Positions 1-64,000 of a stretch of 64,000 nt of DNA are shown one piece after another. Source of the stretch: Jejuia pallidilutea (GTDB lineage Bacteria; Bacteroidota; Bacteroidia; Flavobacteriales; Flavobacteriaceae); contig NZ_PVEO01000004.1 of assembly GCF_002973595.1 (NCBI RefSeq), positions 62,001 through 126,000 on the forward strand, in the 5' to 3' direction. A program made the translations under genes and the position numbers. The notes under the pieces are model-generated. The model had not been told where the DNA came from. It saw nothing but the letters and a program-made list of their open reading frames with translations, and made no database searches. The stretch's first letter is position 1. Each line of letters begins with the position of its first letter.

Positions 1-2151
1 GTTTTGGATCCTGTTTTCACAGATTATCAAAAAAACGTAAAATATTTGGCGTATAATGTTACCGAACTATTAAAACAAAATAACTTCAATACAGTATCAG
101 CCATATTAGGTAATGGTTTTTACAATCATACTGAGCGCGACCTTTTTCAGATGGAAAAAGCGAATTGGAAAACACCTCCTAAATTACTTTGTGAAATTAT
201 TGTGGAATATGAAAGCGGAACAAAAGCGCATATTATCTCAGATGCTACTTGGAAATGGTCTTATGGCCCAATAATTTACAACAGTATTAGAGGTGGTGAA
301 ACTATAGATGCGCGTATTGATATTAATGGCTGGAACACCTCTAATTTTAAAGATAACGGTTGGCAAAGTGTTACAGAAGTGCCAGCACCTGTAGGTAAAC
401 TAACTTACCAGTATATGCCGCCTATGCGCGAAACAAAGTCTTTAAAGCCAGATAGTGTGTGGAATCCTAAAAAGGACATTACGGTGTTTGATTTTGGTGA
501 AAATATAACGGGTTATGCAGATATAAGTGTAAAGGGTGAAGCAGGAAAAGTTGTTAATATTTATTTTAACGAGGTGTTGAATAAAGATGGTTCTTTAAAT
601 ATAAAGCATAGTTCTGGCCATACTTTTGGACGTTTTCAACACGGTAAATTAATTTTAAGTGAAAAAGAAGTAGATGAATTTGCACCAAGGTTTACATATC
701 ATGGCTTTAGATATGTGCAAGTAGAGGGGGTTCCAAAAGATGCAATATTAAGTATTGAGGCAAAGTCTGTTCATACAGATTTAAAGGAAGTTGCCTCTTT
801 TGAAAGTTCTAATCTGCGCCTTAATCAGTTGCATCAAGCTGTAAAACGAACATTACTCAACTCTATTCATAGTATGCCTGGTGAGGAGGCCACAAGAGAA
901 AAAATGGGATGGACTTTTGACGGTGGTATGAATACTATGGAAACGTATTTTTACAACTTTAATGTTATTAATACTTATAAAAAATATCTTTCAGATTTAA
1001 TAGAGGCTCAAGAATACAATGGCCATATTCCACCAATAGTACCCACTAACGGATGGGGATTTTTAGAAAAAGGTATAACTCAAAAAGATACTATTGTTCA
1101 GTATGACGACCCATGGTGGGGAGGTACTATTGCTTTTGTAGCAAAAGAGCTTTACGAGAATACTGGCGATACTGTAATTGTTAAAAATTCCTATATACCT
1201 ATAAGAGAATATACTGATTTTGTTCTAGATACGGCAATTGATGATATTGTATACTGGTCTTTGGGCGATTGGCTAGATTTAGAGCATAATAAAGATGGAT
1301 GGGGTCCTGGTCTAACATCTGTGGCACTTACCTCAACTGCTGGTCTTTATTACTTGTGTAATATTACATCGCAATTTGCAACTCTTTTAGGAAAAAATGA
1401 GGATGCAAGATTATATGCCGACCATTGTAGGAGAATAAAAAAAGTGTTCAACGAAAAGTTTCTTAATGAAAAAACGGGTTGGTATGATAAGAAGTCTCAA
1501 ACAGGACAGGCTGTAGCTTTGTATTATAACCTTGCGACCAATGATATAAAAGAAAAGGTAGCCCAAAAGCTATTGGAGTCAATACAAAACAATAATTACC
1601 ATACTTCGGTTGGATTTATTGGTGTACGTCCTTTAATTCAGTTTTTATCTAAAAACGGATACAAAGATGTTATGTTTAGGTTATTGATGCAAGAGAAAAG
1701 CCCTGGTTGGTTACATTTTGTTGAAGATGAAAGAAGCACCATGGGAGAAAACCTAAATGCCGAGGGGTATGGTACAAATCATCATCCTTTTGCTGCAAAT
1801 ATTGGTTATTGGTTATTTGAACATCTTAGCGGTTTTAAAACAGATTTTTCTAAAACTCCAACTATTATTTTAAAACCAGGTTTAGAAGTAGATGTTAAAT
1901 GGGTAAAAACATCACATGAAACGCTTTATGGAACAGTAACGAATCATTGGGAAAAAAAAGCAGATAACGTGTCCTATAAAATTGAATTACCTACTAATGT
2001 AAATGCTGCATTAACCCTGCCAGAAGGCTTTTCCTTAACAAACTTAAAAGATTATGATGGGTTTATTTCCACTAATGAAAATATGAAGACATACATACTG
2101 TCTTCTGGAGAATATCACCTGAAATTGATAAAAGATAGTTTAAAACAATAG
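1..2151 (+). CDS. GH78 alpha-L-rhamnosidase, 5' truncated by window edge
   Basis: Hydrolyses terminal alpha-L-rhamnosyl residues, probably from ulvan-type oligosaccharides. The reading frame is open to base 1, so the signal peptide and first domain lie outside; about 716 residues are visible, whereas GH78 enzymes are usually 900 or more. An N-terminal beta-sandwich (residues about 10-140) and a second beta-domain (to about 270) precede the (alpha/alpha)6 barrel. The barrel opens with MPGEEATREKMGWTFDGG, which corresponds to the acidic catalytic region of Bac_rhamnosid6H, followed by a C-terminal beta-sandwich ending near residue 715. The first sulfatase starts 4 bp downstream, so the genes are co-transcribed. 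Family assignment is firm; the exact substrate is inferred from the neighbouring sulfatases and rhamnose genes. Confidence 0.9.
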   Translation, partial: VLDPVFTDYQKNVKYLAYNVTELLKQNNFNTVSAILGNGFYNHTERDLFQMEKANWKTPPKLLCEIIVEYESGTKAHIISDATWKWSYGPIIYNSIRGGETIDARIDINGWNTSNFKDNGWQSVTEVPAPVGKLTYQYMPPMRETKSLKPDSVWNPKKDITVFDFGENITGYADISVKGEAGKVVNIYFNEVLNKDGSLNIKHSSGHTFGRFQHGKLILSEKEVDEFAPRFTYHGFRYVQVEGVPKDAILSIEAKSVHTDLKEVASFESSNLRLNQLHQAVKRTLLNSIHSMPGEEATREKMGWTFDGGMNTMETYFYNFNVINTYKKYLSDLIEAQEYNGHIPPIVPTNGWGFLEKGITQKDTIVQYDDPWWGGTIAFVAKELYENTGDTVIVKNSYIPIREYTDFVLDTAIDDIVYWSLGDWLDLEHNKDGWGPGLTSVALTSTAGLYYLCNITSQFATLLGKNEDARLYADHCRRIKKVFNEKFLNEKTGWYDKKSQTGQAVALYYNLATNDIKEKVAQKLLESIQNNNYHTSVGFIGVRPLIQFLSKNGYKDVMFRLLMQEKSPGWLHFVEDERSTMGENLNAEGYGTNHHPFAANIGYWLFEHLSGFKTDFSKTPTIILKPGLEVDVKWVKTSHETLYGTVTNHWEKKADNVSYKIELPTNVNAALTLPEGFSLTNLKDYDGFISTNENMKTYILSSGEYHLKLIKDSLKQ

Positions 2152-2154
2152 CTA

Positions 2155-3594
2155 ATGAAAATTGTAAATGTCTTTGGTTTAACAATAGTGTTGGTAATCA
2201 TGGTGCTGTTTTTAACCATGGTATATTCTAGCCATAAAAAAGAAAAACAACAAGAAGAATTACCTAATATTATCATGATTGTTACAGATGATTTAGGATG
2301 GCAAGATCTTGCCAATTATGGTAATAATTTTATAGAATCTCCCAATTTAACAAAACTGGGAGACGAGGGTATTAAATTTACAAATGCCTATGCTCCAGCA
2401 CCACTGTGCAGTGCATCGAGGTCTGCTCTTATAACAGGACTTCACCCAATACGAACAGATATAACTGAGCATATTCATGGAAATCAGCCCGCGGGTCCTC
2501 ATCAAAAATTATTAACTCCACCAATTGCACAACAATTAGGTTTAGAATACACAACCATTGCAGAAGCCTTGAAAACAAAAAACTACGCTACTGCATTTTT
2601 TGGAAAATGGCATTTAGGGGGTGGTAAGTTTGCACCTCACCATCGAGGTTTCGATGTAAATATTGCTGGAGGATGGAATGGGCTACCCAACAGTTTTTTT
2701 TACCCTTTTTTTAATAACGGACAAAAACCAGAACTACTTAATGTTTCCAGTGAAGGCGATTACTTAACAGATGTTTTAACAAACGAAGCCATAAAATTTA
2801 TTGATAAGAAAAAAGATTCTACGTTTTTTATTAATCTTAATTATTATTCTCCACATGTTCCTATAGAAGGAAAAAAAGAACTAGTGCAAAAGTACAAGGA
2901 GAAAAGAGGAAAAGATAAAGATGGTACTATGCCAAATATTCATTACGCGGCTATGGTAGAGTCTATTGATCAGAATGTTGGGCGAATAATGAAAAAACTT
3001 GATGAACTTAAATTAACAGACAACACTCTTATTATTTTTACGTCAGATAATGGTGGGCTTCATGTACCAAGCCTACCTGCTTTCATAAAACATACACCGC
3101 CCACAAACAGTGGCCCCTTGAGAGAAGGAAAAGGCTATGTTTACGAAGGTGGTATTCGAGTGCCACTTATTATTAAATGGCCTATAAGAATTAAAGATAA
3201 CCGAGAAGATTCTACGGTTGTGGTGGGGCAGGATTTTTTCAATACAATTATGGAGATAACAGGTCTTAAACAAACCTCAGACGGTATTAGTCTGCTTCCT
3301 CTTTTCCAAAGCAAATCCTTAAATGAGCGGGGAGTATTATGGCACTTGCCCCATTACAATCATCAAGGTAGCAAGCCTTCTACTGCATATCGTGAGGGTG
3401 ATTGGAAAATTATTTATAATTATGAGAATGAGTTGTACGAACTTTATAATTTAAGAACAGATATATCTGAAAGTGATAATCTTGCAACAAAAAATGTTGA
3501 TAAATTAAAGGCTCTAAAAGTTAAAATGAAATCTCGATTAGAAGAACTAAAGGCAAAATTTCCTAAACTAAACCCAGCCTACACGGAAAACTAA
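2155..3594 (+). CDS. S1-family sulfatase (formylglycine-dependent)
   Basis: Removes sulfate esters from algal oligosaccharides, probably rhamnose sulfate or a related unit. A hydrophobic N-terminus (residues 8-24) without a clear lipobox suggests a signal peptide or anchor into the periplasm. The metal-binding DD is at residues 45-46 (VTDDLGWQDL). The formylglycine motif is C85-S-A-S-R89, followed by the FGKWHLGG, SPHVPIE and FTSDNGG blocks typical of S1 alkaline-phosphatase-fold sulfatases. Its length (479 aa) is normal. It begins 3 bp after the rhamnosidase stop. I do not assign an S1 subfamily. Confidence 0.93.
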   Translation: MKIVNVFGLTIVLVIMVLFLTMVYSSHKKEKQQEELPNIIMIVTDDLGWQDLANYGNNFIESPNLTKLGDEGIKFTNAYAPAPLCSASRSALITGLHPIRTDITEHIHGNQPAGPHQKLLTPPIAQQLGLEYTTIAEALKTKNYATAFFGKWHLGGGKFAPHHRGFDVNIAGGWNGLPNSFFYPFFNNGQKPELLNVSSEGDYLTDVLTNEAIKFIDKKKDSTFFINLNYYSPHVPIEGKKELVQKYKEKRGKDKDGTMPNIHYAAMVESIDQNVGRIMKKLDELKLTDNTLIIFTSDNGGLHVPSLPAFIKHTPPTNSGPLREGKGYVYEGGIRVPLIIKWPIRIKDNREDSTVVVGQDFFNTIMEITGLKQTSDGISLLPLFQSKSLNERGVLWHLPHYNHQGSKPSTAYREGDWKIIYNYENELYELYNLRTDISESDNLATKNVDKLKALKVKMKSRLEELKAKFPKLNPAYTEN

Positions 3595-3658
3595 AACAAG
3601 ATTTTCATGATGGTGAAAATATTCAATAAATAATTATTTGAATCAAAATACAGTACTA

Positions 3659-5074
3659 ATGAATAATAAAACGGTTTTATCTGTAATTTTAGCATTCTTT
3701 CTTATTTCATGCACATTTAAAAAGGAAGACAAAAAACAAACAGTAACATCGGGAAATCGTCCAAACATTATATTTCTATTATGTGACGATTTGCGGTTCG
3801 ACGCAGTAGGATATACGGGAAATTCAATTATTAGAACACCGCATATAGATCAATTGGCAGAACAAGGCATAACCTTTAATAATGCGTATGTAACTACTTC
3901 TATTTGTGCCGTAAGTCGAGCCAGTATTTTAAGTGGCCAGTACGCACGAAAGCATGGTATTTGGGGTTTTTCAAAAAATTTTTCAGAGGAGCAATTGGCT
4001 AACACCTATCCTATACTATTAAAAGAATCTGGATACACTATTGGTTTTATAGGTAAGTATGGCGTGGGACATGAAGTACCTGAAGATAAGTTTGATTTTT
4101 GGGAAGGCTTTAACGGGCAAGGTAGTTATAAGCAATTCGATGGAAATGGTAACCCTATTCACCTTACGGAAAAAATGGGCAATCAAGCTTTGGAGTTTTT
4201 AGATAAGCAGCTAAATAAAGATGCTCCATTTTGTCTTTCGGTGAGTTTTAAAGCACCTCATGTGGAGGGGGATCCAGGATATTTTTTGCCAGATGAGCAG
4301 TTTAACCACTTGTATAAAGATGATGATATACCAGTGCCAACTACTTCGTCTAAAGAGTTTTTTAGTCATTTCCCTGAAAGATTCACTAAAAATAATGTAG
4401 CAAGGAATAGATGGGAAAGTCGTTTTAAGACTCCAAAAATACAACAGGAAAATATTAAAAAATACTACCGTTTAATATCGGGCGTAGATAAAGTTGTGGG
4501 CCGCATCATGGATGCTTTAAGAGAAAGTGGTCAAGATGAAAATACGGTTATAATTTTTACCAGCGATAATGGGTTTTATCTTGGTGAATATGGTTTTGCA
4601 GGAAAATGGTATGGTAGCGATCCTTCTATTAGAGTGCCTTTAGTGATTACTGATTTACGTAATAAGTTAAATAAAAGCGCATCGAGAGATGAAATGGTCT
4701 TAAATATAGATATAGCACCCACAATCTTAGGTTTTGCAAATGTTAAAGCACCCAAACACATGCAGGGAAAGAACATACAAGCATTAATTGAAGAACCACA
4801 AATGCCATGGCGCAATTCTTTTTTTTATGAGCATTTGTGGCAATCTAGCGAAAGGTATTACATTCCCAGTACCGAAGGCGTGGTGTTTAAAGATAAAAAA
4901 TATATGACCTATTTTAAGGATTTTGATAGTGAAAACATCGTTTTTGAAGAGTTGTACGATACAAACGTAGATATAAATGAAACTAATAATTTAATCAACA
5001 ATCCAGAAAAAGACAGCTTAAAGAATCAGATGCAAATTATGTTAAATAAATTGAAAGTAGCAGCATTAAAATAG
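3659..5074 (+). CDS. S1-family sulfatase lipoprotein
   Basis: Second sulfatase of the rhamnosidase cluster. I chose ATG 3659 rather than the in-frame TTG at 3638 because it gives a clean lipoprotein signal ending at LISC18. Metal residues are D43-D44 (LLCDDLRFD). The nucleophile motif is C83-A-V-S-R87, with valine where the consensus C-x-P/A-x-R has proline or alanine. The TSDNGFYLGEYG and GKWYGSDPSIRVPL blocks are further S1 features. Length is about 471 aa. It follows the first sulfatase by 64 bp on the same strand and its end converges on the GntR gene. Substrate is inferred as a sulfated rhamnose-containing polymer. Confidence 0.9.
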   Translation: MNNKTVLSVILAFFLISCTFKKEDKKQTVTSGNRPNIIFLLCDDLRFDAVGYTGNSIIRTPHIDQLAEQGITFNNAYVTTSICAVSRASILSGQYARKHGIWGFSKNFSEEQLANTYPILLKESGYTIGFIGKYGVGHEVPEDKFDFWEGFNGQGSYKQFDGNGNPIHLTEKMGNQALEFLDKQLNKDAPFCLSVSFKAPHVEGDPGYFLPDEQFNHLYKDDDIPVPTTSSKEFFSHFPERFTKNNVARNRWESRFKTPKIQQENIKKYYRLISGVDKVVGRIMDALRESGQDENTVIIFTSDNGFYLGEYGFAGKWYGSDPSIRVPLVITDLRNKLNKSASRDEMVLNIDIAPTILGFANVKAPKHMQGKNIQALIEEPQMPWRNSFFYEHLWQSSERYYIPSTEGVVFKDKKYMTYFKDFDSENIVFEELYDTNVDINETNNLINNPEKDSLKNQMQIMLNKLKVAALK

Positions 5075-5081
5075 CAAACTA

Positions 5082-6125
5082 TTAAAACGATTTTCGGTCT
5101 ATAAACCTAAAAGGGTTTTTTACTTTAGCAATTTTGTTATTTAAAATCATATCAGCAGCAGTTTCTCCCATGGCTTTAAAATCGGTAGAAATAACAGTAA
5201 TTCCAAAAAGCTCTTTTAATGGAGTATCATTATAGGATATAAGACCAATGTCTTTGCTAAGAACTAAATTTTTTTCCTTTATTTGTTTTAAAAGGTTAAT
5301 CAGGTCAGATTCCTCTATTGTAATAAACAAGTCTTTCGGTTTTAATATCATATCGTCGTAAACCTCATTGTAAATGTCAAAATCCAAGTTATGCTCAACA
5401 CAAAATTTTCTAAAACCGTGTAAGATTCTTTTTGGATATGGATAAACAGATTTTTCAGGAAACACCAAGATTATTTTTTCATACTTAGACATTTTCTTGA
5501 ATGCCTTATTTAGTGCATCGTATATATCATTTTCAAAATCTTGATAAATACCTCGGTAGTTATCGCCTTCAGGTAATTTGTTATCCATTAACAAAAGTTT
5601 GTTAACAGGTACTTTACTTAAAGCTTTTGTAACTTTTTCTGTATAACTTAAATGTAGTAATTCATCGGTTTTAAAATGGGGCATAACTACATAATAATCG
5701 TAACTTCCAGCACCTTTTGCCCATAAATTAAGAAATAGGGACTCTTCACAATGGTATATTTTTAAATCTACGTAGGCATTAGTTCCAAGAGTATTCACAA
5801 ACGCATTATAAATACGCATTTTATAATTACTCAATTTGTTAATCATAAACAGAACGTTTGTTTTAGAAAGTAATATAGTTCTATTTACGTAATACCCTTT
5901 TCCTTTTACGGAAACTATTACATTTTTATCCTTTAATATGGCATAGGCTTTTTCTACAGTGTCTCTAGAGAGGTAAAACTCCTCGCTAAAGTTATTTATA
6001 GAGGGTAGTCTTTCATCAATTTTAAGATATCCTGCTTGTATATTTTCAATAATGCCATCAACAATTTGTAAATATTTAGGTTTTCTGGAATCTGCATTAA
6101 TTTCTATTTGTTCAAAGCTAAACAT
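5082..6125 (-). CDS. GntR-family regulator with periplasmic-binding-protein-like sensor domain
   Basis: Probable regulator of L-rhamnose use. Residues about 15-80 form a GntR winged helix (KPKYLQIVDGI, then IDERLPSINNFSEEF and the SRDTVEKAYAIL recognition region). Residues about 85-345 resemble the LacI/PBP1-type sugar-binding fold (DIGLISYNDTPL, MGETAADMIL near the end). This architecture is common in Flavobacteriia and differs from the FadR-type protein later in the window. It is divergent from the rhamnose operon with 145 bp between start codons, so it most likely controls that operon and binds rhamnose or rhamnulose; this role is inferred from position only. I could not identify its operator with confidence. 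Confidence 0.85.
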   Translation of the reverse strand: MFSFEQIEINADSRKPKYLQIVDGIIENIQAGYLKIDERLPSINNFSEEFYLSRDTVEKAYAILKDKNVIVSVKGKGYYVNRTILLSKTNVLFMINKLSNYKMRIYNAFVNTLGTNAYVDLKIYHCEESLFLNLWAKGAGSYDYYVVMPHFKTDELLHLSYTEKVTKALSKVPVNKLLLMDNKLPEGDNYRGIYQDFENDIYDALNKAFKKMSKYEKIILVFPEKSVYPYPKRILHGFRKFCVEHNLDFDIYNEVYDDMILKPKDLFITIEESDLINLLKQIKEKNLVLSKDIGLISYNDTPLKELFGITVISTDFKAMGETAADMILNNKIAKVKNPFRFIDRKSF

Positions 6126-6270
6126 CTATTGTTATATTTTTATTATTTGATTGTAAAAGCATCTGTTTTTCAGTACTTAAAGTTACTTCATCATCAAACC
6201 TCATAGTACAGGATGCTCTTATGGTATACTTAAACTAAATTAGCGGGTATAAATATAAGCATTTAGATTA

Positions 6271-8376
6271 ATGGATAATAAAATAAAAACCTTTAAGTAC
6301 GTAGATTATCTCTGGGATGATGAAGAATTAGCAAAGCTTGGTGATGACCAAGTTGCACAATTTTTATACAGATCGAATATACTGGGTAGCGACCTAAGAA
6401 TAACAAATTACGGTGGGGGAAATACTAGTTGTAAAACCATAGAAAAAGATCCGCTTACTAACAAAGATGTAGAAGTAATGTGGATAAAAGGTTCAGGTGG
6501 AGATATAGGCACCCTAACAAAAAGTGGTATTGCTGGTTTATATACTGAAAGGCTAAGAAATTTAAAGAATGTATACAAAGGTTTAGAAGATGAGGATAGA
6601 ATGGTAGGGCTCTTTAACCATTGTATTTATGATTTAGATAGTAAAGCACCATCGATTGATACTCCTTTACATGGGTTATTGCCTTTTAAGCACATAGACC
6701 ATTTGCACCCAGATGCTTTAATAGCTGTAGCTGCAGCAAAGGATAGTGAAAAAGTAACGAAAGAAATATGGGGAAATACCATGGGCTGGGTGCCTTGGCA
6801 ACGCCCTGGTTTTGATTTAGGCCTGCAATTAGAAAAATGTTTAGAAGATAACCCAGGTATACGAGGTATTGTACTTGGTAGCCATGGTCTTTTTACTTGG
6901 GGAGATACATCATATGAATGTTATATAAATAGTTTAGAAGTTATTGAAATGGCTTCTGAATATATAGAGAAAAAGATTGAAGAAAAAGGAGCTGTATTTG
7001 GAGGTAAAAAAATAAAAAGCCTACCAAAGGAAGAGCGCTTAACAAAAGCATCCCAGATAATGCCATTGTTGCGAGGATTATGTTCTTCTGAAAACAGAAT
7101 GATTGGGCATTTTTCCGATAGTGAGGTAGTTTTGGAATATATTAATAGCAACGATCTGGATAGGTTGGCTCCTATGGGCACTTCTTGTCCAGATCATTTC
7201 CTAAGAACAAAAATTCAACCTTTAGTATTAGAACTAGATAAAAATGAAGATTTAACCAATACTGATAATGTACTAAAAAAATTAGAGCCTGCTTTTAAAA
7301 ACTATAGGGCGGAATATGCTGAATATTACAACACTTGTAAAAAAGAAAATAGTCCTGCAATGCGTGATGCCAACCCAGTAATTATAATTTATCCAGGCAT
7401 TGGTATGTTCAGTTTTGCAAAAAATAAGCAAACGGCCAGAGTTGCAAGCGAATTTTATATTAATGCTATTAATGTAATGCGTGGTGCGGAAGCAATTTCA
7501 GCTTATACATCTCTACCAAGACAGGAAGCGTTTGATATTGAATATTGGTTATTAGAAGAGGCAAAATTACAGCGTATGCCTAAAGAGCAACCGCTGTCTA
7601 GAAAAATTGCGTTAATTACCGGTGCTGGTGGGGGTATAGGAAAAGCCATAGCCGATAAATTAGCAGCCGAAGGTGCAAACGTAGTATTAACAGATATTGA
7701 TGAAGCAAGTTTAAAAGCTGCAAACGCTACTTATAAACGAGATGTTTCTGCTTATACCTTATGTGATGTAACTAGTATATCATCTATAGCTGGAGCGTAC
7801 AAAAAAGCGTGTATAGAATTTGGTGGTGTTGATATTGTGGTTCATAGTGCAGGTTTAGCAATATCTAAACCGTTAGAAGAAACCACGGAAAAAGATTGGA
7901 CGGTATTACAAGACATTTTGGTTAAAGGCCAATTTGAGCTAGCAAAACAAGCAGTTGCTATTATGCGAAAACAAAATCTTGGTGGCGATTTTATTTCAAT
8001 TGCCAGCAAAAACGGATTGGTTTCAGGGCCCAATAATGTGGCATATGGTACTGCAAAAGCAAGCCAACAACATATGGTTAGATTATTAGCAGCAGAACTT
8101 GGTAAAAATAAAATACGTGTAAACACCGTAAACCCAGATGGTGTTATTGTAGGCAGTAAAATATGGGAAGGTGCTTGGGCCGAAGGACGAGCTAAAGCAT
8201 ACGGAATTACTGTAGAAGAGTTACCAGCACACTATGCCAAAAGGAATTTACTAAATGAAATAATCTACCCTAGCGATATTGCTAATGCTGTTTTTTCATT
8301 AGTGGGCTTACTTGATAAAACCACGGGAAATATTATTAATGTTGATGGTGGTATGGCAAATGCATTTGTAAGATAA
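6271..8376 (+). CDS. rhaD: Bifunctional rhamnulose-1-phosphate aldolase / lactaldehyde dehydrogenase (SDR) fusion
   Basis: Cleaves L-rhamnulose 1-phosphate to DHAP and L-lactaldehyde. The attached SDR domain is thought to oxidise lactaldehyde to lactate. Residues 1 to about 440 are a class II aldolase-type domain with zinc ligands in HIDHLHPDA (H144, H146) and GSHGLFTWG. Residues about 445-701 are a short-chain dehydrogenase with TGAGGGIG starting at residue 450 and the active-site YGTAKAS. The 701-residue fusion is the known RhaEW-type enzyme of Bacillota, Rhizobia and Bacteroidota. It is the first gene of the rhamnose operon. The symbol is family-based; rhaE or rhaEW is used elsewhere. Confidence 0.93.
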   Translation: MDNKIKTFKYVDYLWDDEELAKLGDDQVAQFLYRSNILGSDLRITNYGGGNTSCKTIEKDPLTNKDVEVMWIKGSGGDIGTLTKSGIAGLYTERLRNLKNVYKGLEDEDRMVGLFNHCIYDLDSKAPSIDTPLHGLLPFKHIDHLHPDALIAVAAAKDSEKVTKEIWGNTMGWVPWQRPGFDLGLQLEKCLEDNPGIRGIVLGSHGLFTWGDTSYECYINSLEVIEMASEYIEKKIEEKGAVFGGKKIKSLPKEERLTKASQIMPLLRGLCSSENRMIGHFSDSEVVLEYINSNDLDRLAPMGTSCPDHFLRTKIQPLVLELDKNEDLTNTDNVLKKLEPAFKNYRAEYAEYYNTCKKENSPAMRDANPVIIIYPGIGMFSFAKNKQTARVASEFYINAINVMRGAEAISAYTSLPRQEAFDIEYWLLEEAKLQRMPKEQPLSRKIALITGAGGGIGKAIADKLAAEGANVVLTDIDEASLKAANATYKRDVSAYTLCDVTSISSIAGAYKKACIEFGGVDIVVHSAGLAISKPLEETTEKDWTVLQDILVKGQFELAKQAVAIMRKQNLGGDFISIASKNGLVSGPNNVAYGTAKASQQHMVRLLAAELGKNKIRVNTVNPDGVIVGSKIWEGAWAEGRAKAYGITVEELPAHYAKRNLLNEIIYPSDIANAVFSLVGLLDKTTGNIINVDGGMANAFVR

Positions 8377-8411
8377 TTATTTTAGTTTTAGTTTTAGTTC
8401 AGTAAAAGAAA

Positions 8412-8446
8412 GCTTCCGTAAGTTTTATATTTATGGAAGCCTCTTT
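8412..8446 (+). terminator. Hairpin between rhaD and rhaI
   Basis: A 10-bp stem, GCTTCCGTAA (8412-8421) with TTATGGAAGC (8431-8440), has a 9-nt loop and one G-T wobble. It is followed by CTCTTTTC, a short U-rich tract. It could be a partial terminator, a processing site or an mRNA stabiliser between the first two genes of the rhamnose operon. The weak U-run argues against full termination. Confidence 0.5.
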
Positions 8447-8464
8447 TCAATAAAAACAAAGAAG

Positions 8465-9745
8465 ATGATATTAAAAAAAGACGAAATTCAAGATCTCAAT
8501 ACAAAAAGTATAAAAAGCCACAATGAGGATTTTGATTTTTTAGCTCATAAATTAACAGCACATGGGCACAATGTTTCTGAAATAGTTTCAAAATTATCAG
8601 AGTTTCAAGTCGCCATACCAAGTTGGGCTTTAGGCGCTGGAGGCACACGTTTTGGGCGTTTTTCATTTTACGGCGAACCTTCAAACTTAGAGCAAAAAAT
8701 TCAAGATATTGGGGTTTTACATGCACTAACACAAACAGCAGGGGCGGTATCACTACACATTCCTTGGGATATACCAAACGATTACAAGGCCATTAACGAA
8801 CAAGCTAAAGCTTTGAATATAAAGTTTGATGCTGTAAACTCAAACACATTTCAAGACCAAAAAGGTGCTGCCGAAAGCTATAAGTTTGGTTCTTTAAGTA
8901 ACACTAGTAAAGCAGTGCGAGAGCAAGCCATTCAACATAATATAGATGTTGTAAATATTGGTGATAAGCTAGGGTCTAAAAGCTTAACTGTTTGGTTGGC
9001 AGATGGCTCCTGTTTTCCAGGGCAGAATAACTTTCAAACTGCGCTTCAGCATACCGAAGATAGTTTAAAATCAATTTACAAAGCACTTCCGGCAGATTGG
9101 AAAATGCTTATAGAATATAAACCTTACGAACCAAATTTTTACAGTACCGTAATTCAAGATTGGGGCACCTCCTTTATGTTGGCAAATGCCTGTGGAGAAA
9201 AAGCTTTTTCATTGGTAGATTTAGGCCACCACTTGCCCAATAGTAACATAGAGCAAATAGTTTCTATTTTAATGCTTAAAGGTAAACTGGGAGGTTTTCA
9301 TTTTAATGATAGTAAGTATGGGGACGATGATCTTACCGTAGGAAGTGTAAAACCGTATGCATTGTTTTTAATATTTAATGAATTAGTGTATGGTATGAAG
9401 AATAACCCACAAAACCCAGATTTAGCGTGGATGATTGATGCTAGCCACAATGTAAAAGATCCGTTGGAAGATTTAATACAATCTTTAGAGGCTATACAGG
9501 AAGCTTATGCAAAAGCTTTATTGATAGACCATAACAAGTTGAAGGCTGCTCAGTTGGATAATGATGTAACTAGATGTCAAGAAATTCTGCAAAACGCTTA
9601 TAGAACAGATGTTAGGCCTTTATTAGAAAGAGCACGAATTAATAACAACGGTGCATTACATCCCATAGAATCTTACAGAGCCCTAAAGATCAGGAATAAA
9701 CTAATTGAAGAGCGAGGTAAGCATACTGTAGCTTCGGGACTTTAA
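8465..9745 (+). CDS. rhaI: L-rhamnose isomerase (RhaI type, TIM barrel)
   Basis: Converts L-rhamnose to L-rhamnulose in the cytoplasm. The 426-aa length and sequence (RFSFYGEPSNLEQKIQDI near the start) match the RhaI sugar isomerases rather than E. coli RhaA. Divalent-metal ligands are expected from the acidic and histidine residues in MLIEYKPYEPNF, VDLGHHLPN, GGFHFNDSKYGDDDL and MIDASHN. It is the second gene of the operon, 10 bp before the kinase. Family is firm; substrate is supported by the aldolase fusion next door. Confidence 0.92.
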   Translation: MILKKDEIQDLNTKSIKSHNEDFDFLAHKLTAHGHNVSEIVSKLSEFQVAIPSWALGAGGTRFGRFSFYGEPSNLEQKIQDIGVLHALTQTAGAVSLHIPWDIPNDYKAINEQAKALNIKFDAVNSNTFQDQKGAAESYKFGSLSNTSKAVREQAIQHNIDVVNIGDKLGSKSLTVWLADGSCFPGQNNFQTALQHTEDSLKSIYKALPADWKMLIEYKPYEPNFYSTVIQDWGTSFMLANACGEKAFSLVDLGHHLPNSNIEQIVSILMLKGKLGGFHFNDSKYGDDDLTVGSVKPYALFLIFNELVYGMKNNPQNPDLAWMIDASHNVKDPLEDLIQSLEAIQEAYAKALLIDHNKLKAAQLDNDVTRCQEILQNAYRTDVRPLLERARINNNGALHPIESYRALKIRNKLIEERGKHTVASGL

Positions 9746-9755
9746 GAATGGCATA

Positions 9756-11132
9756 ATGAGACAAAAAGTAACAGCTGTTTTTGATATAGGGAAAACCAAT
9801 AAAAAGTTTTTTTTATTCAATGAAGATTTTAAAGAGGTACACAAAGAATATATCCGTTTTAATGAAATTAAGGATGAGGATGGGTTTCCTACCGAAGATT
9901 TAGATGCTTTACAAAAATGGCTAAAAGAGGTGTTTCATCGTATTTTAAAAGCTAAAGAATTTAATGTGAAAGCCATTAACTTTTCAACTTATGGAGCAAG
10001 TTTAGTTCACCTTGATGAGCATGGGATGCCATTAACCCCACTTTACAATTACATAAAGCCTGTAGATTCTAGCATAATAGATTCTTTTATAAAAAAGTAC
10101 GGCCCTAAAGATAAGTTTCTTAACGCTACAGGATGTTCTAACTTAAGCCTTCTAAACTCAGGATTACAATTATATTGGTTAAAGCAAACGCAGCCTGAGG
10201 TATTTAAAAAAATTAAATATTCATTGCATTTGCCACAATATGTAAGTTATATTTTTACAGGAATACCTTTAAGCGAATATACGAGTATTGGGTGCCATAC
10301 AGCAATGTGGGATTACAAAAAAAAGGACTACCACCATTGGATTTATAATGAGGGTATTAACAATATTCTTCCACCTATTGTTTCAACTGAAACGAGTATT
10401 AATATGAATTATAATGGAAAACGTATAAAAATAGGTGTAGGTATTCACGATAGTTCTGCAGCACTTTTACCTTATATAAAAAGTATAAAGAAAAAATTTG
10501 TTTTGGTATCAACAGGCACTTGGAGTATTATTTTTAATCCATTTACTAAAACACCAATCTCTAATGAATCTGATAGCGAAAAAACTATTAACTATATGCG
10601 TATAAATGGTAAGCCCGTAAAGGCTACACGTTTGTTTTTAGGTAATGAATATAAGATTCAAGTTGCTAAACTCGATGAAATTTTTGGAGTTAACGACGAT
10701 TATCATAGATCTGTAAAATTTAATTATAATATTTATAGAAGCATAGAAAAGGATTTTAAGTATTGTTTTAGATGGGAAAGTATAGAAAGTAAACATATGC
10801 CAGAAATCACTAAAATACCATACGATAATTACGAACAGGCATACCACCAACTAATGGCAGAACTTGTAGAATTACAAATTAAATGTATAAGAGATGCGAT
10901 AGGGAAAAGTAAAATTTCTAGAGTTTATATAGATGGTGGTTTTAGCGATAACGATGTTTACATAAAACTTTTGTCCCATAATTTTAGAGATAGTAAAAAG
11001 CTTAGCACCACTAATGCTGCTCTTGGTTCTGCCCTAGGTGCAGCTATTTCCATATCGGATTGTAAATTAAATTCAAAATTCCTTAAAGAAAACTATGCTT
11101 TAAAAAAGCATGTACCCTTTATAATTAGTTAA
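9756..11132 (+). CDS. rhaK: FGGY-family carbohydrate kinase, probable L-rhamnulokinase
   Basis: Phosphorylates L-rhamnulose to L-rhamnulose 1-phosphate. The N-terminal VFDIGKTNKKFFLF is the FGGY phosphate-binding loop, LVSTGTWSI is the central nucleotide-binding segment, and IDGGFSDNDVYIKLL with ALGSALGAAI closes the C-terminal ATPase lobe. The 458-aa length is normal. It lies 10 bp after rhaI and 13 bp before the tandem aldolase gene. Substrate comes from context, since FGGY kinases for rhamnulose, fuculose and xylulose are hard to tell apart by eye. Confidence 0.9.
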   Translation: MRQKVTAVFDIGKTNKKFFLFNEDFKEVHKEYIRFNEIKDEDGFPTEDLDALQKWLKEVFHRILKAKEFNVKAINFSTYGASLVHLDEHGMPLTPLYNYIKPVDSSIIDSFIKKYGPKDKFLNATGCSNLSLLNSGLQLYWLKQTQPEVFKKIKYSLHLPQYVSYIFTGIPLSEYTSIGCHTAMWDYKKKDYHHWIYNEGINNILPPIVSTETSINMNYNGKRIKIGVGIHDSSAALLPYIKSIKKKFVLVSTGTWSIIFNPFTKTPISNESDSEKTINYMRINGKPVKATRLFLGNEYKIQVAKLDEIFGVNDDYHRSVKFNYNIYRSIEKDFKYCFRWESIESKHMPEITKIPYDNYEQAYHQLMAELVELQIKCIRDAIGKSKISRVYIDGGFSDNDVYIKLLSHNFRDSKKLSTTNAALGSALGAAISISDCKLNSKFLKENYALKKHVPFIIS

Positions 11133-11145
11133 AGCATACCTAAAA

Positions 11146-12435
11146 ATGTCAACAAAAATAAATTTAGAACACCCTAGAAATCAAATTACTACCATAATAG
11201 GTAGAATTTATAAACGAGGCATGACCACTACTTCGGGTGGAAATATTTCAATAATTGACTCAGATGGCAATATTTGGGTAACACCATCAGCTATAGACAA
11301 AGGCTCTTTGAGACCATCAGATATTGTATGCGTAAAAAAAGACGGAACAATTATTGGAAAACACAAACCTTCATCAGAGTTTCCATTTCATAAGGCTATT
11401 TATCAAGCTAGACCAGATATTAAATCGGTTATACACGCACATCCGCCAGCTTTAGTATCTTTTAGTATTGTGCGTAAAATACCAAATACCAATATAATTT
11501 CACAAGCACGACATATTTGTGGGCCAATTGGCTATGCCAAATATAGATTACCTGGAAGTGAAGATTTAGGGCAAGTTATAGCCGACGAATTTAAAAAAGG
11601 ATTCAAAGCTGTAATCATGGAAAATCATGGTATTGTTCTGGGAGGTAGTGATTTAACAGATGCTTTTGAACGTTTTGAAACTTTAGAATTTTGTGCACGT
11701 ACCATTTTATATGGCTCTCAAATAGGAACACCAAAATATCTGTCTAATGATCAGATTGATGCTTTTGAGGCTCAGGTTCCAAATAGTATTCCTGTAATGG
11801 AAACTGCCAAACATCCTTCAGATGAAGTTGAAAAGCGTTTAGAAATATGCGATATAGTTCAACGGGCTTGTCAACAAGGTTTAATGATAAGTTCCTATGG
11901 CACAGTTTCTATGCGATGGAGAGATAACGATTTTTTAATAACACCAACAGGTATAAACCGTTGGGATATGCATATTGATGATATTGTTCAAATAAAACAA
12001 GGTAAAAGAGAAAAAGACAAAACTCCCAGTAGGGCTACTTGGATTCATCAGGAGATATACAAACGGAACCCTAAAGTAAACTCCATTATTATGACTCAAT
12101 CTCCTTATCTAATGGCATTTGGTGTAACTGGTACTTACATTAATGTACGTACCATACCAGAAAGTTGGATTTTTTTACAAGATATTCCTATGGTAAAATA
12201 CGGCGATCACTTTAAAACAAATAACAACTCAAAAATTATAGAAGATTCTACAACTGCTCTAATAATTGAAAATGATTCGGTTATTATTACCGGTGATAAA
12301 TTATTGCAAACTTTTGACTACTTGGAAGTTGCGGAATTTAGTGCTAAGTCTATAGTACTTGGTGCCTCCTTGGGAGAAATGACGCCAATAAACGATGAGC
12401 AGGTTGAAGATTTGAGAAAAAAATTTCTATCATAA
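11146..12435 (+). CDS. Tandem class II aldolase/adducin-domain protein with degenerate second domain
   Basis: Two class II aldolase domains sit in one chain. The first (residues about 5-195) keeps the active-site set: TSGGNIS for phosphate, the acid in SSEFPFH, the zinc histidines in VIHAHPPAL and the histidine in MENHGIV. The second (about 225-425) aligns to the same blocks, but these read SSYGTVSM, SRATWIH, IMTQSPYL and IENDSVI, so all three zinc histidines and the catalytic acid are gone. The second half is therefore probably structural or regulatory. The gene is inside the rhamnose operon, so the active half may act on a phosphorylated deoxyketose. The real reaction is unknown. Confidence 0.85.
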   Translation: MSTKINLEHPRNQITTIIGRIYKRGMTTTSGGNISIIDSDGNIWVTPSAIDKGSLRPSDIVCVKKDGTIIGKHKPSSEFPFHKAIYQARPDIKSVIHAHPPALVSFSIVRKIPNTNIISQARHICGPIGYAKYRLPGSEDLGQVIADEFKKGFKAVIMENHGIVLGGSDLTDAFERFETLEFCARTILYGSQIGTPKYLSNDQIDAFEAQVPNSIPVMETAKHPSDEVEKRLEICDIVQRACQQGLMISSYGTVSMRWRDNDFLITPTGINRWDMHIDDIVQIKQGKREKDKTPSRATWIHQEIYKRNPKVNSIIMTQSPYLMAFGVTGTYINVRTIPESWIFLQDIPMVKYGDHFKTNNNSKIIEDSTTALIIENDSVIITGDKLLQTFDYLEVAEFSAKSIVLGASLGEMTPINDEQVEDLRKKFLS

Positions 12436-12444
12436 ATAATCAGT

Positions 12445-13593
12445 ATGGCTATAAAATTTGATACCCGTTACCCCTCAGTTGATGATTTAAGAAAGAGAGC
12501 TCAAAAAAAAATACCAAAGTTTGCTTTTGAGTATTTAGATGGTGGCTGTAATGATGATGTTAATTTGCTTAGAAACACCTCAGAACTTAGAGAGGTACAA
12601 CTTAAACCTAATTATATAAAAAACCATGGCGGCTCATCGCAGAGAACAAAAGTTTTGGGTTTAGAATACGATGCGCCTTTCGGGATAGCACCTATAGGCT
12701 TACAGGGGTTAATGTGGCCAAATGCATCAGAAATTCTAGCAAAGGCTGCATTTCAACACAATATTCCTTTTATACTTAGTACAGTAACTACTACCAGTAT
12801 AGAACGCGCTAGCGAACTAACAGAAGGTAAGGCGTGGTTTCAATTATACCATCCAACCGAAAACGCTTTGCGAGATGATATTATTAATAGAGCAGCAGCA
12901 GCAGAGTGCCCAGTACTGGTTATTTTATGTGATGTTCCAACATTTGGTTTTCGTCCAAGAGATATTAGAAACGGTTTGGCAATGCCCCCAAAAATGTCGT
13001 TTAAAAATATACTTCAAGTACTGGGTAAACCAAATTGGGCATTTAATACCTTAAAATATGGGCAACCTTCTTTTGAAACGTTAAAACCTTATATGCCAAA
13101 GGGCTTAGATTTAAAGCAACTAGGTAAATTTATGGATCAAACGTTTAGCGGCAGATTAAATGAAGACAAAATAAAGCCTATTAGAGATATGTGGAAAGGT
13201 AAATTAGTACTAAAGGGCGTTGCTTCTGAACAGGACACTGAAGAGGCCATAAGGTTAGGTTTAGACGGAATAATTGTTTCTAACCACGGAGGGAGGCAAT
13301 TAGATGCTGGTCAATCTACAATAAAACCCTTAGAGACTATTGCTGCAAAGTATGGTGATAAAATTACGGTAATGATGGATAGTGGTATTCGTTCAGGGCC
13401 AGATGTTGCCAGAGCAATGGCTTGTGGTGCAGAATTTACATTTATGGGGCGTTCTTTTATGTATGGTGTATCTGCATTGGGAAAAAAAGGAGGCAATCAT
13501 ACTATTTCGCTCTTAAAAACAGAGGTACAACAGGTTATGGAACAACTATGTTGCGAAAGTACACAAGATTTTTCCAATCACTTGATCAAATAA
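12445..13593 (+). CDS. lldD: FMN-dependent alpha-hydroxy-acid dehydrogenase, probable L-lactate dehydrogenase
   Basis: Oxidises an L-2-hydroxy acid, most likely the L-lactate produced from lactaldehyde, to pyruvate. Signature blocks are FAFEYLDGGCNDD near the N-terminus, FGIAPIGLQGLMWP, FQLYHP, and the active-site SNHGGRQLDAG with its catalytic histidine, followed by MMDSGIRSGPDVARA for FMN phosphate binding. The 382-aa length is typical. It is fifth in the rhamnose operon, 9 bp after the tandem aldolase gene. The exact hydroxy acid is inferred from context. Confidence 0.88.
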   Translation: MAIKFDTRYPSVDDLRKRAQKKIPKFAFEYLDGGCNDDVNLLRNTSELREVQLKPNYIKNHGGSSQRTKVLGLEYDAPFGIAPIGLQGLMWPNASEILAKAAFQHNIPFILSTVTTTSIERASELTEGKAWFQLYHPTENALRDDIINRAAAAECPVLVILCDVPTFGFRPRDIRNGLAMPPKMSFKNILQVLGKPNWAFNTLKYGQPSFETLKPYMPKGLDLKQLGKFMDQTFSGRLNEDKIKPIRDMWKGKLVLKGVASEQDTEEAIRLGLDGIIVSNHGGRQLDAGQSTIKPLETIAAKYGDKITVMMDSGIRSGPDVARAMACGAEFTFMGRSFMYGVSALGKKGGNHTISLLKTEVQQVMEQLCCESTQDFSNHLIK

Positions 13594-13615
13594 ATATCAC
13601 TAAACCAACTAAATT

Positions 13616-15028
13616 ATGACCCAGTTTAATATAAATGAAGATATTGAAGAAATAGCAGGAGGAGAATTTGAAAGGCAGCCAGTGCCAACATCTAAACTTA
13701 AAAGTTGGAAAAGCTTTATAGGGATGTATGCTGGTGAGCATGCAGCAGGTACTGAGTTTATGATTGGGCCTTTGTTTTTAACAACAGGAGTTAGTGCCTT
13801 CGACCTTATTGTTGGTTTATTAGTCGGTAACTTGTTAGCAGTATTAAGTTGGCGTTTTTTAACGGCAGAAATAGCTGTTAAAAATAGATTAACACTGTAT
13901 TACCAATTAGAAAAAATATGCGGAAAAAAATTAGTTACAGGCTACAATCTTGCAAATGGTATTTTATTTTGTTTTTTGGCAGGTTCTATGATAACTGTTT
14001 CTGCAACGGCGGTAGGAATTCCTTTTAATATGCCTATGCCTAAACTAACTGATACCATGCCTAATGGCGTGACATGGATAGTTATAGTTATTTTTATTGG
14101 AGCTGTAATATCTATAATTGCCGCAAGAGGTTACGATACTGTTACCAAAGCAGCTAATTGGATGTCTCCATTTATTGTTGCTGCTTTTATAGCTTGTGGT
14201 ATTGTGGCGTTACATCAACTAGGAGTAGATAGTTTTTCAGATTTTTGGAATATTTGGGGGGAAGGTTCAGAGCCTTTTCCAGGTCAAACAAAATATACCT
14301 TTTGGCATGTTATGCTATGGTCTTGGTTTGCTAATGCTGCAATGCATATTGGTATGTCAGACTTATCGGTTTTTAGGTTTGCTAAAAAAGCTAGAGCAGG
14401 TTGGGCTACGGCTGCAGGTATGTACGTAGGGCATTACATGGCGTGGATCGCAGCAGCACTATTATATGCGGTTTACCTAAAATCTCCCGAAGCACAGGCT
14501 TTTTTAACGAATGGGGAGGCTCCACCTGTAGCACCAGGGCCTTTGGCAAATAATGCTATTGGCGTATTTGGTATTGTAGCTGTAGTATTAGCAGGATGGA
14601 CAACAGCTAACCCAACCATTTACAGAGCAGGATTAGCTTTTCAAGCTATTTTTCCTAAATTTTCTACTGCAAAAGTTACAATTTTGGCGGGTACTGTAGC
14701 AACTATTGCAGGTTTATTTCCAGCTTTCGCCATGAAACTTCTTGGTTTTGTAGCTTTGTATGGTTTTATTCTATCACCTATTGGAGCTATTATAGTTTTT
14801 GAACATTTTTTCAATAAACAAACAGGTATTATTAAAAATTATGCAGAAAAGGCCAATATCAATTTTAATAAATCTGTCCTTTATGCATGGGCTATTAGTT
14901 TTGGTGTGTTTTATTTTATTTCCGTTCAGTTTAATGTTTTTTTATCGTTTGTAACCTTACCTGCTTGGATAATATGTGGAGCTTTGTATTTAGTTTTTAG
15001 CAAGTATTTACAAAAAAGAATACTTTAA
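13616..15028 (+). CDS. NCS1-like (cytosine/purine permease superfamily) transporter
   Basis: A 470-aa integral membrane protein with about 12 hydrophobic segments (for example LTTGVSAFDLIVGLLVGNLL, WIVIVIFIGAVISIIAA, IGVFGIVAVVLAGWTTANPT). The SWFANAAMHIGMSDLSVFRF and TTANPTIYRAG regions resemble nucleobase:cation symporters. It closes the rhamnose operon, 22 bp after lldD. No RhaT-type symporter is visible, so it may import L-rhamnose or exchange lactate or another intermediate. The substrate is not deducible from sequence. Confidence 0.8.
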   Translation: MTQFNINEDIEEIAGGEFERQPVPTSKLKSWKSFIGMYAGEHAAGTEFMIGPLFLTTGVSAFDLIVGLLVGNLLAVLSWRFLTAEIAVKNRLTLYYQLEKICGKKLVTGYNLANGILFCFLAGSMITVSATAVGIPFNMPMPKLTDTMPNGVTWIVIVIFIGAVISIIAARGYDTVTKAANWMSPFIVAAFIACGIVALHQLGVDSFSDFWNIWGEGSEPFPGQTKYTFWHVMLWSWFANAAMHIGMSDLSVFRFAKKARAGWATAAGMYVGHYMAWIAAALLYAVYLKSPEAQAFLTNGEAPPVAPGPLANNAIGVFGIVAVVLAGWTTANPTIYRAGLAFQAIFPKFSTAKVTILAGTVATIAGLFPAFAMKLLGFVALYGFILSPIGAIIVFEHFFNKQTGIIKNYAEKANINFNKSVLYAWAISFGVFYFISVQFNVFLSFVTLPAWIICGALYLVFSKYLQKRIL

Positions 15029-15054
15029 GAAATCCAGCTCTTAAGTTGAATATT

Positions 15055-15084
15055 AACCTGATAAATTTATATTAGGTTTTTTTG
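15055..15084 (+). terminator. Terminator after the rhamnose operon
   Basis: AACCT at 15055-15059 pairs with AGGTT at 15074-15078. An A/T palindrome (ATAAATTTAT) extends the stem and a run of Ts with a G follows. It lies 26 bp past the permease stop. Confidence 0.6.
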
Positions 15085-15345
15085 TTATTTAGAGGCTGTA
15101 AAATAATAGTTAGGCATTTATTTTTTAATTATTGCCAATTATAGAAAGTGATATCTGCATTTTCAATAGTACTTTTTTTTAACTTCCCTTATACATTTTA
15201 AGTTCAATATTTGGTTTTTTAGCATTAATTAAGATTTTTAATACTAATTTCTTAGTGTTTAGTGTGTTTTATTAAATATTTTTTAAATGTTAAAGAGTGA
15301 AATTTATGACTAGCATTTTGGTTATAACAAAATAATATCATAAAT

Positions 15346-15368
15346 TGGTCAACCAAACTGGTTAACCA
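15346..15368. promoter_or_regulatory. Tandem TGGTNNACCA operator upstream of PL6 operon
   Basis: Two 10-bp palindromes, TGGTCAACCA (15346-15355) and TGGTTAACCA (15359-15368), have 13 bp between centres. Three further arrays with identical spacing occur in the window. The shape matches E. coli UxuR/ExuR-type operators (TTGGTATACCAA), so the FadR-family protein at 31804 is the likely binder. The adjoining TAAATTGG is only an approximate -7 box here. Confidence 0.8.
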
Positions 15369-15478
15369 ATTTACAGATGTAAATTCTTCTTGCATAACGC
15401 ATAGTTTTCTGTTAACCTTTTAGATTTTTAAGTAATTGAAAAACTGTAGTTTAAAAGTAGCACATTAAAAATAAATAA

Positions 15479-17785
15479 ATGAGACATATTCTTTTAGTTT
15501 TTGTATTAGTCACAGTGGTTCTTGGTTGTGAAAGCAACCAAGAATCTAAATTATTAATCTCAGATATAGAGCAGCTAAATAATGCGATATCTGAGGCTAA
15601 ACCTGGAGAAGTTCTTGTTCTAAAAAACGGGACTTATAAAAATGTTCTAATAAATTTTAAAGCCAATGGCGAAAAAAACAACCCTATTACGCTTAAAGCT
15701 GAAACTAATGGAGAGGTAATTATTAGTGGTAAGTCCCACTTAAAATTTGGGGGCAATTATCTAGTGGTAGAAGGTTTGCATTTTAAAAACGGGTATTCAC
15801 CAAGTGATGCTGTAATTGAGTTTAGAATAGATGAGGAAACTATAGGGAACCATTGTACGGTTTCCGATTGCGTTATTGAAGATTTTAATAAAATGCATCG
15901 TGACGATTCTGATAGATGGGTGCAATTTTGGGGAAGGCATAATACCTTGGAAAACTGCTATATAGCAGGTAAAACAAACAGAGGGCCAACCATAAGAGTA
16001 GATTTAAAAGGTAACGCACATATTAATAATTACCATCAAATTATTGGAAATCATTTTGGGCCCAAACCTCCAAAAGGCGGTCCAAGTGGAGAAACCATTC
16101 AAATAGGCGATAGCTATTCTTCCATGTCGCCCAGTTATACCCTAGTTGCCAATAATTTATTTGAAGAGTGTAATGGTGAAGTAGAAATTATTTCCAGTAA
16201 AACCAATTTTAACGAGTTTAGAAATAATGTGTTTTATAAAAGCGAAGGCTCTCTGGTAACACGCCACGGAAACTATTGTAAAATAGATGGCAATTATTTT
16301 ATTGGAGATGGCGAGAATAAAAATATTGGTGGCATTAGAATAATCAATACTGGGCATTGGGTAACTAATAATTATTTCTACAATCTTAAAGGCGAAAGCT
16401 TTAGGAGTCCACTGGCGGTTATGAACGGTATTCCAAAGTCGCCATTAAACCGTTACAACCAAGTTACAGATGTAGTGGTTGCATACAATACCTATGTAAA
16501 TTGTGATGCGCCTTGGCAGTTTGGTGTTGGTACAAATATTAGTCAGAAAGACGTATTGCCACCATCAGAAATTCGTTCTGCAAGACCATTAAGAACCATT
16601 GTGGCAAACAATGTAATTTACAATGAAAAGGGCAATGAAACTATAGTAGTGGAGCACGATAAAGCAGATGGTGTTACATTTAAAAGTAATGCAGTGAATA
16701 ATCAAGGTGTTGCTTTTAAAGGGTATGAAGGTATTATTGCCAAGTCGTTTAATGTGGAAAAAGTAGCACCACATATTCTGTTACCAAGTAGTGATTTAGA
16801 TATTGAACCTTATCAGGGTTTTGAGTTTGAAAGTATTTCTAATGATCTTTTTGGGAATTCCCGAAATCAGAATAACACTATTGGGGCCGTAATATCTACA
16901 GAGGGGACTGTTCCTTCAATTTTAGACAAATCTAAATATGGTGCCAGTTGGTATTCCAACGAAAAAGAAGCTAGAGCACCACAAACGATAAATATTTCGG
17001 TAACCGATAATATTCAATCTAAAATAGATAAAGCAGAATCGGGCGACATCATTTTACTTGAAGAAGGACAGCATCTTGTAAAATCATCAATTGTAATTAA
17101 TAAGCATATTACAATTAAGGCCAATAAAAAGGGGAGTGTTACCTTACTTTACGAAGGTGAAGCAGATACGCCATTATTAGAATTGCACCCTAAGGGATTT
17201 CTTAATATCGAAAACGTTTCATTAAAAGGAGCCAATAGCCAAAAAGCTTTTGCATCTCTAAAAGAAAACATGTTTACTCATTTTGGGTTAACGGTAACAC
17301 ATTGTGATATTAGTGATTTTAACTATGTGTTGAAAGTCTATAAAGAATCTTTCGCAGAACGCATTACGTTTTTAAATACATCCATTTCAAATTGTTTCAA
17401 TGGTTTAGAGCTTTCTGAAGAAACCAACGATAAAGGCGATTACAATACCGAATACTTAACCGTTGAAAATTGCACCTTTGATAAAGTAAAACAAAACGTA
17501 ATAGATTATTACCGTGGCGGATACGATGAATCTACCATTGGCGGAAATCTATTGGTTGTAAATAGCACATTTACCAACTGTGGCGCACAGGAAGAAAATA
17601 ATATTTTATTAAATCACAGAGGAATTATTAATGTAAATATTGTTAATAATACATTTAAGAACAATCCTGTAAATCTTGTGGCATTGCTTTGGGGCGCAAA
17701 AAACAATACGCATTCGGGTAACACAATTATTAATTCTGGTAAAATTAAGGTTGAAGAAAATTTAAAACTAAAGTTAATGTACTAA
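15479..17785 (+). CDS. PL6 alginate lyase, two-domain, lipoprotein
   Basis: Depolymerises alginate by beta-elimination at or near the cell surface. The signal peptide ends in the lipobox VVLGC17. The N-terminal parallel beta-helix (about 25-480) is the chondroitinase-B/PL6 fold. The catalytic pair is K241 (in EIISSKTNFNEF) and R262 (in SLVTRHGNYC), 21 residues apart as in characterised PL6 enzymes. A second beta-helix domain covers about 500-768, as in the long two-domain PL6 class. It is the first of four genes (PL6, heparinase-fold lyase, PL17, KdgF) behind a tandem TGGTNNACCA operator. Preference for M, G or MG blocks cannot be read from the sequence. Confidence 0.92.
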   Translation: MRHILLVFVLVTVVLGCESNQESKLLISDIEQLNNAISEAKPGEVLVLKNGTYKNVLINFKANGEKNNPITLKAETNGEVIISGKSHLKFGGNYLVVEGLHFKNGYSPSDAVIEFRIDEETIGNHCTVSDCVIEDFNKMHRDDSDRWVQFWGRHNTLENCYIAGKTNRGPTIRVDLKGNAHINNYHQIIGNHFGPKPPKGGPSGETIQIGDSYSSMSPSYTLVANNLFEECNGEVEIISSKTNFNEFRNNVFYKSEGSLVTRHGNYCKIDGNYFIGDGENKNIGGIRIINTGHWVTNNYFYNLKGESFRSPLAVMNGIPKSPLNRYNQVTDVVVAYNTYVNCDAPWQFGVGTNISQKDVLPPSEIRSARPLRTIVANNVIYNEKGNETIVVEHDKADGVTFKSNAVNNQGVAFKGYEGIIAKSFNVEKVAPHILLPSSDLDIEPYQGFEFESISNDLFGNSRNQNNTIGAVISTEGTVPSILDKSKYGASWYSNEKEARAPQTINISVTDNIQSKIDKAESGDIILLEEGQHLVKSSIVINKHITIKANKKGSVTLLYEGEADTPLLELHPKGFLNIENVSLKGANSQKAFASLKENMFTHFGLTVTHCDISDFNYVLKVYKESFAERITFLNTSISNCFNGLELSEETNDKGDYNTEYLTVENCTFDKVKQNVIDYYRGGYDESTIGGNLLVVNSTFTNCGAQEENNILLNHRGIINVNIVNNTFKNNPVNLVALLWGAKNNTHSGNTIINSGKIKVEENLKLKLMY

Positions 17786-17794
17786 TTCGTATTT

Positions 17795-20014
17795 GTGAGC
17801 ATTTTAAGATACATACTTACAATTATTTGTTTAGCAATTACAGCTAATACTTTCTCTCAGAATATACCATCTGATGCGGTTATCCCTGTTGAAGAATTAT
17901 CTAAATATCTTAAAGAGGATGTAAAAGCTGAGTTCAATACGAAACATATCTCAACTTCTGCCTTGGCAAAATATTTTAGGGATAAATTCTCTGAACGTTA
18001 TTTCTACGATTGGCAAAATTTTAAGGAACGTTTTAAAATCTACATCTCGGTTTATTCAAGTGCTGAAAAAGAACATGTAGAAAGAGCACTAGACCACATG
18101 GCTAAGTACCCTGCCGACACAAAATGGCAATTGCCTTTTAATTACAAATTCGGAAAACCGGTAGATGCTTATGCGTTGCGCCATTTGGCGCGCCAACACA
18201 AAATGGTAGATATAGCCTTGTATTATCACTACGATAATAAGAATAAGGCCTATTTAAGCTATTTTAAAGAACAGTTACAATCTTTAAATACTGCATTTCA
18301 TACTGGTGATTATGAAAAAATAGAAGATGGTAATGGTGTTTATGAGGCTTTTAGATCTGGATACCGTATTTTAAACTGGTTACAAATACATAATATGTTT
18401 CTTGGTGAAGCAGACTATAATAATACAGATCAGCTTACAACAATAGCCACGTTATTACAGCATGGTGCCCATTTGTATCAGCGCAATCAAGTATTTAAAT
18501 CTGGAAACCACCAAACCAGAGGATTGTCTGCTCTGGCCATGGTTGCTATTTTGTTAAGAGACTTTAAGGATAGTGGCCAGTGGTACACGCATGCTATGGC
18601 TTTATTAGAAGAGCATCTTGCTAAAGAAATAAACAACGATGGATTTCAGTTTGAACGTACTGTACATTACCATATTAGCGATATTGGTAACTATTACTAT
18701 GTATATCAACTGGCAAAAGCAAGTAATTTAAAGGTAAGTGCGTATTGGGAGTCTAAATTAAAATCGTTGTTTACTACGTTAATTAAAATTGCTTATCCCG
18801 ATAAATCTGCACCAGTACTCTCTGATGATACTAATATACCTTGGGCAGAAAAGAACGATATATCTGGAGTATTAACTCTAGGGTATTTGTTATTTGAAGA
18901 CCCAGAAATGGGATACTTTGCCACAGATAAGGTAGCACCAAAAATGTATTGGTATTTAAGTGAATCCCAACTCAAATTGCTTTCAAATATTAAAGAAAAG
19001 AAACCAAGTTATACTTCTTTAAGTTTTCCAACAACAGGATACTATGTTCTGCGCGATGGTTATGGAAAAAATGATAATATGATGATGATTTCCGCAGGGT
19101 TGGATAATTTAAAACCAGACCACCAACATGGCGATATATTAGGTGTTCAAGCCATGGCAAATGGCAATGTTATTCTACCCAATTATCAAGTGCGCTATTA
19201 TCTAAAGGATTTAGAGTTGTTTAAAAATTCACTCACTAAAAATGTAGCATTAGTAGATGATGAGTTACAGGGTAAAGAATATACATCAAACAAAGGTGGT
19301 AGTGGTTTTGGTAAGTTTAAACAATTGCCAAACCCTCAAGTTGTTTCGTGGTTTACAGATAAGGATATAGATGTTTTTATAGGTAAGCACAACGGTTTTA
19401 ATAATATTAATGTAGATTACAGCAGGCAGGTTGTATATTTAAAAAAAGATTTTTGGGTTATAAAAGATAACTTTAAATCTAAAACACCTCACACATACAA
19501 ACAAGTATGGCAAGGACATTATACAGAAACACATGCGCCAAATCTACTGCGGGCTACTTTTGCTAACGGTGCAGGTTTAGATATTTACCAATTAAAAAAG
19601 GTAGATAAGGTGACGCGAAACGGCACTAGGGGAAAGGAATGGGCAATAGTTTCTAAAAACGCAAATACAGATTTTAGTTTTATTACACTTTTATTTCCGT
19701 TTGAAGCATTTGATAAGCGCATTGATGAGAACAACCCAAATGATAATTTAAAGGGTTGGACTATAACAAATAATGAGGTTTTAAAACTATCTAAACAAAA
19801 TACTAGTATTTATTTTTCAACATCTAATTTAAAAATTGATGATAATACAATAGCTTTTTCCAGCGAAGTAGATGTGCTTGTTAACCTTAATAAAACAAAT
19901 ACTGTTGTAAGGTTGTTAAGTGAAAATAAAGTGTCTGGAACAATTTTAAACAATAATAGCAAAAAACCATTTCAGTTAAGCCCTGGAAATACAATTAAAC
20001 TAGAAAAAAAATAA
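17795..20014 (+). CDS. Heparinase II/III-fold polysaccharide lyase, probable alginate lyase (PL39- or PL17-like)
   Basis: A 739-aa secreted lyase with a GTG start 10 bp after the PL6 stop and a signal peptide ending near TANTFSQ22. Residues about 70-400 are an alpha-helical toroid with GNHQTRGLSA (N238, H239) and the Tyr-rich VHYHISDIGNYYYVY, both typical of active-site segments in heparinase-fold lyases. Residues about 410-739 are an antiparallel beta-sandwich of the Heparinase_II_III type, with DHQHGDILGVQAMANG carrying candidate catalytic histidines. It differs clearly from the PL17 gene that follows. Its position between PL6 and PL17 supports alginate as substrate. PL39 is my best guess, not a certainty. 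Confidence 0.75.
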   Translation: MSILRYILTIICLAITANTFSQNIPSDAVIPVEELSKYLKEDVKAEFNTKHISTSALAKYFRDKFSERYFYDWQNFKERFKIYISVYSSAEKEHVERALDHMAKYPADTKWQLPFNYKFGKPVDAYALRHLARQHKMVDIALYYHYDNKNKAYLSYFKEQLQSLNTAFHTGDYEKIEDGNGVYEAFRSGYRILNWLQIHNMFLGEADYNNTDQLTTIATLLQHGAHLYQRNQVFKSGNHQTRGLSALAMVAILLRDFKDSGQWYTHAMALLEEHLAKEINNDGFQFERTVHYHISDIGNYYYVYQLAKASNLKVSAYWESKLKSLFTTLIKIAYPDKSAPVLSDDTNIPWAEKNDISGVLTLGYLLFEDPEMGYFATDKVAPKMYWYLSESQLKLLSNIKEKKPSYTSLSFPTTGYYVLRDGYGKNDNMMMISAGLDNLKPDHQHGDILGVQAMANGNVILPNYQVRYYLKDLELFKNSLTKNVALVDDELQGKEYTSNKGGSGFGKFKQLPNPQVVSWFTDKDIDVFIGKHNGFNNINVDYSRQVVYLKKDFWVIKDNFKSKTPHTYKQVWQGHYTETHAPNLLRATFANGAGLDIYQLKKVDKVTRNGTRGKEWAIVSKNANTDFSFITLLFPFEAFDKRIDENNPNDNLKGWTITNNEVLKLSKQNTSIYFSTSNLKIDDNTIAFSSEVDVLVNLNKTNTVVRLLSENKVSGTILNNNSKKPFQLSPGNTIKLEKK

Positions 20015-20015
20015 T

Positions 20016-22283
20016 ATGAAACCATATGTATATCTTTTGTGTGTTGCCTTAGTTACAATCGTGTCTTGTAACGATGGTAGTGATTCTAAATCCAACGAAA
20101 ATCAATCAGAATCAGCACACCCAAGTTTAATCTTAACCCAACAAGGTGTTAAGGATATTAAGGCAAATTTGGGCAGTATTCCCATATTTGATGAAACCTT
20201 GGCCGCAACAAAAAAAGAGATTGATGCTGAAATAAAAGCGGGTTTTGATGTACCAACACCAAAAGATTACTCTGGAGGCTATACGCACGCTACACATAAA
20301 AAGAACTATAGTTTAATGCAAAAAGCAGGTGTGCTATATCAAATCCTAGATGATGAAACGTATGCTAAATTTGTAAAAGATATGCTCTTTTCTTATGCTG
20401 AACAGTATCCAACATGGCCTGCGCATCCAAAAACGAGATCTTATGCCAGAGGCAAACTGTTTTGGCAATGTTTAAACGATTCTAATTGGTTGGTCTATAC
20501 CAGTCAAGCTTACGATTGTATCTATAACTATTTAACACAGGAAGAACGAGAGACCCTAGAAACAGAATTATTTAAGCCTTTTGCGAATTATATTTCAAAA
20601 GAAAATCCACAATTTTTTAACAGGGTTCATAATCACAGTACCTGGGGGAATGTAGCCGTAGGAATGATAGCTTTGGCTATGGATGATGATAGCCTTTTAC
20701 AGGCGGCACTTTATGGATTAAAAGACATAAAACTCGCTAAGGATATGAAAGATAATGATGGTGGCTATATAAATCCTGAAGATGGTAAAATAGGGTTCTT
20801 CGCAAACCTTGATGAGCCATTTTCCCCTGATGGATATTACACCGAAGGGCCTTATTACCAGCGCTATGCCATGTACCCGTTTTTAATATTTGCACAAGCA
20901 TTAGAAAATAAAAAACCAGAATTAAAAATACTGGAGTATAAAGATGGAGTGCTACTTAAGGGGGTTAACGCCTTATTGAATTTAACCGATGCCGATGGAG
21001 ATTTTTTCTTGCTTAACGATTCACAAAAAGGAATGTCTTACTACAATAGCTCGTTGGTATCAGCAGTAAATATAGCATATCACTTTGGAGGGAACAATCC
21101 AGAATTATTGAGTATTGCCCAAAAACAAGGTGAAGTAACATTAGATGATGCTGGTTTAGCAGTGGCACTAGGAATTCAACAAGGGAAGGCTAAACCTTTT
21201 AATAAAAAATCTATAGAATTATCAGACGGACCAAATGGAAATCAAGGCGGTGTAGGTATTTTGCGTAGTGCACCAATGGAGTTGGTGTTTAAATACACAG
21301 CGCACGGATTGAGCCATGGACACTACGATAAATTATCTTACGCATTATTTGAAGATGGTAACGAAGTTGTACAAGATTATGGGATGAGCCGTTTCGTAAA
21401 CATTGAACAAAAAGGAGGTGGAAATTACTTAAAGGAAAACACTACATGGGCAAAACAAACCATTTCGCATAACACTATCGTTCAAAACGAAACATCGCAA
21501 TTTCAAGGAAAATACGATATAGGTAGTAAACACCATTCAAACGGATATATTTTTAGTGTAGCGCAAGACAATGTGCAAGTAGCAAGTGCCAAAGAAGAAA
21601 ATGCATACCCTGGCACAAAATTGCACCGAACTATGGTAATTATTAAAGATAGCGATTATAATAACCCTTACATTCTAGATATTATGCGAGTGCAATCCAA
21701 AAGCTCAAATCAATACGATTTACCTTTTTATTATCTAGGGCATATTATGCAAACTAATTTTGAGTATGATAAATTAAAAACGCCGCAAATATTGGGAACA
21801 TCAGATGGTTATCAACACCTATACAAAGAGGCTATCGCTACAGCAAACGGGAAACATATTAAATTAAATTGGTTGTTAAACAACACCTTTTATACGTATT
21901 CTGCGGTAACTTCCAATAACGATGAAATTATCTTAGCACGCATAGGCGCAAACGACCCGGAATACAATTTGCGACAAGAACCCGCTTTAATTTTACGCAA
22001 AAAGAATACTAAAGATGCTGTATTCGCTTCTATTATAGAATCGCACGGTACTTATACACCAGTTTCTGAGATGGCTTTGAATGCCTACAGTAATATTAAA
22101 AATATAGAGGTTGTGTATGATACTAGTGCATATACAGCTGTTAAAATAGAAACAAAAAACAATACAACAAGAGTCTTTATCATTTCAAACGAAAATAATG
22201 ATAAAGAGGCTCAACATTCATTAAATATAAACAACAAAACGTACACCTGGAAAGGGAGCTACGTATTAACAGAAATCAATTAA
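20016..22283 (+). CDS. PL17 oligoalginate lyase lipoprotein
   Basis: Exo-type lyase that releases unsaturated monouronate (DEH precursor) from alginate oligomers in the periplasm. The signal peptide has lipobox TIVSC18. The helical barrel includes VHNHSTWGN with N206 and H207, and SPDGYYTEGPYYQRYAMYPF (about 270-289), matching the Asn/His and Tyr catalytic segments of Alg17C. The beta-sandwich carries the third element HGLSHGHYDKLSYALFEDG (H430, H434, H436). The 755-aa length is normal for PL17. It starts 2 bp after the previous lyase and is followed 11 bp later by KdgF, which takes its product. Confidence 0.92.
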   Translation: MKPYVYLLCVALVTIVSCNDGSDSKSNENQSESAHPSLILTQQGVKDIKANLGSIPIFDETLAATKKEIDAEIKAGFDVPTPKDYSGGYTHATHKKNYSLMQKAGVLYQILDDETYAKFVKDMLFSYAEQYPTWPAHPKTRSYARGKLFWQCLNDSNWLVYTSQAYDCIYNYLTQEERETLETELFKPFANYISKENPQFFNRVHNHSTWGNVAVGMIALAMDDDSLLQAALYGLKDIKLAKDMKDNDGGYINPEDGKIGFFANLDEPFSPDGYYTEGPYYQRYAMYPFLIFAQALENKKPELKILEYKDGVLLKGVNALLNLTDADGDFFLLNDSQKGMSYYNSSLVSAVNIAYHFGGNNPELLSIAQKQGEVTLDDAGLAVALGIQQGKAKPFNKKSIELSDGPNGNQGGVGILRSAPMELVFKYTAHGLSHGHYDKLSYALFEDGNEVVQDYGMSRFVNIEQKGGGNYLKENTTWAKQTISHNTIVQNETSQFQGKYDIGSKHHSNGYIFSVAQDNVQVASAKEENAYPGTKLHRTMVIIKDSDYNNPYILDIMRVQSKSSNQYDLPFYYLGHIMQTNFEYDKLKTPQILGTSDGYQHLYKEAIATANGKHIKLNWLLNNTFYTYSAVTSNNDEIILARIGANDPEYNLRQEPALILRKKNTKDAVFASIIESHGTYTPVSEMALNAYSNIKNIEVVYDTSAYTAVKIETKNNTTRVFIISNENNDKEAQHSLNINNKTYTWKGSYVLTEIN

Positions 22284-22293
22284 ATTAAAAATT

Positions 22294-22668
22294 ATGGAAA
22301 GATTTAGCGAAAAGTACATCATCACAAAAGACATGGAATGGGAAAATCTAGGAGGCGGTGTATCTAGAAAGTTCTTAGGTTACGATAACCAAATTATGAT
22401 GGTAAGAGTAAAGTTTGATAAAGGCGCTTTAGGTGCTCCACATCAACATTTTCATACACAAGCTACCTTTTGTGTTTCAGGTAAATTTGAATTTGAAATA
22501 GATGGTGTTAAGCAAATTGTAGAAGCAGGAGATGGCGTTTATATAGCTCCTAATTTATTGCATAGCGCTGTGTGTTTAGAAGAAGGAGAACTTATTGATA
22601 CATTTAGCCCTGTAAGAGAAGACTTCTTAACTGGTGAAGGACCGTCTTATTTTGGAGATAAAAAGTAA
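22294..22668 (+). CDS. kdgF: KdgF-type cupin, converts unsaturated uronate to DEH
   Basis: Small single-domain cupin (124 aa) that catalyses linearisation of 4,5-unsaturated monouronates to 4-deoxy-L-erythro-5-hexoseulose uronate. Metal ligands are consistent with H50, H52 and Q56 in PHQHFHTQATF and H90 in PNLLHSAV. No signal peptide is visible. It is the last gene of the PL6 operon, directly after the exolyase that makes its substrate. Confidence 0.9.
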   Translation: MERFSEKYIITKDMEWENLGGGVSRKFLGYDNQIMMVRVKFDKGALGAPHQHFHTQATFCVSGKFEFEIDGVKQIVEAGDGVYIAPNLLHSAVCLEEGELIDTFSPVREDFLTGEGPSYFGDKK

Positions 22669-22758
22669 TAAGTAAGAATATACTAACTTACTTAAAAGGC
22701 ATTTTCTGGATTTAAATGTTAAAATTCAATTATATTTTTTTGTAACAAAAATTTAACA

Positions 22759-22766
22759 TATATTTG
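22759..22766 (+). promoter_or_regulatory. Bacteroidota-type promoter -7 box (TATATTTG)
   Basis: TATATTTG fits the TAnnTTTG consensus, with an upstream TTTG at 22739-22742 (16-bp spacer). Its last two bases are the first two bases of the operator at 22765, so a bound regulator would cover the promoter. Confidence 0.65.
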
Positions 22767-22787
22767 GTTAACCAGATTGGTAAACCA
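22765..22787. promoter_or_regulatory. Tandem TGGTNNACCA operator upstream of alginate SusC
   Basis: TGGTTAACCA (22765-22774) and TGGTAAACCA (22778-22787), 13 bp centre to centre, as in the other arrays. It overlaps the promoter box by two bases, suggesting repression relieved by a uronate-derived inducer. Confidence 0.82.
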
Positions 22788-22910
22788 GTTTTCAAAATGC
22801 AATTTTGGGGTAAAATAGTACAAAAAGCCAGTACTTATTATGATGCCAAGTTTAATATTCTAAATATTGTTTTTTGAAAATATTTTCAAACCAAACAATT
22901 AAAATTAATA

Positions 22911-22982
22911 ATGATTATGAAATTAAAACTTAAAAAAAGAGGCAAACGTTTAACCTTATTTAACTGGCTTACTTCTTTTTAA
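22911..22982 (+). CDS. Possible leader peptide upstream of SusC (23 aa)
   Basis: An open frame of ATG, 22 more codons and TAA in the long leader of the alginate SusC gene. The peptide is strongly basic in its first half (KLKLKKRGKR) and hydrophobic at the end (LFNWLTSF). Its stop codon falls inside a perfect A/T-rich hairpin at 22971-22989. It could be a regulatory leader peptide or chance. No homology evidence is available to me. Confidence 0.3.
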   Translation: MIMKLKLKKRGKRLTLFNWLTSF

Positions 22983-22989
22983 AAGAAGT
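22971..22989 (+). promoter_or_regulatory. Hairpin in SusC leader
   Basis: ACTTCTTTT and AAAAGAAGT form a near-perfect palindrome around a central T. It overlaps the stop codon of the possible leader peptide and lies 144 bp before the SusC start. No U-run follows. Confidence 0.4.
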
Positions 22990-23133
22990 GAATATTAAAT
23001 ATAATATTGCTAATACTAAACATGTAATTACTCTATATAAACTAGTGTTATTTGTAGTGTTTTGATTAAGTAGTATTTTAATTAGTATTTAAAAAAACAA
23101 AAACTAAACATTTTAAACATAAACAGTTTAATT

Positions 23134-26100
23134 ATGAATTTAAAAACTAAGCTAATTTTAGCTATTATTTTAATGTTGGGCATTAGTATAAATGCCCAAA
23201 ATGAAAAAACAATTAAAGGAGTTGTTGTTTCAGTCGCTGATAATTTTCCAATTCCGGGAGTTAATGTGATTGTAGTAGGAACTACCAATGGTACAACAAC
23301 AGACTTTGATGGAAATTATGAAATTAAAGCAAAAAGTGGAGATGTTCTACAATTCTCGTACGTTGGTTATACCACTAAAACCGTTATTGTAGCAGAGCAA
23401 TCAACAATTGATGTTTCTTTATCGGAAGATATAGCGCAACTTGATGAGGTTGTTATTATTGGTTACGGTGATCAAAAAGAAAAAACTGTAACTAGTGCAT
23501 TGACCAAAGTGTCCGGAGATGATTTACAAGACGTTGCCGTATCTCGTGTAGAAGATGCACTTCGAGGTAGAGTGGCAGGTTTAAGAATACAAACGGTAGC
23601 TTCAGAAGCAGGTGGTGACCCAAAAATTACATTAAGGGGGCCAGGTTCTATCACAGGATCATCATCGCCTTTAATTGTTGTTGATGGGCTTGTTTTAGGT
23701 AATGATGCCGATATTTTAGCAACTATTGACAACAACAATATTGAATCTATAAGTGTTTTAAAAGATGCATCATCTGTAGCAATATATGGTTCTCGTGGTG
23801 CTAATGGTGTAATTTTAGTTACGCTAAAGAAGGGTGTAGTTGGTAAAACACAATTTTCTTATAACACATTTACGGGTTACAGATACTCTAACAAGAATGA
23901 TAACTTTAATACTTCAATCTCAGATGAAAGAATGAGATTAAATGGTTTACAAAGTCAAGTAGATGCAATTTCTGTTGATAGTCCAAATTATTCTAGAATA
24001 ATAGGAGATTATAATACCGCTTATGCAGAACTTGAAGCTATGGATTTTATTGCCTCGTTAGGAGATGGCTGGAAAAACTTGCAAGACGAGATTTTTATTG
24101 GAGGTACGGTAAAAAGTCATTCCCTAGCAGGAAGAGGAGGAACCGAACTAACCAGCTATAGCGCATCTTTAGGTTTTCTTGAAGATGAAGGTATTGCTTT
24201 AAAAGATAATTTCCAGAAATATAATGCCAGAATAAAGGTTGATAGCAAGTCTAAAAACAAAAAAATTAGATTTGGAACAACTTTACGTGTTAACTATAAT
24301 GATCAAGATAGATTACCAGCAAGATTTACTGATCCAATAAGACAATATGGGCATTTACCGCTATACTTAAATGAGGAACACTTAAAATATGTTACTAATT
24401 TCTCAAGAGATGTAGGTGTTTCTACTGATGCAGGTAAGCTATTTGAAAACCTTGAAGAAGGCAGCTACGGCTTCTCAAGAGCTTTTGATCATGTTTTCAC
24501 GGTAGACCCTAATAATCCAAGATCTATCGCTAGAGATCCTAATACAGGCCTTCCTTTAGTTAGCCCTTTAACCTCAGGTGGGTTAACCTTGTCAACTACT
24601 AAAAACGTACACCCTTTAGTGCACTTTTTAGAAAGGTCTAGAACTAAAAAGCAGTTAAACTTAAATACATCTGCTTACATCGATTTTGAATTGGCTAAAG
24701 GTCTTAACTTTAGACAAACTATTTCTGGTGTGTTTAGACATAACAAAACTAACGAAGCCGATTATTTATACGGACAGGAAAACAGAGACCAAGAGTCTTA
24801 CCGATTAGAAAGGAGAGACGAGTTAAATCAATACGCGTTTGAATCACTTCTTAAGTACAAGAAAAATTTTGGAAAACATAATTTTAACACAGTACTAGGT
24901 TTTGAATACACAAGAAGGGATTTTTACAGACAAGAATCTGAAGCTGTAGGTTATACAGACGATTTTAACAATAACATTGCCATCGCAGATGGAGGTACAA
25001 CATATACTGATAATGGTACGGATAAGTTGGTATCGTACTTTGGTAGAATAGATTATAATTATAACGAAAAGTATCTATTACAAGTATCTGCTCGTACTGA
25101 TGGTAGTACAAGGTTTGGTTCTAATACAAGATTTGGGTTTTTCCCAGCAGCATCTGCAGGCTGGGTAATGTCTAACGAAGATTTTTTATCGTCAAGTGAT
25201 ATTGTAACTTTCTTAAAATTAAGAGCCAGTTATGGTATTTCAGGTTCTAATGAAATTTCAAATAACATATTCGAATCGCTTTACAGATTCGAAGAAACAT
25301 TCAGTACAATTGGATACAACGGGCAAACAGGAGTTAAGGGCGTAACGTTAGCCAATCAAAATTTAGGCTGGGAAAAATTAATAGAATTTAACCCTGGTAT
25401 AGATGTTACATTTGGTAGAGGACTTATAGATTTAAGTTTAGATTATTATGTAAGAACAAGTGAAGATTTAATCCTTTTCGCTCCAATAGCTGCTACATAT
25501 GGTGCAGATAACTGGTTGCAAAATATAGGAGAGGTTAAGAACGAAGGTGTTGAAATAGATTTAAGCTCTAGAATTATAAGCAACGAAAACTTTAGCTGGC
25601 TTGCTTCTGGTAATTTTTCACTAAACAGAAACGAAGTGGTAAGTTTAGGTAACAACGAGCAAATTATTTCTAGAATCGATCAAGATACAAGGCCTACCGA
25701 ATTTATAGCAAAAGTAGGGCAGCCTATAACGTCTTTCTACGGTTGGGTTTACGATAGGGAAATTCCGTTAGAGTGGGTGGATAATCCATTCAATAGATTT
25801 AACAATGATTATGCTGATGTATATGTAAAGGATTTAAATAACGATGGAATTATAGACGACGAAGATAGAACAGAGCTAGGTAGTCCTTATCCAGATTTTA
25901 CTTGGGGATTCAATTCAGATTTCCGTTACCGCGATTTCGATTTTGCTTTTCAATGGCAAGGGTCTCACGGCGCAGAAGTAAGGGTGGCAGATTTAGACCA
26001 ATTGTATTATGCTAGTGAATCGGCTGTAAACGAGGTTTCTAATTTCCCTGATAGAGATTTAACAGTACATAGAAGATTTACTAACGACCATATACAAGAT

Positions 26101-26364
26101 GCTTCATTTATAGCATTAAGAAATTTAACTTTAGGTTATACATTACCAGAGTCTTTTACATCTAAATATAATTTTGATAGACTAAGATTCTATATAACAG
26201 GTGAGAATTTATTGTTCTTTACCGCTAAAGGTTACGAAGGATTTAACCCAGAAGCACAAGGGCAAACATCTAGTAATGCTAATACAGCATTAACATCGGG
26301 CTACCAAAGAGGTGATGGTCCAGTGGTTAGAACTATTTCAGCAGGGATTAACTTTCAATTTTAA
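23134..26364 (+). CDS. susC: SusC-like TonB-dependent outer-membrane receptor (alginate)
   Basis: Imports alginate oligosaccharides through the outer membrane with its SusD partner. A signal peptide ends near SINAQ22. Residues about 27-100 are the carboxypeptidase-regulatory-like extension (IKGVVVSVADNFPIPGVNV, DFDGNYEI, VLQFSYVGY). The plug follows (LRGRVAGLRI, LRGPGSITGSSSPLIVVDG, SVLKDASSVAIYGSRGANGV), then the beta-barrel to the C-terminal phenylalanine (AGINFQF). The 1076-aa length is normal. SusD starts 7 bp later. Expression should depend on the operator at 22765. Confidence 0.95.
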   Translation: MNLKTKLILAIILMLGISINAQNEKTIKGVVVSVADNFPIPGVNVIVVGTTNGTTTDFDGNYEIKAKSGDVLQFSYVGYTTKTVIVAEQSTIDVSLSEDIAQLDEVVIIGYGDQKEKTVTSALTKVSGDDLQDVAVSRVEDALRGRVAGLRIQTVASEAGGDPKITLRGPGSITGSSSPLIVVDGLVLGNDADILATIDNNNIESISVLKDASSVAIYGSRGANGVILVTLKKGVVGKTQFSYNTFTGYRYSNKNDNFNTSISDERMRLNGLQSQVDAISVDSPNYSRIIGDYNTAYAELEAMDFIASLGDGWKNLQDEIFIGGTVKSHSLAGRGGTELTSYSASLGFLEDEGIALKDNFQKYNARIKVDSKSKNKKIRFGTTLRVNYNDQDRLPARFTDPIRQYGHLPLYLNEEHLKYVTNFSRDVGVSTDAGKLFENLEEGSYGFSRAFDHVFTVDPNNPRSIARDPNTGLPLVSPLTSGGLTLSTTKNVHPLVHFLERSRTKKQLNLNTSAYIDFELAKGLNFRQTISGVFRHNKTNEADYLYGQENRDQESYRLERRDELNQYAFESLLKYKKNFGKHNFNTVLGFEYTRRDFYRQESEAVGYTDDFNNNIAIADGGTTYTDNGTDKLVSYFGRIDYNYNEKYLLQVSARTDGSTRFGSNTRFGFFPAASAGWVMSNEDFLSSSDIVTFLKLRASYGISGSNEISNNIFESLYRFEETFSTIGYNGQTGVKGVTLANQNLGWEKLIEFNPGIDVTFGRGLIDLSLDYYVRTSEDLILFAPIAATYGADNWLQNIGEVKNEGVEIDLSSRIISNENFSWLASGNFSLNRNEVVSLGNNEQIISRIDQDTRPTEFIAKVGQPITSFYGWVYDREIPLEWVDNPFNRFNNDYADVYVKDLNNDGIIDDEDRTELGSPYPDFTWGFNSDFRYRDFDFAFQWQGSHGAEVRVADLDQLYYASESAVNEVSNFPDRDLTVHRRFTNDHIQDASFIALRNLTLGYTLPESFTSKYNFDRLRFYITGENLLFFTAKGYEGFNPEAQGQTSSNANTALTSGYQRGDGPVVRTISAGINFQF

Positions 26365-26370
26365 TTAGTT

Positions 26371-27972
26371 ATGAAAAAAGTATATAAAAATATTTTAATT
26401 TGTTTTTCTTTAATGGCTTTATTTGCAAGCTGTGAAGAAGAACTAGACCTAAGTAACCCTACTGCACTTTCTATAGAGGAGTTACTGCAAACAGACAACG
26501 GATTTATGTTTTTAGCAAACGGAGTTTTGGATGCTTATCAAAAAATTCCAGCAAATGAATTTTATTTAACAGAGCTAAGATCTGATAATTCAAGAGCAAA
26601 CTCAGAAAACGGGAATTTTCCATTAATAGCATCTTACAACGTAGATCCAAACAATGGTGACGTTGCTACATATTATTCCAATAATATGCATACCATAAAG
26701 CATGCAAATACTATTATTGATAACCGTTTTTTAGCGCCAGAATCGCAACAGTACACAGTTGGTGAGGCTTATTTTATGAGAGCGTTATGTCATTTTAACT
26801 TGGTGAGAGCATATAAAAATGTGCCGTATATTGACAAAGTTTTAGACATAAATAAAGAAGAAGCTTTAGATTATCCTCAACTACCAGAAGCAGAAGTTTA
26901 TGCAAAAATCATTAATGATTTTAAAACATCAATTGCTTATTTAGATGGTGTAGCGCAAAATAGGTATAGACCTTCTAAAGGTGCGGCAATATGCTTAGCG
27001 GCAAAAGCCTATTTAAGTCAGCCCAATCCTAATTATACAGAAGCAGAACTTTTATTGGCATCTGTTGTAGAAAATAACGATGCTTACAATTACAATTTGT
27101 TGTTTACAGAAAGAGACGATGCAGAACAGTTTGAATTTAACGCAGATCCTACCGATCCAACAATAGATGTAATAACAGATCAAGAATACTATGCTAATTT
27201 GGTTATAGATTTTGGAAATGTGTTTGGTAATGCTATTTCTGATGGGTATACCGATGGTGTACTAGACGGATCTTGGTCTAACAACCCAGCTCTAGAAATT
27301 AATAACGAAGTTATATTTGCCATAGCTTACGATTTGGTAAGCAGCGATAACTATGCTACAAGCGATAGTGGTTTAGATGATCAAGTTGAAACAGACTCTG
27401 AATCTCATAGTTTTGCTATGACATTACAAGGGCCATCTAACGGTGTAAATATTGCAACAGATGATCTTTTAGAAGTGATGACGCCAGAGTTGCAGCCAGT
27501 ACGTTTTTATGCTTCTTTAAATCCTATAGAATATGGTGCTTACCTCTCTAATAATACTGTAGATGTGTTTAATACAAAATTTCCAACTAATGGTGAAATT
27601 GGAGATAATGATTGGATTGTTTTACGATATGCAGACGTATTGTTATTATACGCAGAAGCAATTTTAGCAGGAAACGATAGCACTACCGATTCTAGAGCTA
27701 TAGATGCTTTTAACCAAGTTAGAGCTAGAGCAGGTTTAGAAGAAGTAGCCAATTTAACAAAGCAACAATTATTAGAAGAAAGAAGATTGGAGTTTTTATA
27801 CGAAAATCAACGTTTGTATGATTTGATTAGATTTGGTAAAGCCGATGAGGTTTTATCACAATTTTCAAACGAAAATAGTTTATTTTACACTCCGGAAAGG
27901 AAATATTTACCTTTCCCTCAAAGAGAAATAGATAACTTACCTAACTTCTACAATCAAAATAGTGGATACTAA
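26371..27972 (+). CDS. susD: SusD/RagB-like glycan-binding lipoprotein (alginate)
   Basis: Surface lipoprotein lid of the SusC transporter. Lipobox FASC21, then the TPR-rich SusD fold: NNMHTIKHANTIIDN and GEAYFMRALCHFNLVRAYKNVP in the N-terminal half, the variable binding loops in the middle, and the conserved C-terminal RYADVLLLYAEAIL, FNQVRARAGL, LLEERRLEFLYENQRLYDLIRFG and YLPFPQREIDNLPN. The 533-aa length is usual. It sits directly behind SusC and before two PKD lipoproteins. Confidence 0.95.
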   Translation: MKKVYKNILICFSLMALFASCEEELDLSNPTALSIEELLQTDNGFMFLANGVLDAYQKIPANEFYLTELRSDNSRANSENGNFPLIASYNVDPNNGDVATYYSNNMHTIKHANTIIDNRFLAPESQQYTVGEAYFMRALCHFNLVRAYKNVPYIDKVLDINKEEALDYPQLPEAEVYAKIINDFKTSIAYLDGVAQNRYRPSKGAAICLAAKAYLSQPNPNYTEAELLLASVVENNDAYNYNLLFTERDDAEQFEFNADPTDPTIDVITDQEYYANLVIDFGNVFGNAISDGYTDGVLDGSWSNNPALEINNEVIFAIAYDLVSSDNYATSDSGLDDQVETDSESHSFAMTLQGPSNGVNIATDDLLEVMTPELQPVRFYASLNPIEYGAYLSNNTVDVFNTKFPTNGEIGDNDWIVLRYADVLLLYAEAILAGNDSTTDSRAIDAFNQVRARAGLEEVANLTKQQLLEERRLEFLYENQRLYDLIRFGKADEVLSQFSNENSLFYTPERKYLPFPQREIDNLPNFYNQNSGY

Positions 27973-27987
27973 AAAAATCGCATAATT

Positions 27988-29190
27988 ATGAAAAAATATT
28001 TGTTTAATATAAAATATATAGTTCTAGGTACATTTGTAGCTCTAGCATCCTGTGTTAGTGATGATTTAGCTGATGTGGGTGATTTAGAAGACTTTACCGG
28101 TCCAACACCTTTTTACAGTGTAACCGATGTTACGTCTTCAGAATTTGACTGTAATGATGTTGAATTATGGGCAAAATACGAGTTTAATTTTCAAGCGGGT
28201 TCTAACCTAGCAGTAAATGGTACGCAGTATCAATGGGCTGTTACTCCGTTTGATGGTGTTACACTAATTAACAAAGATTTGCCAATACTGCAACAATCTA
28301 TTGAAGCAGAGTTAGCAACTGTTGTTGCATTGCAAGACGAAATTGATAAAATAGAATTTAAAATACCTTGTGAAACTAACCCAGCAAAAGTTGATGCACT
28401 AGAGGCTGAAGTTGCTGCTCTTCAAGGTCAGTTGGACGCTGCTGTAGCAAATCTTAGTGATGAAACCCTACAGAATGTAGCAAATTTAGAAGCTCAAATT
28501 GCAGCGTTACCACCAGCTACACTAGAAGATCAAGAATTAATTTTTTCTTTTCCAGGGCCAGGCGATTATACTGTTGCCTTAACGGTAACAGATAATTTAG
28601 GTAAGTCTGATACTACAGAAAAGATTATCACGGTAAACCAAGCTGTACCAACAATTCCGGTACCAGAAATTGCAGAAGCTAGTTTCGAAGACAATAGTTT
28701 ATTTGATGGAACAGGAGATGGTAGAGACTCATGGAGAGTACCAAGTAATGACGATTGGAGCCCTAAAGGAGGCGGTACTACTGTAATTCAAATAAACACT
28801 GATACTAACCCTGTAGATGCACCAAATTTACCAGATGGTGTACAAGCTGCTAAATTTCCTTCAGACGGCGCAAGAGTTGCCTATCAAGAAATAGAGGTTA
28901 CTCCAGGAGCAACTTATGTGTTAACTTATTTTAGTGCGTTTGAAGAAACTACTTTTGGTGAAATGACAGTTTCTATCTTAACACCAAATACATCAAGTTT
29001 TGCAGAAGCACAGTTAGAAGCAAACATTATTGCTTCTAGAACCGATACTAATGTTGGTAGGGTTGATAATGTTTTCAAAAAACATGCCATTACATTTGAT
29101 GCGGGTGAGAATGAAAGTGTAATAATATTTGCTACAAACTCCGGTGTTGAAGCCAGATTAGATGCATTCGATATTACAGTAAAACAATAA
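27988..29190 (+). CDS. PKD-type surface lipoprotein with coiled-coil insertion
   Basis: Lipobox ALASC22 and an acidic stretch behind it suggest a surface-exposed lipoprotein. A PKD-like domain starts around residue 40, reaches YQWAVTPFDGVTLI (81-94), is interrupted by heptad-rich helices at about 97-176 (EAELATVVALQDEIDKIE, KVDALEAEVAALQGQLDAA), and resumes with ELIFSFPGPGDYTVALTVTDN (183-203). Residues about 220-400 form a beta-sandwich resembling a carbohydrate-binding module. It sits between SusD and a triple-PKD lipoprotein, the usual place for surface glycan-binding proteins. Alginate binding is inferred. Confidence 0.75.
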   Translation: MKKYLFNIKYIVLGTFVALASCVSDDLADVGDLEDFTGPTPFYSVTDVTSSEFDCNDVELWAKYEFNFQAGSNLAVNGTQYQWAVTPFDGVTLINKDLPILQQSIEAELATVVALQDEIDKIEFKIPCETNPAKVDALEAEVAALQGQLDAAVANLSDETLQNVANLEAQIAALPPATLEDQELIFSFPGPGDYTVALTVTDNLGKSDTTEKIITVNQAVPTIPVPEIAEASFEDNSLFDGTGDGRDSWRVPSNDDWSPKGGGTTVIQINTDTNPVDAPNLPDGVQAAKFPSDGARVAYQEIEVTPGATYVLTYFSAFEETTFGEMTVSILTPNTSSFAEAQLEANIIASRTDTNVGRVDNVFKKHAITFDAGENESVIIFATNSGVEARLDAFDITVKQ

Positions 29191-29213
29191 TAAAGTTCTA
29201 AAAATTTAATATT

Positions 29214-30713
29214 ATGAATTATAAATTAAATAAAAAATTCAATAGCGGTGTTTTCGCACTATTGTTTATGCTTTTGGGCCTTATTTCTTGTTACGATAGT
29301 GGTTATGAAGAGTTCACGCCACCAACAGGAAATGTAAACAATATACAGCCAAATACACTTTTTACTACAAGTACTAGTGCTGACAATAATTTAACAATAG
29401 TATTTAGAAGTTATTCTACAGATGCTACTTCTTATTTATGGGATTTTGGAGATGGTAATACATCTACAGAGGCTAATCCAGATTATACATATGCTACTGG
29501 TGGTTTGTATTCAGTGAAACTTACTACAACCAGTTCAGACGGTTTAGTAGCTGAAGCTACATCGCAAGTGGCTCCTGTATTTGTAGATTTTACTTTTTCA
29601 TCAATAGATTCTGAAGTTACATTTAACAACCTAACAACTGGTGCAAGTAAATTGGTTTGGGATTTTGGTGATGGCGAAACTGTAGAATGGAATGCTGAAG
29701 ATGGTGAAGATGATGCAGATTTTAGCCCTGTTTATTCATACAAAACAGCTGAAACCTTTGTAGCTACACTTACAGCTACTAACTTTTTAGGAGACGAAGT
29801 TTCTGTGAGTAAAAATATAGAAGGCCTAGTATTATCTACAGTTCCAGATTTTACTTTTGATGTATCTTCTCTTACGGTAGACTTTACAGATGCTTCAATT
29901 TTAGCAGTATCGCATAGTTGGGATTTTGGAGATGGAAATACATCAACAGAAGTTAACCCAACACATACTTATGCTGCCGCAGGCACTTACGATGTAACAT
30001 TAACAACAACTAACGATGCCGGTGTGTCTAGAAGTGTTACAAAACCAGTACCAGTTGGAGGTATAGAACCTACATTTAAAGTTATTGTTCAAAACAGTCA
30101 ATGTAATGATCATACATCAAATACTGGTGATAATGCCGATGCTTGGGACATGACTCCTAACAGTACAGTAGTAGACGATAACCTAGGAACCATAGATAGC
30201 CCATACAGAGCGCTTTGGTATAATTCTGATTTGAACGCTTATATAGATGCTAATTTTTGTACTAACGAGCAACCAGGATCTACAAGCGACGGAAACAAAT
30301 TTGGACCAAACGCAGGTGGCGGTAGAGGAGTAAAAATAAGCAATAGCTGCCGTCGTCTATACCAATTGGTAGCGGTTGAACCAGGTGTTGAGTATACCTT
30401 TACTATAGATTCTCGTTCTGAGGCAGAAGGTGTTAATACTGAGGTGTTTATTTTAAATAATGAAATTACCACAGAAGAAGCTATAAATACCGAAGCTGCA
30501 CGAGCTATTAACACAGATGGATATGCTTTGATAGATAACGATTTTAACAGTTCTAAATCGTCAAGTACTAACGATACCTTTACTACAACTACAATTACAT
30601 TTGAAGCTACAGCTAATATCGCTGTAATTTATGTAAGAGCATTAAATGCTGTTGATAGTAGTAACGAGGTGTTCTATGATAATATAGATATTATTACCCC
30701 TGGATTTGATTAA
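29214..30713 (+). CDS. Triple-PKD surface glycan-binding lipoprotein
   Basis: Lipobox GLISC26. Three PKD domains follow, marked by YLWDFGDGNTSTEANPDYTY (first), LVWDFGDGETVEWNAEDGED (second) and HSWDFGDGNTSTEVNPTHTY (third), each ending in a V-x-L-T-x-T strand. Residues about 290-499 form a C-terminal domain with VKISNSCRRLYQLVAVEPG and an extended beta pattern, similar in layout to the end of the preceding lipoprotein. It is co-directional, 23 bp after that gene and 34 bp before PL7. Probable role is holding alginate at the surface for SusCD. Confidence 0.78.
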   Translation: MNYKLNKKFNSGVFALLFMLLGLISCYDSGYEEFTPPTGNVNNIQPNTLFTTSTSADNNLTIVFRSYSTDATSYLWDFGDGNTSTEANPDYTYATGGLYSVKLTTTSSDGLVAEATSQVAPVFVDFTFSSIDSEVTFNNLTTGASKLVWDFGDGETVEWNAEDGEDDADFSPVYSYKTAETFVATLTATNFLGDEVSVSKNIEGLVLSTVPDFTFDVSSLTVDFTDASILAVSHSWDFGDGNTSTEVNPTHTYAAAGTYDVTLTTTNDAGVSRSVTKPVPVGGIEPTFKVIVQNSQCNDHTSNTGDNADAWDMTPNSTVVDDNLGTIDSPYRALWYNSDLNAYIDANFCTNEQPGSTSDGNKFGPNAGGGRGVKISNSCRRLYQLVAVEPGVEYTFTIDSRSEAEGVNTEVFILNNEITTEEAINTEAARAINTDGYALIDNDFNSSKSSSTNDTFTTTTITFEATANIAVIYVRALNAVDSSNEVFYDNIDIITPGFD

Positions 30714-30747
30714 AAATTAAACATCCAGAATAATAAACAAAGCAAAA

Positions 30748-31662
30748 ATGAAACACTTCCGAAAAGAAATATTAAGTATTATTTTAATAGTCTTTATATC
30801 TGTAAACGCTACTTGTCAAGATAAGGTAGGTAGCGTTTCAGATTCGGATGTTAAAGTTGAGAAAAGGAAGAAAAAAAGGAAAAAAAAGTATAAGCTGCCA
30901 AATATAGATTTAAGCCATTGGAAAGTTACACTGCCTATTAAAAATGATGCAGGAAAACCTTATGAAATTGAACCACCAGAAATATTCGATTTCGCAAGCA
31001 ATCCTGTAGCAAAACCTTATATGTACATAGACTCAACAAAAGGAGCCATAGTGTTTCATGCAATGCCAACTACATCTACAACACGGAATACCAAATACTC
31101 AAGGTCCGAACTTAGAGAACAAATGGTGCCAGGTAATAATAATGTAAATTGGACATTTGCACAGGGTGGTAACCTAAAGGGTAAAATCCAAATGGAACAA
31201 ACCACAAAAGATGCCGAGGGTAAGTACCATAGAACTATTATAATGCAAATACATGGGCGCTTAACTAACGAGCAGCGCGATTTAATTGGGCAAGATGATA
31301 ATAATGCGCCACCAATTTTAAAAATATATTGGGATAAAGGTAAGGTGCGGGTAAAAACTAAAGTGCTTAAAAATTTAAATGCCTCAGATATGGAATTGCT
31401 CCATGAAGATGCTTGGGGAGATGACGAAGGATTTAGTTTTGAACAAGAAGTAGGATTTAGAAAGTTTACATTAGAAGTGCAAGTTTCAGAAGGTAAAATG
31501 GTTGTAATACTAAATGGTAACGAGTATAAAGTTTACGAGAATATCCATATGCGAAGATGGGGTATTTTCGAAAATTATTTCAAGGCTGGAAATTATTTTC
31601 AGTCTAGAGATGAAGGTTCATTTTCAAAAGTAAAATTTTATGATTTAGAAGTAAGTCACTAG
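30748..31662 (+). CDS. PL7 alginate lyase (alginate_lyase2 fold)
   Basis: Endo-acting beta-jelly-roll alginate lyase. The signal peptide ends near NATCQ24 and is followed by a very basic segment (residues 36-48, mostly Lys and Arg). All three PL7 signatures are present: R119-S-E-L-R-E, Q167-I-H169, and YFKAGNYFQ (277-285) with catalytic Y283. A QIH rather than QVH motif is usually associated with activity on G-containing blocks. Length is 304 aa, a single catalytic domain. It ends the SusCD operon. Confidence 0.94.
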   Translation: MKHFRKEILSIILIVFISVNATCQDKVGSVSDSDVKVEKRKKKRKKKYKLPNIDLSHWKVTLPIKNDAGKPYEIEPPEIFDFASNPVAKPYMYIDSTKGAIVFHAMPTTSTTRNTKYSRSELREQMVPGNNNVNWTFAQGGNLKGKIQMEQTTKDAEGKYHRTIIMQIHGRLTNEQRDLIGQDDNNAPPILKIYWDKGKVRVKTKVLKNLNASDMELLHEDAWGDDEGFSFEQEVGFRKFTLEVQVSEGKMVVILNGNEYKVYENIHMRRWGIFENYFKAGNYFQSRDEGSFSKVKFYDLEVSH

Positions 31663-31666
31663 GCAC

Positions 31667-31690
31667 AATAAAAACCGGTTTTTTATTTTA
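31667..31690. terminator. Possible bidirectional terminator after PL7
   Basis: A palindrome, AATAAAAACC followed by GGTTTTTTATT, with a T-rich right side lies 5 bp past the PL7 stop. The central loop is minimal (CCGG), so it is only moderately convincing. Confidence 0.4.
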
Positions 31691-31803
31691 GCCTAAGATT
31701 ACTTTAAAATGTTTAATTGTCTTGAGAAAAAGTAACATTTTTGAAGTTAAAAAACTGTATATAACAATTATGCCTTTCTGCTAACTCTTAAAATTAGGAT
31801 GAC

Positions 31804-32541
31804 ATGAAATTAGAATCATTAACAATTAACGGTAACCGTAGTGCCCAAAATTGTATTATCGATAAAATACGGGAGCTTATTAATTATAAAAATTTAGAAC
31901 CAGGTGATAAACTACCTTCAGAAAGAATGTTGTCTGAAAAATTTGAAGTTTCTCGAAGTGCTGTTCGAGAAGCCATAAACAGAATGGAGTTTTATGGCCT
32001 TTTAAAATCTATTCCTCAAAGTGGAACATTTGTAGCAAACATAGGTGTTATTGCAATGAATGGAATGATTGATGATATTCTGCGATTAGATGAGCCAGAT
32101 TTTAAATCGCTTGTAGAAACCAGAATATTGTTAGAGTTAAAAACTTGCAGATTAGCAGCTTTAAGACGTACCGAGGAAGACTTAATTAAAATGGAAGAAG
32201 CATTAGAGGCTTATTCTAATAAAGTAATTAACGGTGAAGACGCAGTTCAAGAAGATTTATTGTTTCACCTCTCAATAGCAAGAGCAAGTGGCAATAGTAC
32301 AATAAATACTTTTATGTTGATTATTACACCAGAGATTATTACAAATTTTGAACGCCATCATGTGTGCGACAAAGGGCTGGCGCAAGAAGGTATTCAAGAA
32401 CATATGGCAATATTTGAGGCGATTAAAAATCAAGATCCTCAACTAGCCAAACAAAAAATGAAGGAACATTTTAAAATACTATATCAATACTGTTATAATA
32501 CACAGATAAATAATAATAACAAACTAAAACTAAACACGTGA
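31804..32541 (+). CDS. FadR-subfamily GntR regulator, probable uronate-responsive repressor
   Basis: Likely regulator of the alginate genes. Residues about 15-85 are the GntR winged helix (LEPGDKLPSERMLSEKFEVS, then SRSAVREAINRMEFYGLL and SIPQSGTFV). Residues about 95-235 are an all-helical FCD ligand domain with the metal-site pattern LLFHLSIARASGNS and EHMAIFEAI. The family includes UxuR, ExuR and LldR, whose operators are TTGGT-type palindromes like the four arrays in this window. It overlaps the MFS transporter by 4 bp. I see no TGGTNNACCA site in its own 141-bp upstream region. Confidence 0.9.
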   Translation: MKLESLTINGNRSAQNCIIDKIRELINYKNLEPGDKLPSERMLSEKFEVSRSAVREAINRMEFYGLLKSIPQSGTFVANIGVIAMNGMIDDILRLDEPDFKSLVETRILLELKTCRLAALRRTEEDLIKMEEALEAYSNKVINGEDAVQEDLLFHLSIARASGNSTINTFMLIITPEIITNFERHHVCDKGLAQEGIQEHMAIFEAIKNQDPQLAKQKMKEHFKILYQYCYNTQINNNNKLKLNT

Positions 32542-33824
32542 AAATTAAAGGATTAAGATGGGCGATTATAGGATTAATATTCCTAGCCACAGTTATAAAT
32601 TACATTGATAGAAGCGCATTAGGTATTATGTGGGGAGGTATAGACAAAGAAGGTACTATAGCCCATTCTCTTCAATTAACCAAAGATGATTACGCATTAA
32701 TACTAAACATCTTTATGGTTTTCTATGCTTTAGGACAACTGTTTTCAGGTAAACTTTTTGATAAAGTAGGTACAAGAATAGGGTACGTTATAAGTATTGG
32801 TGTTTGGGGTATATCTTCATTTTTACACTCTACGGTAAGCGGTTTATTCTCTCTTGCTTTCTTTAGAAGTACTCTAGGTATTTCAGAGGCTGGTAACTGG
32901 CCAGGAGCTGTAAAAAGTAATGCAGAATGGTTTCCTATAAAAGAAAGAGCAATAGCACAAGGTTTATTTAACGCGGGCGCCTCTATAGGATCTGTAGTTG
33001 CTCCACCTCTTATTGCTGCTCTATTTGTAGCATTTGGTTGGAGAATTACTTTTATGGTAATTGGTTCTTTTGGTATTTTATGGGTTATTCCTTGGTTATT
33101 AATTAATAAGGCAGGACCAAAAAAGCACCCTTGGATAACTAAAGAAGAGCAAAAATTTATTCTTGAAGGACAGAGTAAGGCAGATCAAGATGCAACAGAA
33201 ACAACTAAAGGTAAAAGTTTAAAGGAAATCCTTTCGTATAAAGAATCTTGGTCGGTAGTAATTGGTCGTTTCTTTTTAGAACCAATTTGGTGGCTATTTG
33301 TTGGTTGGATGCCAATATATCTTTTCGATGTGTATGGATTTAATGTAAAAGAGGTTGGTATGTTCTTATGGGTGCCTTATGTAGGAGCAGCCGTAGGTAG
33401 TATTGCGGGAGGATATGTTTCAGGTAAGATTATAGCAAAAACAAACTCTATAGATAAAGGTAGAAAAACAACCGTCTTTATAGGAGGCGTTATTATGTTG
33501 CTAGGATTAATTGCAACCGTATTAATGGGAAATACAGCAGAGAAATTCGTAGCTATAGTATTTGTAGTACTTTTTGGCTTTCAATTCGCCATTAGTAACG
33601 TGCAAACTCTTCCAAGTGATTTTTTCAGTGGAAAATCTGTAGGATCTTTAGCTGGCCTTGGAGGTATGATAGGTGTGTTCTCTGTAATTGTAATGAACTT
33701 CTTGGTACCTATAGTAGTTGCAAAATTTTCTTATACACCAATTTTTATTGCAATTGCAATTTTTGTTCCTCTAGGTGTTGGGGCAATTTATTTCTTTGCT
33801 AGAAACATAAAATCGGTAGAATAA
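32538..33824 (+). CDS. MFS transporter of the hexuronate (ACS) type
   Basis: Inner-membrane transporter, probably importing DEH or another monouronate into the cytoplasm. GTG start overlaps the regulator stop by 4 bp, showing translational coupling. About 12 membrane helices; the first is followed by INYIDRSALGIM, the LDR-type signature of anion:cation symporters such as ExuT, and GKLFDKVGTRIGY is the MFS loop 2-3 motif. GISEAGNWPGAVKSNAEWFP is also typical of ExuT relatives. Length is 428 aa. Substrate is inferred from the family and from the neighbouring DEH reductase. Confidence 0.88.
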   Translation: MKIKGLRWAIIGLIFLATVINYIDRSALGIMWGGIDKEGTIAHSLQLTKDDYALILNIFMVFYALGQLFSGKLFDKVGTRIGYVISIGVWGISSFLHSTVSGLFSLAFFRSTLGISEAGNWPGAVKSNAEWFPIKERAIAQGLFNAGASIGSVVAPPLIAALFVAFGWRITFMVIGSFGILWVIPWLLINKAGPKKHPWITKEEQKFILEGQSKADQDATETTKGKSLKEILSYKESWSVVIGRFFLEPIWWLFVGWMPIYLFDVYGFNVKEVGMFLWVPYVGAAVGSIAGGYVSGKIIAKTNSIDKGRKTTVFIGGVIMLLGLIATVLMGNTAEKFVAIVFVVLFGFQFAISNVQTLPSDFFSGKSVGSLAGLGGMIGVFSVIVMNFLVPIVVAKFSYTPIFIAIAIFVPLGVGAIYFFARNIKSVE

Positions 33825-33860
33825 ATAATAAAAACAAGTATTAAAATTAAATAAAACAAC

Positions 33861-34625
33861 ATGAGCAATTTAAATGAAAAAGTAGCTGTTATAACAGGCG
33901 CAACTGGAGGTATTGGTTTTCAAGTAGCCAAAAGACTAGGGAAAGATGGTTTTACAGTGGTATTAAATGGTATTGAAGATGAAGCTGGAGCTAAGCGAGT
34001 AGAAGAATTAAAAGCAGAAGGTATTACTGCCGAGTATTATGGGTTTGATGTTACTGACGAAGAAGCTGTAACCTCAAACATTACAAAAATTGGAGACAAG
34101 TATGGTAAAATTGACGTTCTTGTAAACAATGCAGGTGGTTTAGGTGGTAGATCTAGATTTGAAGAAATGACTACAGAGTTTTATAGATTTGTTATGGCTC
34201 TTAACTTAGATTCAACATTTTTCGCATCTAGAGCAGCTATTCCATATTTAAAAAAGAGTGATTATCCTTCAATTATAAACTACACGTCAATTGCAGGTTG
34301 GAATGCGGGTGGCCCTGGTGCAGGAGTTTATGGTACATCTAAAGCGGCAGTTCATGCAATTACTAGAGCTTTAGCTAAAGATTTAGCTGAATATGGCATT
34401 AGAGTAAATGCTGTGTCACCTGGTACTGTTGATACTGATTTTCACAAGCAAATTAAAACTACCAAACCAGAAGTTTTTGCTTCTTGGAAAAACAACATTT
34501 TGTTAAACAGATTAGGTCAACCAGAAGAAGTGGCTTCTGTTGTTTCATTCTTAGCAGGTAAAGATTCTGCGTTCCTTACAGCTGAAACCATTCAAGTTGG
34601 TGGAGGACAAGGTCTAGGTATCTAA
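33861..34625 (+). CDS. SDR oxidoreductase, probable DEH reductase
   Basis: Probably reduces 4-deoxy-L-erythro-5-hexoseulose uronate to 2-keto-3-deoxygluconate. Classical SDR of 254 aa: TGATGGIG at residues 12-19, NNAGG, the catalytic YGTSKAAVHA with Tyr and Lys, and VNAVSPGTVDTDF. It follows the MFS gene by 36 bp and precedes a strong terminator. KduD or another sugar dehydrogenase is the alternative, but position in an alginate operon favours DEH reductase. Confidence 0.82.
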   Translation: MSNLNEKVAVITGATGGIGFQVAKRLGKDGFTVVLNGIEDEAGAKRVEELKAEGITAEYYGFDVTDEEAVTSNITKIGDKYGKIDVLVNNAGGLGGRSRFEEMTTEFYRFVMALNLDSTFFASRAAIPYLKKSDYPSIINYTSIAGWNAGGPGAGVYGTSKAAVHAITRALAKDLAEYGIRVNAVSPGTVDTDFHKQIKTTKPEVFASWKNNILLNRLGQPEEVASVVSFLAGKDSAFLTAETIQVGGGQGLGI

Positions 34626-34666
34626 AACTAAAACTGTTTTTAAGTATAGATAATGTAAGTGTTAAT

Positions 34667-34706
34667 AATGCTCGCTTAATGTTAAATTAAGCGGGCATTG
34701 TTTTTT
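34667..34706 (+). terminator. Strong intrinsic terminator ending the alginate locus
   Basis: A 14-bp stem (AATGCTCGCTTAAT, 34667-34680; ATTAAGCGGGCATT, 34686-34699) with one G-T pair, a 5-nt loop and a T6 run at 34701-34706. It lies 41 bp after the SDR stop, and its U-run touches the end of the convergent PL28-like gene. Confidence 0.9.
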
Positions 34707-35772
34707 ATTGTATCATGCACTTTAAAACTTGTATTGGTTGTTTTGATTTAGTAAATACTATATAATACAATCCAGCGTTCAAATCGGAAACATCTAACTT
34801 TAATTTTTTCAAACGTTTAGTAGTAGGTATTTGTTTTCCTAAAGCATCATAAAGTAAAATAGCATCGTAGTCAATATGTTTTGTGGTTTTTAAAGTAACA
34901 AAACCACGAGTAGGGTTTGGTACTAATACTATTGTATCACGAATACTGTTAAAATTATCAACGTCTAGGTTTTCAATTTCTTCAATACTAAAATTAGCAA
35001 ATAGAACTGTTTCGTCTCTTAAATCGGTAGGGTTGTTTAAACTTCTATAAATACCCCATTTTGGTCTTGCTATACTGGCGCCTAATTGCCAATTTACAAT
35101 ATCATTATCGCTGTAGTTAAATAGTGTAGCATTATCGCTTACTCTATTTATACTTATGTTATAACTTCCAGAACTACCATATGTAATAGTTTCAACCACT
35201 GCTACCCAGGTGCCTTTAAAAGGCGTTAAATCTGTTTCGCTAAGTGTTGTTTGGGTGTTTGTTTCTGCATATCTTAATTGTAATTTATCAGGAGATCCTT
35301 TTCTTAATGTTAATGTATACATAGGCATGCTGGCGTTGGGCCCACCAACAGATTTAATTTGATGTATATGAGTAAAGCTAGAAGAAGGCTGAAAACCGGC
35401 ATCGATTTTAAACTTCCATTTATAAATAACGGTTTCTCCCTCTACGGCTAGAAGATTATCAGGCGATTTATCATATGTTTTTATTTCATTACGCTGCCTG
35501 TCGAAATTTATGCATCTATCGTTATCAGGCGTTTTATGTATAAAAAAGCGAAATACATTGGTGTTTAATTCTGCATCAAACACTTCGTTAATATGTCTTC
35601 CAAAAGCAGGATGACTACAATCGGGAGCTTCAACAACATTATAGCCTGGGGCTAGTACGGCATTTATAAGTTCGTAGGTGTTTCCTGGGCCATTAGCATC
35701 TAATGTAACTTGTCCACATGCTGAACAATAGAAGCACAAATATATTATAGTTGTAAAAATTAGTTTTTTCAT
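34705..35772 (-). CDS. PL28-like ulvan lyase with T9SS C-terminal domain
   Basis: Probable endo-lyase that cleaves ulvan. The signal peptide ends near ACGQ21. Residues about 22-270 form a beta-jelly-roll with DANGPGNTYELINAVLAPGY, FRFFIHKTPDNDRC, NFDRQRNEIKTYDKSPDN, FTHIHQIKSVGG and RPKWGIYRSLNNPTDLRDE, the pattern I associate with family PL28 (Nonlabens-type ulvan lyases). Residues about 275-355 are a type IX secretion C-terminal domain (VPNPTRGFVTLK, LNAGLYYIVF). It is divergent from the beta-helix gene, and the 201-bp gap carries a GTAC-type motif. PL assignment is by memory of the family, not by search. Confidence 0.72.
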   Translation of the reverse strand: MKKLIFTTIIYLCFYCSACGQVTLDANGPGNTYELINAVLAPGYNVVEAPDCSHPAFGRHINEVFDAELNTNVFRFFIHKTPDNDRCINFDRQRNEIKTYDKSPDNLLAVEGETVIYKWKFKIDAGFQPSSSFTHIHQIKSVGGPNASMPMYTLTLRKGSPDKLQLRYAETNTQTTLSETDLTPFKGTWVAVVETITYGSSGSYNISINRVSDNATLFNYSDNDIVNWQLGASIARPKWGIYRSLNNPTDLRDETVLFANFSIEEIENLDVDNFNSIRDTIVLVPNPTRGFVTLKTTKHIDYDAILLYDALGKQIPTTKRLKKLKLDVSDLNAGLYYIVFTKSKQPIQVLKCMIQ

Positions 35773-35909
35773 AGGTAGCCAAAAAGTGTAAAAAGAATTA
35801 AAATATTATAGTTTATATAAAACAAAAACCAAAAGGGCAGTCTGTTTTCTTAAACTTTAGGTTTTCAAGCTAAATTTACAGGAATTAGAACAATTATACT
35901 ACCAATTAT

Positions 35910-35938
35910 GTACATAAAATTACCCTATTAAAATTACC
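35910..35938. promoter_or_regulatory. GTAC-type motif between PL28-like and beta-helix genes
   Basis: GTAC at 35910, then TTACCC 10 bp later (35920-35925), then a TTACC at 35934. The first two parts match the spacing seen at 41963, 47104 and 52328; the third part is shifted. It lies 36 bp before the beta-helix start and could serve the divergent lyase too. Candidate site for the hybrid two-component system. Confidence 0.5.
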
Positions 35939-35973
35939 TTTACACTAGTTGTAAATTGATAATTAGTTTATAA

Positions 35974-37641
35974 ATGAAATATTTAAAACCTCTTAACCCA
36001 TTCTTATTATTTTTAATGTTATGTTGTTGTTTCGCCAAAGGTTTTTCGCAAGAAATTCCTGAAATACTTCAAAACAAAACAATAAACGACAATAACTACC
36101 TGCCAGATTTTAGTTTTGCTGGTTATCATAATGGAGAGAAAGTGATTCCAGAATTAGTAGGAACCGTTGTATATGCTTCTGACTATGGGGTAATTGCCAA
36201 TGATGGTTTAGATGATTCTAAAGCATTAAAAAAAGCCATACAAGAAGCATCGAAAACTAAGGGCACAGTAACGCTACAATTGCCAAAAGGACGACTTATT
36301 TTAAGCGATATTCTATACCTAGAACGAAGTAATTTTATTTTACGAGGTGCAGGAGCTGGTGCTAATGGTACTGAGATATATTGCCCTAGGCCATTAATGT
36401 ACACAGAGGACCCCGAGGTTTTGCAGGAATTAAGAGAATACTTGGTGAAATTTGATAAGCGCCAACGCGAAGAGGAGAATAATATAGATTTGCCTTTTTC
36501 TCAATATGCTTGGTCTGGAGGTTTTATTTGGACAAAAGTACCAAACGTACGTGTAAAATCGTATTTGCCTAAATACGAAAAGCCTTATGATGTATTAGCC
36601 AAAGTACCCTCTGGAAAACGTGGCGAATTAAGTTTTAAGGTGTCTGATGTTACAAAACTAAATGTTGGAGATGTTGTAGAGTTACAAATGTTTAATAAAG
36701 ATGGTGAAAATGCCCAAATAATTGATGATTTATATAAAAAACAGGACTTAAAGATAGGGAGTCATCATTGGAATTTTCCAGATTTACCATTAGTTAAACA
36801 ACAAGTGGTTATCACTAAAATTTCTGGTAACAAGGTATTTATTAGTAGTCCTTTAATTATAGATATAGAACCAAGTTACCAAGCACAATTGGTAGTTTGG
36901 AAACATCTTGAAGAAGTAGGTATAGAGCATTTAAGCATTTCTTTTCCTAAATCGCCAAGAATTGCGCACCATGTAGAACAAGGCTATAACGCTATTTATT
37001 TAACACGAGTTTTTAATAGTTGGGTAAAAAATGTAGTGATACATAATGCCGATAGTGGTGTTTTAAGCGAGGAAATAGCTAATGTAACCATAAAGAATAT
37101 TACAACTACTGGAGAAAATATAGCACATTACACTGTTGCTATGTCTGGTACTTACAATGTTTTGGGTGAGGGTATAAAAGTATACAACAAAGCTGTACAT
37201 CCTTTAAGCTTTAATACTTTATCTACTAAAAGTGTGTATTTAGATTGTGAGATTTTCGTAGAGCCTATTTTAGATCAGCATTCTGGAGCCAACCATCAAA
37301 ATTTATTTGATAATATTAAAGTACATTTAGCACCAAATGCCGATGGTAGTTATCCGCTATTTGCGGGTGGTGGCGCAGGGTATTGGAAACCCTCGCACGG
37401 TGCTTACAGTACATTTTGGAACATTCAGGTTAATTTATTAACTGGGTTAGAATTAAAAGATCCTGTATTGTTAAATGGTATGAAAGATGGCCCATTTGCA
37501 CGAGTTGTTGGTGTTAATGGCAACCATAAATTTAAGGTTGAATACGAACCCATGGCGCATATTGAGTGTATTAATAAATCTTTACAAAACATACCATCTT
37601 TATACATGTATCAACTAAAGAAGAGAGCAAAAAATAATTGA
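35974..37641 (+). CDS. Secreted right-handed beta-helix protein, possible uncharacterised polysaccharide lyase
   Basis: A 555-aa secreted protein with a signal peptide ending near GFSQ26. Residues about 60-130 read VVYASDYGVIANDGLDDSKAL and then GTVTLQLPKGRLILSDILYLE, the entry of the pectate-lyase-3/GH28-like parallel beta-helix. The helix continues to about 520, with a charged insertion around 130-240. No family-specific catalytic residues are recognisable to me. It is flanked by a PL28-like lyase and the hybrid two-component sensor and carries a GTAC-type motif upstream. A polysaccharide lyase or epimerase role is plausible but unproven. Confidence 0.7.
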   Translation: MKYLKPLNPFLLFLMLCCCFAKGFSQEIPEILQNKTINDNNYLPDFSFAGYHNGEKVIPELVGTVVYASDYGVIANDGLDDSKALKKAIQEASKTKGTVTLQLPKGRLILSDILYLERSNFILRGAGAGANGTEIYCPRPLMYTEDPEVLQELREYLVKFDKRQREEENNIDLPFSQYAWSGGFIWTKVPNVRVKSYLPKYEKPYDVLAKVPSGKRGELSFKVSDVTKLNVGDVVELQMFNKDGENAQIIDDLYKKQDLKIGSHHWNFPDLPLVKQQVVITKISGNKVFISSPLIIDIEPSYQAQLVVWKHLEEVGIEHLSISFPKSPRIAHHVEQGYNAIYLTRVFNSWVKNVVIHNADSGVLSEEIANVTIKNITTTGENIAHYTVAMSGTYNVLGEGIKVYNKAVHPLSFNTLSTKSVYLDCEIFVEPILDQHSGANHQNLFDNIKVHLAPNADGSYPLFAGGGAGYWKPSHGAYSTFWNIQVNLLTGLELKDPVLLNGMKDGPFARVVGVNGNHKFKVEYEPMAHIECINKSLQNIPSLYMYQLKKRAKNN

Positions 37642-37705
37642 TTGTTTAGTTTTCTGTACAATCTTATTTATATTTACAAGACTGTCACAAATCACTGCAC
37701 GTTCA

Positions 37706-40700
37706 ATGTTAAAACACCTTGCCTTTCTTTTATTTTTTAGTATTAACTATGTATGCTATTGCCAAACGCAACCCTATCAGTTTTCTCATTTATCAACAGT
37801 TGATGGGCTTTCTCAAAGTGCAGTAATAGCAATTCATCAAGATAAACTGGGGCAAATTTGGATAGGTACCCGTGATGGTTTAAATAAATACGACGGTACA
37901 AAATTCACCATTTATAGAAATGAGGAAGGAAACCCTAATTCTATAAGCAATAACGATATTTTATCTATACATGAAGATCAAGATGGGTTTTTATGGATTG
38001 GTACTTATAACGGATTAAATAAATATAACCCAAGAACAGATACTTTTACAAGGTATTTCCACAACCAAGACAATACTTCTTTATCCAACAATACCATATG
38101 GATAGTAAAAACACTTTCTAACGGACAAGTTTGGGTTGGAACTTCAGAAGGACTTTCCGTTTATAACAAAACAACTAATACTTTTAGTAATTATTTAAAC
38201 ACCTCAAGTAGACCAATATCAAAGCGTGTTATGTCTATTTTAGAAACTAAAACAGGAGCTGTTTTTGTTGGTACAGGTAAAGGAATTTACAAAACCTCTA
38301 TAGGTTTACCTGTTTTAGAATTTAATTTTATTGAAGGTAGCGAAGCCTTTTATGTACAGGATTTAATAGCGGGGATGCACAATAATATATTAATTGCTAC
38401 CAGAAGTAAAAGTGTGCTTAATTATAGCATAGCAACAAACGCCTTTAGTGCATATTTAAAAGAAAATAACATAGATGAAAACAGTAAAAATGTTAGACAG
38501 CTACTTTTTGATGACAATGGCACTTTATGGGTAGGAACTTACAATGGGTTAAAAATTGTACATAAAAATAAAAAGATAGTTAACCTACAAGCCGATATAG
38601 ATAACAAAAATGGGTTGAGTAAAAACTCAATAAAATCTCTTTTTAAAGATAAGAAAGGCTCTGTTTGGATTGGTACTTACTATGGTGGAATTAATATTTG
38701 GGACGAAACCAATGTTAACTTTATAAATATTACCCAAAATCAAAAAGGTAAAGGACTGAATTACTCAGTTGTAAGTTCCATTGAAAATTATAAGGACATT
38801 ATATTTTTTGGAACCGAAGGTGGTGGTGTTAATGTTTGGAATAAACAAAACAATACTTACAATTACATTAACCAAAATAATTCGCAACTTACAGATAATA
38901 ATATAAAATCGTTAAAAATAGTAGACGGCAGTTTGCTGTGGATAGGAACTTTTGGTAATGGTTTAGCTGTATACAACGCAGAAACAAATAAGTTTGAAAC
39001 TCAAAAAATACTATCAAAAACACTTATAGATACCTTAAGTAATACAGGAGTATATGCTATTAAAAACGATAATTTCCATAATGTATGGATAGGTACTTTT
39101 GGTCAAGGATTATTTAAATTCAACATAAATTCTAAAAAGTACCAAAGGATTCATAGTGCGCATGGAAGCGGAAATAATTTGTCTAGTAATTTAGTGCGTG
39201 CAATTTGTATTGATTCAAATAATAATGTTTGGGTAGGTACAGAGAAAGGATTGAATAAAATTGAAGAAAACGGAGCAATATCAAGTTTTTTTTATGACGA
39301 AAAAGTGCAATATGGTGATGATATTCTCTGCATATACGAAGATGTTTTTAAAAATTTGTGGATAGGTACAAAATCTAAAGGATTGTACAAATACAATAAC
39401 TCAGGTTTTGAAGCTGTTAACTTGTCGGTTGGCGGTATTCGTATACCGTCGGTACATAGTATTTTAGAAGATAACAAAGGGCAATTATGGATAAGTACTA
39501 ATCAAGGCATCATAAAATATAATTCAGAAGCAAAAGAAATACAACTTTACAATCAAACAGACGGATTAATTAGTAACGAATTCAACGTTAATGCAAGTTT
39601 AAGGTTAAAAGACTCACAATTCTTTTTCGGTAGTCCCGAAGGTGTAACCTACATTAACGCAAGCAGTTTAAAGACCAATACCTACACGCCTCAGGTTATA
39701 TTAACCGAGCTGAATATTAAAGAAAACAACGACAAAAACAATAACAAAAAAAAGGTTTTAGAGCAAACCTTACCATTTACAGAGTCTATAAAACTATCGC
39801 ACAACCAAGGTAACTTTAGTATTTCGTTTTCAATACCCAATTTTATAAATTCTAGTAATAATAAGTACAAGTACAGGCTTAAAGGTTTAGAAAACGATTG
39901 GAATTTAACTACTACTAATACGGCTTCATATACCATCCAAAATCCTGGAGACTATACTTTTCAAGTAAAGGGAGCCAACAACGATAATGTTTGGAACAGC
40001 GAAATAACTCAATTAAATATTTACGTTGCTCCGGCACCTTGGCGTACTTGGTGGGCATTTACAATTTATGCACTGCTTATACTAGGGGCATTGTATTTTT
40101 TGCTAAATATTTTAAAATCTAAAACAAAACTAAAGCACGAATTAGAATTAGAGCATCTTGAAATAGAAAGAACCAAAGAAATTAATAAAACAAAGCTAGA
40201 ATTCTTCACAAATATTTCCCATGAATTTAGAACGCCTTTAGCTCTTATTTTAGGACCACTACAACAAATAATAGAAGACTACCGCGGCAGCAGTAAAATC
40301 TATAAAAAGCTACTGATTATAGAAAATAGTGCAAACCATTTATTAAAATTGATAAATAGGTTGATGGACTTTAGAAAATTTGAAAATAACCTATACAAAC
40401 TCGAAGCGGCAGAAGGTAATATTGTAAAGTTTTTAAAAGAAATTTATTTATCGTTTACAGAATATGCCGAAAATGGTGGCTATGATTTTAACTTTATTTG
40501 CGACGAAGACCAAATTTTAGTGTATTACGACAGGTATAAACTAGAGCGAGTGTTTTACAACTTAATTTCAAATGCCTTTAGGTATACCCCAAAAGGAGGA
40601 AAAATTAGTATGCGTGTAAAACAACATAAAAACAATATTACAATTAGTGTTGAAGATACTGGGGTTGGAATAGCCGAAGAATATCAAGACAAAATTTTCG

Positions 40701-41764
40701 AACGTTTTTTTGAGGTGGCTGTAAATAATAAGCCAGATAACAATTATAATAAAGGTACAGGAATAGGACTATCTATAGCCAAAAATATTATTGAGTTACA
40801 TAAAGGTGATATTAAGGTAACAAACAATACAAATAATCAAGGATCTGTTTTTACAGTTTCACTACCCTTGGGAAAAGCGCATTTAAACGATACAGAAATT
40901 TTAGACGATTTTAAGTTTAGCGACGACATAACTCAATATGTTGAGCAACTTGAAAACACAGAAATGAATATTGAAGATGATATTGATGATGTTGCCGAAG
41001 ACCATAAATCCAAGATTCTTTTAGTAGAAGACAATAAGCAATTAAGAAAGTTTATAAAGGGTTTACTAGAAAAAAACTATAATATTATTGAAGCTGAAAA
41101 CGGAAAGGTAGCTTTTAAAAAGGCAATAACAGAAACTCCAGATCTTGTTATTAGCGATGTAATAATGCCTGAGATGACTGGTACAGAACTCTGTTCGGCT
41201 TTAAAAGAAGAACTAAAAACAAGCCATATTCCCGTAATACTGCTTACCTCACGTTCTTCCTTAATTTATAAATTAGATGGGTTAGAAAAAGGAGCCGATG
41301 ATTACATAAGCAAACCATTTGATATTAAGGAGTTTGTGCTTCGCGTAAATAATGTACTGCAAACTAGAGAAACATTTAGAAAACGCTTCGCCGATAACGA
41401 TGCGCTTAAACCCGAAGATGTATTAGTATCATCCTTTGATGAAAAACTGTATAAAAAAGCGATAAAAATTGTTAAGGATAATATTGGTAACGAGCAATTC
41501 GATATTCCGTTTTTCTGCTCAGAACTAGGTGTAAGTAGAACCATGCTGTTCACTAAAATAAAGGCTTGGTCTACATTTACTCCAAACGAGTTTATTATGC
41601 ACTTTAGAATGAAACGTGCTGCCCAATTATTAGAGCAAGGAAAAATGAATATCTCACAAATTAGTTATAAGGTAGGGTTTAAAAACCCTAAATACTTCAG
41701 TAAATGTTTTCAAAAGCAATTTGGAAAAACCCCATCGCAGTACGCAGATAAGTTTTCAACTTAA
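37706..41764 (+). CDS. Hybrid two-component system sensor/regulator (HTCS)
   Basis: One-protein sensor that detects periplasmic oligosaccharide and activates a utilisation locus. The signal peptide ends near YCYCQ20. Residues about 25-660 hold many Reg_prop repeats (for example GQIWIGTRDGLNKYD) forming two beta-propellers, followed by a Y_Y_Y domain at about 690-765. A membrane helix lies at about 775-797. The histidine kinase has H839 in NISHEFRTPLALILGP, NLISNAFRYTPKGG and GTGIGLSIAKN. The receiver has D1151 in VISDVIMPEMTG, and the AraC-type DNA-binding domain is about 1240-1350 (ISYKVGFKNPKYFSKCFQKQFG). The 1352-aa length is normal. It precedes the second SusC/SusD pair. Confidence 0.95.
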   Translation: MLKHLAFLLFFSINYVCYCQTQPYQFSHLSTVDGLSQSAVIAIHQDKLGQIWIGTRDGLNKYDGTKFTIYRNEEGNPNSISNNDILSIHEDQDGFLWIGTYNGLNKYNPRTDTFTRYFHNQDNTSLSNNTIWIVKTLSNGQVWVGTSEGLSVYNKTTNTFSNYLNTSSRPISKRVMSILETKTGAVFVGTGKGIYKTSIGLPVLEFNFIEGSEAFYVQDLIAGMHNNILIATRSKSVLNYSIATNAFSAYLKENNIDENSKNVRQLLFDDNGTLWVGTYNGLKIVHKNKKIVNLQADIDNKNGLSKNSIKSLFKDKKGSVWIGTYYGGINIWDETNVNFINITQNQKGKGLNYSVVSSIENYKDIIFFGTEGGGVNVWNKQNNTYNYINQNNSQLTDNNIKSLKIVDGSLLWIGTFGNGLAVYNAETNKFETQKILSKTLIDTLSNTGVYAIKNDNFHNVWIGTFGQGLFKFNINSKKYQRIHSAHGSGNNLSSNLVRAICIDSNNNVWVGTEKGLNKIEENGAISSFFYDEKVQYGDDILCIYEDVFKNLWIGTKSKGLYKYNNSGFEAVNLSVGGIRIPSVHSILEDNKGQLWISTNQGIIKYNSEAKEIQLYNQTDGLISNEFNVNASLRLKDSQFFFGSPEGVTYINASSLKTNTYTPQVILTELNIKENNDKNNNKKKVLEQTLPFTESIKLSHNQGNFSISFSIPNFINSSNNKYKYRLKGLENDWNLTTTNTASYTIQNPGDYTFQVKGANNDNVWNSEITQLNIYVAPAPWRTWWAFTIYALLILGALYFLLNILKSKTKLKHELELEHLEIERTKEINKTKLEFFTNISHEFRTPLALILGPLQQIIEDYRGSSKIYKKLLIIENSANHLLKLINRLMDFRKFENNLYKLEAAEGNIVKFLKEIYLSFTEYAENGGYDFNFICDEDQILVYYDRYKLERVFYNLISNAFRYTPKGGKISMRVKQHKNNITISVEDTGVGIAEEYQDKIFERFFEVAVNNKPDNNYNKGTGIGLSIAKNIIELHKGDIKVTNNTNNQGSVFTVSLPLGKAHLNDTEILDDFKFSDDITQYVEQLENTEMNIEDDIDDVAEDHKSKILLVEDNKQLRKFIKGLLEKNYNIIEAENGKVAFKKAITETPDLVISDVIMPEMTGTELCSALKEELKTSHIPVILLTSRSSLIYKLDGLEKGADDYISKPFDIKEFVLRVNNVLQTRETFRKRFADNDALKPEDVLVSSFDEKLYKKAIKIVKDNIGNEQFDIPFFCSELGVSRTMLFTKIKAWSTFTPNEFIMHFRMKRAAQLLEQGKMNISQISYKVGFKNPKYFSKCFQKQFGKTPSQYADKFST

Positions 41765-41962
41765 AAGTATTAAATACAGATATACGTTTATAGGTTTCCC
41801 TCTTAAAGCAGATATTCCCTTAATACAGTAGATTAAAAATAGAATTTATGTTTTCACCAAAAAAACATAAATAAGGCTAGTTGAATTTTACTTTGGTTAC
41901 TGTTTTAGTGATTGATTAAATAAATAGTTCAATGTAGTTTGTGTGCTGTAAATCAGTTGTTT

Positions 41963-41987
41963 GTACTATTTTGTACCCTATTTGTAT
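41963..41987. promoter_or_regulatory. GTAC-type motif upstream of membrane peptide and second SusC
   Basis: GTACTATTTTGTACC (41963-41977) and a GTAT at 41984, with spacings of 10 and 11 bp. The first 15 bases are identical to those at 52328. Candidate HTCS-binding direct repeat. Confidence 0.62.
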
Positions 41988-42020
41988 TTCCACTACAACT
42001 AATACACGTACATTTATTCA

Positions 42021-42113
42021 ATGAAAAATACCAAACCGAAAATAAACTACCTTGAAATTGCTCTCATTGTAATTATTGTAGCTTTCAGTTTGATTATTAT
42101 TTATTTAAAATAA
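42021..42113 (+). CDS. Possible 30-aa single-pass membrane peptide
   Basis: ATG to TAA encodes 30 residues: a polar, basic start (MKNTKPKINYLE) and a single hydrophobic helix (IALIVIIVAFSLIIIYLK). It starts 34 bp after the GTAC-type motif, a spacing close to that for the beta-helix gene (36 bp). It lies between the HTCS and second SusC genes. A/T-rich DNA easily yields hydrophobic frames by chance, so support comes mainly from the amphipathic start, clean TM helix and placement. Function unknown. Confidence 0.4.
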   Translation: MKNTKPKINYLEIALIVIIVAFSLIIIYLK

Positions 42114-42201
42114 TTACTAAGTATACTCAATTTATAAATTGTATGATTTTGTTAAATTTTAATTTTTTTTTAAGAATATTAAAAAATATAATTTTATTAT
42201 G

Positions 42202-42209
42202 TATATTTG
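42202..42209 (+). promoter_or_regulatory. Promoter -7 box (TATATTTG) of second SusC
   Basis: TATATTTG fits TAnnTTTG, although no good -33 element is visible. It overlaps the first operator copy by two bases, the same arrangement as at 22759 and 52267. The SusC start is 87 bp downstream. Confidence 0.6.
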
Positions 42210-42243
42210 GTAAACCAATTTGGTAAACCAATTTGGTTTACCA
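42208..42243. promoter_or_regulatory. Triple TGGTNNACCA operator upstream of second SusC
   Basis: Three copies: TGGTAAACCA (42208-42217), TGGTAAACCA (42221-42230) and TGGTTTACCA (42234-42243), each 13 bp apart. It is the only array with three units, and it places the second SusC/SusD pair under the same probable uronate regulator as the alginate genes. Confidence 0.83.
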
Positions 42244-42295
42244 AAAATTATTTAACCATTAAAACTCAAACTAAGTATTAACTAAAATTAAACTA

Positions 42296-45200
42296 ATGAA
42301 AAAAACAAAACAGTTAAAAAAGGTACTATTCCTATTATTGGGTTTTTGTTTTGTGCTAAATGTTAGCGCTCAAGAAAGAACAATTTCAGGAACAGTAACA
42401 TCCCAATCGGATGGATTAACATTACCAGGAGTAAATGTTATTGTGAAAGGCACAAGCATCGGTGCATCAACCGATTTTGATGGTAATTACACCATTGATG
42501 TAAGTGGCAGTGGCGTGGTTCTAGTATTCAGTTACGTGGGTTACGCAACGCAAGAAGTTGTAGTTGGAGATTCCAACACAGTAAACGTAGCACTTACCGA
42601 AGACTTAGCAGCTTTAGATGAGGTTGTTGTAGTTGGATATGGTGCCAGAAAAAAGAGCGACATCACAGGAGCGGTATCTTCGGTTAAGTCTGAAGAATTA
42701 AACGCATTTCCACTGTTGAATGCAGAACAAGCATTGCAAGGTCGTGCAGCAGGTGTGGTTGTACAATCTAATAATGGTGGTGAACCAGGAGCTCCAATCA
42801 ACATCAAAATTAGAGGTAATACCTCCATTAATGCAAGTAGTGCACCTCTTATTGTTGTAGATGGTTTTGTGGGCGCAACGATGCCACAACCTAACGATAT
42901 TGAGTCTATGGAAGTTTTAAAAGACGCATCAGCAACCGCTATTTATGGTTCTAGAGGTTCTAATGGTGTGGTTTTAGTTACTACAAAAAAGGGTAGAAGT
43001 GGTAAAATGATTATAGAAATAAATTCTAATTATTCTATACAAAATACAGCCAGCGAATTAGATCTGTTAAACGCAGACGAGTTTGCAGCATACCAACAAA
43101 CAATAAATTCGGGTTATACCCAAGGACCTGCTAATACAGATTGGCAAGACTTACTGTATAGATCAGGTAGTACTCAAAACCATCAATTTTCTTTCTCTGG
43201 AGGAAGCGACAATATTAACTTCTATGCTTCTGCTACATATTTTAAACAAGAAGGTGTTATAATAAATTCTGAGTTTGAAAGAATTTCTTTTTTATCTAAC
43301 ATAGATGCACAAGTAACCGACAAATTGAAGTTGGGTATGAATGTTTTTGGAAGTAGGGGTAATAAAGATGGTGTACCTACTCAGTCAACAGGTGAAACTG
43401 CAAATGGTGGTGGCGATGATGTTATTTCATTAATGTTTAGATTTGCTCCAGATCAACCAATACAAAATGCAAATGGTGTAAACACCATTAACTCTGTAGG
43501 TGATAACGTAGATAATCCTTATGCTATTGCTACAGAAGGTATTAACGAAACAAGAACAGACAGATATAGAGCTAATTTATATGCTAATTATGACATTATA
43601 GAAGGACTCGCTTTTAAAACTACATTTGGTTACAGTACAGCAAATGGTAATGAGGGGGTTTTTAGACCATCAACATTAATCGTAACAGCTGGAGACGGTG
43701 TAGGCGGAAGAGCTACTATTGAAAATTTCAAGAGAACAAATATATTAAGTGAGAACTACTTAACGTATAACACGGAAATAGGTAAAGGAAGTTTAACGGC
43801 TCTAGCAGGATACTCATACCAAAAAACGTCTACAGATAGATTTTCTGCAGGTGCTCAAGGATTTACTTCAGATTCCTTTTCTTACCGTAATTTAGGGTCT
43901 GGTGCAGTGCAATTGATACCAACATCTTCTTTTTCAGAGGTAGAAATTCAATCTCAATTTGGTAGATTAAATTATGATTACGACGATAAGTACCTATTAA
44001 CAGCTACTGTAAGACGCGATGGTTCTTCTAATTTTGCTGAAAATGAAAAATATGCTATTTTCCCTTCTGGTGCTATAGGTTGGAAAATATCAAACGAAAA
44101 CTTTTTAAAAGACAACGATAAAATTTCTAACTTAAAGTTAAGAGCTAGTTATGGTGTAACTGGTAACCAAGCTATTCCAGCTTACGGTTCTCTAGCAAGT
44201 TTTGGTTCAGTGTTTACTCCTATAAATGGTGCACAAGTAATTAATGTAACGCCTAACCAAGTTGCTAACCCAGATTTAAAATGGGAATCGTCTTACCAAA
44301 CAAACATTGGTCTAGATTTAGGGTTGTATAATAATAGAGTATCACTTTCATTAGATTATTATAATATTGATACTAAAGACCTTATTATAGAGGATTCTAG
44401 TCAACCACAATATTTAGGTTTTCTTACTTCTGCTAGTTTAAGAAACGTAGGTGAGGTAAATAATAGAGGTTTTGAGATTAACTTAAATACAAGAAATATT
44501 ACAAACGAAAACTTCACTTGGACTACAGATTTTAACTGGTCTAGAAACAGAAATGAATTTGTTACCTTACTAAATGGTCAAGATATTTTCCAAGATGCGT
44601 CTCCAGGATATTTTAATATTCCTCGTACACACGTATTACGTGAAGGTGAAGCTGTAGGTGTATTCTGGGGATTTGATTATCAAGGCGTGTATCAAGGTGG
44701 TACATTGCCAGAGGGTACAGCGCTTTTACCAGGTGCTGGAGCAGGAGATCAATTATTCGCTGACTTAAATGATGATGGTGAGATTACAACGTCCGACCAA
44801 CAAATAATTGGAGATCCTAACCCAGACTTTACTTTTGGTTTTACAAATAACTTTACTTATAAGAACTTCGATTTAAATATTTTCTTCCAAGGTTCTCAAG
44901 GTGGAGACATTATGAACCTTACTAGTTTACAGTTGTTCAGTGGAGATTCTAATGCTACTAGAGATATATTAAACTCTTGGACACCAACAAATACAGATAC
45001 TAATATTCCACGTGCCGCAGTTAGACAAAAGACTATTTCTTCTAGATTCGTTGAAGATGGAAGTTATATTAGATTGAGAAACATAGCTTTAGGTTATAAC
45101 TTACCAGCGGATATCACAGAAAAACTTGGAATGGATAACGTTAGAATTTCTATTAGTGGGCAAAACTTGTTAACTTTTACAAATTATTCTGGTCTAGATC

Positions 45201-45319
45201 CAGAAGTTAATTTCTTAGGAAGTGGTGGTTCAGGAAACCAGAACACATTTAATGGATTTGATTTTGGAAACTATCCAAATATAGAATCTTTTAACTTTAG
45301 TGTTAATCTTAAATTTTAA
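42296..45319 (+). CDS. susC: SusC-like TonB-dependent receptor of the second locus
   Basis: Outer-membrane importer of the second uronan locus. The signal peptide ends near NVSAQ26. A carboxypeptidase-like extension follows (ISGTVTSQSDGLTLPGVNV, STDFDGNYTIDVSG, FSYVGYATQEV), then the plug (ALQGRAAGVVVQSN, IKIRGNTSINASSAPLIVVD, MEVLKDASATAIYGSRGSNG) and the barrel ending SFNFSVNLKF. The 1007-aa length is normal. It is clearly divergent from the alginate SusC. SusD starts 23 bp later. Two control motifs lie upstream. Confidence 0.95.
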   Translation: MKKTKQLKKVLFLLLGFCFVLNVSAQERTISGTVTSQSDGLTLPGVNVIVKGTSIGASTDFDGNYTIDVSGSGVVLVFSYVGYATQEVVVGDSNTVNVALTEDLAALDEVVVVGYGARKKSDITGAVSSVKSEELNAFPLLNAEQALQGRAAGVVVQSNNGGEPGAPINIKIRGNTSINASSAPLIVVDGFVGATMPQPNDIESMEVLKDASATAIYGSRGSNGVVLVTTKKGRSGKMIIEINSNYSIQNTASELDLLNADEFAAYQQTINSGYTQGPANTDWQDLLYRSGSTQNHQFSFSGGSDNINFYASATYFKQEGVIINSEFERISFLSNIDAQVTDKLKLGMNVFGSRGNKDGVPTQSTGETANGGGDDVISLMFRFAPDQPIQNANGVNTINSVGDNVDNPYAIATEGINETRTDRYRANLYANYDIIEGLAFKTTFGYSTANGNEGVFRPSTLIVTAGDGVGGRATIENFKRTNILSENYLTYNTEIGKGSLTALAGYSYQKTSTDRFSAGAQGFTSDSFSYRNLGSGAVQLIPTSSFSEVEIQSQFGRLNYDYDDKYLLTATVRRDGSSNFAENEKYAIFPSGAIGWKISNENFLKDNDKISNLKLRASYGVTGNQAIPAYGSLASFGSVFTPINGAQVINVTPNQVANPDLKWESSYQTNIGLDLGLYNNRVSLSLDYYNIDTKDLIIEDSSQPQYLGFLTSASLRNVGEVNNRGFEINLNTRNITNENFTWTTDFNWSRNRNEFVTLLNGQDIFQDASPGYFNIPRTHVLREGEAVGVFWGFDYQGVYQGGTLPEGTALLPGAGAGDQLFADLNDDGEITTSDQQIIGDPNPDFTFGFTNNFTYKNFDLNIFFQGSQGGDIMNLTSLQLFSGDSNATRDILNSWTPTNTDTNIPRAAVRQKTISSRFVEDGSYIRLRNIALGYNLPADITEKLGMDNVRISISGQNLLTFTNYSGLDPEVNFLGSGGSGNQNTFNGFDFGNYPNIESFNFSVNLKF

Positions 45320-45342
45320 TCATTAATAAAAAGACATATATA

Positions 45343-46860
45343 ATGAAAACATACAAATATTTATTCTTATTGGTAGGCTTATCAATACTGGGATGTTCAG
45401 ATTTGGAAGAAGAGCCTATAGGTTTGTTAGCTCCAGATGGTTTTTTTAAGACTACTGCAGATATACAAACAGCAGCAAATGGTGCTTACGGGCACATGAC
45501 ACATGAGGATTTCTGGGGTAGAAAGTTATCACTAACCCTTATGCTTAGAGGAGACATGGTAGCTATTGGAGATCCATCAACATCAGCAAGAAGAATTGAT
45601 CATGATGTATTTACCGTACAAGCCGATAATGGTATGATTGATGGCTACTGGCTTAGAACATACCAAATCATAGCTGCTGCTAATCAAGCTATTGCTGGTG
45701 CTGAAGATGTAGACGTTGCTGATGAAATAAAGAACCCTGTAACAGCTCAGGCATATTTTACAAGAGCATTTACTTACTTTCATTTGGTAAGACAATTTGG
45801 AGATATTCCTTACATCACTGAACCAGTTAGAGATTTAGCTGCTGCAAGTTCTATAAGTAAAACCCCAGCATCAGAAGTTTATGCAAATATTATTGCAGAT
45901 TTAGAGTTTGCTAAAACTTGGCTGCCAAATACACAGCCAGCAAGGTCTATTCCTGCTAAATCAGCAGCACACTCTTATCTAGCTTTGGTATACTTAACAA
46001 TGGGAGAGTACCAAAAAGCTTATGATGAAGCAAAAGGTGTTATTGATAATGAAAGCGTTTACAAATTAGGATTAGAGCCAGATTTTCAAGATTTATTTAA
46101 CGCCGCTACAATTGATGCGTCCTTAGAACCAATATTTACCCTAGATTTTATTGGAATTAGTGATGGCGACGATGGTAGAGATTACCAAGCAGCCTTAACA
46201 GGTTTGAGAGATGACGAGCAATATGGTTTAGGAGGCGGTTGGTCTGTTGCAGTACCTTCATTAGAAGTTTACAATAGATGGGACGGTCGCGATTACAGAA
46301 AAGCCGTTAGCTTAGATACAACCGGAGTTTTTGATGGCGTTGTTCAGCCTTACACTGTTTTTAAAGAAAGCGGTGCTGGTAGAGGAGTAAACCGACCACA
46401 CATAGCAAAATATACACGTGGCACTGGTAATACAGCAACAGGTAATGGTAGAGGCTCAGAACAGAATTATTGCATGATGCGTTATGCCGAGGTATTGTTG
46501 ATAGCAGCAGAAGCATTAAATGAAGTTAGTCCAGGTACAGCTGAAGCAGATGGATATGTAAATAGAGTTAGAGCTAGAGCTAGAAGTGGTAACGGTTCTG
46601 CTTTTCCCGCCGATGTTTCTGGATTATCTCAAGACGATTTTAGAGATATGGTTCTAGAAGAGCGTAAATGGGAACTTGCCTTTGAATTTAAAAGATGGTA
46701 CGACATAGCTAGAAGAAGAATGGGTGCAGAAGTGTTTAGTGCTTCGGGCTTAGAAGGATTTAAAGAAAATTTTGATCCAAATAGAGATTATCTATTCCCA
46801 ATACTAGCGGATGAGTTGGCAAGAAACCCCAATTTATTGCCACAAAATCCTGGTTACTAA
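45343..46860 (+). CDS. susD: SusD/RagB-like lipoprotein of the second locus
   Basis: Surface glycan-binding partner of the second SusC. Lipobox SILGC18. SusD signatures include GYWLRTYQIIAAANQAI, AQAYFTRAFTYFHLVRQFGDIPYI, MMRYAEVLLIAAEALNEV, YVNRVRARA and MVLEERKWELAFEFKRWYDIARRRMG, with the terminal DYLFPILADELARNPNLLPQ. The 505-aa length is usual. Unlike the alginate set, no PKD lipoprotein follows; a strong terminator does. Confidence 0.95.
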   Translation: MKTYKYLFLLVGLSILGCSDLEEEPIGLLAPDGFFKTTADIQTAANGAYGHMTHEDFWGRKLSLTLMLRGDMVAIGDPSTSARRIDHDVFTVQADNGMIDGYWLRTYQIIAAANQAIAGAEDVDVADEIKNPVTAQAYFTRAFTYFHLVRQFGDIPYITEPVRDLAAASSISKTPASEVYANIIADLEFAKTWLPNTQPARSIPAKSAAHSYLALVYLTMGEYQKAYDEAKGVIDNESVYKLGLEPDFQDLFNAATIDASLEPIFTLDFIGISDGDDGRDYQAALTGLRDDEQYGLGGGWSVAVPSLEVYNRWDGRDYRKAVSLDTTGVFDGVVQPYTVFKESGAGRGVNRPHIAKYTRGTGNTATGNGRGSEQNYCMMRYAEVLLIAAEALNEVSPGTAEADGYVNRVRARARSGNGSAFPADVSGLSQDDFRDMVLEERKWELAFEFKRWYDIARRRMGAEVFSASGLEGFKENFDPNRDYLFPILADELARNPNLLPQNPGY

Positions 46861-46898
46861 AATATATTATGTTTAGATTTAGTTGTTTACTTTTTATC

Positions 46899-46929
46899 CT
46901 TGGGTTTATATTGGTTATATAAACCCAAG
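46899..46929. terminator. Hairpin after second SusD
   Basis: A 12-bp perfect stem, CTTGGGTTTATA with TATAAACCCAAG, and a 7-nt loop. A U-run exists only on the minus-strand reading, so it may act as an RNA-stabilising hairpin on the plus strand. Confidence 0.5.
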
Positions 46930-46949
46930 AAAAAAGTGATTGTAAGTTT

Positions 46950-47006
46950 AACAGGTTCAAATAAGTATTCATAGTTTAGGATATTTATTTTGAACCTGTT
47001 TTTTTT
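46950..47006 (+). terminator. Intrinsic terminator after second SusD
   Basis: AACAGGTTCAAATAA (from 46950) pairs with TTATTTTGAACCTGTT (to 47000) with one bulged base, followed by a T6 tract. It separates SusCD from the GH88 unit, which has its own upstream motif. Confidence 0.75.
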
Positions 47007-47103
47007 GTTTAAGCAGTAAACAATCGCGGTACCGCCTAATAACCTAAATTTATAACAGCAACATCTATTATTCTTATTGTAACTGCTTTAAAATAAGGCT
47101 TTA

Positions 47104-47129
47104 GTACTTTTTTATACCCTAATTGGTAC
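47104..47129. promoter_or_regulatory. GTAC-type motif upstream of GH88
   Basis: GTACTTTTTTATACC (47104-47118) followed by GGTAC ending at 47129. Spacings are 10 and 12 bp. It agrees with the other copies in the conserved GTAC, TACC and third TAC positions. Candidate HTCS site. Confidence 0.58.
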
Positions 47130-47261
47130 TTATGCATTCTCGATATTACTTACTTTTATAGAGTAAACTAAATAGTCATCTCCATATATAAAACTAAGTA
47201 TCTTATATATTTAATTTAAATAATCATCGTCATTAAAACGATTAGAATTTTTAATGTAATT

Positions 47262-48452
47262 ATGAAAAAACTAAAAATACTCATTATAGCTACGCTTTCA
47301 ATAGTTTTAAGTTGTAAAAATGATACCACTACATCGAAAGAACAATTTAAATCATTTACCGAGCTACTATCGGTTCGTTACCAAAAATTAAAAGAATATC
47401 CTTTAGATTCGTTAGCATTTCCGCGTAGTGTTACGTTAAGTAGTAATACTATAAAAAAAGTACCATCTAAAGATTGGACGAGCGGTTTTTTTGCAGGTAA
47501 TCTATGGCAAATTTATGAGTTAACCGGAGACGAAGCCTATAAAAACAAAGCCAAAGAATGGACTAAATTTATAGAAAAAGAAAAATTTAATGACAGAACC
47601 CATGATATGGGTTTTAAAGTGTTCTGTAGCTTTGGGAATGGTTTAAAACATGAAAATAACGAAGATTATAAAAACATTATAGTAGAAAGTGCAAAAACAC
47701 TAAGCACGCGCTTTAATGAAAAAATAGGAAGTATTCGTTCTTGGGATTTTAATAGAGACATTTGGCAATTTCCTGTTATTATAGATAATATGATGAATTT
47801 GGAATTGTTGTTTGAAGCAACCAAAATTTCGGGTGATAGTACATTTCATAAATTAGCAGTAACCCATGCAAATACCACATTAAAAAATCATTTCAGAGCA
47901 GATAATAGTTGTTACCACGTTGTAGATTACGATACAATAACCGGCCAACCAAGACTTAAAGTAACGCACCAAGGTTTTAATGACGAATCTTCTTGGGCTA
48001 GAGGGCAAGCCTGGGCCATTTATGGTTATACCATGGCTTACCGCTATACAAATAGCCTACAATATTTAGAGCGTGCTAAATTAACAGCTCAATTTTACCT
48101 AAATCACGAAAACTTACCAGAAGATAATATTCCTTACTGGGATTTTGAAGATCCTGCCATACCAAATGCACCGCGCGATGTTTCTGCTGGAACCATTGTC
48201 GCATCCGCATTGGTAGAACTTTATAAATACACTGAAAATGATATGTATCTTAATTATAGCAGAAGTGTAGTTGAGAATTTAAAATCAGAAAAGTATATTT
48301 TAGATGAAACTGTAAGCGCACCATTCATATTAGATCATAGTACAGGTAATTGGCCCAAAAAAGATGAAATCGATGAGCCTATAGTTTATGGCGATTACTA
48401 TTTTTTAGAAACAATGTTACGCTTAAAAGCGTTGAAAGATAAAACACCTTAA
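47262..48452 (+). CDS. GH88 unsaturated glucuronyl hydrolase lipoprotein
   Basis: Hydrolyses the 4,5-unsaturated uronyl residue from lyase-generated oligosaccharides. Lipobox IVLSC18. (alpha/alpha)6 barrel with SKDWTSGFFAGNLWQIY, THDMGFKVF (D115) and VIIDNMMNLELLF (D175); the two aspartates match the conserved GH88 catalytic positions. SSWARGQAWAIYGYTMAYRY is a further family block. The 396-aa length fits. Its presence means the locus handles a polymer whose lyase products end in unsaturated glucuronate, not plain alginate. GH2 follows 128 bp later. Confidence 0.92.
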   Translation: MKKLKILIIATLSIVLSCKNDTTTSKEQFKSFTELLSVRYQKLKEYPLDSLAFPRSVTLSSNTIKKVPSKDWTSGFFAGNLWQIYELTGDEAYKNKAKEWTKFIEKEKFNDRTHDMGFKVFCSFGNGLKHENNEDYKNIIVESAKTLSTRFNEKIGSIRSWDFNRDIWQFPVIIDNMMNLELLFEATKISGDSTFHKLAVTHANTTLKNHFRADNSCYHVVDYDTITGQPRLKVTHQGFNDESSWARGQAWAIYGYTMAYRYTNSLQYLERAKLTAQFYLNHENLPEDNIPYWDFEDPAIPNAPRDVSAGTIVASALVELYKYTENDMYLNYSRSVVENLKSEKYILDETVSAPFILDHSTGNWPKKDEIDEPIVYGDYYFLETMLRLKALKDKTP

Positions 48453-48580
48453 AGCACTAAGCTATAAGCTGTTTTAAGAGAAAAATTTTTAGAACATAAA
48501 GCAGTTCTACAAAATCCCCATTGCTTTAGTATTAAGTAAAATTAGTAATAGAATATTTAACAACAAACCAAAAATTGAAG

Positions 48581-50995
48581 ATGAAATTTAGCATTTCAGT
48601 ACTTAAAAAAAGTCTTTTCCTTATTTGTGTGATCATGGTTTCATGTAATGCTACCACTGAAAAAAAACAGGGACGTTCAAAAACAAATATTAATAAAGAG
48701 TGGCAGTATTTAGAAAACAATACAAATTCAACCGCCCAAGCTTTGGCTTTAGCTTCATGGCAAGATATTAATTTACCACATACATGGAATGCTCTAGATG
48801 CAACCGATGTTACACCTGGTTATAGAAGAAGTGCGGGTTGGTACAAAAAAGAATTAAATATTCCTACGGTAGCTTCCAATCAAATATACCAGTTGTATTT
48901 TGAAGGTGTAAATATTACAAGCGAAGTATATGTAAATGGTAAAAAAGTAGGAGGGCATATAGGTGGTTACATAGGTTTTAATATTGATATTACTGATGCG
49001 ATTTCACAAGGCAACAATACAATTTTAGTAAGGGTTGATAATGGCTGTAATCCAGAAGTTATTCCATCACAAAAAAGCGATTTTTTTATTTTTGGAGGTA
49101 TTACCAGAGATGTATGGCTAGAAACCTTTCCTAAAGAACACTTATCTAATTTAAAAGTTTCAACACCCAACGTTACAAACGATAATGCAAATTTATTAGC
49201 AACTTTAACCGTTAATAATTTAAGTGATAATTCAACAATTAAAGCTATTTTAATTGATAAAAATGGTACTGAAATACAGTCTCAAAAGCTTGAGAATATT
49301 AACTCTAACCTCGAAATAAGTTTTAATGATTTAAAAGATATTAAATTATGGGATACAGATAATCCATATTTATACACTCTAAAAGTACAGCTATTACAAA
49401 ATGATACAACAATAGATGAAATTTCAGAATCTATCGGGTTTAGATGGTTCGAGTTTAAAGATTACGGTGCTTTTTACCTTAACGGAAAACGTTTACTTTT
49501 AAGAGGAACGCATAGGCACGAGGAGCATGCTGGTGTTGGGGCAGCTATGAGTAATGCGCAACATAGAGCAGATATGGAGCTTATAAAAGATATGGGCGCT
49601 AACTTTGTACGTTTGGCACATTATCCACAAGATCCTGAAGTTTACAAAGCTTGTAATGAGTTGGGTTTATTAGTATGGGACGAGCTGCCATGGTGCCGTG
49701 GAGGTTTAGGAAACGAGACTTGGAAAAAGAACACTAAAACCATGTTAAAGGAAATCATTCATCAAAATTACAACCACCCAAGTATTATTTTGTGGTCTCT
49801 TGGTAACGAAATTTACTGGTTGCCAGACTTTGAGAATGGAGACGATAGAGCAGCTATTAACACCTATTTAAAAGAGTTGAACGATTATGCTCATGAACTA
49901 GATCCATCAAGAAAAACTGCCATTAGAAAATATTACGAAGGTGCAGATATTGTAGATGTGTTTTCTCCTTCAATTTGGTCTGGTTGGTATTCTGGTAGTT
50001 ATAAAAGTTACCAAAAAGCGATTGATACATACAAGAAAGAATATCCACATTTCTTACATACAGAATACGGTGGTTCCAGTCATTTGGGAAGACATACCGA
50101 AAACCCAATAACAGGAGAAGGCAAAATACAAGCTGATGGTTGGGAAGAAGCTATTGTGCAAACCGATGTTGCTAATATTGCTCAAATAGGCGACTGGAGC
50201 GAGAACTACATTGTAGATTTATTCGATTGGCATTTAAGAATTTCAGAAAATGATTCTACTTTTGTGGGTAATGCCCAATGGGCTTTTAAAGATTTTGGTA
50301 CGCCTTTAAGACCAGAAAATGCAATTCCTTACATGAATCAAAAAGGTTTAGTAGATAGGGCAGGAAACCCTAAAGATGCATTTTATGTGTTTAAGAGTTA
50401 TTGGGGTAAGGCACCTTTTACTTATATTGAATCTCATACATGGACGGAGCGCCAAGGACCAAAAGGACTTTCTAGATCTGTAAGCGTTTATAGCAATTGT
50501 CCAGAGGTAGAGTTGTTTTTAAATGGTAAAAGCTTAGGTGTTAAAAAACGAGATATTAAAGCATTTCCAGCAGCAGGATTAAACTGGGAACTTAATTTTA
50601 AAGAGGGTGAAAATAAACTACTTGCTATTGGAAAAACCAAAGAGGGTAAAACGGTAGAAGATGCCTTGACATTAAATTATAGATTCACTAAAAATGGTAA
50701 GGCCAAAGGATTAAAATTAGAGTATACTAAACTCGAAAATGGAAACTATTTAATTACTGCTATAGCGCATGATAGTGAAGGTTTACGTTGTCTGGATTAC
50801 GAGAGTAGAGTATATTTTCAGTGTTTATCTGGCGGAGAAGCATATAAAAGTTTAGGCACCCCTACTGGTAGCGAATCTATAGAAATGGCAAATGGAAAAG
50901 CATCTATTGAAGTAAAAAGACACAATTCTGAAGCACCTTTAGAGGTTATGGTGCTAAATCAAAATTTTAAAGGAACTTATTTAACCATAGAGTAA
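48581..50995 (+). CDS. GH2 glycoside hydrolase lipoprotein (beta-glucuronidase/galactosidase family)
   Basis: Exo-acting beta-glycosidase. I use ATG 48581 instead of the upstream in-frame TTG 48575 because it gives a proper lipoprotein leader (IMVSC22). The order is sugar-binding jelly roll (about 25-190), immunoglobulin-like domain (about 190-290), TIM barrel (about 290-600) and further beta domains. The acid/base is E410 in WSLGNEIYW and the nucleophile E495 in LHTEYGGSSH. RLAHYPQDPEVYKACNELGL and WDELPWCRGG are typical of GH2. It sits between GH88 and a PL38-like lyase. Substrate could be a neutral beta-sugar or glucuronate; sequence does not decide. Confidence 0.92.
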   Translation: MKFSISVLKKSLFLICVIMVSCNATTEKKQGRSKTNINKEWQYLENNTNSTAQALALASWQDINLPHTWNALDATDVTPGYRRSAGWYKKELNIPTVASNQIYQLYFEGVNITSEVYVNGKKVGGHIGGYIGFNIDITDAISQGNNTILVRVDNGCNPEVIPSQKSDFFIFGGITRDVWLETFPKEHLSNLKVSTPNVTNDNANLLATLTVNNLSDNSTIKAILIDKNGTEIQSQKLENINSNLEISFNDLKDIKLWDTDNPYLYTLKVQLLQNDTTIDEISESIGFRWFEFKDYGAFYLNGKRLLLRGTHRHEEHAGVGAAMSNAQHRADMELIKDMGANFVRLAHYPQDPEVYKACNELGLLVWDELPWCRGGLGNETWKKNTKTMLKEIIHQNYNHPSIILWSLGNEIYWLPDFENGDDRAAINTYLKELNDYAHELDPSRKTAIRKYYEGADIVDVFSPSIWSGWYSGSYKSYQKAIDTYKKEYPHFLHTEYGGSSHLGRHTENPITGEGKIQADGWEEAIVQTDVANIAQIGDWSENYIVDLFDWHLRISENDSTFVGNAQWAFKDFGTPLRPENAIPYMNQKGLVDRAGNPKDAFYVFKSYWGKAPFTYIESHTWTERQGPKGLSRSVSVYSNCPEVELFLNGKSLGVKKRDIKAFPAAGLNWELNFKEGENKLLAIGKTKEGKTVEDALTLNYRFTKNGKAKGLKLEYTKLENGNYLITAIAHDSEGLRCLDYESRVYFQCLSGGEAYKSLGTPTGSESIEMANGKASIEVKRHNSEAPLEVMVLNQNFKGTYLTIE

Positions 50996-52195
50996 GTGTT
51001 AAATCCACAAGAGAAAATAATTCTTATAAAAAAGCACAAATATGTAGTATTATGTTGCCTATTACTCAGTTTAGGTTGTACAAAGCCTAAAACGCATTTA
51101 AGCACAGTATTACAACTTGAAAAAGAACGCGTTTTGCAGGAAGTTGATAACTATATTAACCTTGCACCTATAACTGTAACATCTAGTTTTAGCAAACGTA
51201 GTGCTGGCACAAAACACGATTTTTATTCTGAAGGTGATTACTGGTGGCCAAATCCAGATGATGTAGAAGGGCCTTATATTAGAAAAGACGGATTAAGTAA
51301 TCCAGATAACTTTGTAGCCCACAGACAAGCTATGATTAGGTTGAGTAGGTTAAGCGGAGCTTTGGTATCAGCATATTTGGTAACCCGTGATGATGTTTAT
51401 TTAGAGCAACTAAAACCACATCTAAATGCATGGTTTATAGATAGTGCTACTAAAATGAATCCTAATTTATTATATGCCCAAGCCATTAAAGGACGTGTTA
51501 CCGGTAGAGGTATTGGTATTATAGACACCATACATTTAGTAGAAGTAGCCTTGGCCATTAAGGTGTCTCAAACATCAACGGTTTTTTCAAAAACTGAAAT
51601 TGCAGAACTAAAAAACTGGTTTTCGGAGTATTTACAATGGATGACGACTCACGAATATGGTATAAAAGAGCGCGATAATGGGAATAATCACAGCACATGT
51701 TGGGCTATGCAAGTTGCAGCATTTGCCAGTTTAGTTGGCAATACACAGCAATTAGAATTCTGTAAAATTTTTTTTAAAGAAACATTATTACCCAACCAAA
51801 TGGGAGATAATGGCGGTTTTCCCAAAGAATTGGCCAGAACAAAACCTTATGGTTACTCCATATTTAATCTAGATGCTTTTTTTGGATTGGCGCAAATTTT
51901 ATCAGATAAAGAAGATAATTTATTTGACTTTACAACAAAATACGGAAAAAGCTTAAAGTTAGGCTTAGAATTTCTATATCCATATTTGGAAGATAAAACC
52001 AAATGGCCTTATAAGAAAGATGTTATGTATTGGGATGATTGGCCAACCAAACAACCTTCCTTATTGTTTGGAGGACTTAATTATAGCAACAATAAATATC
52101 TAAATACATGGGAAGCTTTACCGCCACTTCCAGAAAAAGAGGAAATATTAAGAAATATGCCTGTTAGGTATCCATTATTATGGGTTGAACGTTAA
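50996..52195 (+). CDS. Alginate_lyase-fold (PL38-like) polysaccharide lyase lipoprotein
   Basis: The GTG start abuts the GH2 stop, indicating translational coupling. A long basic N-region (MLNPQEKIILIKKHKY) precedes a lipobox SLGC28. The all-helical domain (about 45-390) has GDYWWPNPDDVEGPYIRKDG, the active-site-type RDNGNNHSTCWAMQ (N231, H232) and NQMGDNGGFPKELARTKPYGYS. These are features of the alginate_lyase domain (PF05426) and of family PL38, whose members act on glucuronan or alginate. With GH88 in the same operon a glucuronate-containing backbone is the better guess. PL5 is less likely given the sequence around the NH motif. Confidence 0.78.
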   Translation: MLNPQEKIILIKKHKYVVLCCLLLSLGCTKPKTHLSTVLQLEKERVLQEVDNYINLAPITVTSSFSKRSAGTKHDFYSEGDYWWPNPDDVEGPYIRKDGLSNPDNFVAHRQAMIRLSRLSGALVSAYLVTRDDVYLEQLKPHLNAWFIDSATKMNPNLLYAQAIKGRVTGRGIGIIDTIHLVEVALAIKVSQTSTVFSKTEIAELKNWFSEYLQWMTTHEYGIKERDNGNNHSTCWAMQVAAFASLVGNTQQLEFCKIFFKETLLPNQMGDNGGFPKELARTKPYGYSIFNLDAFFGLAQILSDKEDNLFDFTTKYGKSLKLGLEFLYPYLEDKTKWPYKKDVMYWDDWPTKQPSLLFGGLNYSNNKYLNTWEALPPLPEKEEILRNMPVRYPLLWVER

Positions 52196-52266
52196 TATTT
52201 GATTTTTATTACAAAGCGCTAACAAACAAATATTTATATTTTATATGAAATTTAAATTCATTTTCC

Positions 52267-52274
52267 TATATTTG
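52267..52274 (+). promoter_or_regulatory. Promoter -7 box (TATATTTG) of lamin-tail gene, upstream promoter
   Basis: TATATTTG fits TAnnTTTG and overlaps the first operator copy by two bases, exactly as at 22759 and 42202. No convincing -33 box is visible. Confidence 0.58.
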
Positions 52275-52295
52275 GTTAACCAGTTTGGTAAACCA
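52273..52295. promoter_or_regulatory. Tandem TGGTNNACCA operator upstream of lamin-tail gene
   Basis: TGGTTAACCA (52273-52282) and TGGTAAACCA (52286-52295), 13 bp apart. The pair of core sequences is the same as at 22765. It puts the secreted lamin-tail protein in the probable uronate regulon. Confidence 0.82.
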
Positions 52296-52327
52296 AATTA
52301 ATGCGCCAAATTAGGTGGCTTTTATAA

Positions 52328-52352
52328 GTACTATTTTGTACCTTTTTTGTAC
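52328..52352. promoter_or_regulatory. GTAC-type motif upstream of lamin-tail gene
   Basis: GTACTATTTTGTACC (52328-52342) and a third GTAC at 52349-52352; spacings 10 and 11 bp, same as at 41963. The motif ends 12 bp before a TAGGTTTG box. Candidate HTCS-activated promoter. Confidence 0.65.
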
Positions 52353-52363
52353 GCTTTATAATA

Positions 52364-52371
52364 TAGGTTTG
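52364..52371 (+). promoter_or_regulatory. Promoter -7 box (TAGGTTTG) of lamin-tail gene, downstream promoter
   Basis: A perfect TAnnTTTG element just after the GTAC-type motif and 38 bp before the ATG. The -33 spacing to TTTG elements at 52335 and 52346 is not canonical (25 or 14 bp), which would suit an activator-dependent promoter. Confidence 0.6.
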
Positions 52372-52408
52372 CCTAAATTTAATTACTAACATTTAATACA
52401 AAACAATT

Positions 52409-53479
52409 ATGAAAAAAACATTACTCTTTACTTTTTTACTTGCGGTTCAGTTTATGAGTGCGCAATACTACATTAACGAAGTTATGGCAAGTCCACCTGG
52501 TACTGACGATCCTTTTGAATTTATTGAATTGAGAGGACCAGCAGGTGGAACGTTTCCAAGTGGAACATATTTTGTAAATATAGAAGGCGATGGATCTAGT
52601 GATCTAGGAGATGTAGATGAATTTATAGATCTATCAGGTGTTACTATAGGCGCAAATGGATATGTAATTATAGTTACTACTGGTCATCCTTATACTATAG
52701 ATACAGATGCAACAGTTTTAACTGATGTTTATGACAATAATTTTGAAGATCAATCTCATACTTTTATGTTGGTTAACGGTACTGTTACTAGCGGTAGTGA
52801 TGTAGATGAGGATGATGACGGTATTTTAGACAGTCACCCAGATGATACAGACCAAGCTTCTACTGTAGACTGGACAATCTATGATTCAGTTAGTATAGTT
52901 GAAGCCGATGATGTTGCATCTGAAATTGAGGCAGGTTATGGTAACATTATTTTTGTTGAGGATTATGATGATACACCTCTTCCGAATAATTTTAGATTGA
53001 ACTCAAGCGCTACAATTGTAAATACAGGTACTCAAGCCTCTTATGTTGCAAGACAAGGTACTTCTACTGGTTATGCTATAGCAACCGATTGGGTTTGTAC
53101 TTCTTTATTGTCAGCATCTGTACCTCCAGCTTGGGAATTCTCGGGCAATAGTGCAAATTCAATTCCTAATGCTTTTGAAGACTATGTATTAGGTTCTGGA
53201 TACGGATCTGAAAATGTTACTGCTGCATCATTATCTAATGATATTTTTTCAGTTTCAAGTTTTAAGATTTATCCAAATCCAGCAAACACAAGTATTACTA
53301 TTAAATCAAGTGATGTTAAAATAGAATCGGTTGAAGTATTTAATATGCTTGGTAAAAATATATTAAAAAGCAGATTAGTTGACGATAAACTTAATGTTTC
53401 TGAATTAGCTTCAGGGGTTTATATGTTAAGAATTAGTAGCACTAATGCAAGCACAACAAGACGTATAGTTATTAATTAG
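52409..53479 (+). CDS. Secreted lamin-tail-domain protein with T9SS C-terminal domain
   Basis: A 356-aa secreted protein of unknown function. The signal peptide ends near FMSAQ19. Residues about 20-110 form a lamin-tail domain (YYINEVMASPPGTDDPFEFI, IELRGPAGG, DLSGVTIGANGYVIIVTTG). The centre is acidic, with DVDEDDDGILDSHPDDTD resembling a calcium-binding loop. Residues about 280-356 are a type IX sorting domain (SSFKIYPNPANTSITIKSS, LNVSELASGVYMLRIS). It is monocistronic, ends in a clear terminator and has two stacked promoters carrying both control motifs of this island. Possible roles are glycan adhesion or an unrecognised enzyme; the sequence does not show which. Confidence 0.8.
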   Translation: MKKTLLFTFLLAVQFMSAQYYINEVMASPPGTDDPFEFIELRGPAGGTFPSGTYFVNIEGDGSSDLGDVDEFIDLSGVTIGANGYVIIVTTGHPYTIDTDATVLTDVYDNNFEDQSHTFMLVNGTVTSGSDVDEDDDGILDSHPDDTDQASTVDWTIYDSVSIVEADDVASEIEAGYGNIIFVEDYDDTPLPNNFRLNSSATIVNTGTQASYVARQGTSTGYAIATDWVCTSLLSASVPPAWEFSGNSANSIPNAFEDYVLGSGYGSENVTAASLSNDIFSVSSFKIYPNPANTSITIKSSDVKIESVEVFNMLGKNILKSRLVDDKLNVSELASGVYMLRISSTNASTTRRIVIN

Positions 53480-53809
53480 TTTTGATTTAGTTTTGACTAA
53501 AAAAGCACGTGGTTTTTATCACGTGCTTTTTTTATGGAAACCTAGAACGGCTATAAAATAGTGTGATTTTAAAATGATTGTTCTTATCCTACAAGGTTTT
53601 AAATATCGTGTAGTTTTTTTTGATTCCTGTATTTTATGCCTACAAGGTGAAAAAAATAGAACTCGCAGGATTTAAAATCATTAATTAATATTTTCTAAGA
53701 ATATTAACCGAACTTAAGTATATTATATTTAAATATAATTACAACTGATGTTATTATAAATAAACCATCAAAAGGGCGCATATTTTTCTAAGGTATTATT
53801 GCTTTAGTA
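53480..53809. other. 330-bp convergent region between lamin-tail gene and second PL6
   Basis: Apart from the terminator at 53498-53533 it is A/T-rich and I see no gene, repeat or operator in it. Confidence 0.6.
53498..53533. terminator. Intrinsic terminator after lamin-tail gene
   Basis: An 11-bp stem, AAAAGCACGTG (53501-53511) with CACGTGCTTTT (53520-53530), an 8-nt loop and T/A runs on both sides, so it could work in both directions. Confidence 0.9.
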
Positions 53810-56194
53810 CTACTCTAATTTTAAACCAATAGTTTCTATACCATTATTAGCTTTTAGTAAAGGCGATTTTTCACTAGGAATAAAAGCATCTTTATCTTCC
53901 CATTTAGGGTTTTTGTTAATTATATCGTACTCTTGGGCACCTTTATTTACTTTTATGCTACCACTATCAAAGATTAAACAGTTTTTAATAGTGTTTTCAA
54001 TTCCAGATAGTACAATAGGAGTTTCAGCTTTATAACTATATAAAAAAGCAGAGTTTAAAATACTAACCTTGTGAATGCCATTATTTTTTATAATTCTTCC
54101 TTTTTCGGTATTGGCTACTTTGTTAAAAACACAATGGTCTATAACCAGTTCGCCTCCTTCTAAATTAACGTTAGGAATATTACGTGTGTAATTAATGGCA
54201 AATTGCTCTATATTATCAAAAACACTATTTTTCACAAATATTACATTGGCACTATACATTCCTAAATCTTTTTCATAAGAAAGGTTTAAACCTCTGTAGC
54301 TATCTTTAAACTTAGAATTAATAAAGCTTAAAGTATCTGCTTTTGTACCTTTATAGGCCTTAAAAATACTGCCGCCGTTAGTGTTTGTAAAGTTTTTAAA
54401 GCTACAATTATTAACGTATATGCTATACAATCCAGATTCGTTTTCGTCGGGAGATACAATGGCGTATTTCATGTCGTAGCCATTATCGCCCAAAAACTCA
54501 ATATCGTTTAAATAAATTTTTGCACCGGGATCTGCCCTAAAAAAGTAATCAAATGTATTTTCTGTATTATCCTTCATTTTTAAAATAGTTTGCCCTTGTT
54601 TAGCGCCTTGAATTGTTATGGTTTTACCTATTTTAATCTTTTTCTCAATTTCATAAACTCCGGGTTCTAATTTTATAATAGATCCTGAGGGCGCAGAACT
54701 AATGGCTTTTCTAATAGCACCAATAGCGGGTTTAATTAATTGCTCGGTTGGTTTTACAACGGGTTTCTTAATGTCTGGTTTCCAGCCAGGGCCAGTTATC
54801 ATACTAATGGCTCTAGGTATTCTGGTATTGCCCAAATTAAATGCACCAGAGGCATACGTCGTTCTTTCTAAATTTGTAATATCTACAGACGGACTATTTT
54901 TTAATTTGCTAACAGATGTTAAAACAGCGTTATTTTCTGAAGGAATAGGTAGCGAGCCTACCATTACCCAATCAATTTCTGCCTTTTGAAACAGTTCTGA
55001 ATTAACCGAGGCTTCACTATCAACAATATTACCGCTAAATGATATGCCTTCAATTGTATCATCAATTTCTAGAATGGTTCCAGCATCGGTATTTGTTATA
55101 ATATTGTTTGCAAATACTGTTCTAATAGGTGGTAAAGTACGTTCGTCGTCCTTTCCCGCTCCAAACGTCATAGGACCACAATTAATTATGGTATTATTTT
55201 GTATATCTACATCTTTTACTTGGTTATAGCGGTTTAATGGAGAATTTGGTACACCATTCATAATAACAATGGGGCCTCTAAAACCAGAACCTTTTAGCCC
55301 TATTAATAAATTGTTTCTAATAATATGCCCTTCGTTAATAACTCGTATACCACCCGTATTGGGTACGTTATTCCCTAAAAAAACATTGTGTTCTACCAAA
55401 GCGTTATTGCCATGTCTTAAAGTTAAGGCGCCTTTGCTTTCAAGAAATAGGTTATATCTAAAAATATTATTGGCAGATTTATTGGAGATTATTTCTATTT
55501 CACCATCACAATTTTTAAAGGTATTATATTCTACTACGGTTTTAGACGATTTCATGGAGTTATCGCTAGTTCCTATTCTTATGGTTTCGCCTCCATTTTC
55601 TCCAAGATCTGGACGAAAACCAAAATAATTATGATCTATTTGATGGTTATTGTCTATATTTTCATCTCCTTTTAACCAAACAACTAGAGTGGTTCCTGGA
55701 GATGATTTTCCAGTGAAATTATTATGATCTACGCGATTATTTTTTCCCCAAATATCTACCCAATGGTTTTTTAAATCGGGATCTTTGGTATCGTAATACG
55801 AAATAGTAGAATTTGCAAGCCTACAATTGTATGCAAAGTCTTTACTGCTAGTTCTAAATTGCACAACAGATTTTTGGGTAGTATTTCCATCTTTAAACCA
55901 TAGCCCGCTAACAATAACATAAGTTCCAGAAATACTTAAACTAGAATCTCCAGAAAGTATAACATTGCCAGCAGTTTCTGCTTTAATAACTATTGGGTTG
56001 TCTTTAGTTCCATTTCCTTTAGCCACTAAATTAGCATCTTTCCAAACACCATTTTTTAAAATGATGGTGCCACCATTGGAAGCATTTTTTAATGCGGCAT
56101 TAAACTCTGATATGTTGGAAACTAATATGTCTTGTGCGTTTAAAACACTTAAAAAATAGAATAGAAAAATTGAGAGAATTACATGTTTTTTCAT
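53810..56194 (-). CDS. Second PL6 lyase, two-domain, secreted
   Basis: Paralogue of the PL6 at 15479, on the opposite strand. The signal peptide ends near LNAQ21 with no lipobox, so it is soluble or secreted rather than a lipoprotein. The N-terminal beta-helix contains K239 in EIEIISNKSANN and R260 in GALTLRHGNN, 21 residues apart as in the first copy. A second beta-helix spans about 480-794 (SGSIIKLEPGVYEIEKKIKI). Length is 794 aa. I find no TGGTNNACCA or GTAC-type motif in the 303 bp upstream, so it may be under other control. Alginate is the likely substrate. Confidence 0.9.
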   Translation of the reverse strand: MKKHVILSIFLFYFLSVLNAQDILVSNISEFNAALKNASNGGTIILKNGVWKDANLVAKGNGTKDNPIVIKAETAGNVILSGDSSLSISGTYVIVSGLWFKDGNTTQKSVVQFRTSSKDFAYNCRLANSTISYYDTKDPDLKNHWVDIWGKNNRVDHNNFTGKSSPGTTLVVWLKGDENIDNNHQIDHNYFGFRPDLGENGGETIRIGTSDNSMKSSKTVVEYNTFKNCDGEIEIISNKSANNIFRYNLFLESKGALTLRHGNNALVEHNVFLGNNVPNTGGIRVINEGHIIRNNLLIGLKGSGFRGPIVIMNGVPNSPLNRYNQVKDVDIQNNTIINCGPMTFGAGKDDERTLPPIRTVFANNIITNTDAGTILEIDDTIEGISFSGNIVDSEASVNSELFQKAEIDWVMVGSLPIPSENNAVLTSVSKLKNSPSVDITNLERTTYASGAFNLGNTRIPRAISMITGPGWKPDIKKPVVKPTEQLIKPAIGAIRKAISSAPSGSIIKLEPGVYEIEKKIKIGKTITIQGAKQGQTILKMKDNTENTFDYFFRADPGAKIYLNDIEFLGDNGYDMKYAIVSPDENESGLYSIYVNNCSFKNFTNTNGGSIFKAYKGTKADTLSFINSKFKDSYRGLNLSYEKDLGMYSANVIFVKNSVFDNIEQFAINYTRNIPNVNLEGGELVIDHCVFNKVANTEKGRIIKNNGIHKVSILNSAFLYSYKAETPIVLSGIENTIKNCLIFDSGSIKVNKGAQEYDIINKNPKWEDKDAFIPSEKSPLLKANNGIETIGLKLE

Positions 56195-56497
56195 ACTTAA
56201 TAGTCAAAAGTTTTTAATGAATTATAAAGATAATCAAAAACAATTCCAATTTAAAACAAAGCAATTTTAAAGACTGAGAATTGAACTATTCTTTGAATAT
56301 TTTGTACAATTTTCACCTAGTTTATTATTTCTGAATGTAGTTGCGAACTAGAGTTAAATCGTTATTATAGTTTCTAACGGAACAAAATTAATTTTCGGTA
56401 ATTTTATTTTCGAATTACCAAAACTTAACAGCACTAACGACGGATTGTATTTTTTAGTTAAAAATGTAGAACGGGTAATTTAAAATATAATATACTA
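56195..56497. other. 303-bp upstream region of second PL6
   Basis: A/T-rich spacer between the PL6 start and the stop of a GIN-domain gene on the same strand. It should hold the PL6 promoter. I see no clear TAnnTTTG on the minus strand, no operator array and no hairpin. Confidence 0.5.
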
Positions 56498-57334
56498 CTA
56501 TTTTACTTTCTTTTGAAGTTTGGTAGTATCGGTCATACCGGTAATAATAATTTCTGGGTTTTGGTACACATAAATGGCACTTGTACCTGTGGCATTAATG
56601 GTAATTTTTTTAATAACTTCTAAATACGCATCAGTAGAAATATGGCTTGTAACGTTACAGGTGTTTATAGTAAAGTTTTTACCGTTTAATTGCGCGTTAT
56701 TGTCTAGCTCTACATCGGCTAAATCACAGTTGCCTTCAATTGCAGCAATGGTACGTTCGTAAAGGGCTATATTTACTTTAGGTGCGTTTATTAAAGCTTC
56801 CAGTTTTCCAGTACCTCTCATATTTACGTCACAAGTATCTGCAGTAATATTTAGTTTGGTTTTTGCTTTATCGGCACTTTCAAAAGCAAAAGTATTGGCT
56901 TTTACGGTTAAGGCTACCTTGGCAGAACCATTTGTTTTTAGCGAACTATTAACTAAGCTTAAAGGCGTTAAACCGTTTACTTCTGCATTATCGGTAACAT
57001 CAATATGCTGTAAATAATCGTCGTAGCTTACTTTAATATTTAGTCTTTTTTTCGAGGTAATTCTTTTTAATTTGTTAAAATACAGAATGCTATCTTTTAT
57101 TATAAAATCTATAACGTCGTGTAAATTCTCATCGGTTTCAATTTCAACTGATGGTATTTTGTTGTAGATTAAGTCTATTTCAAAATCCTCATCTAAGGCT
57201 ATGGTATGAAAGGAATTAATCTCGGTATTTACAATAGAAACTAAGCGGTTTCCTTTTATTTTTTCTGGATTTTGAGCAGTAATAGTTGTGCCTATTAATA
57301 ATCCAAAAACTAAAGATAGAGCTAATTTTTTCAT
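56498..57334 (-). CDS. GIN-domain (DUF2807) exported protein
   Basis: A 278-aa exported protein with a signal peptide ending near ITAQ21. The rest is a repetitive beta-solenoid of short strands (VDVTDNAEVNGLTPLSL, SLKTNGSAKVALTVKA, NITADTCDVNMRGTGKLEA) typical of the head-GIN/DUF2807 family. The family is common in Bacteroidota, often next to PspC and PadR genes as here. Function is not established; an envelope role is likely. Confidence 0.82.
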   Translation of the reverse strand: MKKLALSLVFGLLIGTTITAQNPEKIKGNRLVSIVNTEINSFHTIALDEDFEIDLIYNKIPSVEIETDENLHDVIDFIIKDSILYFNKLKRITSKKRLNIKVSYDDYLQHIDVTDNAEVNGLTPLSLVNSSLKTNGSAKVALTVKANTFAFESADKAKTKLNITADTCDVNMRGTGKLEALINAPKVNIALYERTIAAIEGNCDLADVELDNNAQLNGKNFTINTCNVTSHISTDAYLEVIKKITINATGTSAIYVYQNPEIIITGMTDTTKLQKKVK

Positions 57335-57518
57335 TTTAATGAGGGTTAAAATATCAGCGTAATAACGAGTTTCGCTGTACTATTTGTTCGTAATCTACTT
57401 ATTTAGACACACTTAAAAGCGTAAACGTCACTAACAGCGCGAAACAAATATAAATAAAAACCACCCCAAACCAATTAAGGATTAAGGTGGTGTGTAAAAT
57501 AGTATAAAGTTTAGTTGG

Positions 57519-58247
57519 TTATCTTTTGCTTACGCTTCCGCCAGAACTTTTATCGGTGTCTAGCATTTCGGGGTTGCCATAGTACTTCACGCTTGCACCA
57601 CTTGAAGCTTTTGCTATAAGCGCCTTTGAGGTATTTACTGTTAAGTTGGCACCACTAGAGGCAGACACTTCGGAAGATTCGGCTTTTAAATCTCCTGCTT
57701 TAATATTACTGCCACTACTAGCCTCGGCTGTTAAACTTATTGTTTCTCCTGAAACTTTTAAGCTACTGCCACTTGAAGAATCGCAAAAAAGATCATTAGT
57801 TTCTACTTGTACTTTCATAGTACTACCGCTGCTAGATTTTAAGACTAATTTATCTGAGGTAATTGTATTTGTGGCGTGTACGCTACTTCCGCTAGTAGAG
57901 GTAATAGCTGAAATAGATTTAAAAGTAACATTTATTTTTTTAGATGAAGCTCTACCAATTTGTTCTTTACAATGAATTTTTAGTACACCATCATTAACTT
58001 CAGTTAAAATAAGTGCTTGCAAATTTTCATCAGCTTCTACGGTAATGTTTTCGCTATTGCCTTGCGTTACATATACATTTAGACCTTCGGAAGCTTTAAT
58101 TTTAGAAAACGATTGGTTAATGGTTCTAGTTTCCATAACTACATTGCCATTCCCTTTTACACCAGAATTCCAATTCATATTGAAATTGCAGGAAAGGAAT
58201 AACAAACTTAAGATTGAGGTGACGATAATTCTGATTAGTGTAGCCAT
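57519..58247 (-). CDS. GIN-domain (DUF2807) lipoprotein
   Basis: A 242-aa lipoprotein with lipobox LFLSC20. The body is a Ser-rich beta-solenoid with a repeated xSSGSx pattern (SSSGSTMKVQVETNDLFCD, SSSGSSLKVSGE, EASSGSNIKAGDL, SASSGANLTVNTS). It shares fold and neighbourhood with the previous gene, from which it is 184 bp away. Together with the PspC and PadR genes upstream it probably forms an envelope-stress cluster, an inference from gene order. Confidence 0.82.
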   Translation of the reverse strand: MATLIRIIVTSILSLLFLSCNFNMNWNSGVKGNGNVVMETRTINQSFSKIKASEGLNVYVTQGNSENITVEADENLQALILTEVNDGVLKIHCKEQIGRASSKKINVTFKSISAITSTSGSSVHATNTITSDKLVLKSSSGSTMKVQVETNDLFCDSSSGSSLKVSGETISLTAEASSGSNIKAGDLKAESSEVSASSGANLTVNTSKALIAKASSGASVKYYGNPEMLDTDKSSGGSVSKR

Positions 58248-58362
58248 AATAATTGTTTTAATTGATTGATGATTAGTAATTTATTTGTTGTTCAAATATC
58301 TTTTATATGCTATTAGTTTTAAAAGTAAAATTTCTGAATTGTTGATTTTTAAAGATGAACTG

Positions 58363-60165
58363 TTAGTTATCAGATTTTATATCAATACCGTTTTTGTTAA
58401 TGTTCACTTTAACATCGTCTGCCTCTACGTTAATGCCATTACTGTTTATCTTAACATGGTCGTTATTATCCCTAATTTCAATACCATCCTCGTTAATTTT
58501 AATTCCTTCGGTATCTACATTAACATCAAAGGTGTCATCATCACAATCCATACATTTAGTTGCGTTGTGCAAAATTTTTAGGTAGTGCTCTTCTTGTCCG
58601 TTTTGTAAAATATCGTTGTAATTTGATGTGTTTCGGTGAAACGAGTATGTGTTATCATCGGCATATAGGGTAGAGCCTTCTGGTAAATAAAGAATAAGAT
58701 GTACTTCTTGGTCTCTAAATTTATGTTTAAAATCTGTAGTTAAGTAAGCATCAAGTAGTAATTCTTTATCAACCAACGCATAGTTGTAGTTAATTTGTTC
58801 AGCGCGTTGTTTAGCAATTTGGTAACTACTCCCTTCAGATGTTTTTTCAATGCTTAATGATGCTAAAGAGTCTTTTGTAGATCGTACAATAAGTCTTATG
58901 TCAGAAGAATAAATCATCTTCTCGTCGTTTTCGTTATACACCAATTTAAAACCATGAGTATCTCTGTAAAGGTGTCCGGAATTTGATTTGTAATAATTAT
59001 CGTTACCCACCATTTTTACGCGTAAGGTATCTTTGGCAGTAATATTTAATGGTTCTTTCTTTGTAACGTTAGCATCAAAAGCATGTTCGCTGGCTTGTTT
59101 TGCAAAAACAACAGCAATACCAATAATGGCTATTATCCATAATCCTAATAAGGAGAATTTCGCAATATTACCTATAGATTTTAGATTGTTAACTAAAATT
59201 TTTAATCCTAAATAAAATAGGAAAAAGAAAGGAATACCTACAGCAAAAAGTACAAGTACAGACACTAACCAAACGGGGGTGTTTGCAGCATTGGCGGCGT
59301 CTACAAAATCAAACCCTGGTACATTAATAGCGTCTGATATGCCAACAGTAAACAACGACACAATAAGGCTTATTAATGTTACTGCACCAATAAAAATTAG
59401 CAGTACTCCAATAAATTTTGCAAATATCTTGAAGAAGAATAAAATAATATCGCCAAGTGTTTCAAAAAAACTTCTGGAGGACGATTTTATAGAGTTAGCG
59501 CTTTTTTTTACATCTACATTCTTAGCAGCCTTTGATACAGAATCCGAAACATTTTTAGCTACATCACCAACGGTTTCGGTTACTGTATCAAATCCGTCTT
59601 TTATTTTTTTTTCAATATTGCTGATGTTTACGGGCTCTCCGGTCATCATTATTTTTTCAGCAGTTGTTTTCGCTTCAGGTACTAAAATCCAAAGTAATAT
59701 ATAAAGTAAAACCCCGGTACCGGCACCAAAAAACAATAGTATCCAAGCTAAACGAATCCAAATAGTATCTATCCCAAAATAATGTGCTAGACCTGAGGAT
59801 ACACCGCCAATATAAGAGTTGTCTGTATCTCTATAAAGTTTTTTGTTAGGCGACGATTTACCAGTATAGCTTTGTTTAGGCTCATCTTCAAAAATTTCAT
59901 CATCTACTAAATAGTCCTCTGGTTGTCCCATAATAGCAATTATGGCGTCTACTTCGGTAATTCGTATTACTTGTTTGTCGTTTTGTACGCGCTCGTTAAA
60001 AAGTTCAGCGATGCGTGCTTCAATGTCGGCAATAATTTCAGATCGACCTTGAGAGTCTGTAAATGAACGTTTTATAGCCTCAAGATAGCGTTGTAGTTTT
60101 AGGTACGCATCCTCATCTATATGAAAAAATATACCTGCTAAATTTATGTTGACTGTTTTATTCAT
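58363..60165 (-). CDS. PspC-domain membrane protein with repetitive acidic tail
   Basis: A 600-aa membrane protein. Residues about 1-95 form a conserved cytoplasmic region. The PspC domain is about 108-170 (KLYRDTDNSYIGGVSSGLAHYFG, then WIRLAWILLFFGAGTGVLLY). Further helices occur near 240-280, 300-330 and 340-365. The C-terminal half is soluble and ends in 16-residue acidic repeats (about 554-600). It overlaps the PadR gene by 8 bp, so PadR likely controls it. PspC proteins belong to membrane-stress systems; the role here is inferred. Confidence 0.85.
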   Translation of the reverse strand: MNKTVNINLAGIFFHIDEDAYLKLQRYLEAIKRSFTDSQGRSEIIADIEARIAELFNERVQNDKQVIRITEVDAIIAIMGQPEDYLVDDEIFEDEPKQSYTGKSSPNKKLYRDTDNSYIGGVSSGLAHYFGIDTIWIRLAWILLFFGAGTGVLLYILLWILVPEAKTTAEKIMMTGEPVNISNIEKKIKDGFDTVTETVGDVAKNVSDSVSKAAKNVDVKKSANSIKSSSRSFFETLGDIILFFFKIFAKFIGVLLIFIGAVTLISLIVSLFTVGISDAINVPGFDFVDAANAANTPVWLVSVLVLFAVGIPFFFLFYLGLKILVNNLKSIGNIAKFSLLGLWIIAIIGIAVVFAKQASEHAFDANVTKKEPLNITAKDTLRVKMVGNDNYYKSNSGHLYRDTHGFKLVYNENDEKMIYSSDIRLIVRSTKDSLASLSIEKTSEGSSYQIAKQRAEQINYNYALVDKELLLDAYLTTDFKHKFRDQEVHLILYLPEGSTLYADDNTYSFHRNTSNYNDILQNGQEEHYLKILHNATKCMDCDDDTFDVNVDTEGIKINEDGIEIRDNNDHVKINSNGINVEADDVKVNINKNGIDIKSDN

Positions 60166-60526
60166 TATTTTGTTGTTTTTCTTGTGCTGTGTTTGTTTCA
60201 GTGTGGCTTGTTACAATGTTTACTGCGTTACGCAATTCGTTCCAAGTGGTGTCTAGTTCCTTTAAAAATAGTTTACCAGTTTCGGTTAAACCATAATATT
60301 TTCTTGGAGGTCCAGATGTAGATTCCTCCCATCTATAATTTAAGAGTCCTGCGTTTTTAAGTCGCGTAAGTAAAGGGTAAATTGTCCCTTCAACCACTAG
60401 CAACTTAGCATCCTTTAACGTTTCTAAAATCTCTGCTACATATGCGTCGTTATTTTTTAAGACCGAGAGTATGCAGAATTCTAAAACGCCTTTTCGCATT
60501 TGTGCTTTTGTGTTTTCTATCTTCAT
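60158..60526 (-). CDS. PadR-family transcriptional regulator
   Basis: A 122-aa winged-helix regulator. MRKGVLEFCILSVLKNNDAYVAEI is the typical PadR start, then VVEGTIYPLLTRLKNAGLLNYRW and GPPRKYYGLTETGKLFLKEL. It starts the operon with PspC and overlaps it by 8 bp, an arrangement widespread in Bacteroidota. It probably represses its own operon. Confidence 0.92.
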   Translation of the reverse strand: MKIENTKAQMRKGVLEFCILSVLKNNDAYVAEILETLKDAKLLVVEGTIYPLLTRLKNAGLLNYRWEESTSGPPRKYYGLTETGKLFLKELDTTWNELRNAVNIVTSHTETNTAQEKQQNNE

Positions 60527-60622
60527 AGTGTCATTCCTTTAATGTTTTAAAACTGTTCATTTTTTGATTGATTGATTGATGATGTCTTTATAATGTTTTA
60601 TGTTCTGTTTTTTTGCGTTTAC

Positions 60623-60700
60623 CTTCGGGTCGGGCTTTCGGCAGTCGCTCTCTTCGAGGAGCTTCAATCCCGCACGTGCGGGACCTCAATCCCTAACGCG
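60623..60700. repeat. GC-rich interspersed repeat element with internal palindrome
   Basis: A 78-bp island far richer in G and C than its surroundings, including CTTCGGGTCGGGCTTTCGGC, the perfect palindrome CCCGCACGTGCGGG (60669-60682) and CAATCCCTAACGCG. It is non-coding and lies between divergent-free minus-strand genes. The layout recalls short interspersed REP-like elements of flavobacterial genomes; only one copy is in this window. Confidence 0.55.
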
Positions 60701-60725
60701 ATATTGGCTATAGTTTACATTGTCG

Positions 60726-61172
60726 TTATTTTAGAAAGTTAATAGTAAATGGATATTTGTACAATTCACCATCTCTAGCCTTTAAACTTGCAATTACAAT
60801 AAGAGCTAATTCTACAATAAAAGCTAGTACTGCAATTATACCTAGCCCGCCACCTATATATAGTAAGGGCGATGGTTTTCCTAACGAGATATGAAAATCG
60901 TGAAATCCATGAAAATCTATAAAATCCATTCCACTAAATATTTTAAAAATAAAAAAAGGAATGGTTAACGTTCCTAAAATAATGGCATAAAGCAAAATGC
61001 TTATTTGAAAGTTTAATGCTTGTTTACCGTGTTTATCTATAAATTCCGATTTGTCCTTATTAATAATCCATAACACTAGCGGACCAATAAAATTTCCAAA
61101 CGGAATAACAAACCTACTAAAGGTGGAGAGATGAATAAATGTAGCGATGTTTTTTTGATGATTATCTAACAT
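60726..61172 (-). CDS. DUF4870-domain membrane protein
   Basis: A 148-aa small membrane protein. FVIPFGNFIGPLVLWIINKDKSEFID with KHGKQALNFQISILLYAII is the DUF4870 (TMEM-like) signature, followed by two more hydrophobic helices. No known function. It is on the same strand as the PadR/PspC operon, about 200 bp upstream, separated by the GC-rich repeat. Confidence 0.85.
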   Translation of the reverse strand: MLDNHQKNIATFIHLSTFSRFVIPFGNFIGPLVLWIINKDKSEFIDKHGKQALNFQISILLYAIILGTLTIPFFIFKIFSGMDFIDFHGFHDFHISLGKPSPLLYIGGGLGIIAVLAFIVELALIVIASLKARDGELYKYPFTINFLK

Positions 61173-61329
61173 GATTTTTTTTTGATTGATTTAAAACATA
61201 TAATAGTTTCTTATACAAATATATGTCTAAAAACAGGTACTTTGTTACGCATAGTACTAAAAATTAACAAATTTTTAACAATTATAGGTGTTGAATTATT
61301 TCATAACTTACACAAAAAAAATAAGTTAA

Positions 61330-61785
61330 ATGAAGCTAACACCTAGTAAATTAAACACCTTTAGCATGCTTAAGTTACCATCGGCTTACCTGTGTGGTGT
61401 ACGCGTAAAATATTTGGATAATGAAAAGTGTGAAGTAACAGTAAAACATCGATGGATAAATCAAAACCCATTTAAATCTATGTTTTGGGCGGTGCAAGGT
61501 ATGGCTGCAGAACTTTCTACAGGCGCACTAATGATTGGGAAAATTCAAGCATCTGGCAAACGTATTTCAATGTTAGTAACTTCAAATAACGCTACATTTA
61601 CTAAAAAGGCAACGGGTAGAATTGTGTTTACATGTAACGACGGACATTTAATTGATGAAGCTTTGCAAAAAGCAATTGAAACTGGAGAAGGGCAAACCGT
61701 TTGGATGAAATCTGTTGGAGTTAACGGAGATAATGTTGAAGTATCTACCTTTAATTTTGAGTGGAGTGTGAAGGTGAAACAGTAA
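61330..61785 (+). CDS. DUF4442 hotdog-fold protein (thioesterase-like)
   Basis: A 151-aa soluble protein of the DUF4442/PaaI-like hotdog superfamily: KLPSAYLCGVRVKYLDNEKC, then VKHRWINQNPFKSMFWAVQGMAAELSTGAL on the central helix and VTSNNATFTKKATGRIVFTC. Possible acyl-CoA thioesterase, not shown. Monocistronic, divergent from the DUF4870 gene. Confidence 0.82.
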   Translation: MKLTPSKLNTFSMLKLPSAYLCGVRVKYLDNEKCEVTVKHRWINQNPFKSMFWAVQGMAAELSTGALMIGKIQASGKRISMLVTSNNATFTKKATGRIVFTCNDGHLIDEALQKAIETGEGQTVWMKSVGVNGDNVEVSTFNFEWSVKVKQ

Positions 61786-61810
61786 GCAGTAAGCAACAAG
61801 TCACGTTTCA

Positions 61811-61887
61811 ATTTGCGTCTTAGTGCCTTAGCGCGAAAATTATTTTTCTCCGCGAATCTCTATGAAATCTCTGGGAAATTCTGTGCA
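61811..61887. repeat. Probable interspersed non-coding repeat
   Basis: Segment with TTGCGTCTTAGTGCCTTAGC, GCGAAAATTATTTTTCTCCG and CGAATCTCTATGAAATCTCT, followed by GGGAAATTCTGTG. The internally repetitive CGAATCTC/GAAATCTC/GAAATTC pattern looks like degenerate interspersed repeats I know from flavobacterial intergenic DNA. A single copy is in the window. Confidence 0.45.
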
Positions 61888-61991
61888 ATAATTTTTTGTT
61901 TTTTTGAAATTTCATTATAAGTTGTAACAAAACTTAGTTTAAGACAACTTATAAACAGTTAAACTTTTAAACAGATAAACTTTTTTTTAAA

Positions 61992-62792
61992 ATGACAGCA
62001 CACGAAATAGATTACCGTATCTACGGCGAAGAAATGCAATATGTAGAAATAGAACTAGATCCTCATGAAGGTGTTATAGCCGAAGCAGGTAGTTTTATGA
62101 TGATGGAAGATGGTATAAAAATGGAAACTATTTTTGGAGATGGATCTCAAAAGGATACTGGTTTTTTGGGAAAAATACTTGGTGCAGGAAAACGTATCCT
62201 TACAGGTGAAAGTTTGTTCATGACCGCTTTTTACAACACGTTAATTGGAAAGCGAAACGTATCATTCGCCTCACCTTATCCTGGAAAAATAATCCCAATA
62301 GATTTAACCGAATTTGGTGGAAAGTTTATCTGTCAAAAAGATGCATTTCTTTGTGCCGCAAAGGGTGTTAGCGTAGGCATAGAGTTTTCTAAAAAATTAG
62401 GTCGCGGACTTTTTGGGGGCGAAGGTTTTATTATGCAAAAACTAGAAGGTGATGGTATGGCATTTGTACACGCAGGTGGTACTATGGCCAAAAAAGAGTT
62501 AGCCGCGGGAGAAACACTCAAGGTAGATACGGGCTGTATTGTAGGTTTTGACCATACCGTAGATTACGACATTGAATTTATTGGAGGTATTAAAAATACA
62601 GTGTTTGGTGGCGAGGGTTTATTCTTTGCTAAATTACAAGGTCCAGGTACAGTTTTTGTACAATCCTTACCATTTAGCAGACTTGCAGGTAGGGTATTGG
62701 CATCAGCACCAAGGAGCGGTGGAAAGAACAAAGGCGAAGGTAGTATTTTAGGTGGTTTAGGCGATTTATTAGATGGAGACAATAGGTTTTAA
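61992..62792 (+). CDS. AIM24/TIGR00266-family protein
   Basis: A 266-aa soluble beta-helical-sandwich protein. [28 protein letters not shown] opens the family, then [21 protein letters not shown] and [25 protein letters not shown]. The family is widespread and of unclear function (yeast relative AIM24 is mitochondrial). It has no signal peptide. Ends 1 bp before the convergent T9SS gene. Confidence 0.88.
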
Positions 62793-62793
62793 A

Positions 62794-64000
62794 CTAATAT
62801 TTTATGAATTTTATTTTCTTAGGACTTCTAAGATTTTCAATAGCAATCTCAAGGATATAAATACCATCGCTTAAGCTTTCAACAGTTATGGTTTGTGTTT
62901 TGGGAGACCTTACTTGCAGAACTTGTTGTCCTAAACTATTAAAGACATTGTAAGCTTCAATGTTATTAATAGCTTCTTTAGTATGCAGTTTCAATTGTTT
63001 TAAATTGGCATCGTAAGAAGCATAAAACTTGTTAGTAGTTTCAAAATCAGCTTTCCCAAGAGTATTTTTCTTCTGAAAAACAATAGAAAACTGGTCTGGT
63101 GCAGTTGCAGAATTTAAAAATAAACTAGCTTCACCTTCACTTAAGTTATAGTATAAGTTTTGTAGATTATCTTTTAAAAAAATGTTTATATCGTTAGGAA
63201 CATTCTCCATTTTACTAATAGAAAAATTATAAAAACCTGCATCGCTTACTTTAACATTTAAAGGAAGTATATCTTCAATATTAAGTTCTGGTAAAGCCAG
63301 AATCGCTAATGCTTCACCATTTAACGACCATGATATATCGTTTTGTAATTCATCGTATGCTAAGGCATCATAGCCATTGTCGTAATTGTAGCTGGCATTG
63401 GCATCGTATCCTAAACCTATATATTTGGTATAGGTATCGGGTTTTGTAAACGAAAACCAAATTTTAGTTCTAGTATCTTCTTGGGTTATTTTTTTTGTAT
63501 TAGTTTTAAAAAATACAGATTCTCCCAAAGATTCTCTAGCAAAAACACGTTGCCGGTTATTAAAAGTTATAGATCCGGAATTTTGTATAGATACAAAAAA
63601 CCCTTGACCAACAGGGATATACCGTTCTGGTGCTGGGAGAGACGCTGTTCCTAAACCACTGGTTAAGCCAGAAGCGTCTGCTGTTGCAGGCATGCCCATT
63701 CCCATTAAATTATAAATGGCGTGCCCTCCTTGATAATCTGCTAAGGTGTGAGTGTTGTTGGTTGAAAACTGTTCCCAGAAATATAGCGTACCATCAATAA
63801 CTGGTAAGTTGTCTATTATAAATTGATCTGCATCTAATGCAGAAGGATACGGATTTCCAGTTAAAAAATCATTTCCAGCGGTAACGGTATGGTTATAATC
63901 TCCATCGTTGGGTATACCTCTAAAAATATATTCTTGATTGGCAGTAGTTGCGCCAGAACCTTTCATGGTAAATCCTTGTGCAGGTAATAAATTAGTAGTA
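62794..64000 (-). CDS. T9SS cargo protein, C-terminal part (5' end beyond window)
   Basis: C-terminal 400 or so residues of a large secreted protein. The frame stays open past the ATG at 63966 to the window edge (upstream codons read LLPAQGFT), so that ATG is internal. GMGMPATADASGLTSG, the ITFNNRQRVFARES block and a terminal sorting domain (NVFNSLGQQVLQVR, TVESLSDGIYILEIAIE, KKIKFIKY) are characteristic of type IX secreted flavobacterial proteins. The functional domain lies outside the window. Confidence 0.85.
   Translation of the reverse strand, partial: TTNLLPAQGFTMKGSGATTANQEYIFRGIPNDGDYNHTVTAGNDFLTGNPYPSALDADQFIIDNLPVIDGTLYFWEQFSTNNTHTLADYQGGHAIYNLMGMGMPATADASGLTSGLGTASLPAPERYIPVGQGFFVSIQNSGSITFNNRQRVFARESLGESVFFKTNTKKITQEDTRTKIWFSFTKPDTYTKYIGLGYDANASYNYDNGYDALAYDELQNDISWSLNGEALAILALPELNIEDILPLNVKVSDAGFYNFSISKMENVPNDINIFLKDNLQNLYYNLSEGEASLFLNSATAPDQFSIVFQKKNTLGKADFETTNKFYASYDANLKQLKLHTKEAINNIEAYNVFNSLGQQVLQVRSPKTQTITVESLSDGIYILEIAIENLRSPKKIKFIKY

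Follow-up and report, generated by a model that had tools for sequence, protein, structure and literature searches.

The closest described system is that of AusR, which the cited portions of the literature present as a GntR-family alginate repressor of Zobellia galactanivorans (Dudek et al., 2020, 10.1093/nar/gkaa533; PMC7874173, PMC8286568, PMC8073546), with operators occurring in single, double or triple copies (PMC7874173). More generally, the FadR-subfamily palindrome, as given in the portion of PMC4494728 considered here, consists of TKGT and ACMA boxes with GT and AC 2–3 nt apart; UxuR, a proteobacterial member, has 2 nt at this centre, as do the sites described below. DgoR of Escherichia coli (GntR/FadR) is likewise reported, in the section cited, to repress through two close inverted repeats that overlap the promoter, but it differs in sensing D-galactonate and in the sequence of its IR1, which is unlike the sites found here (PMC12288454). 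The Jejuia pallidilutea locus resembles that of AusR, as far as the cited descriptions go, in having a GntR-family regulator encoded in an alginate locus, multi-copy candidate operators and an alginate regulon, and differs from it in species and in its targets, which include a distant PL6 protein, a SusC2/GH88/GH2 unit and a secreted protein encoded at 52409. This kind of system is thus already known from Zobellia; what is added to those portions of the AusR descriptions is a rigid spacing, a promoter register, a fifth target, the 52409 family and a candidate HTCS box. On sequence evidence, we consider it very probable that the arrays described below serve as operators for an AusR-type repressor, the product of 31804, which would cover the promoters and be freed by alginate products.

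The window (the whole stretch of 64 000 nucleotides that was analysed) contains 11 exact TGGTNNACCA sites against 0.95 expected, and none of 100 shuffles gave 11 or more. Nine of them fall into four plus-strand arrays with a step of 13 bp: array 1 at 15346–15368 (sites at 15346 and 15359), array 2 at 22765–22787 (22765 and 22778), array 3 at 42208–42243 (42208, 42221 and 42234) and array 4 at 52273–52295 (52273 and 52286). The exact-site search agrees with the coordinates and copy numbers (2, 2, 3 and 2) of the initial annotation, as does the ORF map with its placement of the arrays, all of which lie between ORFs of at least 100 aa and upstream of plus-strand ORFs. The two lone exact sites (42778 and 55247) are unpaired and lie within ORFs. 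With up to three mismatches, the pair pattern has six matches in the window against 0.20 expected. Across the 4.1 Mb genome the exact pair occurs six times, the triple array contributing two, which gives five arrays; relaxing the gap to 0–30 bp leaves the count at six, and the reversed control gives 0. The fifth array (C1:318590–318612) lies outside the window, is accompanied by TATATTTG and precedes another secreted PL6-family protein. The four promoters and four targets originally proposed are therefore retained, and a fifth, distant one has to be added to each. A further pair in the same genome (C5:76261, up to two mismatches) was left uncounted, since this search gave one pair versus three for the reversed control. 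The array site, TGGT-NN-ACCA, has the boxes and the centre of the FadR-subfamily palindrome; the earlier comparison with near-identical UxuR and ExuR palindromes holds for the 2 nt centre of UxuR but not for ExuR, which is listed with 3 nt in the portion cited (PMC4494728).

The spacing was examined in 397 genomes of the family, scanned for TGGTNNACCA pairs at gaps of 0–30. At the 13 bp step 254 pairs were found, versus 36 over all other gaps, counts that are not independent because genomes and loci share kinship; the reversed control for the fixed pair was 0 in all 397 genomes. We propose that one dimer would occupy each 12 bp site YTGGTNNACCAR and that adjacent sites would be packed with a single base between them, which would fix the step at 13 bp; cooperative binding of neighbouring dimers is plausible. 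It is possible, if somewhat doubtful, that the tandem sites are independent, non-cooperative operators and that the step reflects the tightest packing or is left over from tandem duplication: single copies are also attributed to AusR (PMC7874173, in the part cited), and the site with its conserved flanks spans 12 bp, so 13 bp is close to the minimum step. Against this, spacer bases differ (ATT, AAT, AAC, ATC and GAT) at constant spacer length, and pairs at other gaps are about as frequent as those of the reversed control (36 at 30 gaps versus 40 at 31 gaps; hand count).

The candidate −7 element TATATTTG is found on the plus strand at 22759–22766, 42202–42209 and 52267–52274, in each case with its final two bases forming the start of the first operator, so the two-base overlap noted earlier for three of the four arrays is borne out, array 1 lacking TAnnTTTG in this register. 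Among 108 gene-oriented arrays of the family (a tally that still counts locus L038 as a 52409 relative, although it was dropped from that family; see below), the Bacteroidota −7 box TAnnTTTG stands in this register, with two bases common to the operator, in 98, and is missing from array 1 and nine others; its strand is that of the gene in 94 of 105. A single site fused to the −7 box has seven exact matches in the genome, four of which are arrays; C3:364819, C4:196886 and C7:67906 were dismissed as chance because they lie inside ORFs. The first site would thus sit over the −7 element and later sites would extend downstream across the transcription start, so that, without alginate, the promoter would lie under two or three dimers. 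The downstream position of sites 2 and 3 relative to the −7 element would fit a repressor that doubles as an activator, or arrays that act as roadblocks inside the transcript, but both readings are improbable given that an operator overlaps the −7 element, the classical place for blocking polymerase, in those 98 arrays, and that AusR is reported to be a repressor in the cited portions of PMC7874173 and PMC8286568.

The predicted repressor of the arrays is encoded at 31804–32541 on the plus strand, within the alginate PUL, downstream of SusCD and between PL7 (30748) and MFS/SDR genes. It combines a GntR wHTH (PF00392, 1.5e-18) with an FCD domain (PF07729, 5.9e-27) and is the sole FCD-domain regulator gene in the whole genome. 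It scores 73.6 bits against the UxuR equivalog model NF007588, far below the cut-off of 442, and shares 65% identity (231 aa aligned) with the FCD protein at locus L065 of Zobellia barbeyronii, a different species from the Z. galactanivorans of AusR. It is most readily taken as a probable orthologue of AusR, the Zobellia GntR-family alginate repressor. We take AusR to carry an FCD domain as well, its cited descriptions naming the GntR family only.

Its assignment as the binder is well supported by co-occurrence. The exact pair at the 13 bp step is present in 98 of the 397 genomes, and 97 of these have a strong FCD match (E ≤ 1.1e-20, a cut picked after inspection of the data); conversely, 97 of 105 strong-FCD genomes have the pair. 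In the remaining pair-genome the pair sits within a susC-like reading frame. An FCD match of any strength is also found in 68 of the 299 pair-less genomes. Five of the eight strong-FCD genomes lacking an exact pair carry one-mismatch pairs on the same contig as the FCD gene, and their FCD proteins are 74–79% identical to 31804; in the other three the best FCD protein gives 33%, 28% and no match. In one genome (G242), an FCD gene with 48% identity to 31804 is closely preceded by a one-mismatch pair, and SusC-, SusD- and PL6-like genes come after this FCD gene. When two mismatches are allowed, 0 to 7 pairs appear in eight FCD-free control genomes, so loose-pair counts mean little and one-mismatch pairs are given weight near an FCD gene. 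Genes downstream of the family arrays are mostly alginate lyases, SusC, MFS and FCD, with PL7 accounting for 11 of 17 unassigned ORFs, and the same kind of pair is present at the Z. barbeyronii loci L014 and L065; the conservation upstream of related genes by which the initial annotation proposed to judge the arrays thus extends across the family, and its choice of binder agrees with the single FCD gene, the co-occurrence and the exceptions that were followed up. Alginate genes and AusR travel together, which leaves room for another binder as far as co-occurrence goes: PL7 is above the cut-off in two of 80 scanned genomes without a strong FCD (of 292 such in all) and below it in a third, too few to separate FCD from another alginate-locus factor. 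Binding by the HTCS at 37706 or by the GntR/periplasmic-binding-protein regulator at 5082 is nevertheless very improbable, even though both lie inside the window and a non-FCD alginate-locus factor would give nearly equal co-occurrence, because TGGTNNACCA fits the FadR-subfamily consensus with its 2 nt centre (PMC4494728, portion cited), the HTCS is of the AraC type (HTH_18) with a distinct repeated box alongside, no array lies near 5082 in the window, and arrays stand directly upstream of the FCD gene at L012, L034 and L049 (all Aquimarina).

Reading the arrays as operators of 31804, we infer three putative plus-strand operons and one further gene as targets in the window. Array 1 precedes PL6 (PF14592; 15479), heparinase-II/III-like, PL17-like (Hepar_II_III_C and Alginate_lyase) and cupin genes (15479–22668). 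Array 2 precedes SusC1 (23134), SusD, two proteins with PKD matches (one below the cut-off), PL7, 31804 itself, MFS and SDR (23134–34625), and array 3 precedes SusC2 (42296), SusD2, GH88-like, GH2 and PF05426 lyase genes (42296–52195). Behind array 4 lies the gene for a secreted protein with a T9SS tail (52409–53479, plus strand). Relatives of the latter are found in ten family genomes and stand behind an array in eight (as first gene in six and second in two), suggesting that this uncharacterized secreted family is a recurrent array target. L038 and L064 were dropped as relatives, their alignments covering only 88 residues, apparently of the tail. The domain search of 52409 gave no noteworthy Pfam match beyond the T9SS tail, the PDB search no match with E < 1 outside the tail region, and the predicted structure (mean pLDDT 45.7) is unusable; a likeness to lamin-tail domains is conceivable.

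Two of the array promoters also carry GTACTATTTTGTACC, a candidate HTCS box, with exact plus-strand copies at 41963–41977, between the HTCS gene and SusC2, and at 52328–52342, between array 4 and 52409. In 12 related loci searched with up to three mismatches, similar boxes were limited to three three-mismatch matches (one in L109 and two in L190), none of them convincing.

Alginate breakdown products would free the repressor and so permit expression of five units, comprising lyases, a reductase, two SusCD importers and a further transporter, the secreted protein and the distant PL6 protein; since 31804 lies within one of the units predicted to be repressed, it would restrict its own synthesis. 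We tentatively suggest, as a serious possibility, that in roughly a quarter of the family the alginate regulon is defined by a portable cassette of a −7 element and two or three operators, with a rigid 13 bp step and dimers in contact, and that this cassette marks the T9SS-secreted 52409 family as a new protein that binds or processes alginate. The alginate loci of marine Flavobacteriaceae could be read from a single DNA signature, with the array predicting which regulator, promoter and target genes are involved, off-locus targets and uncharacterized secreted proteins among them, and the arrays would offer a direct test case for cooperation of tightly packed FadR-type dimers on a Bacteroidota promoter.

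The site search recovered 11 exact copies of TGGTNNACCA in the window (0.95 expected), nine of which form four tandem arrays with a 13 bp step at 15346, 22765, 42208 and 52273, each in an intergenic stretch that precedes plus-strand ORFs, reproducing the arrangement described in the initial annotation. Across the whole genome (4,110,363 bases, 34 contigs), one more pair of sites at this step (gap 3) is present, at C1:318590-318612, outside the window; widening the gap range to 0-30 bp yielded no extra pairs in this genome, and the reversed pair pattern, used as a control, gave 0. This fifth array, the first site of which is overlapped by TATATTTG, lies ~100 bp upstream of a gene whose 888-residue product combines a PL6-family (PF14592) domain with a T9SS tail. 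The search, which took no account of gene content, thus found another alginate-lyase-type target; the regulon, described as having four promoters, thus keeps its four window arrays but gains a fifth in the same genome.

The targets of array 1 (15346) are PL6, heparinase-like, PL17-like and cupin genes, and those of array 2 (22765) encode SusC, SusD, two PKD-match proteins (one below the cut-off), PL7, the regulator, an MFS transporter and an SDR. Array 3 (42208) precedes genes for SusC2, SusD2, a GH88-like protein, GH2 and a PF05426 lyase. In a related locus (L109), relatives of SusC2 (62% identical) and SusD2 (53%) have a triple array and adjoin genes for an SDR (81%), an MFS transporter (48%) and a lyase-like protein (49%); this neighbourhood ties a SusCD pair of this type to alginate metabolism. 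Array 4 (52273) is followed by gene 52409, encoding a 356-residue protein with a T9SS tail and otherwise without a notable domain match. A PL6-family gene (53810-56194, minus strand) and a PF14099 lyase-like gene (34705-35772, minus strand) have no operator pair upstream, and either could encode a low-level sentry lyase. Operator pairs are also absent from a neighbouring sugar-catabolism block at 5082-15028 (GntR/periplasmic-binding-type regulator, FGGY kinase, class II aldolase and FMN dehydrogenase).

The spacing is conserved in the family. Among 397 Flavobacteriaceae genomes, 98 contain the exact pair, with 254 pairs in total and none for the reversed control. Allowing any gap of 0-30 raises the total to 290, the 30 gaps other than gap 3 contributing 36; the reversed control gave 40 by hand count over all 31 gaps, so these 36 are no more than chance would give. 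Of them, at least three (in G026, G225 and G246) are 26 bp pairs with a one-mismatch site midway. When offsets of 8 to 19 beyond an exact pair were compared, an extra site (≤2 mismatches) lay at the 13 bp step in 44 of 308 pair-orientations, 22 of these sites being exact; each of the 11 remaining offsets gave 0 to 2. In 135 pairs selected for having a -7 box, the three-base spacer conforms to R-W-Y (ATT 35, AAT 26, AAC 24, ATC 23, GAT 11), so that the site reads YTGGTNNACCAR with one base between neighbours.

A collection scan for the pair returned at least 118 stretches (L009-L126) with at least 143 arrays; among the matches listed, 105 of 143 had a downstream gene with similarity to a protein of the window, which set their orientation, and 103 of these with enough flank, together with the five of the J. 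pallidilutea genome, gave a sample of 108. TAnnTTTG is the -7 consensus of Bacteroidota, and published papers use this string with Bacteroides promoters. Among the matches listed, the distance from its first base to the exact array is 6 bases in 92 of 108 cases and 19 bases, one degraded site further, in six. The overlap with a -7 box noted at three of the four window arrays fits this register (98/108, among the matches listed), but array 1 lacks it and is one of the ten exceptions, four of which are in Proteobacteria loci (L019, L021, L027 and L045). A TTG precedes the -7 box by 22 bases in 46 of 92 and, among the matches listed, the box is on the gene strand in 94 of 105 arrays (opposite in two, on both strands in one and absent in eight). 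A mirror box occurs at the far array end in 2/135 pairs, these having been selected for a box. For 17 of the 38 unoriented arrays among the matches listed, one neighbouring ORF was scanned: 11 encode PL7 lyases and the other six kinase-like, Nramp-like, kinase/6PGD fusion, PfkB kinase, esterase-like and T9SS-tail-only proteins. Several of the other 21 are at locus ends or inside ORFs.

The first site takes in the final two bases of the -7 element, and the following sites lie downstream, toward the start; in the mechanism proposed, two or three adjacent dimers would block the polymerase. The 13 bp step corresponds to ~1.24 helical turns (at 10.5 bp per turn), which would place dimers on neighbouring faces and makes the predicted contact between them possible.

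Gene 31804 contains GntR and FCD domains and is the sole FCD gene of the genome; its product matches PdhR best among PDB sequences, followed by NanR and other GntR-type regulators, and reaches the cut-off of none of the 25 NCBIfam families it matches. The closest relatives among the loci compared are 79% identical, and the FCD protein of Zobellia barbeyronii (L065) is 65% identical. FCD matches of any strength occur in 165 of the 397 genomes, comprising 97 of the 98 pair-genomes versus 68 of the 299 without a pair. Strong matches (E ≤ 1.1e-20, a cut chosen after inspection of the data) are likewise present in 97/98 pair-genomes, and 97 of 105 strong-FCD genomes have the pair, which supports the choice of 31804 as candidate binder. 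In the lone exception, G154, the pair falls within a susC-like reading frame. Of the eight strong-FCD genomes that lack an exact pair, five (G019, G132, G207, G213 and G225) contain 2-6 one-mismatch pairs each, built from TGGTTTTCCA/TGGAAAACCA or similar variants, and every pair except one is on the contig of the FCD gene; the FCD proteins of these five share 74-79% identity with 31804. The remaining three have no one-mismatch pairs, and their best FCD proteins match 31804 at 33% (G077), at 28% (G217) or not at all at E 1 (G202), the comparison for G202 and G217, which have further FCD genes, covering the best one. Eight FCD-free control genomes gave 0, 1, 2, 1, 1, 3, 7 and 0 pairs at ≤2 mismatches, with one-mismatch pairs limited to one each in G061 and G068. 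As a control separating the regulator from alginate use, PL7 is weak: only two genomes (G242 and G127) exceed the cut-off among 80 of the 292 without strong FCD, and the exact pair is absent from both. In G242, which has PL7 genes and an FCD protein of 48% identity, a one-mismatch pair lies 81 bp upstream of the FCD match; as this match begins at query residue 18, the pair is near the probable start codon, and SusC-, SusD- and PL6-like genes follow. On genome sequence, the exact-pair counts and the exceptions followed up argue that the arrays accompany relatives of regulator 31804.

Pairs at the 13 bp step were also seen in Pantoea, Morganella, Cupriavidus and Formivibrio records (L019, L027, L045 and L086), less than ~230 bp from FCD- or MFS-like genes; by our arithmetic with uniform bases, ~60 chance matches are expected in the whole collection, hardly beside FCD genes. 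Two Bacteroidales loci (L048 and L082, one from Tidjanibacter, deer rectum) have arrays upstream of SusC-like genes (32% to SusC1).

The reading in the initial annotation is essentially right, and the system is of a known kind. According to excerpts, the GntR-family AusR of Zobellia binds promoters via single, double or triple operator copies, and intermediates formed after alginate addition inhibit AusR-promoter complexes (PMC7874173); others describe repression and a sentry lyase (PMC8286568) and mention AusR duplication (PMC8073546). A literature search on binding sites and tandem operators found no relevant paper, which has no bearing on the original AusR paper (Dudek et al. 2020).

With the first 285 residues of 52409 as query, relatives were found in 10 of 397 genomes (E ≤ 1e-8), eight with an upstream array (each pair ≤1 mismatch). 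The relative is the first gene behind the array in six (G000, G392, G207, G084, G321 and G044), and a 309- or 320-residue ORF intervenes in G130 and G024. A strong FCD gene is present in all eight, and neither of the genomes lacking an array (G148 and G361) has an FCD match. Relatives directly behind arrays also occur in L058, L069 and L093, loci themselves found by their arrays. In L058 (953-2164 and neighbours, minus strand) the relative is beside MFS, SDR, kinase-like and aldolase-like ORFs, named by eye from sequence starts. Structure prediction for 52409 gave no fold. Other secreted proteins directly behind arrays (L038:2809-3726 and L064:2832-3755) have a T9SS-like tail and a different N-terminal part, which we would guess to be sugar-binding.

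A second element, GTACTATTTTGTACC, has only two exact copies in the genome, both at array promoters: 41963-41977, between the HTCS gene (37706) and SusC2, and 52328-52342, between array 4 and 52409. Two one-mismatch copies are elsewhere in the genome, and a copy with two mismatches was noted at 47104. A search of 12 related loci gave no convincing match to the element. We infer that it is a candidate HTCS box; if so, SusC2 and 52409 would need both HTCS activation and release of the repressor.
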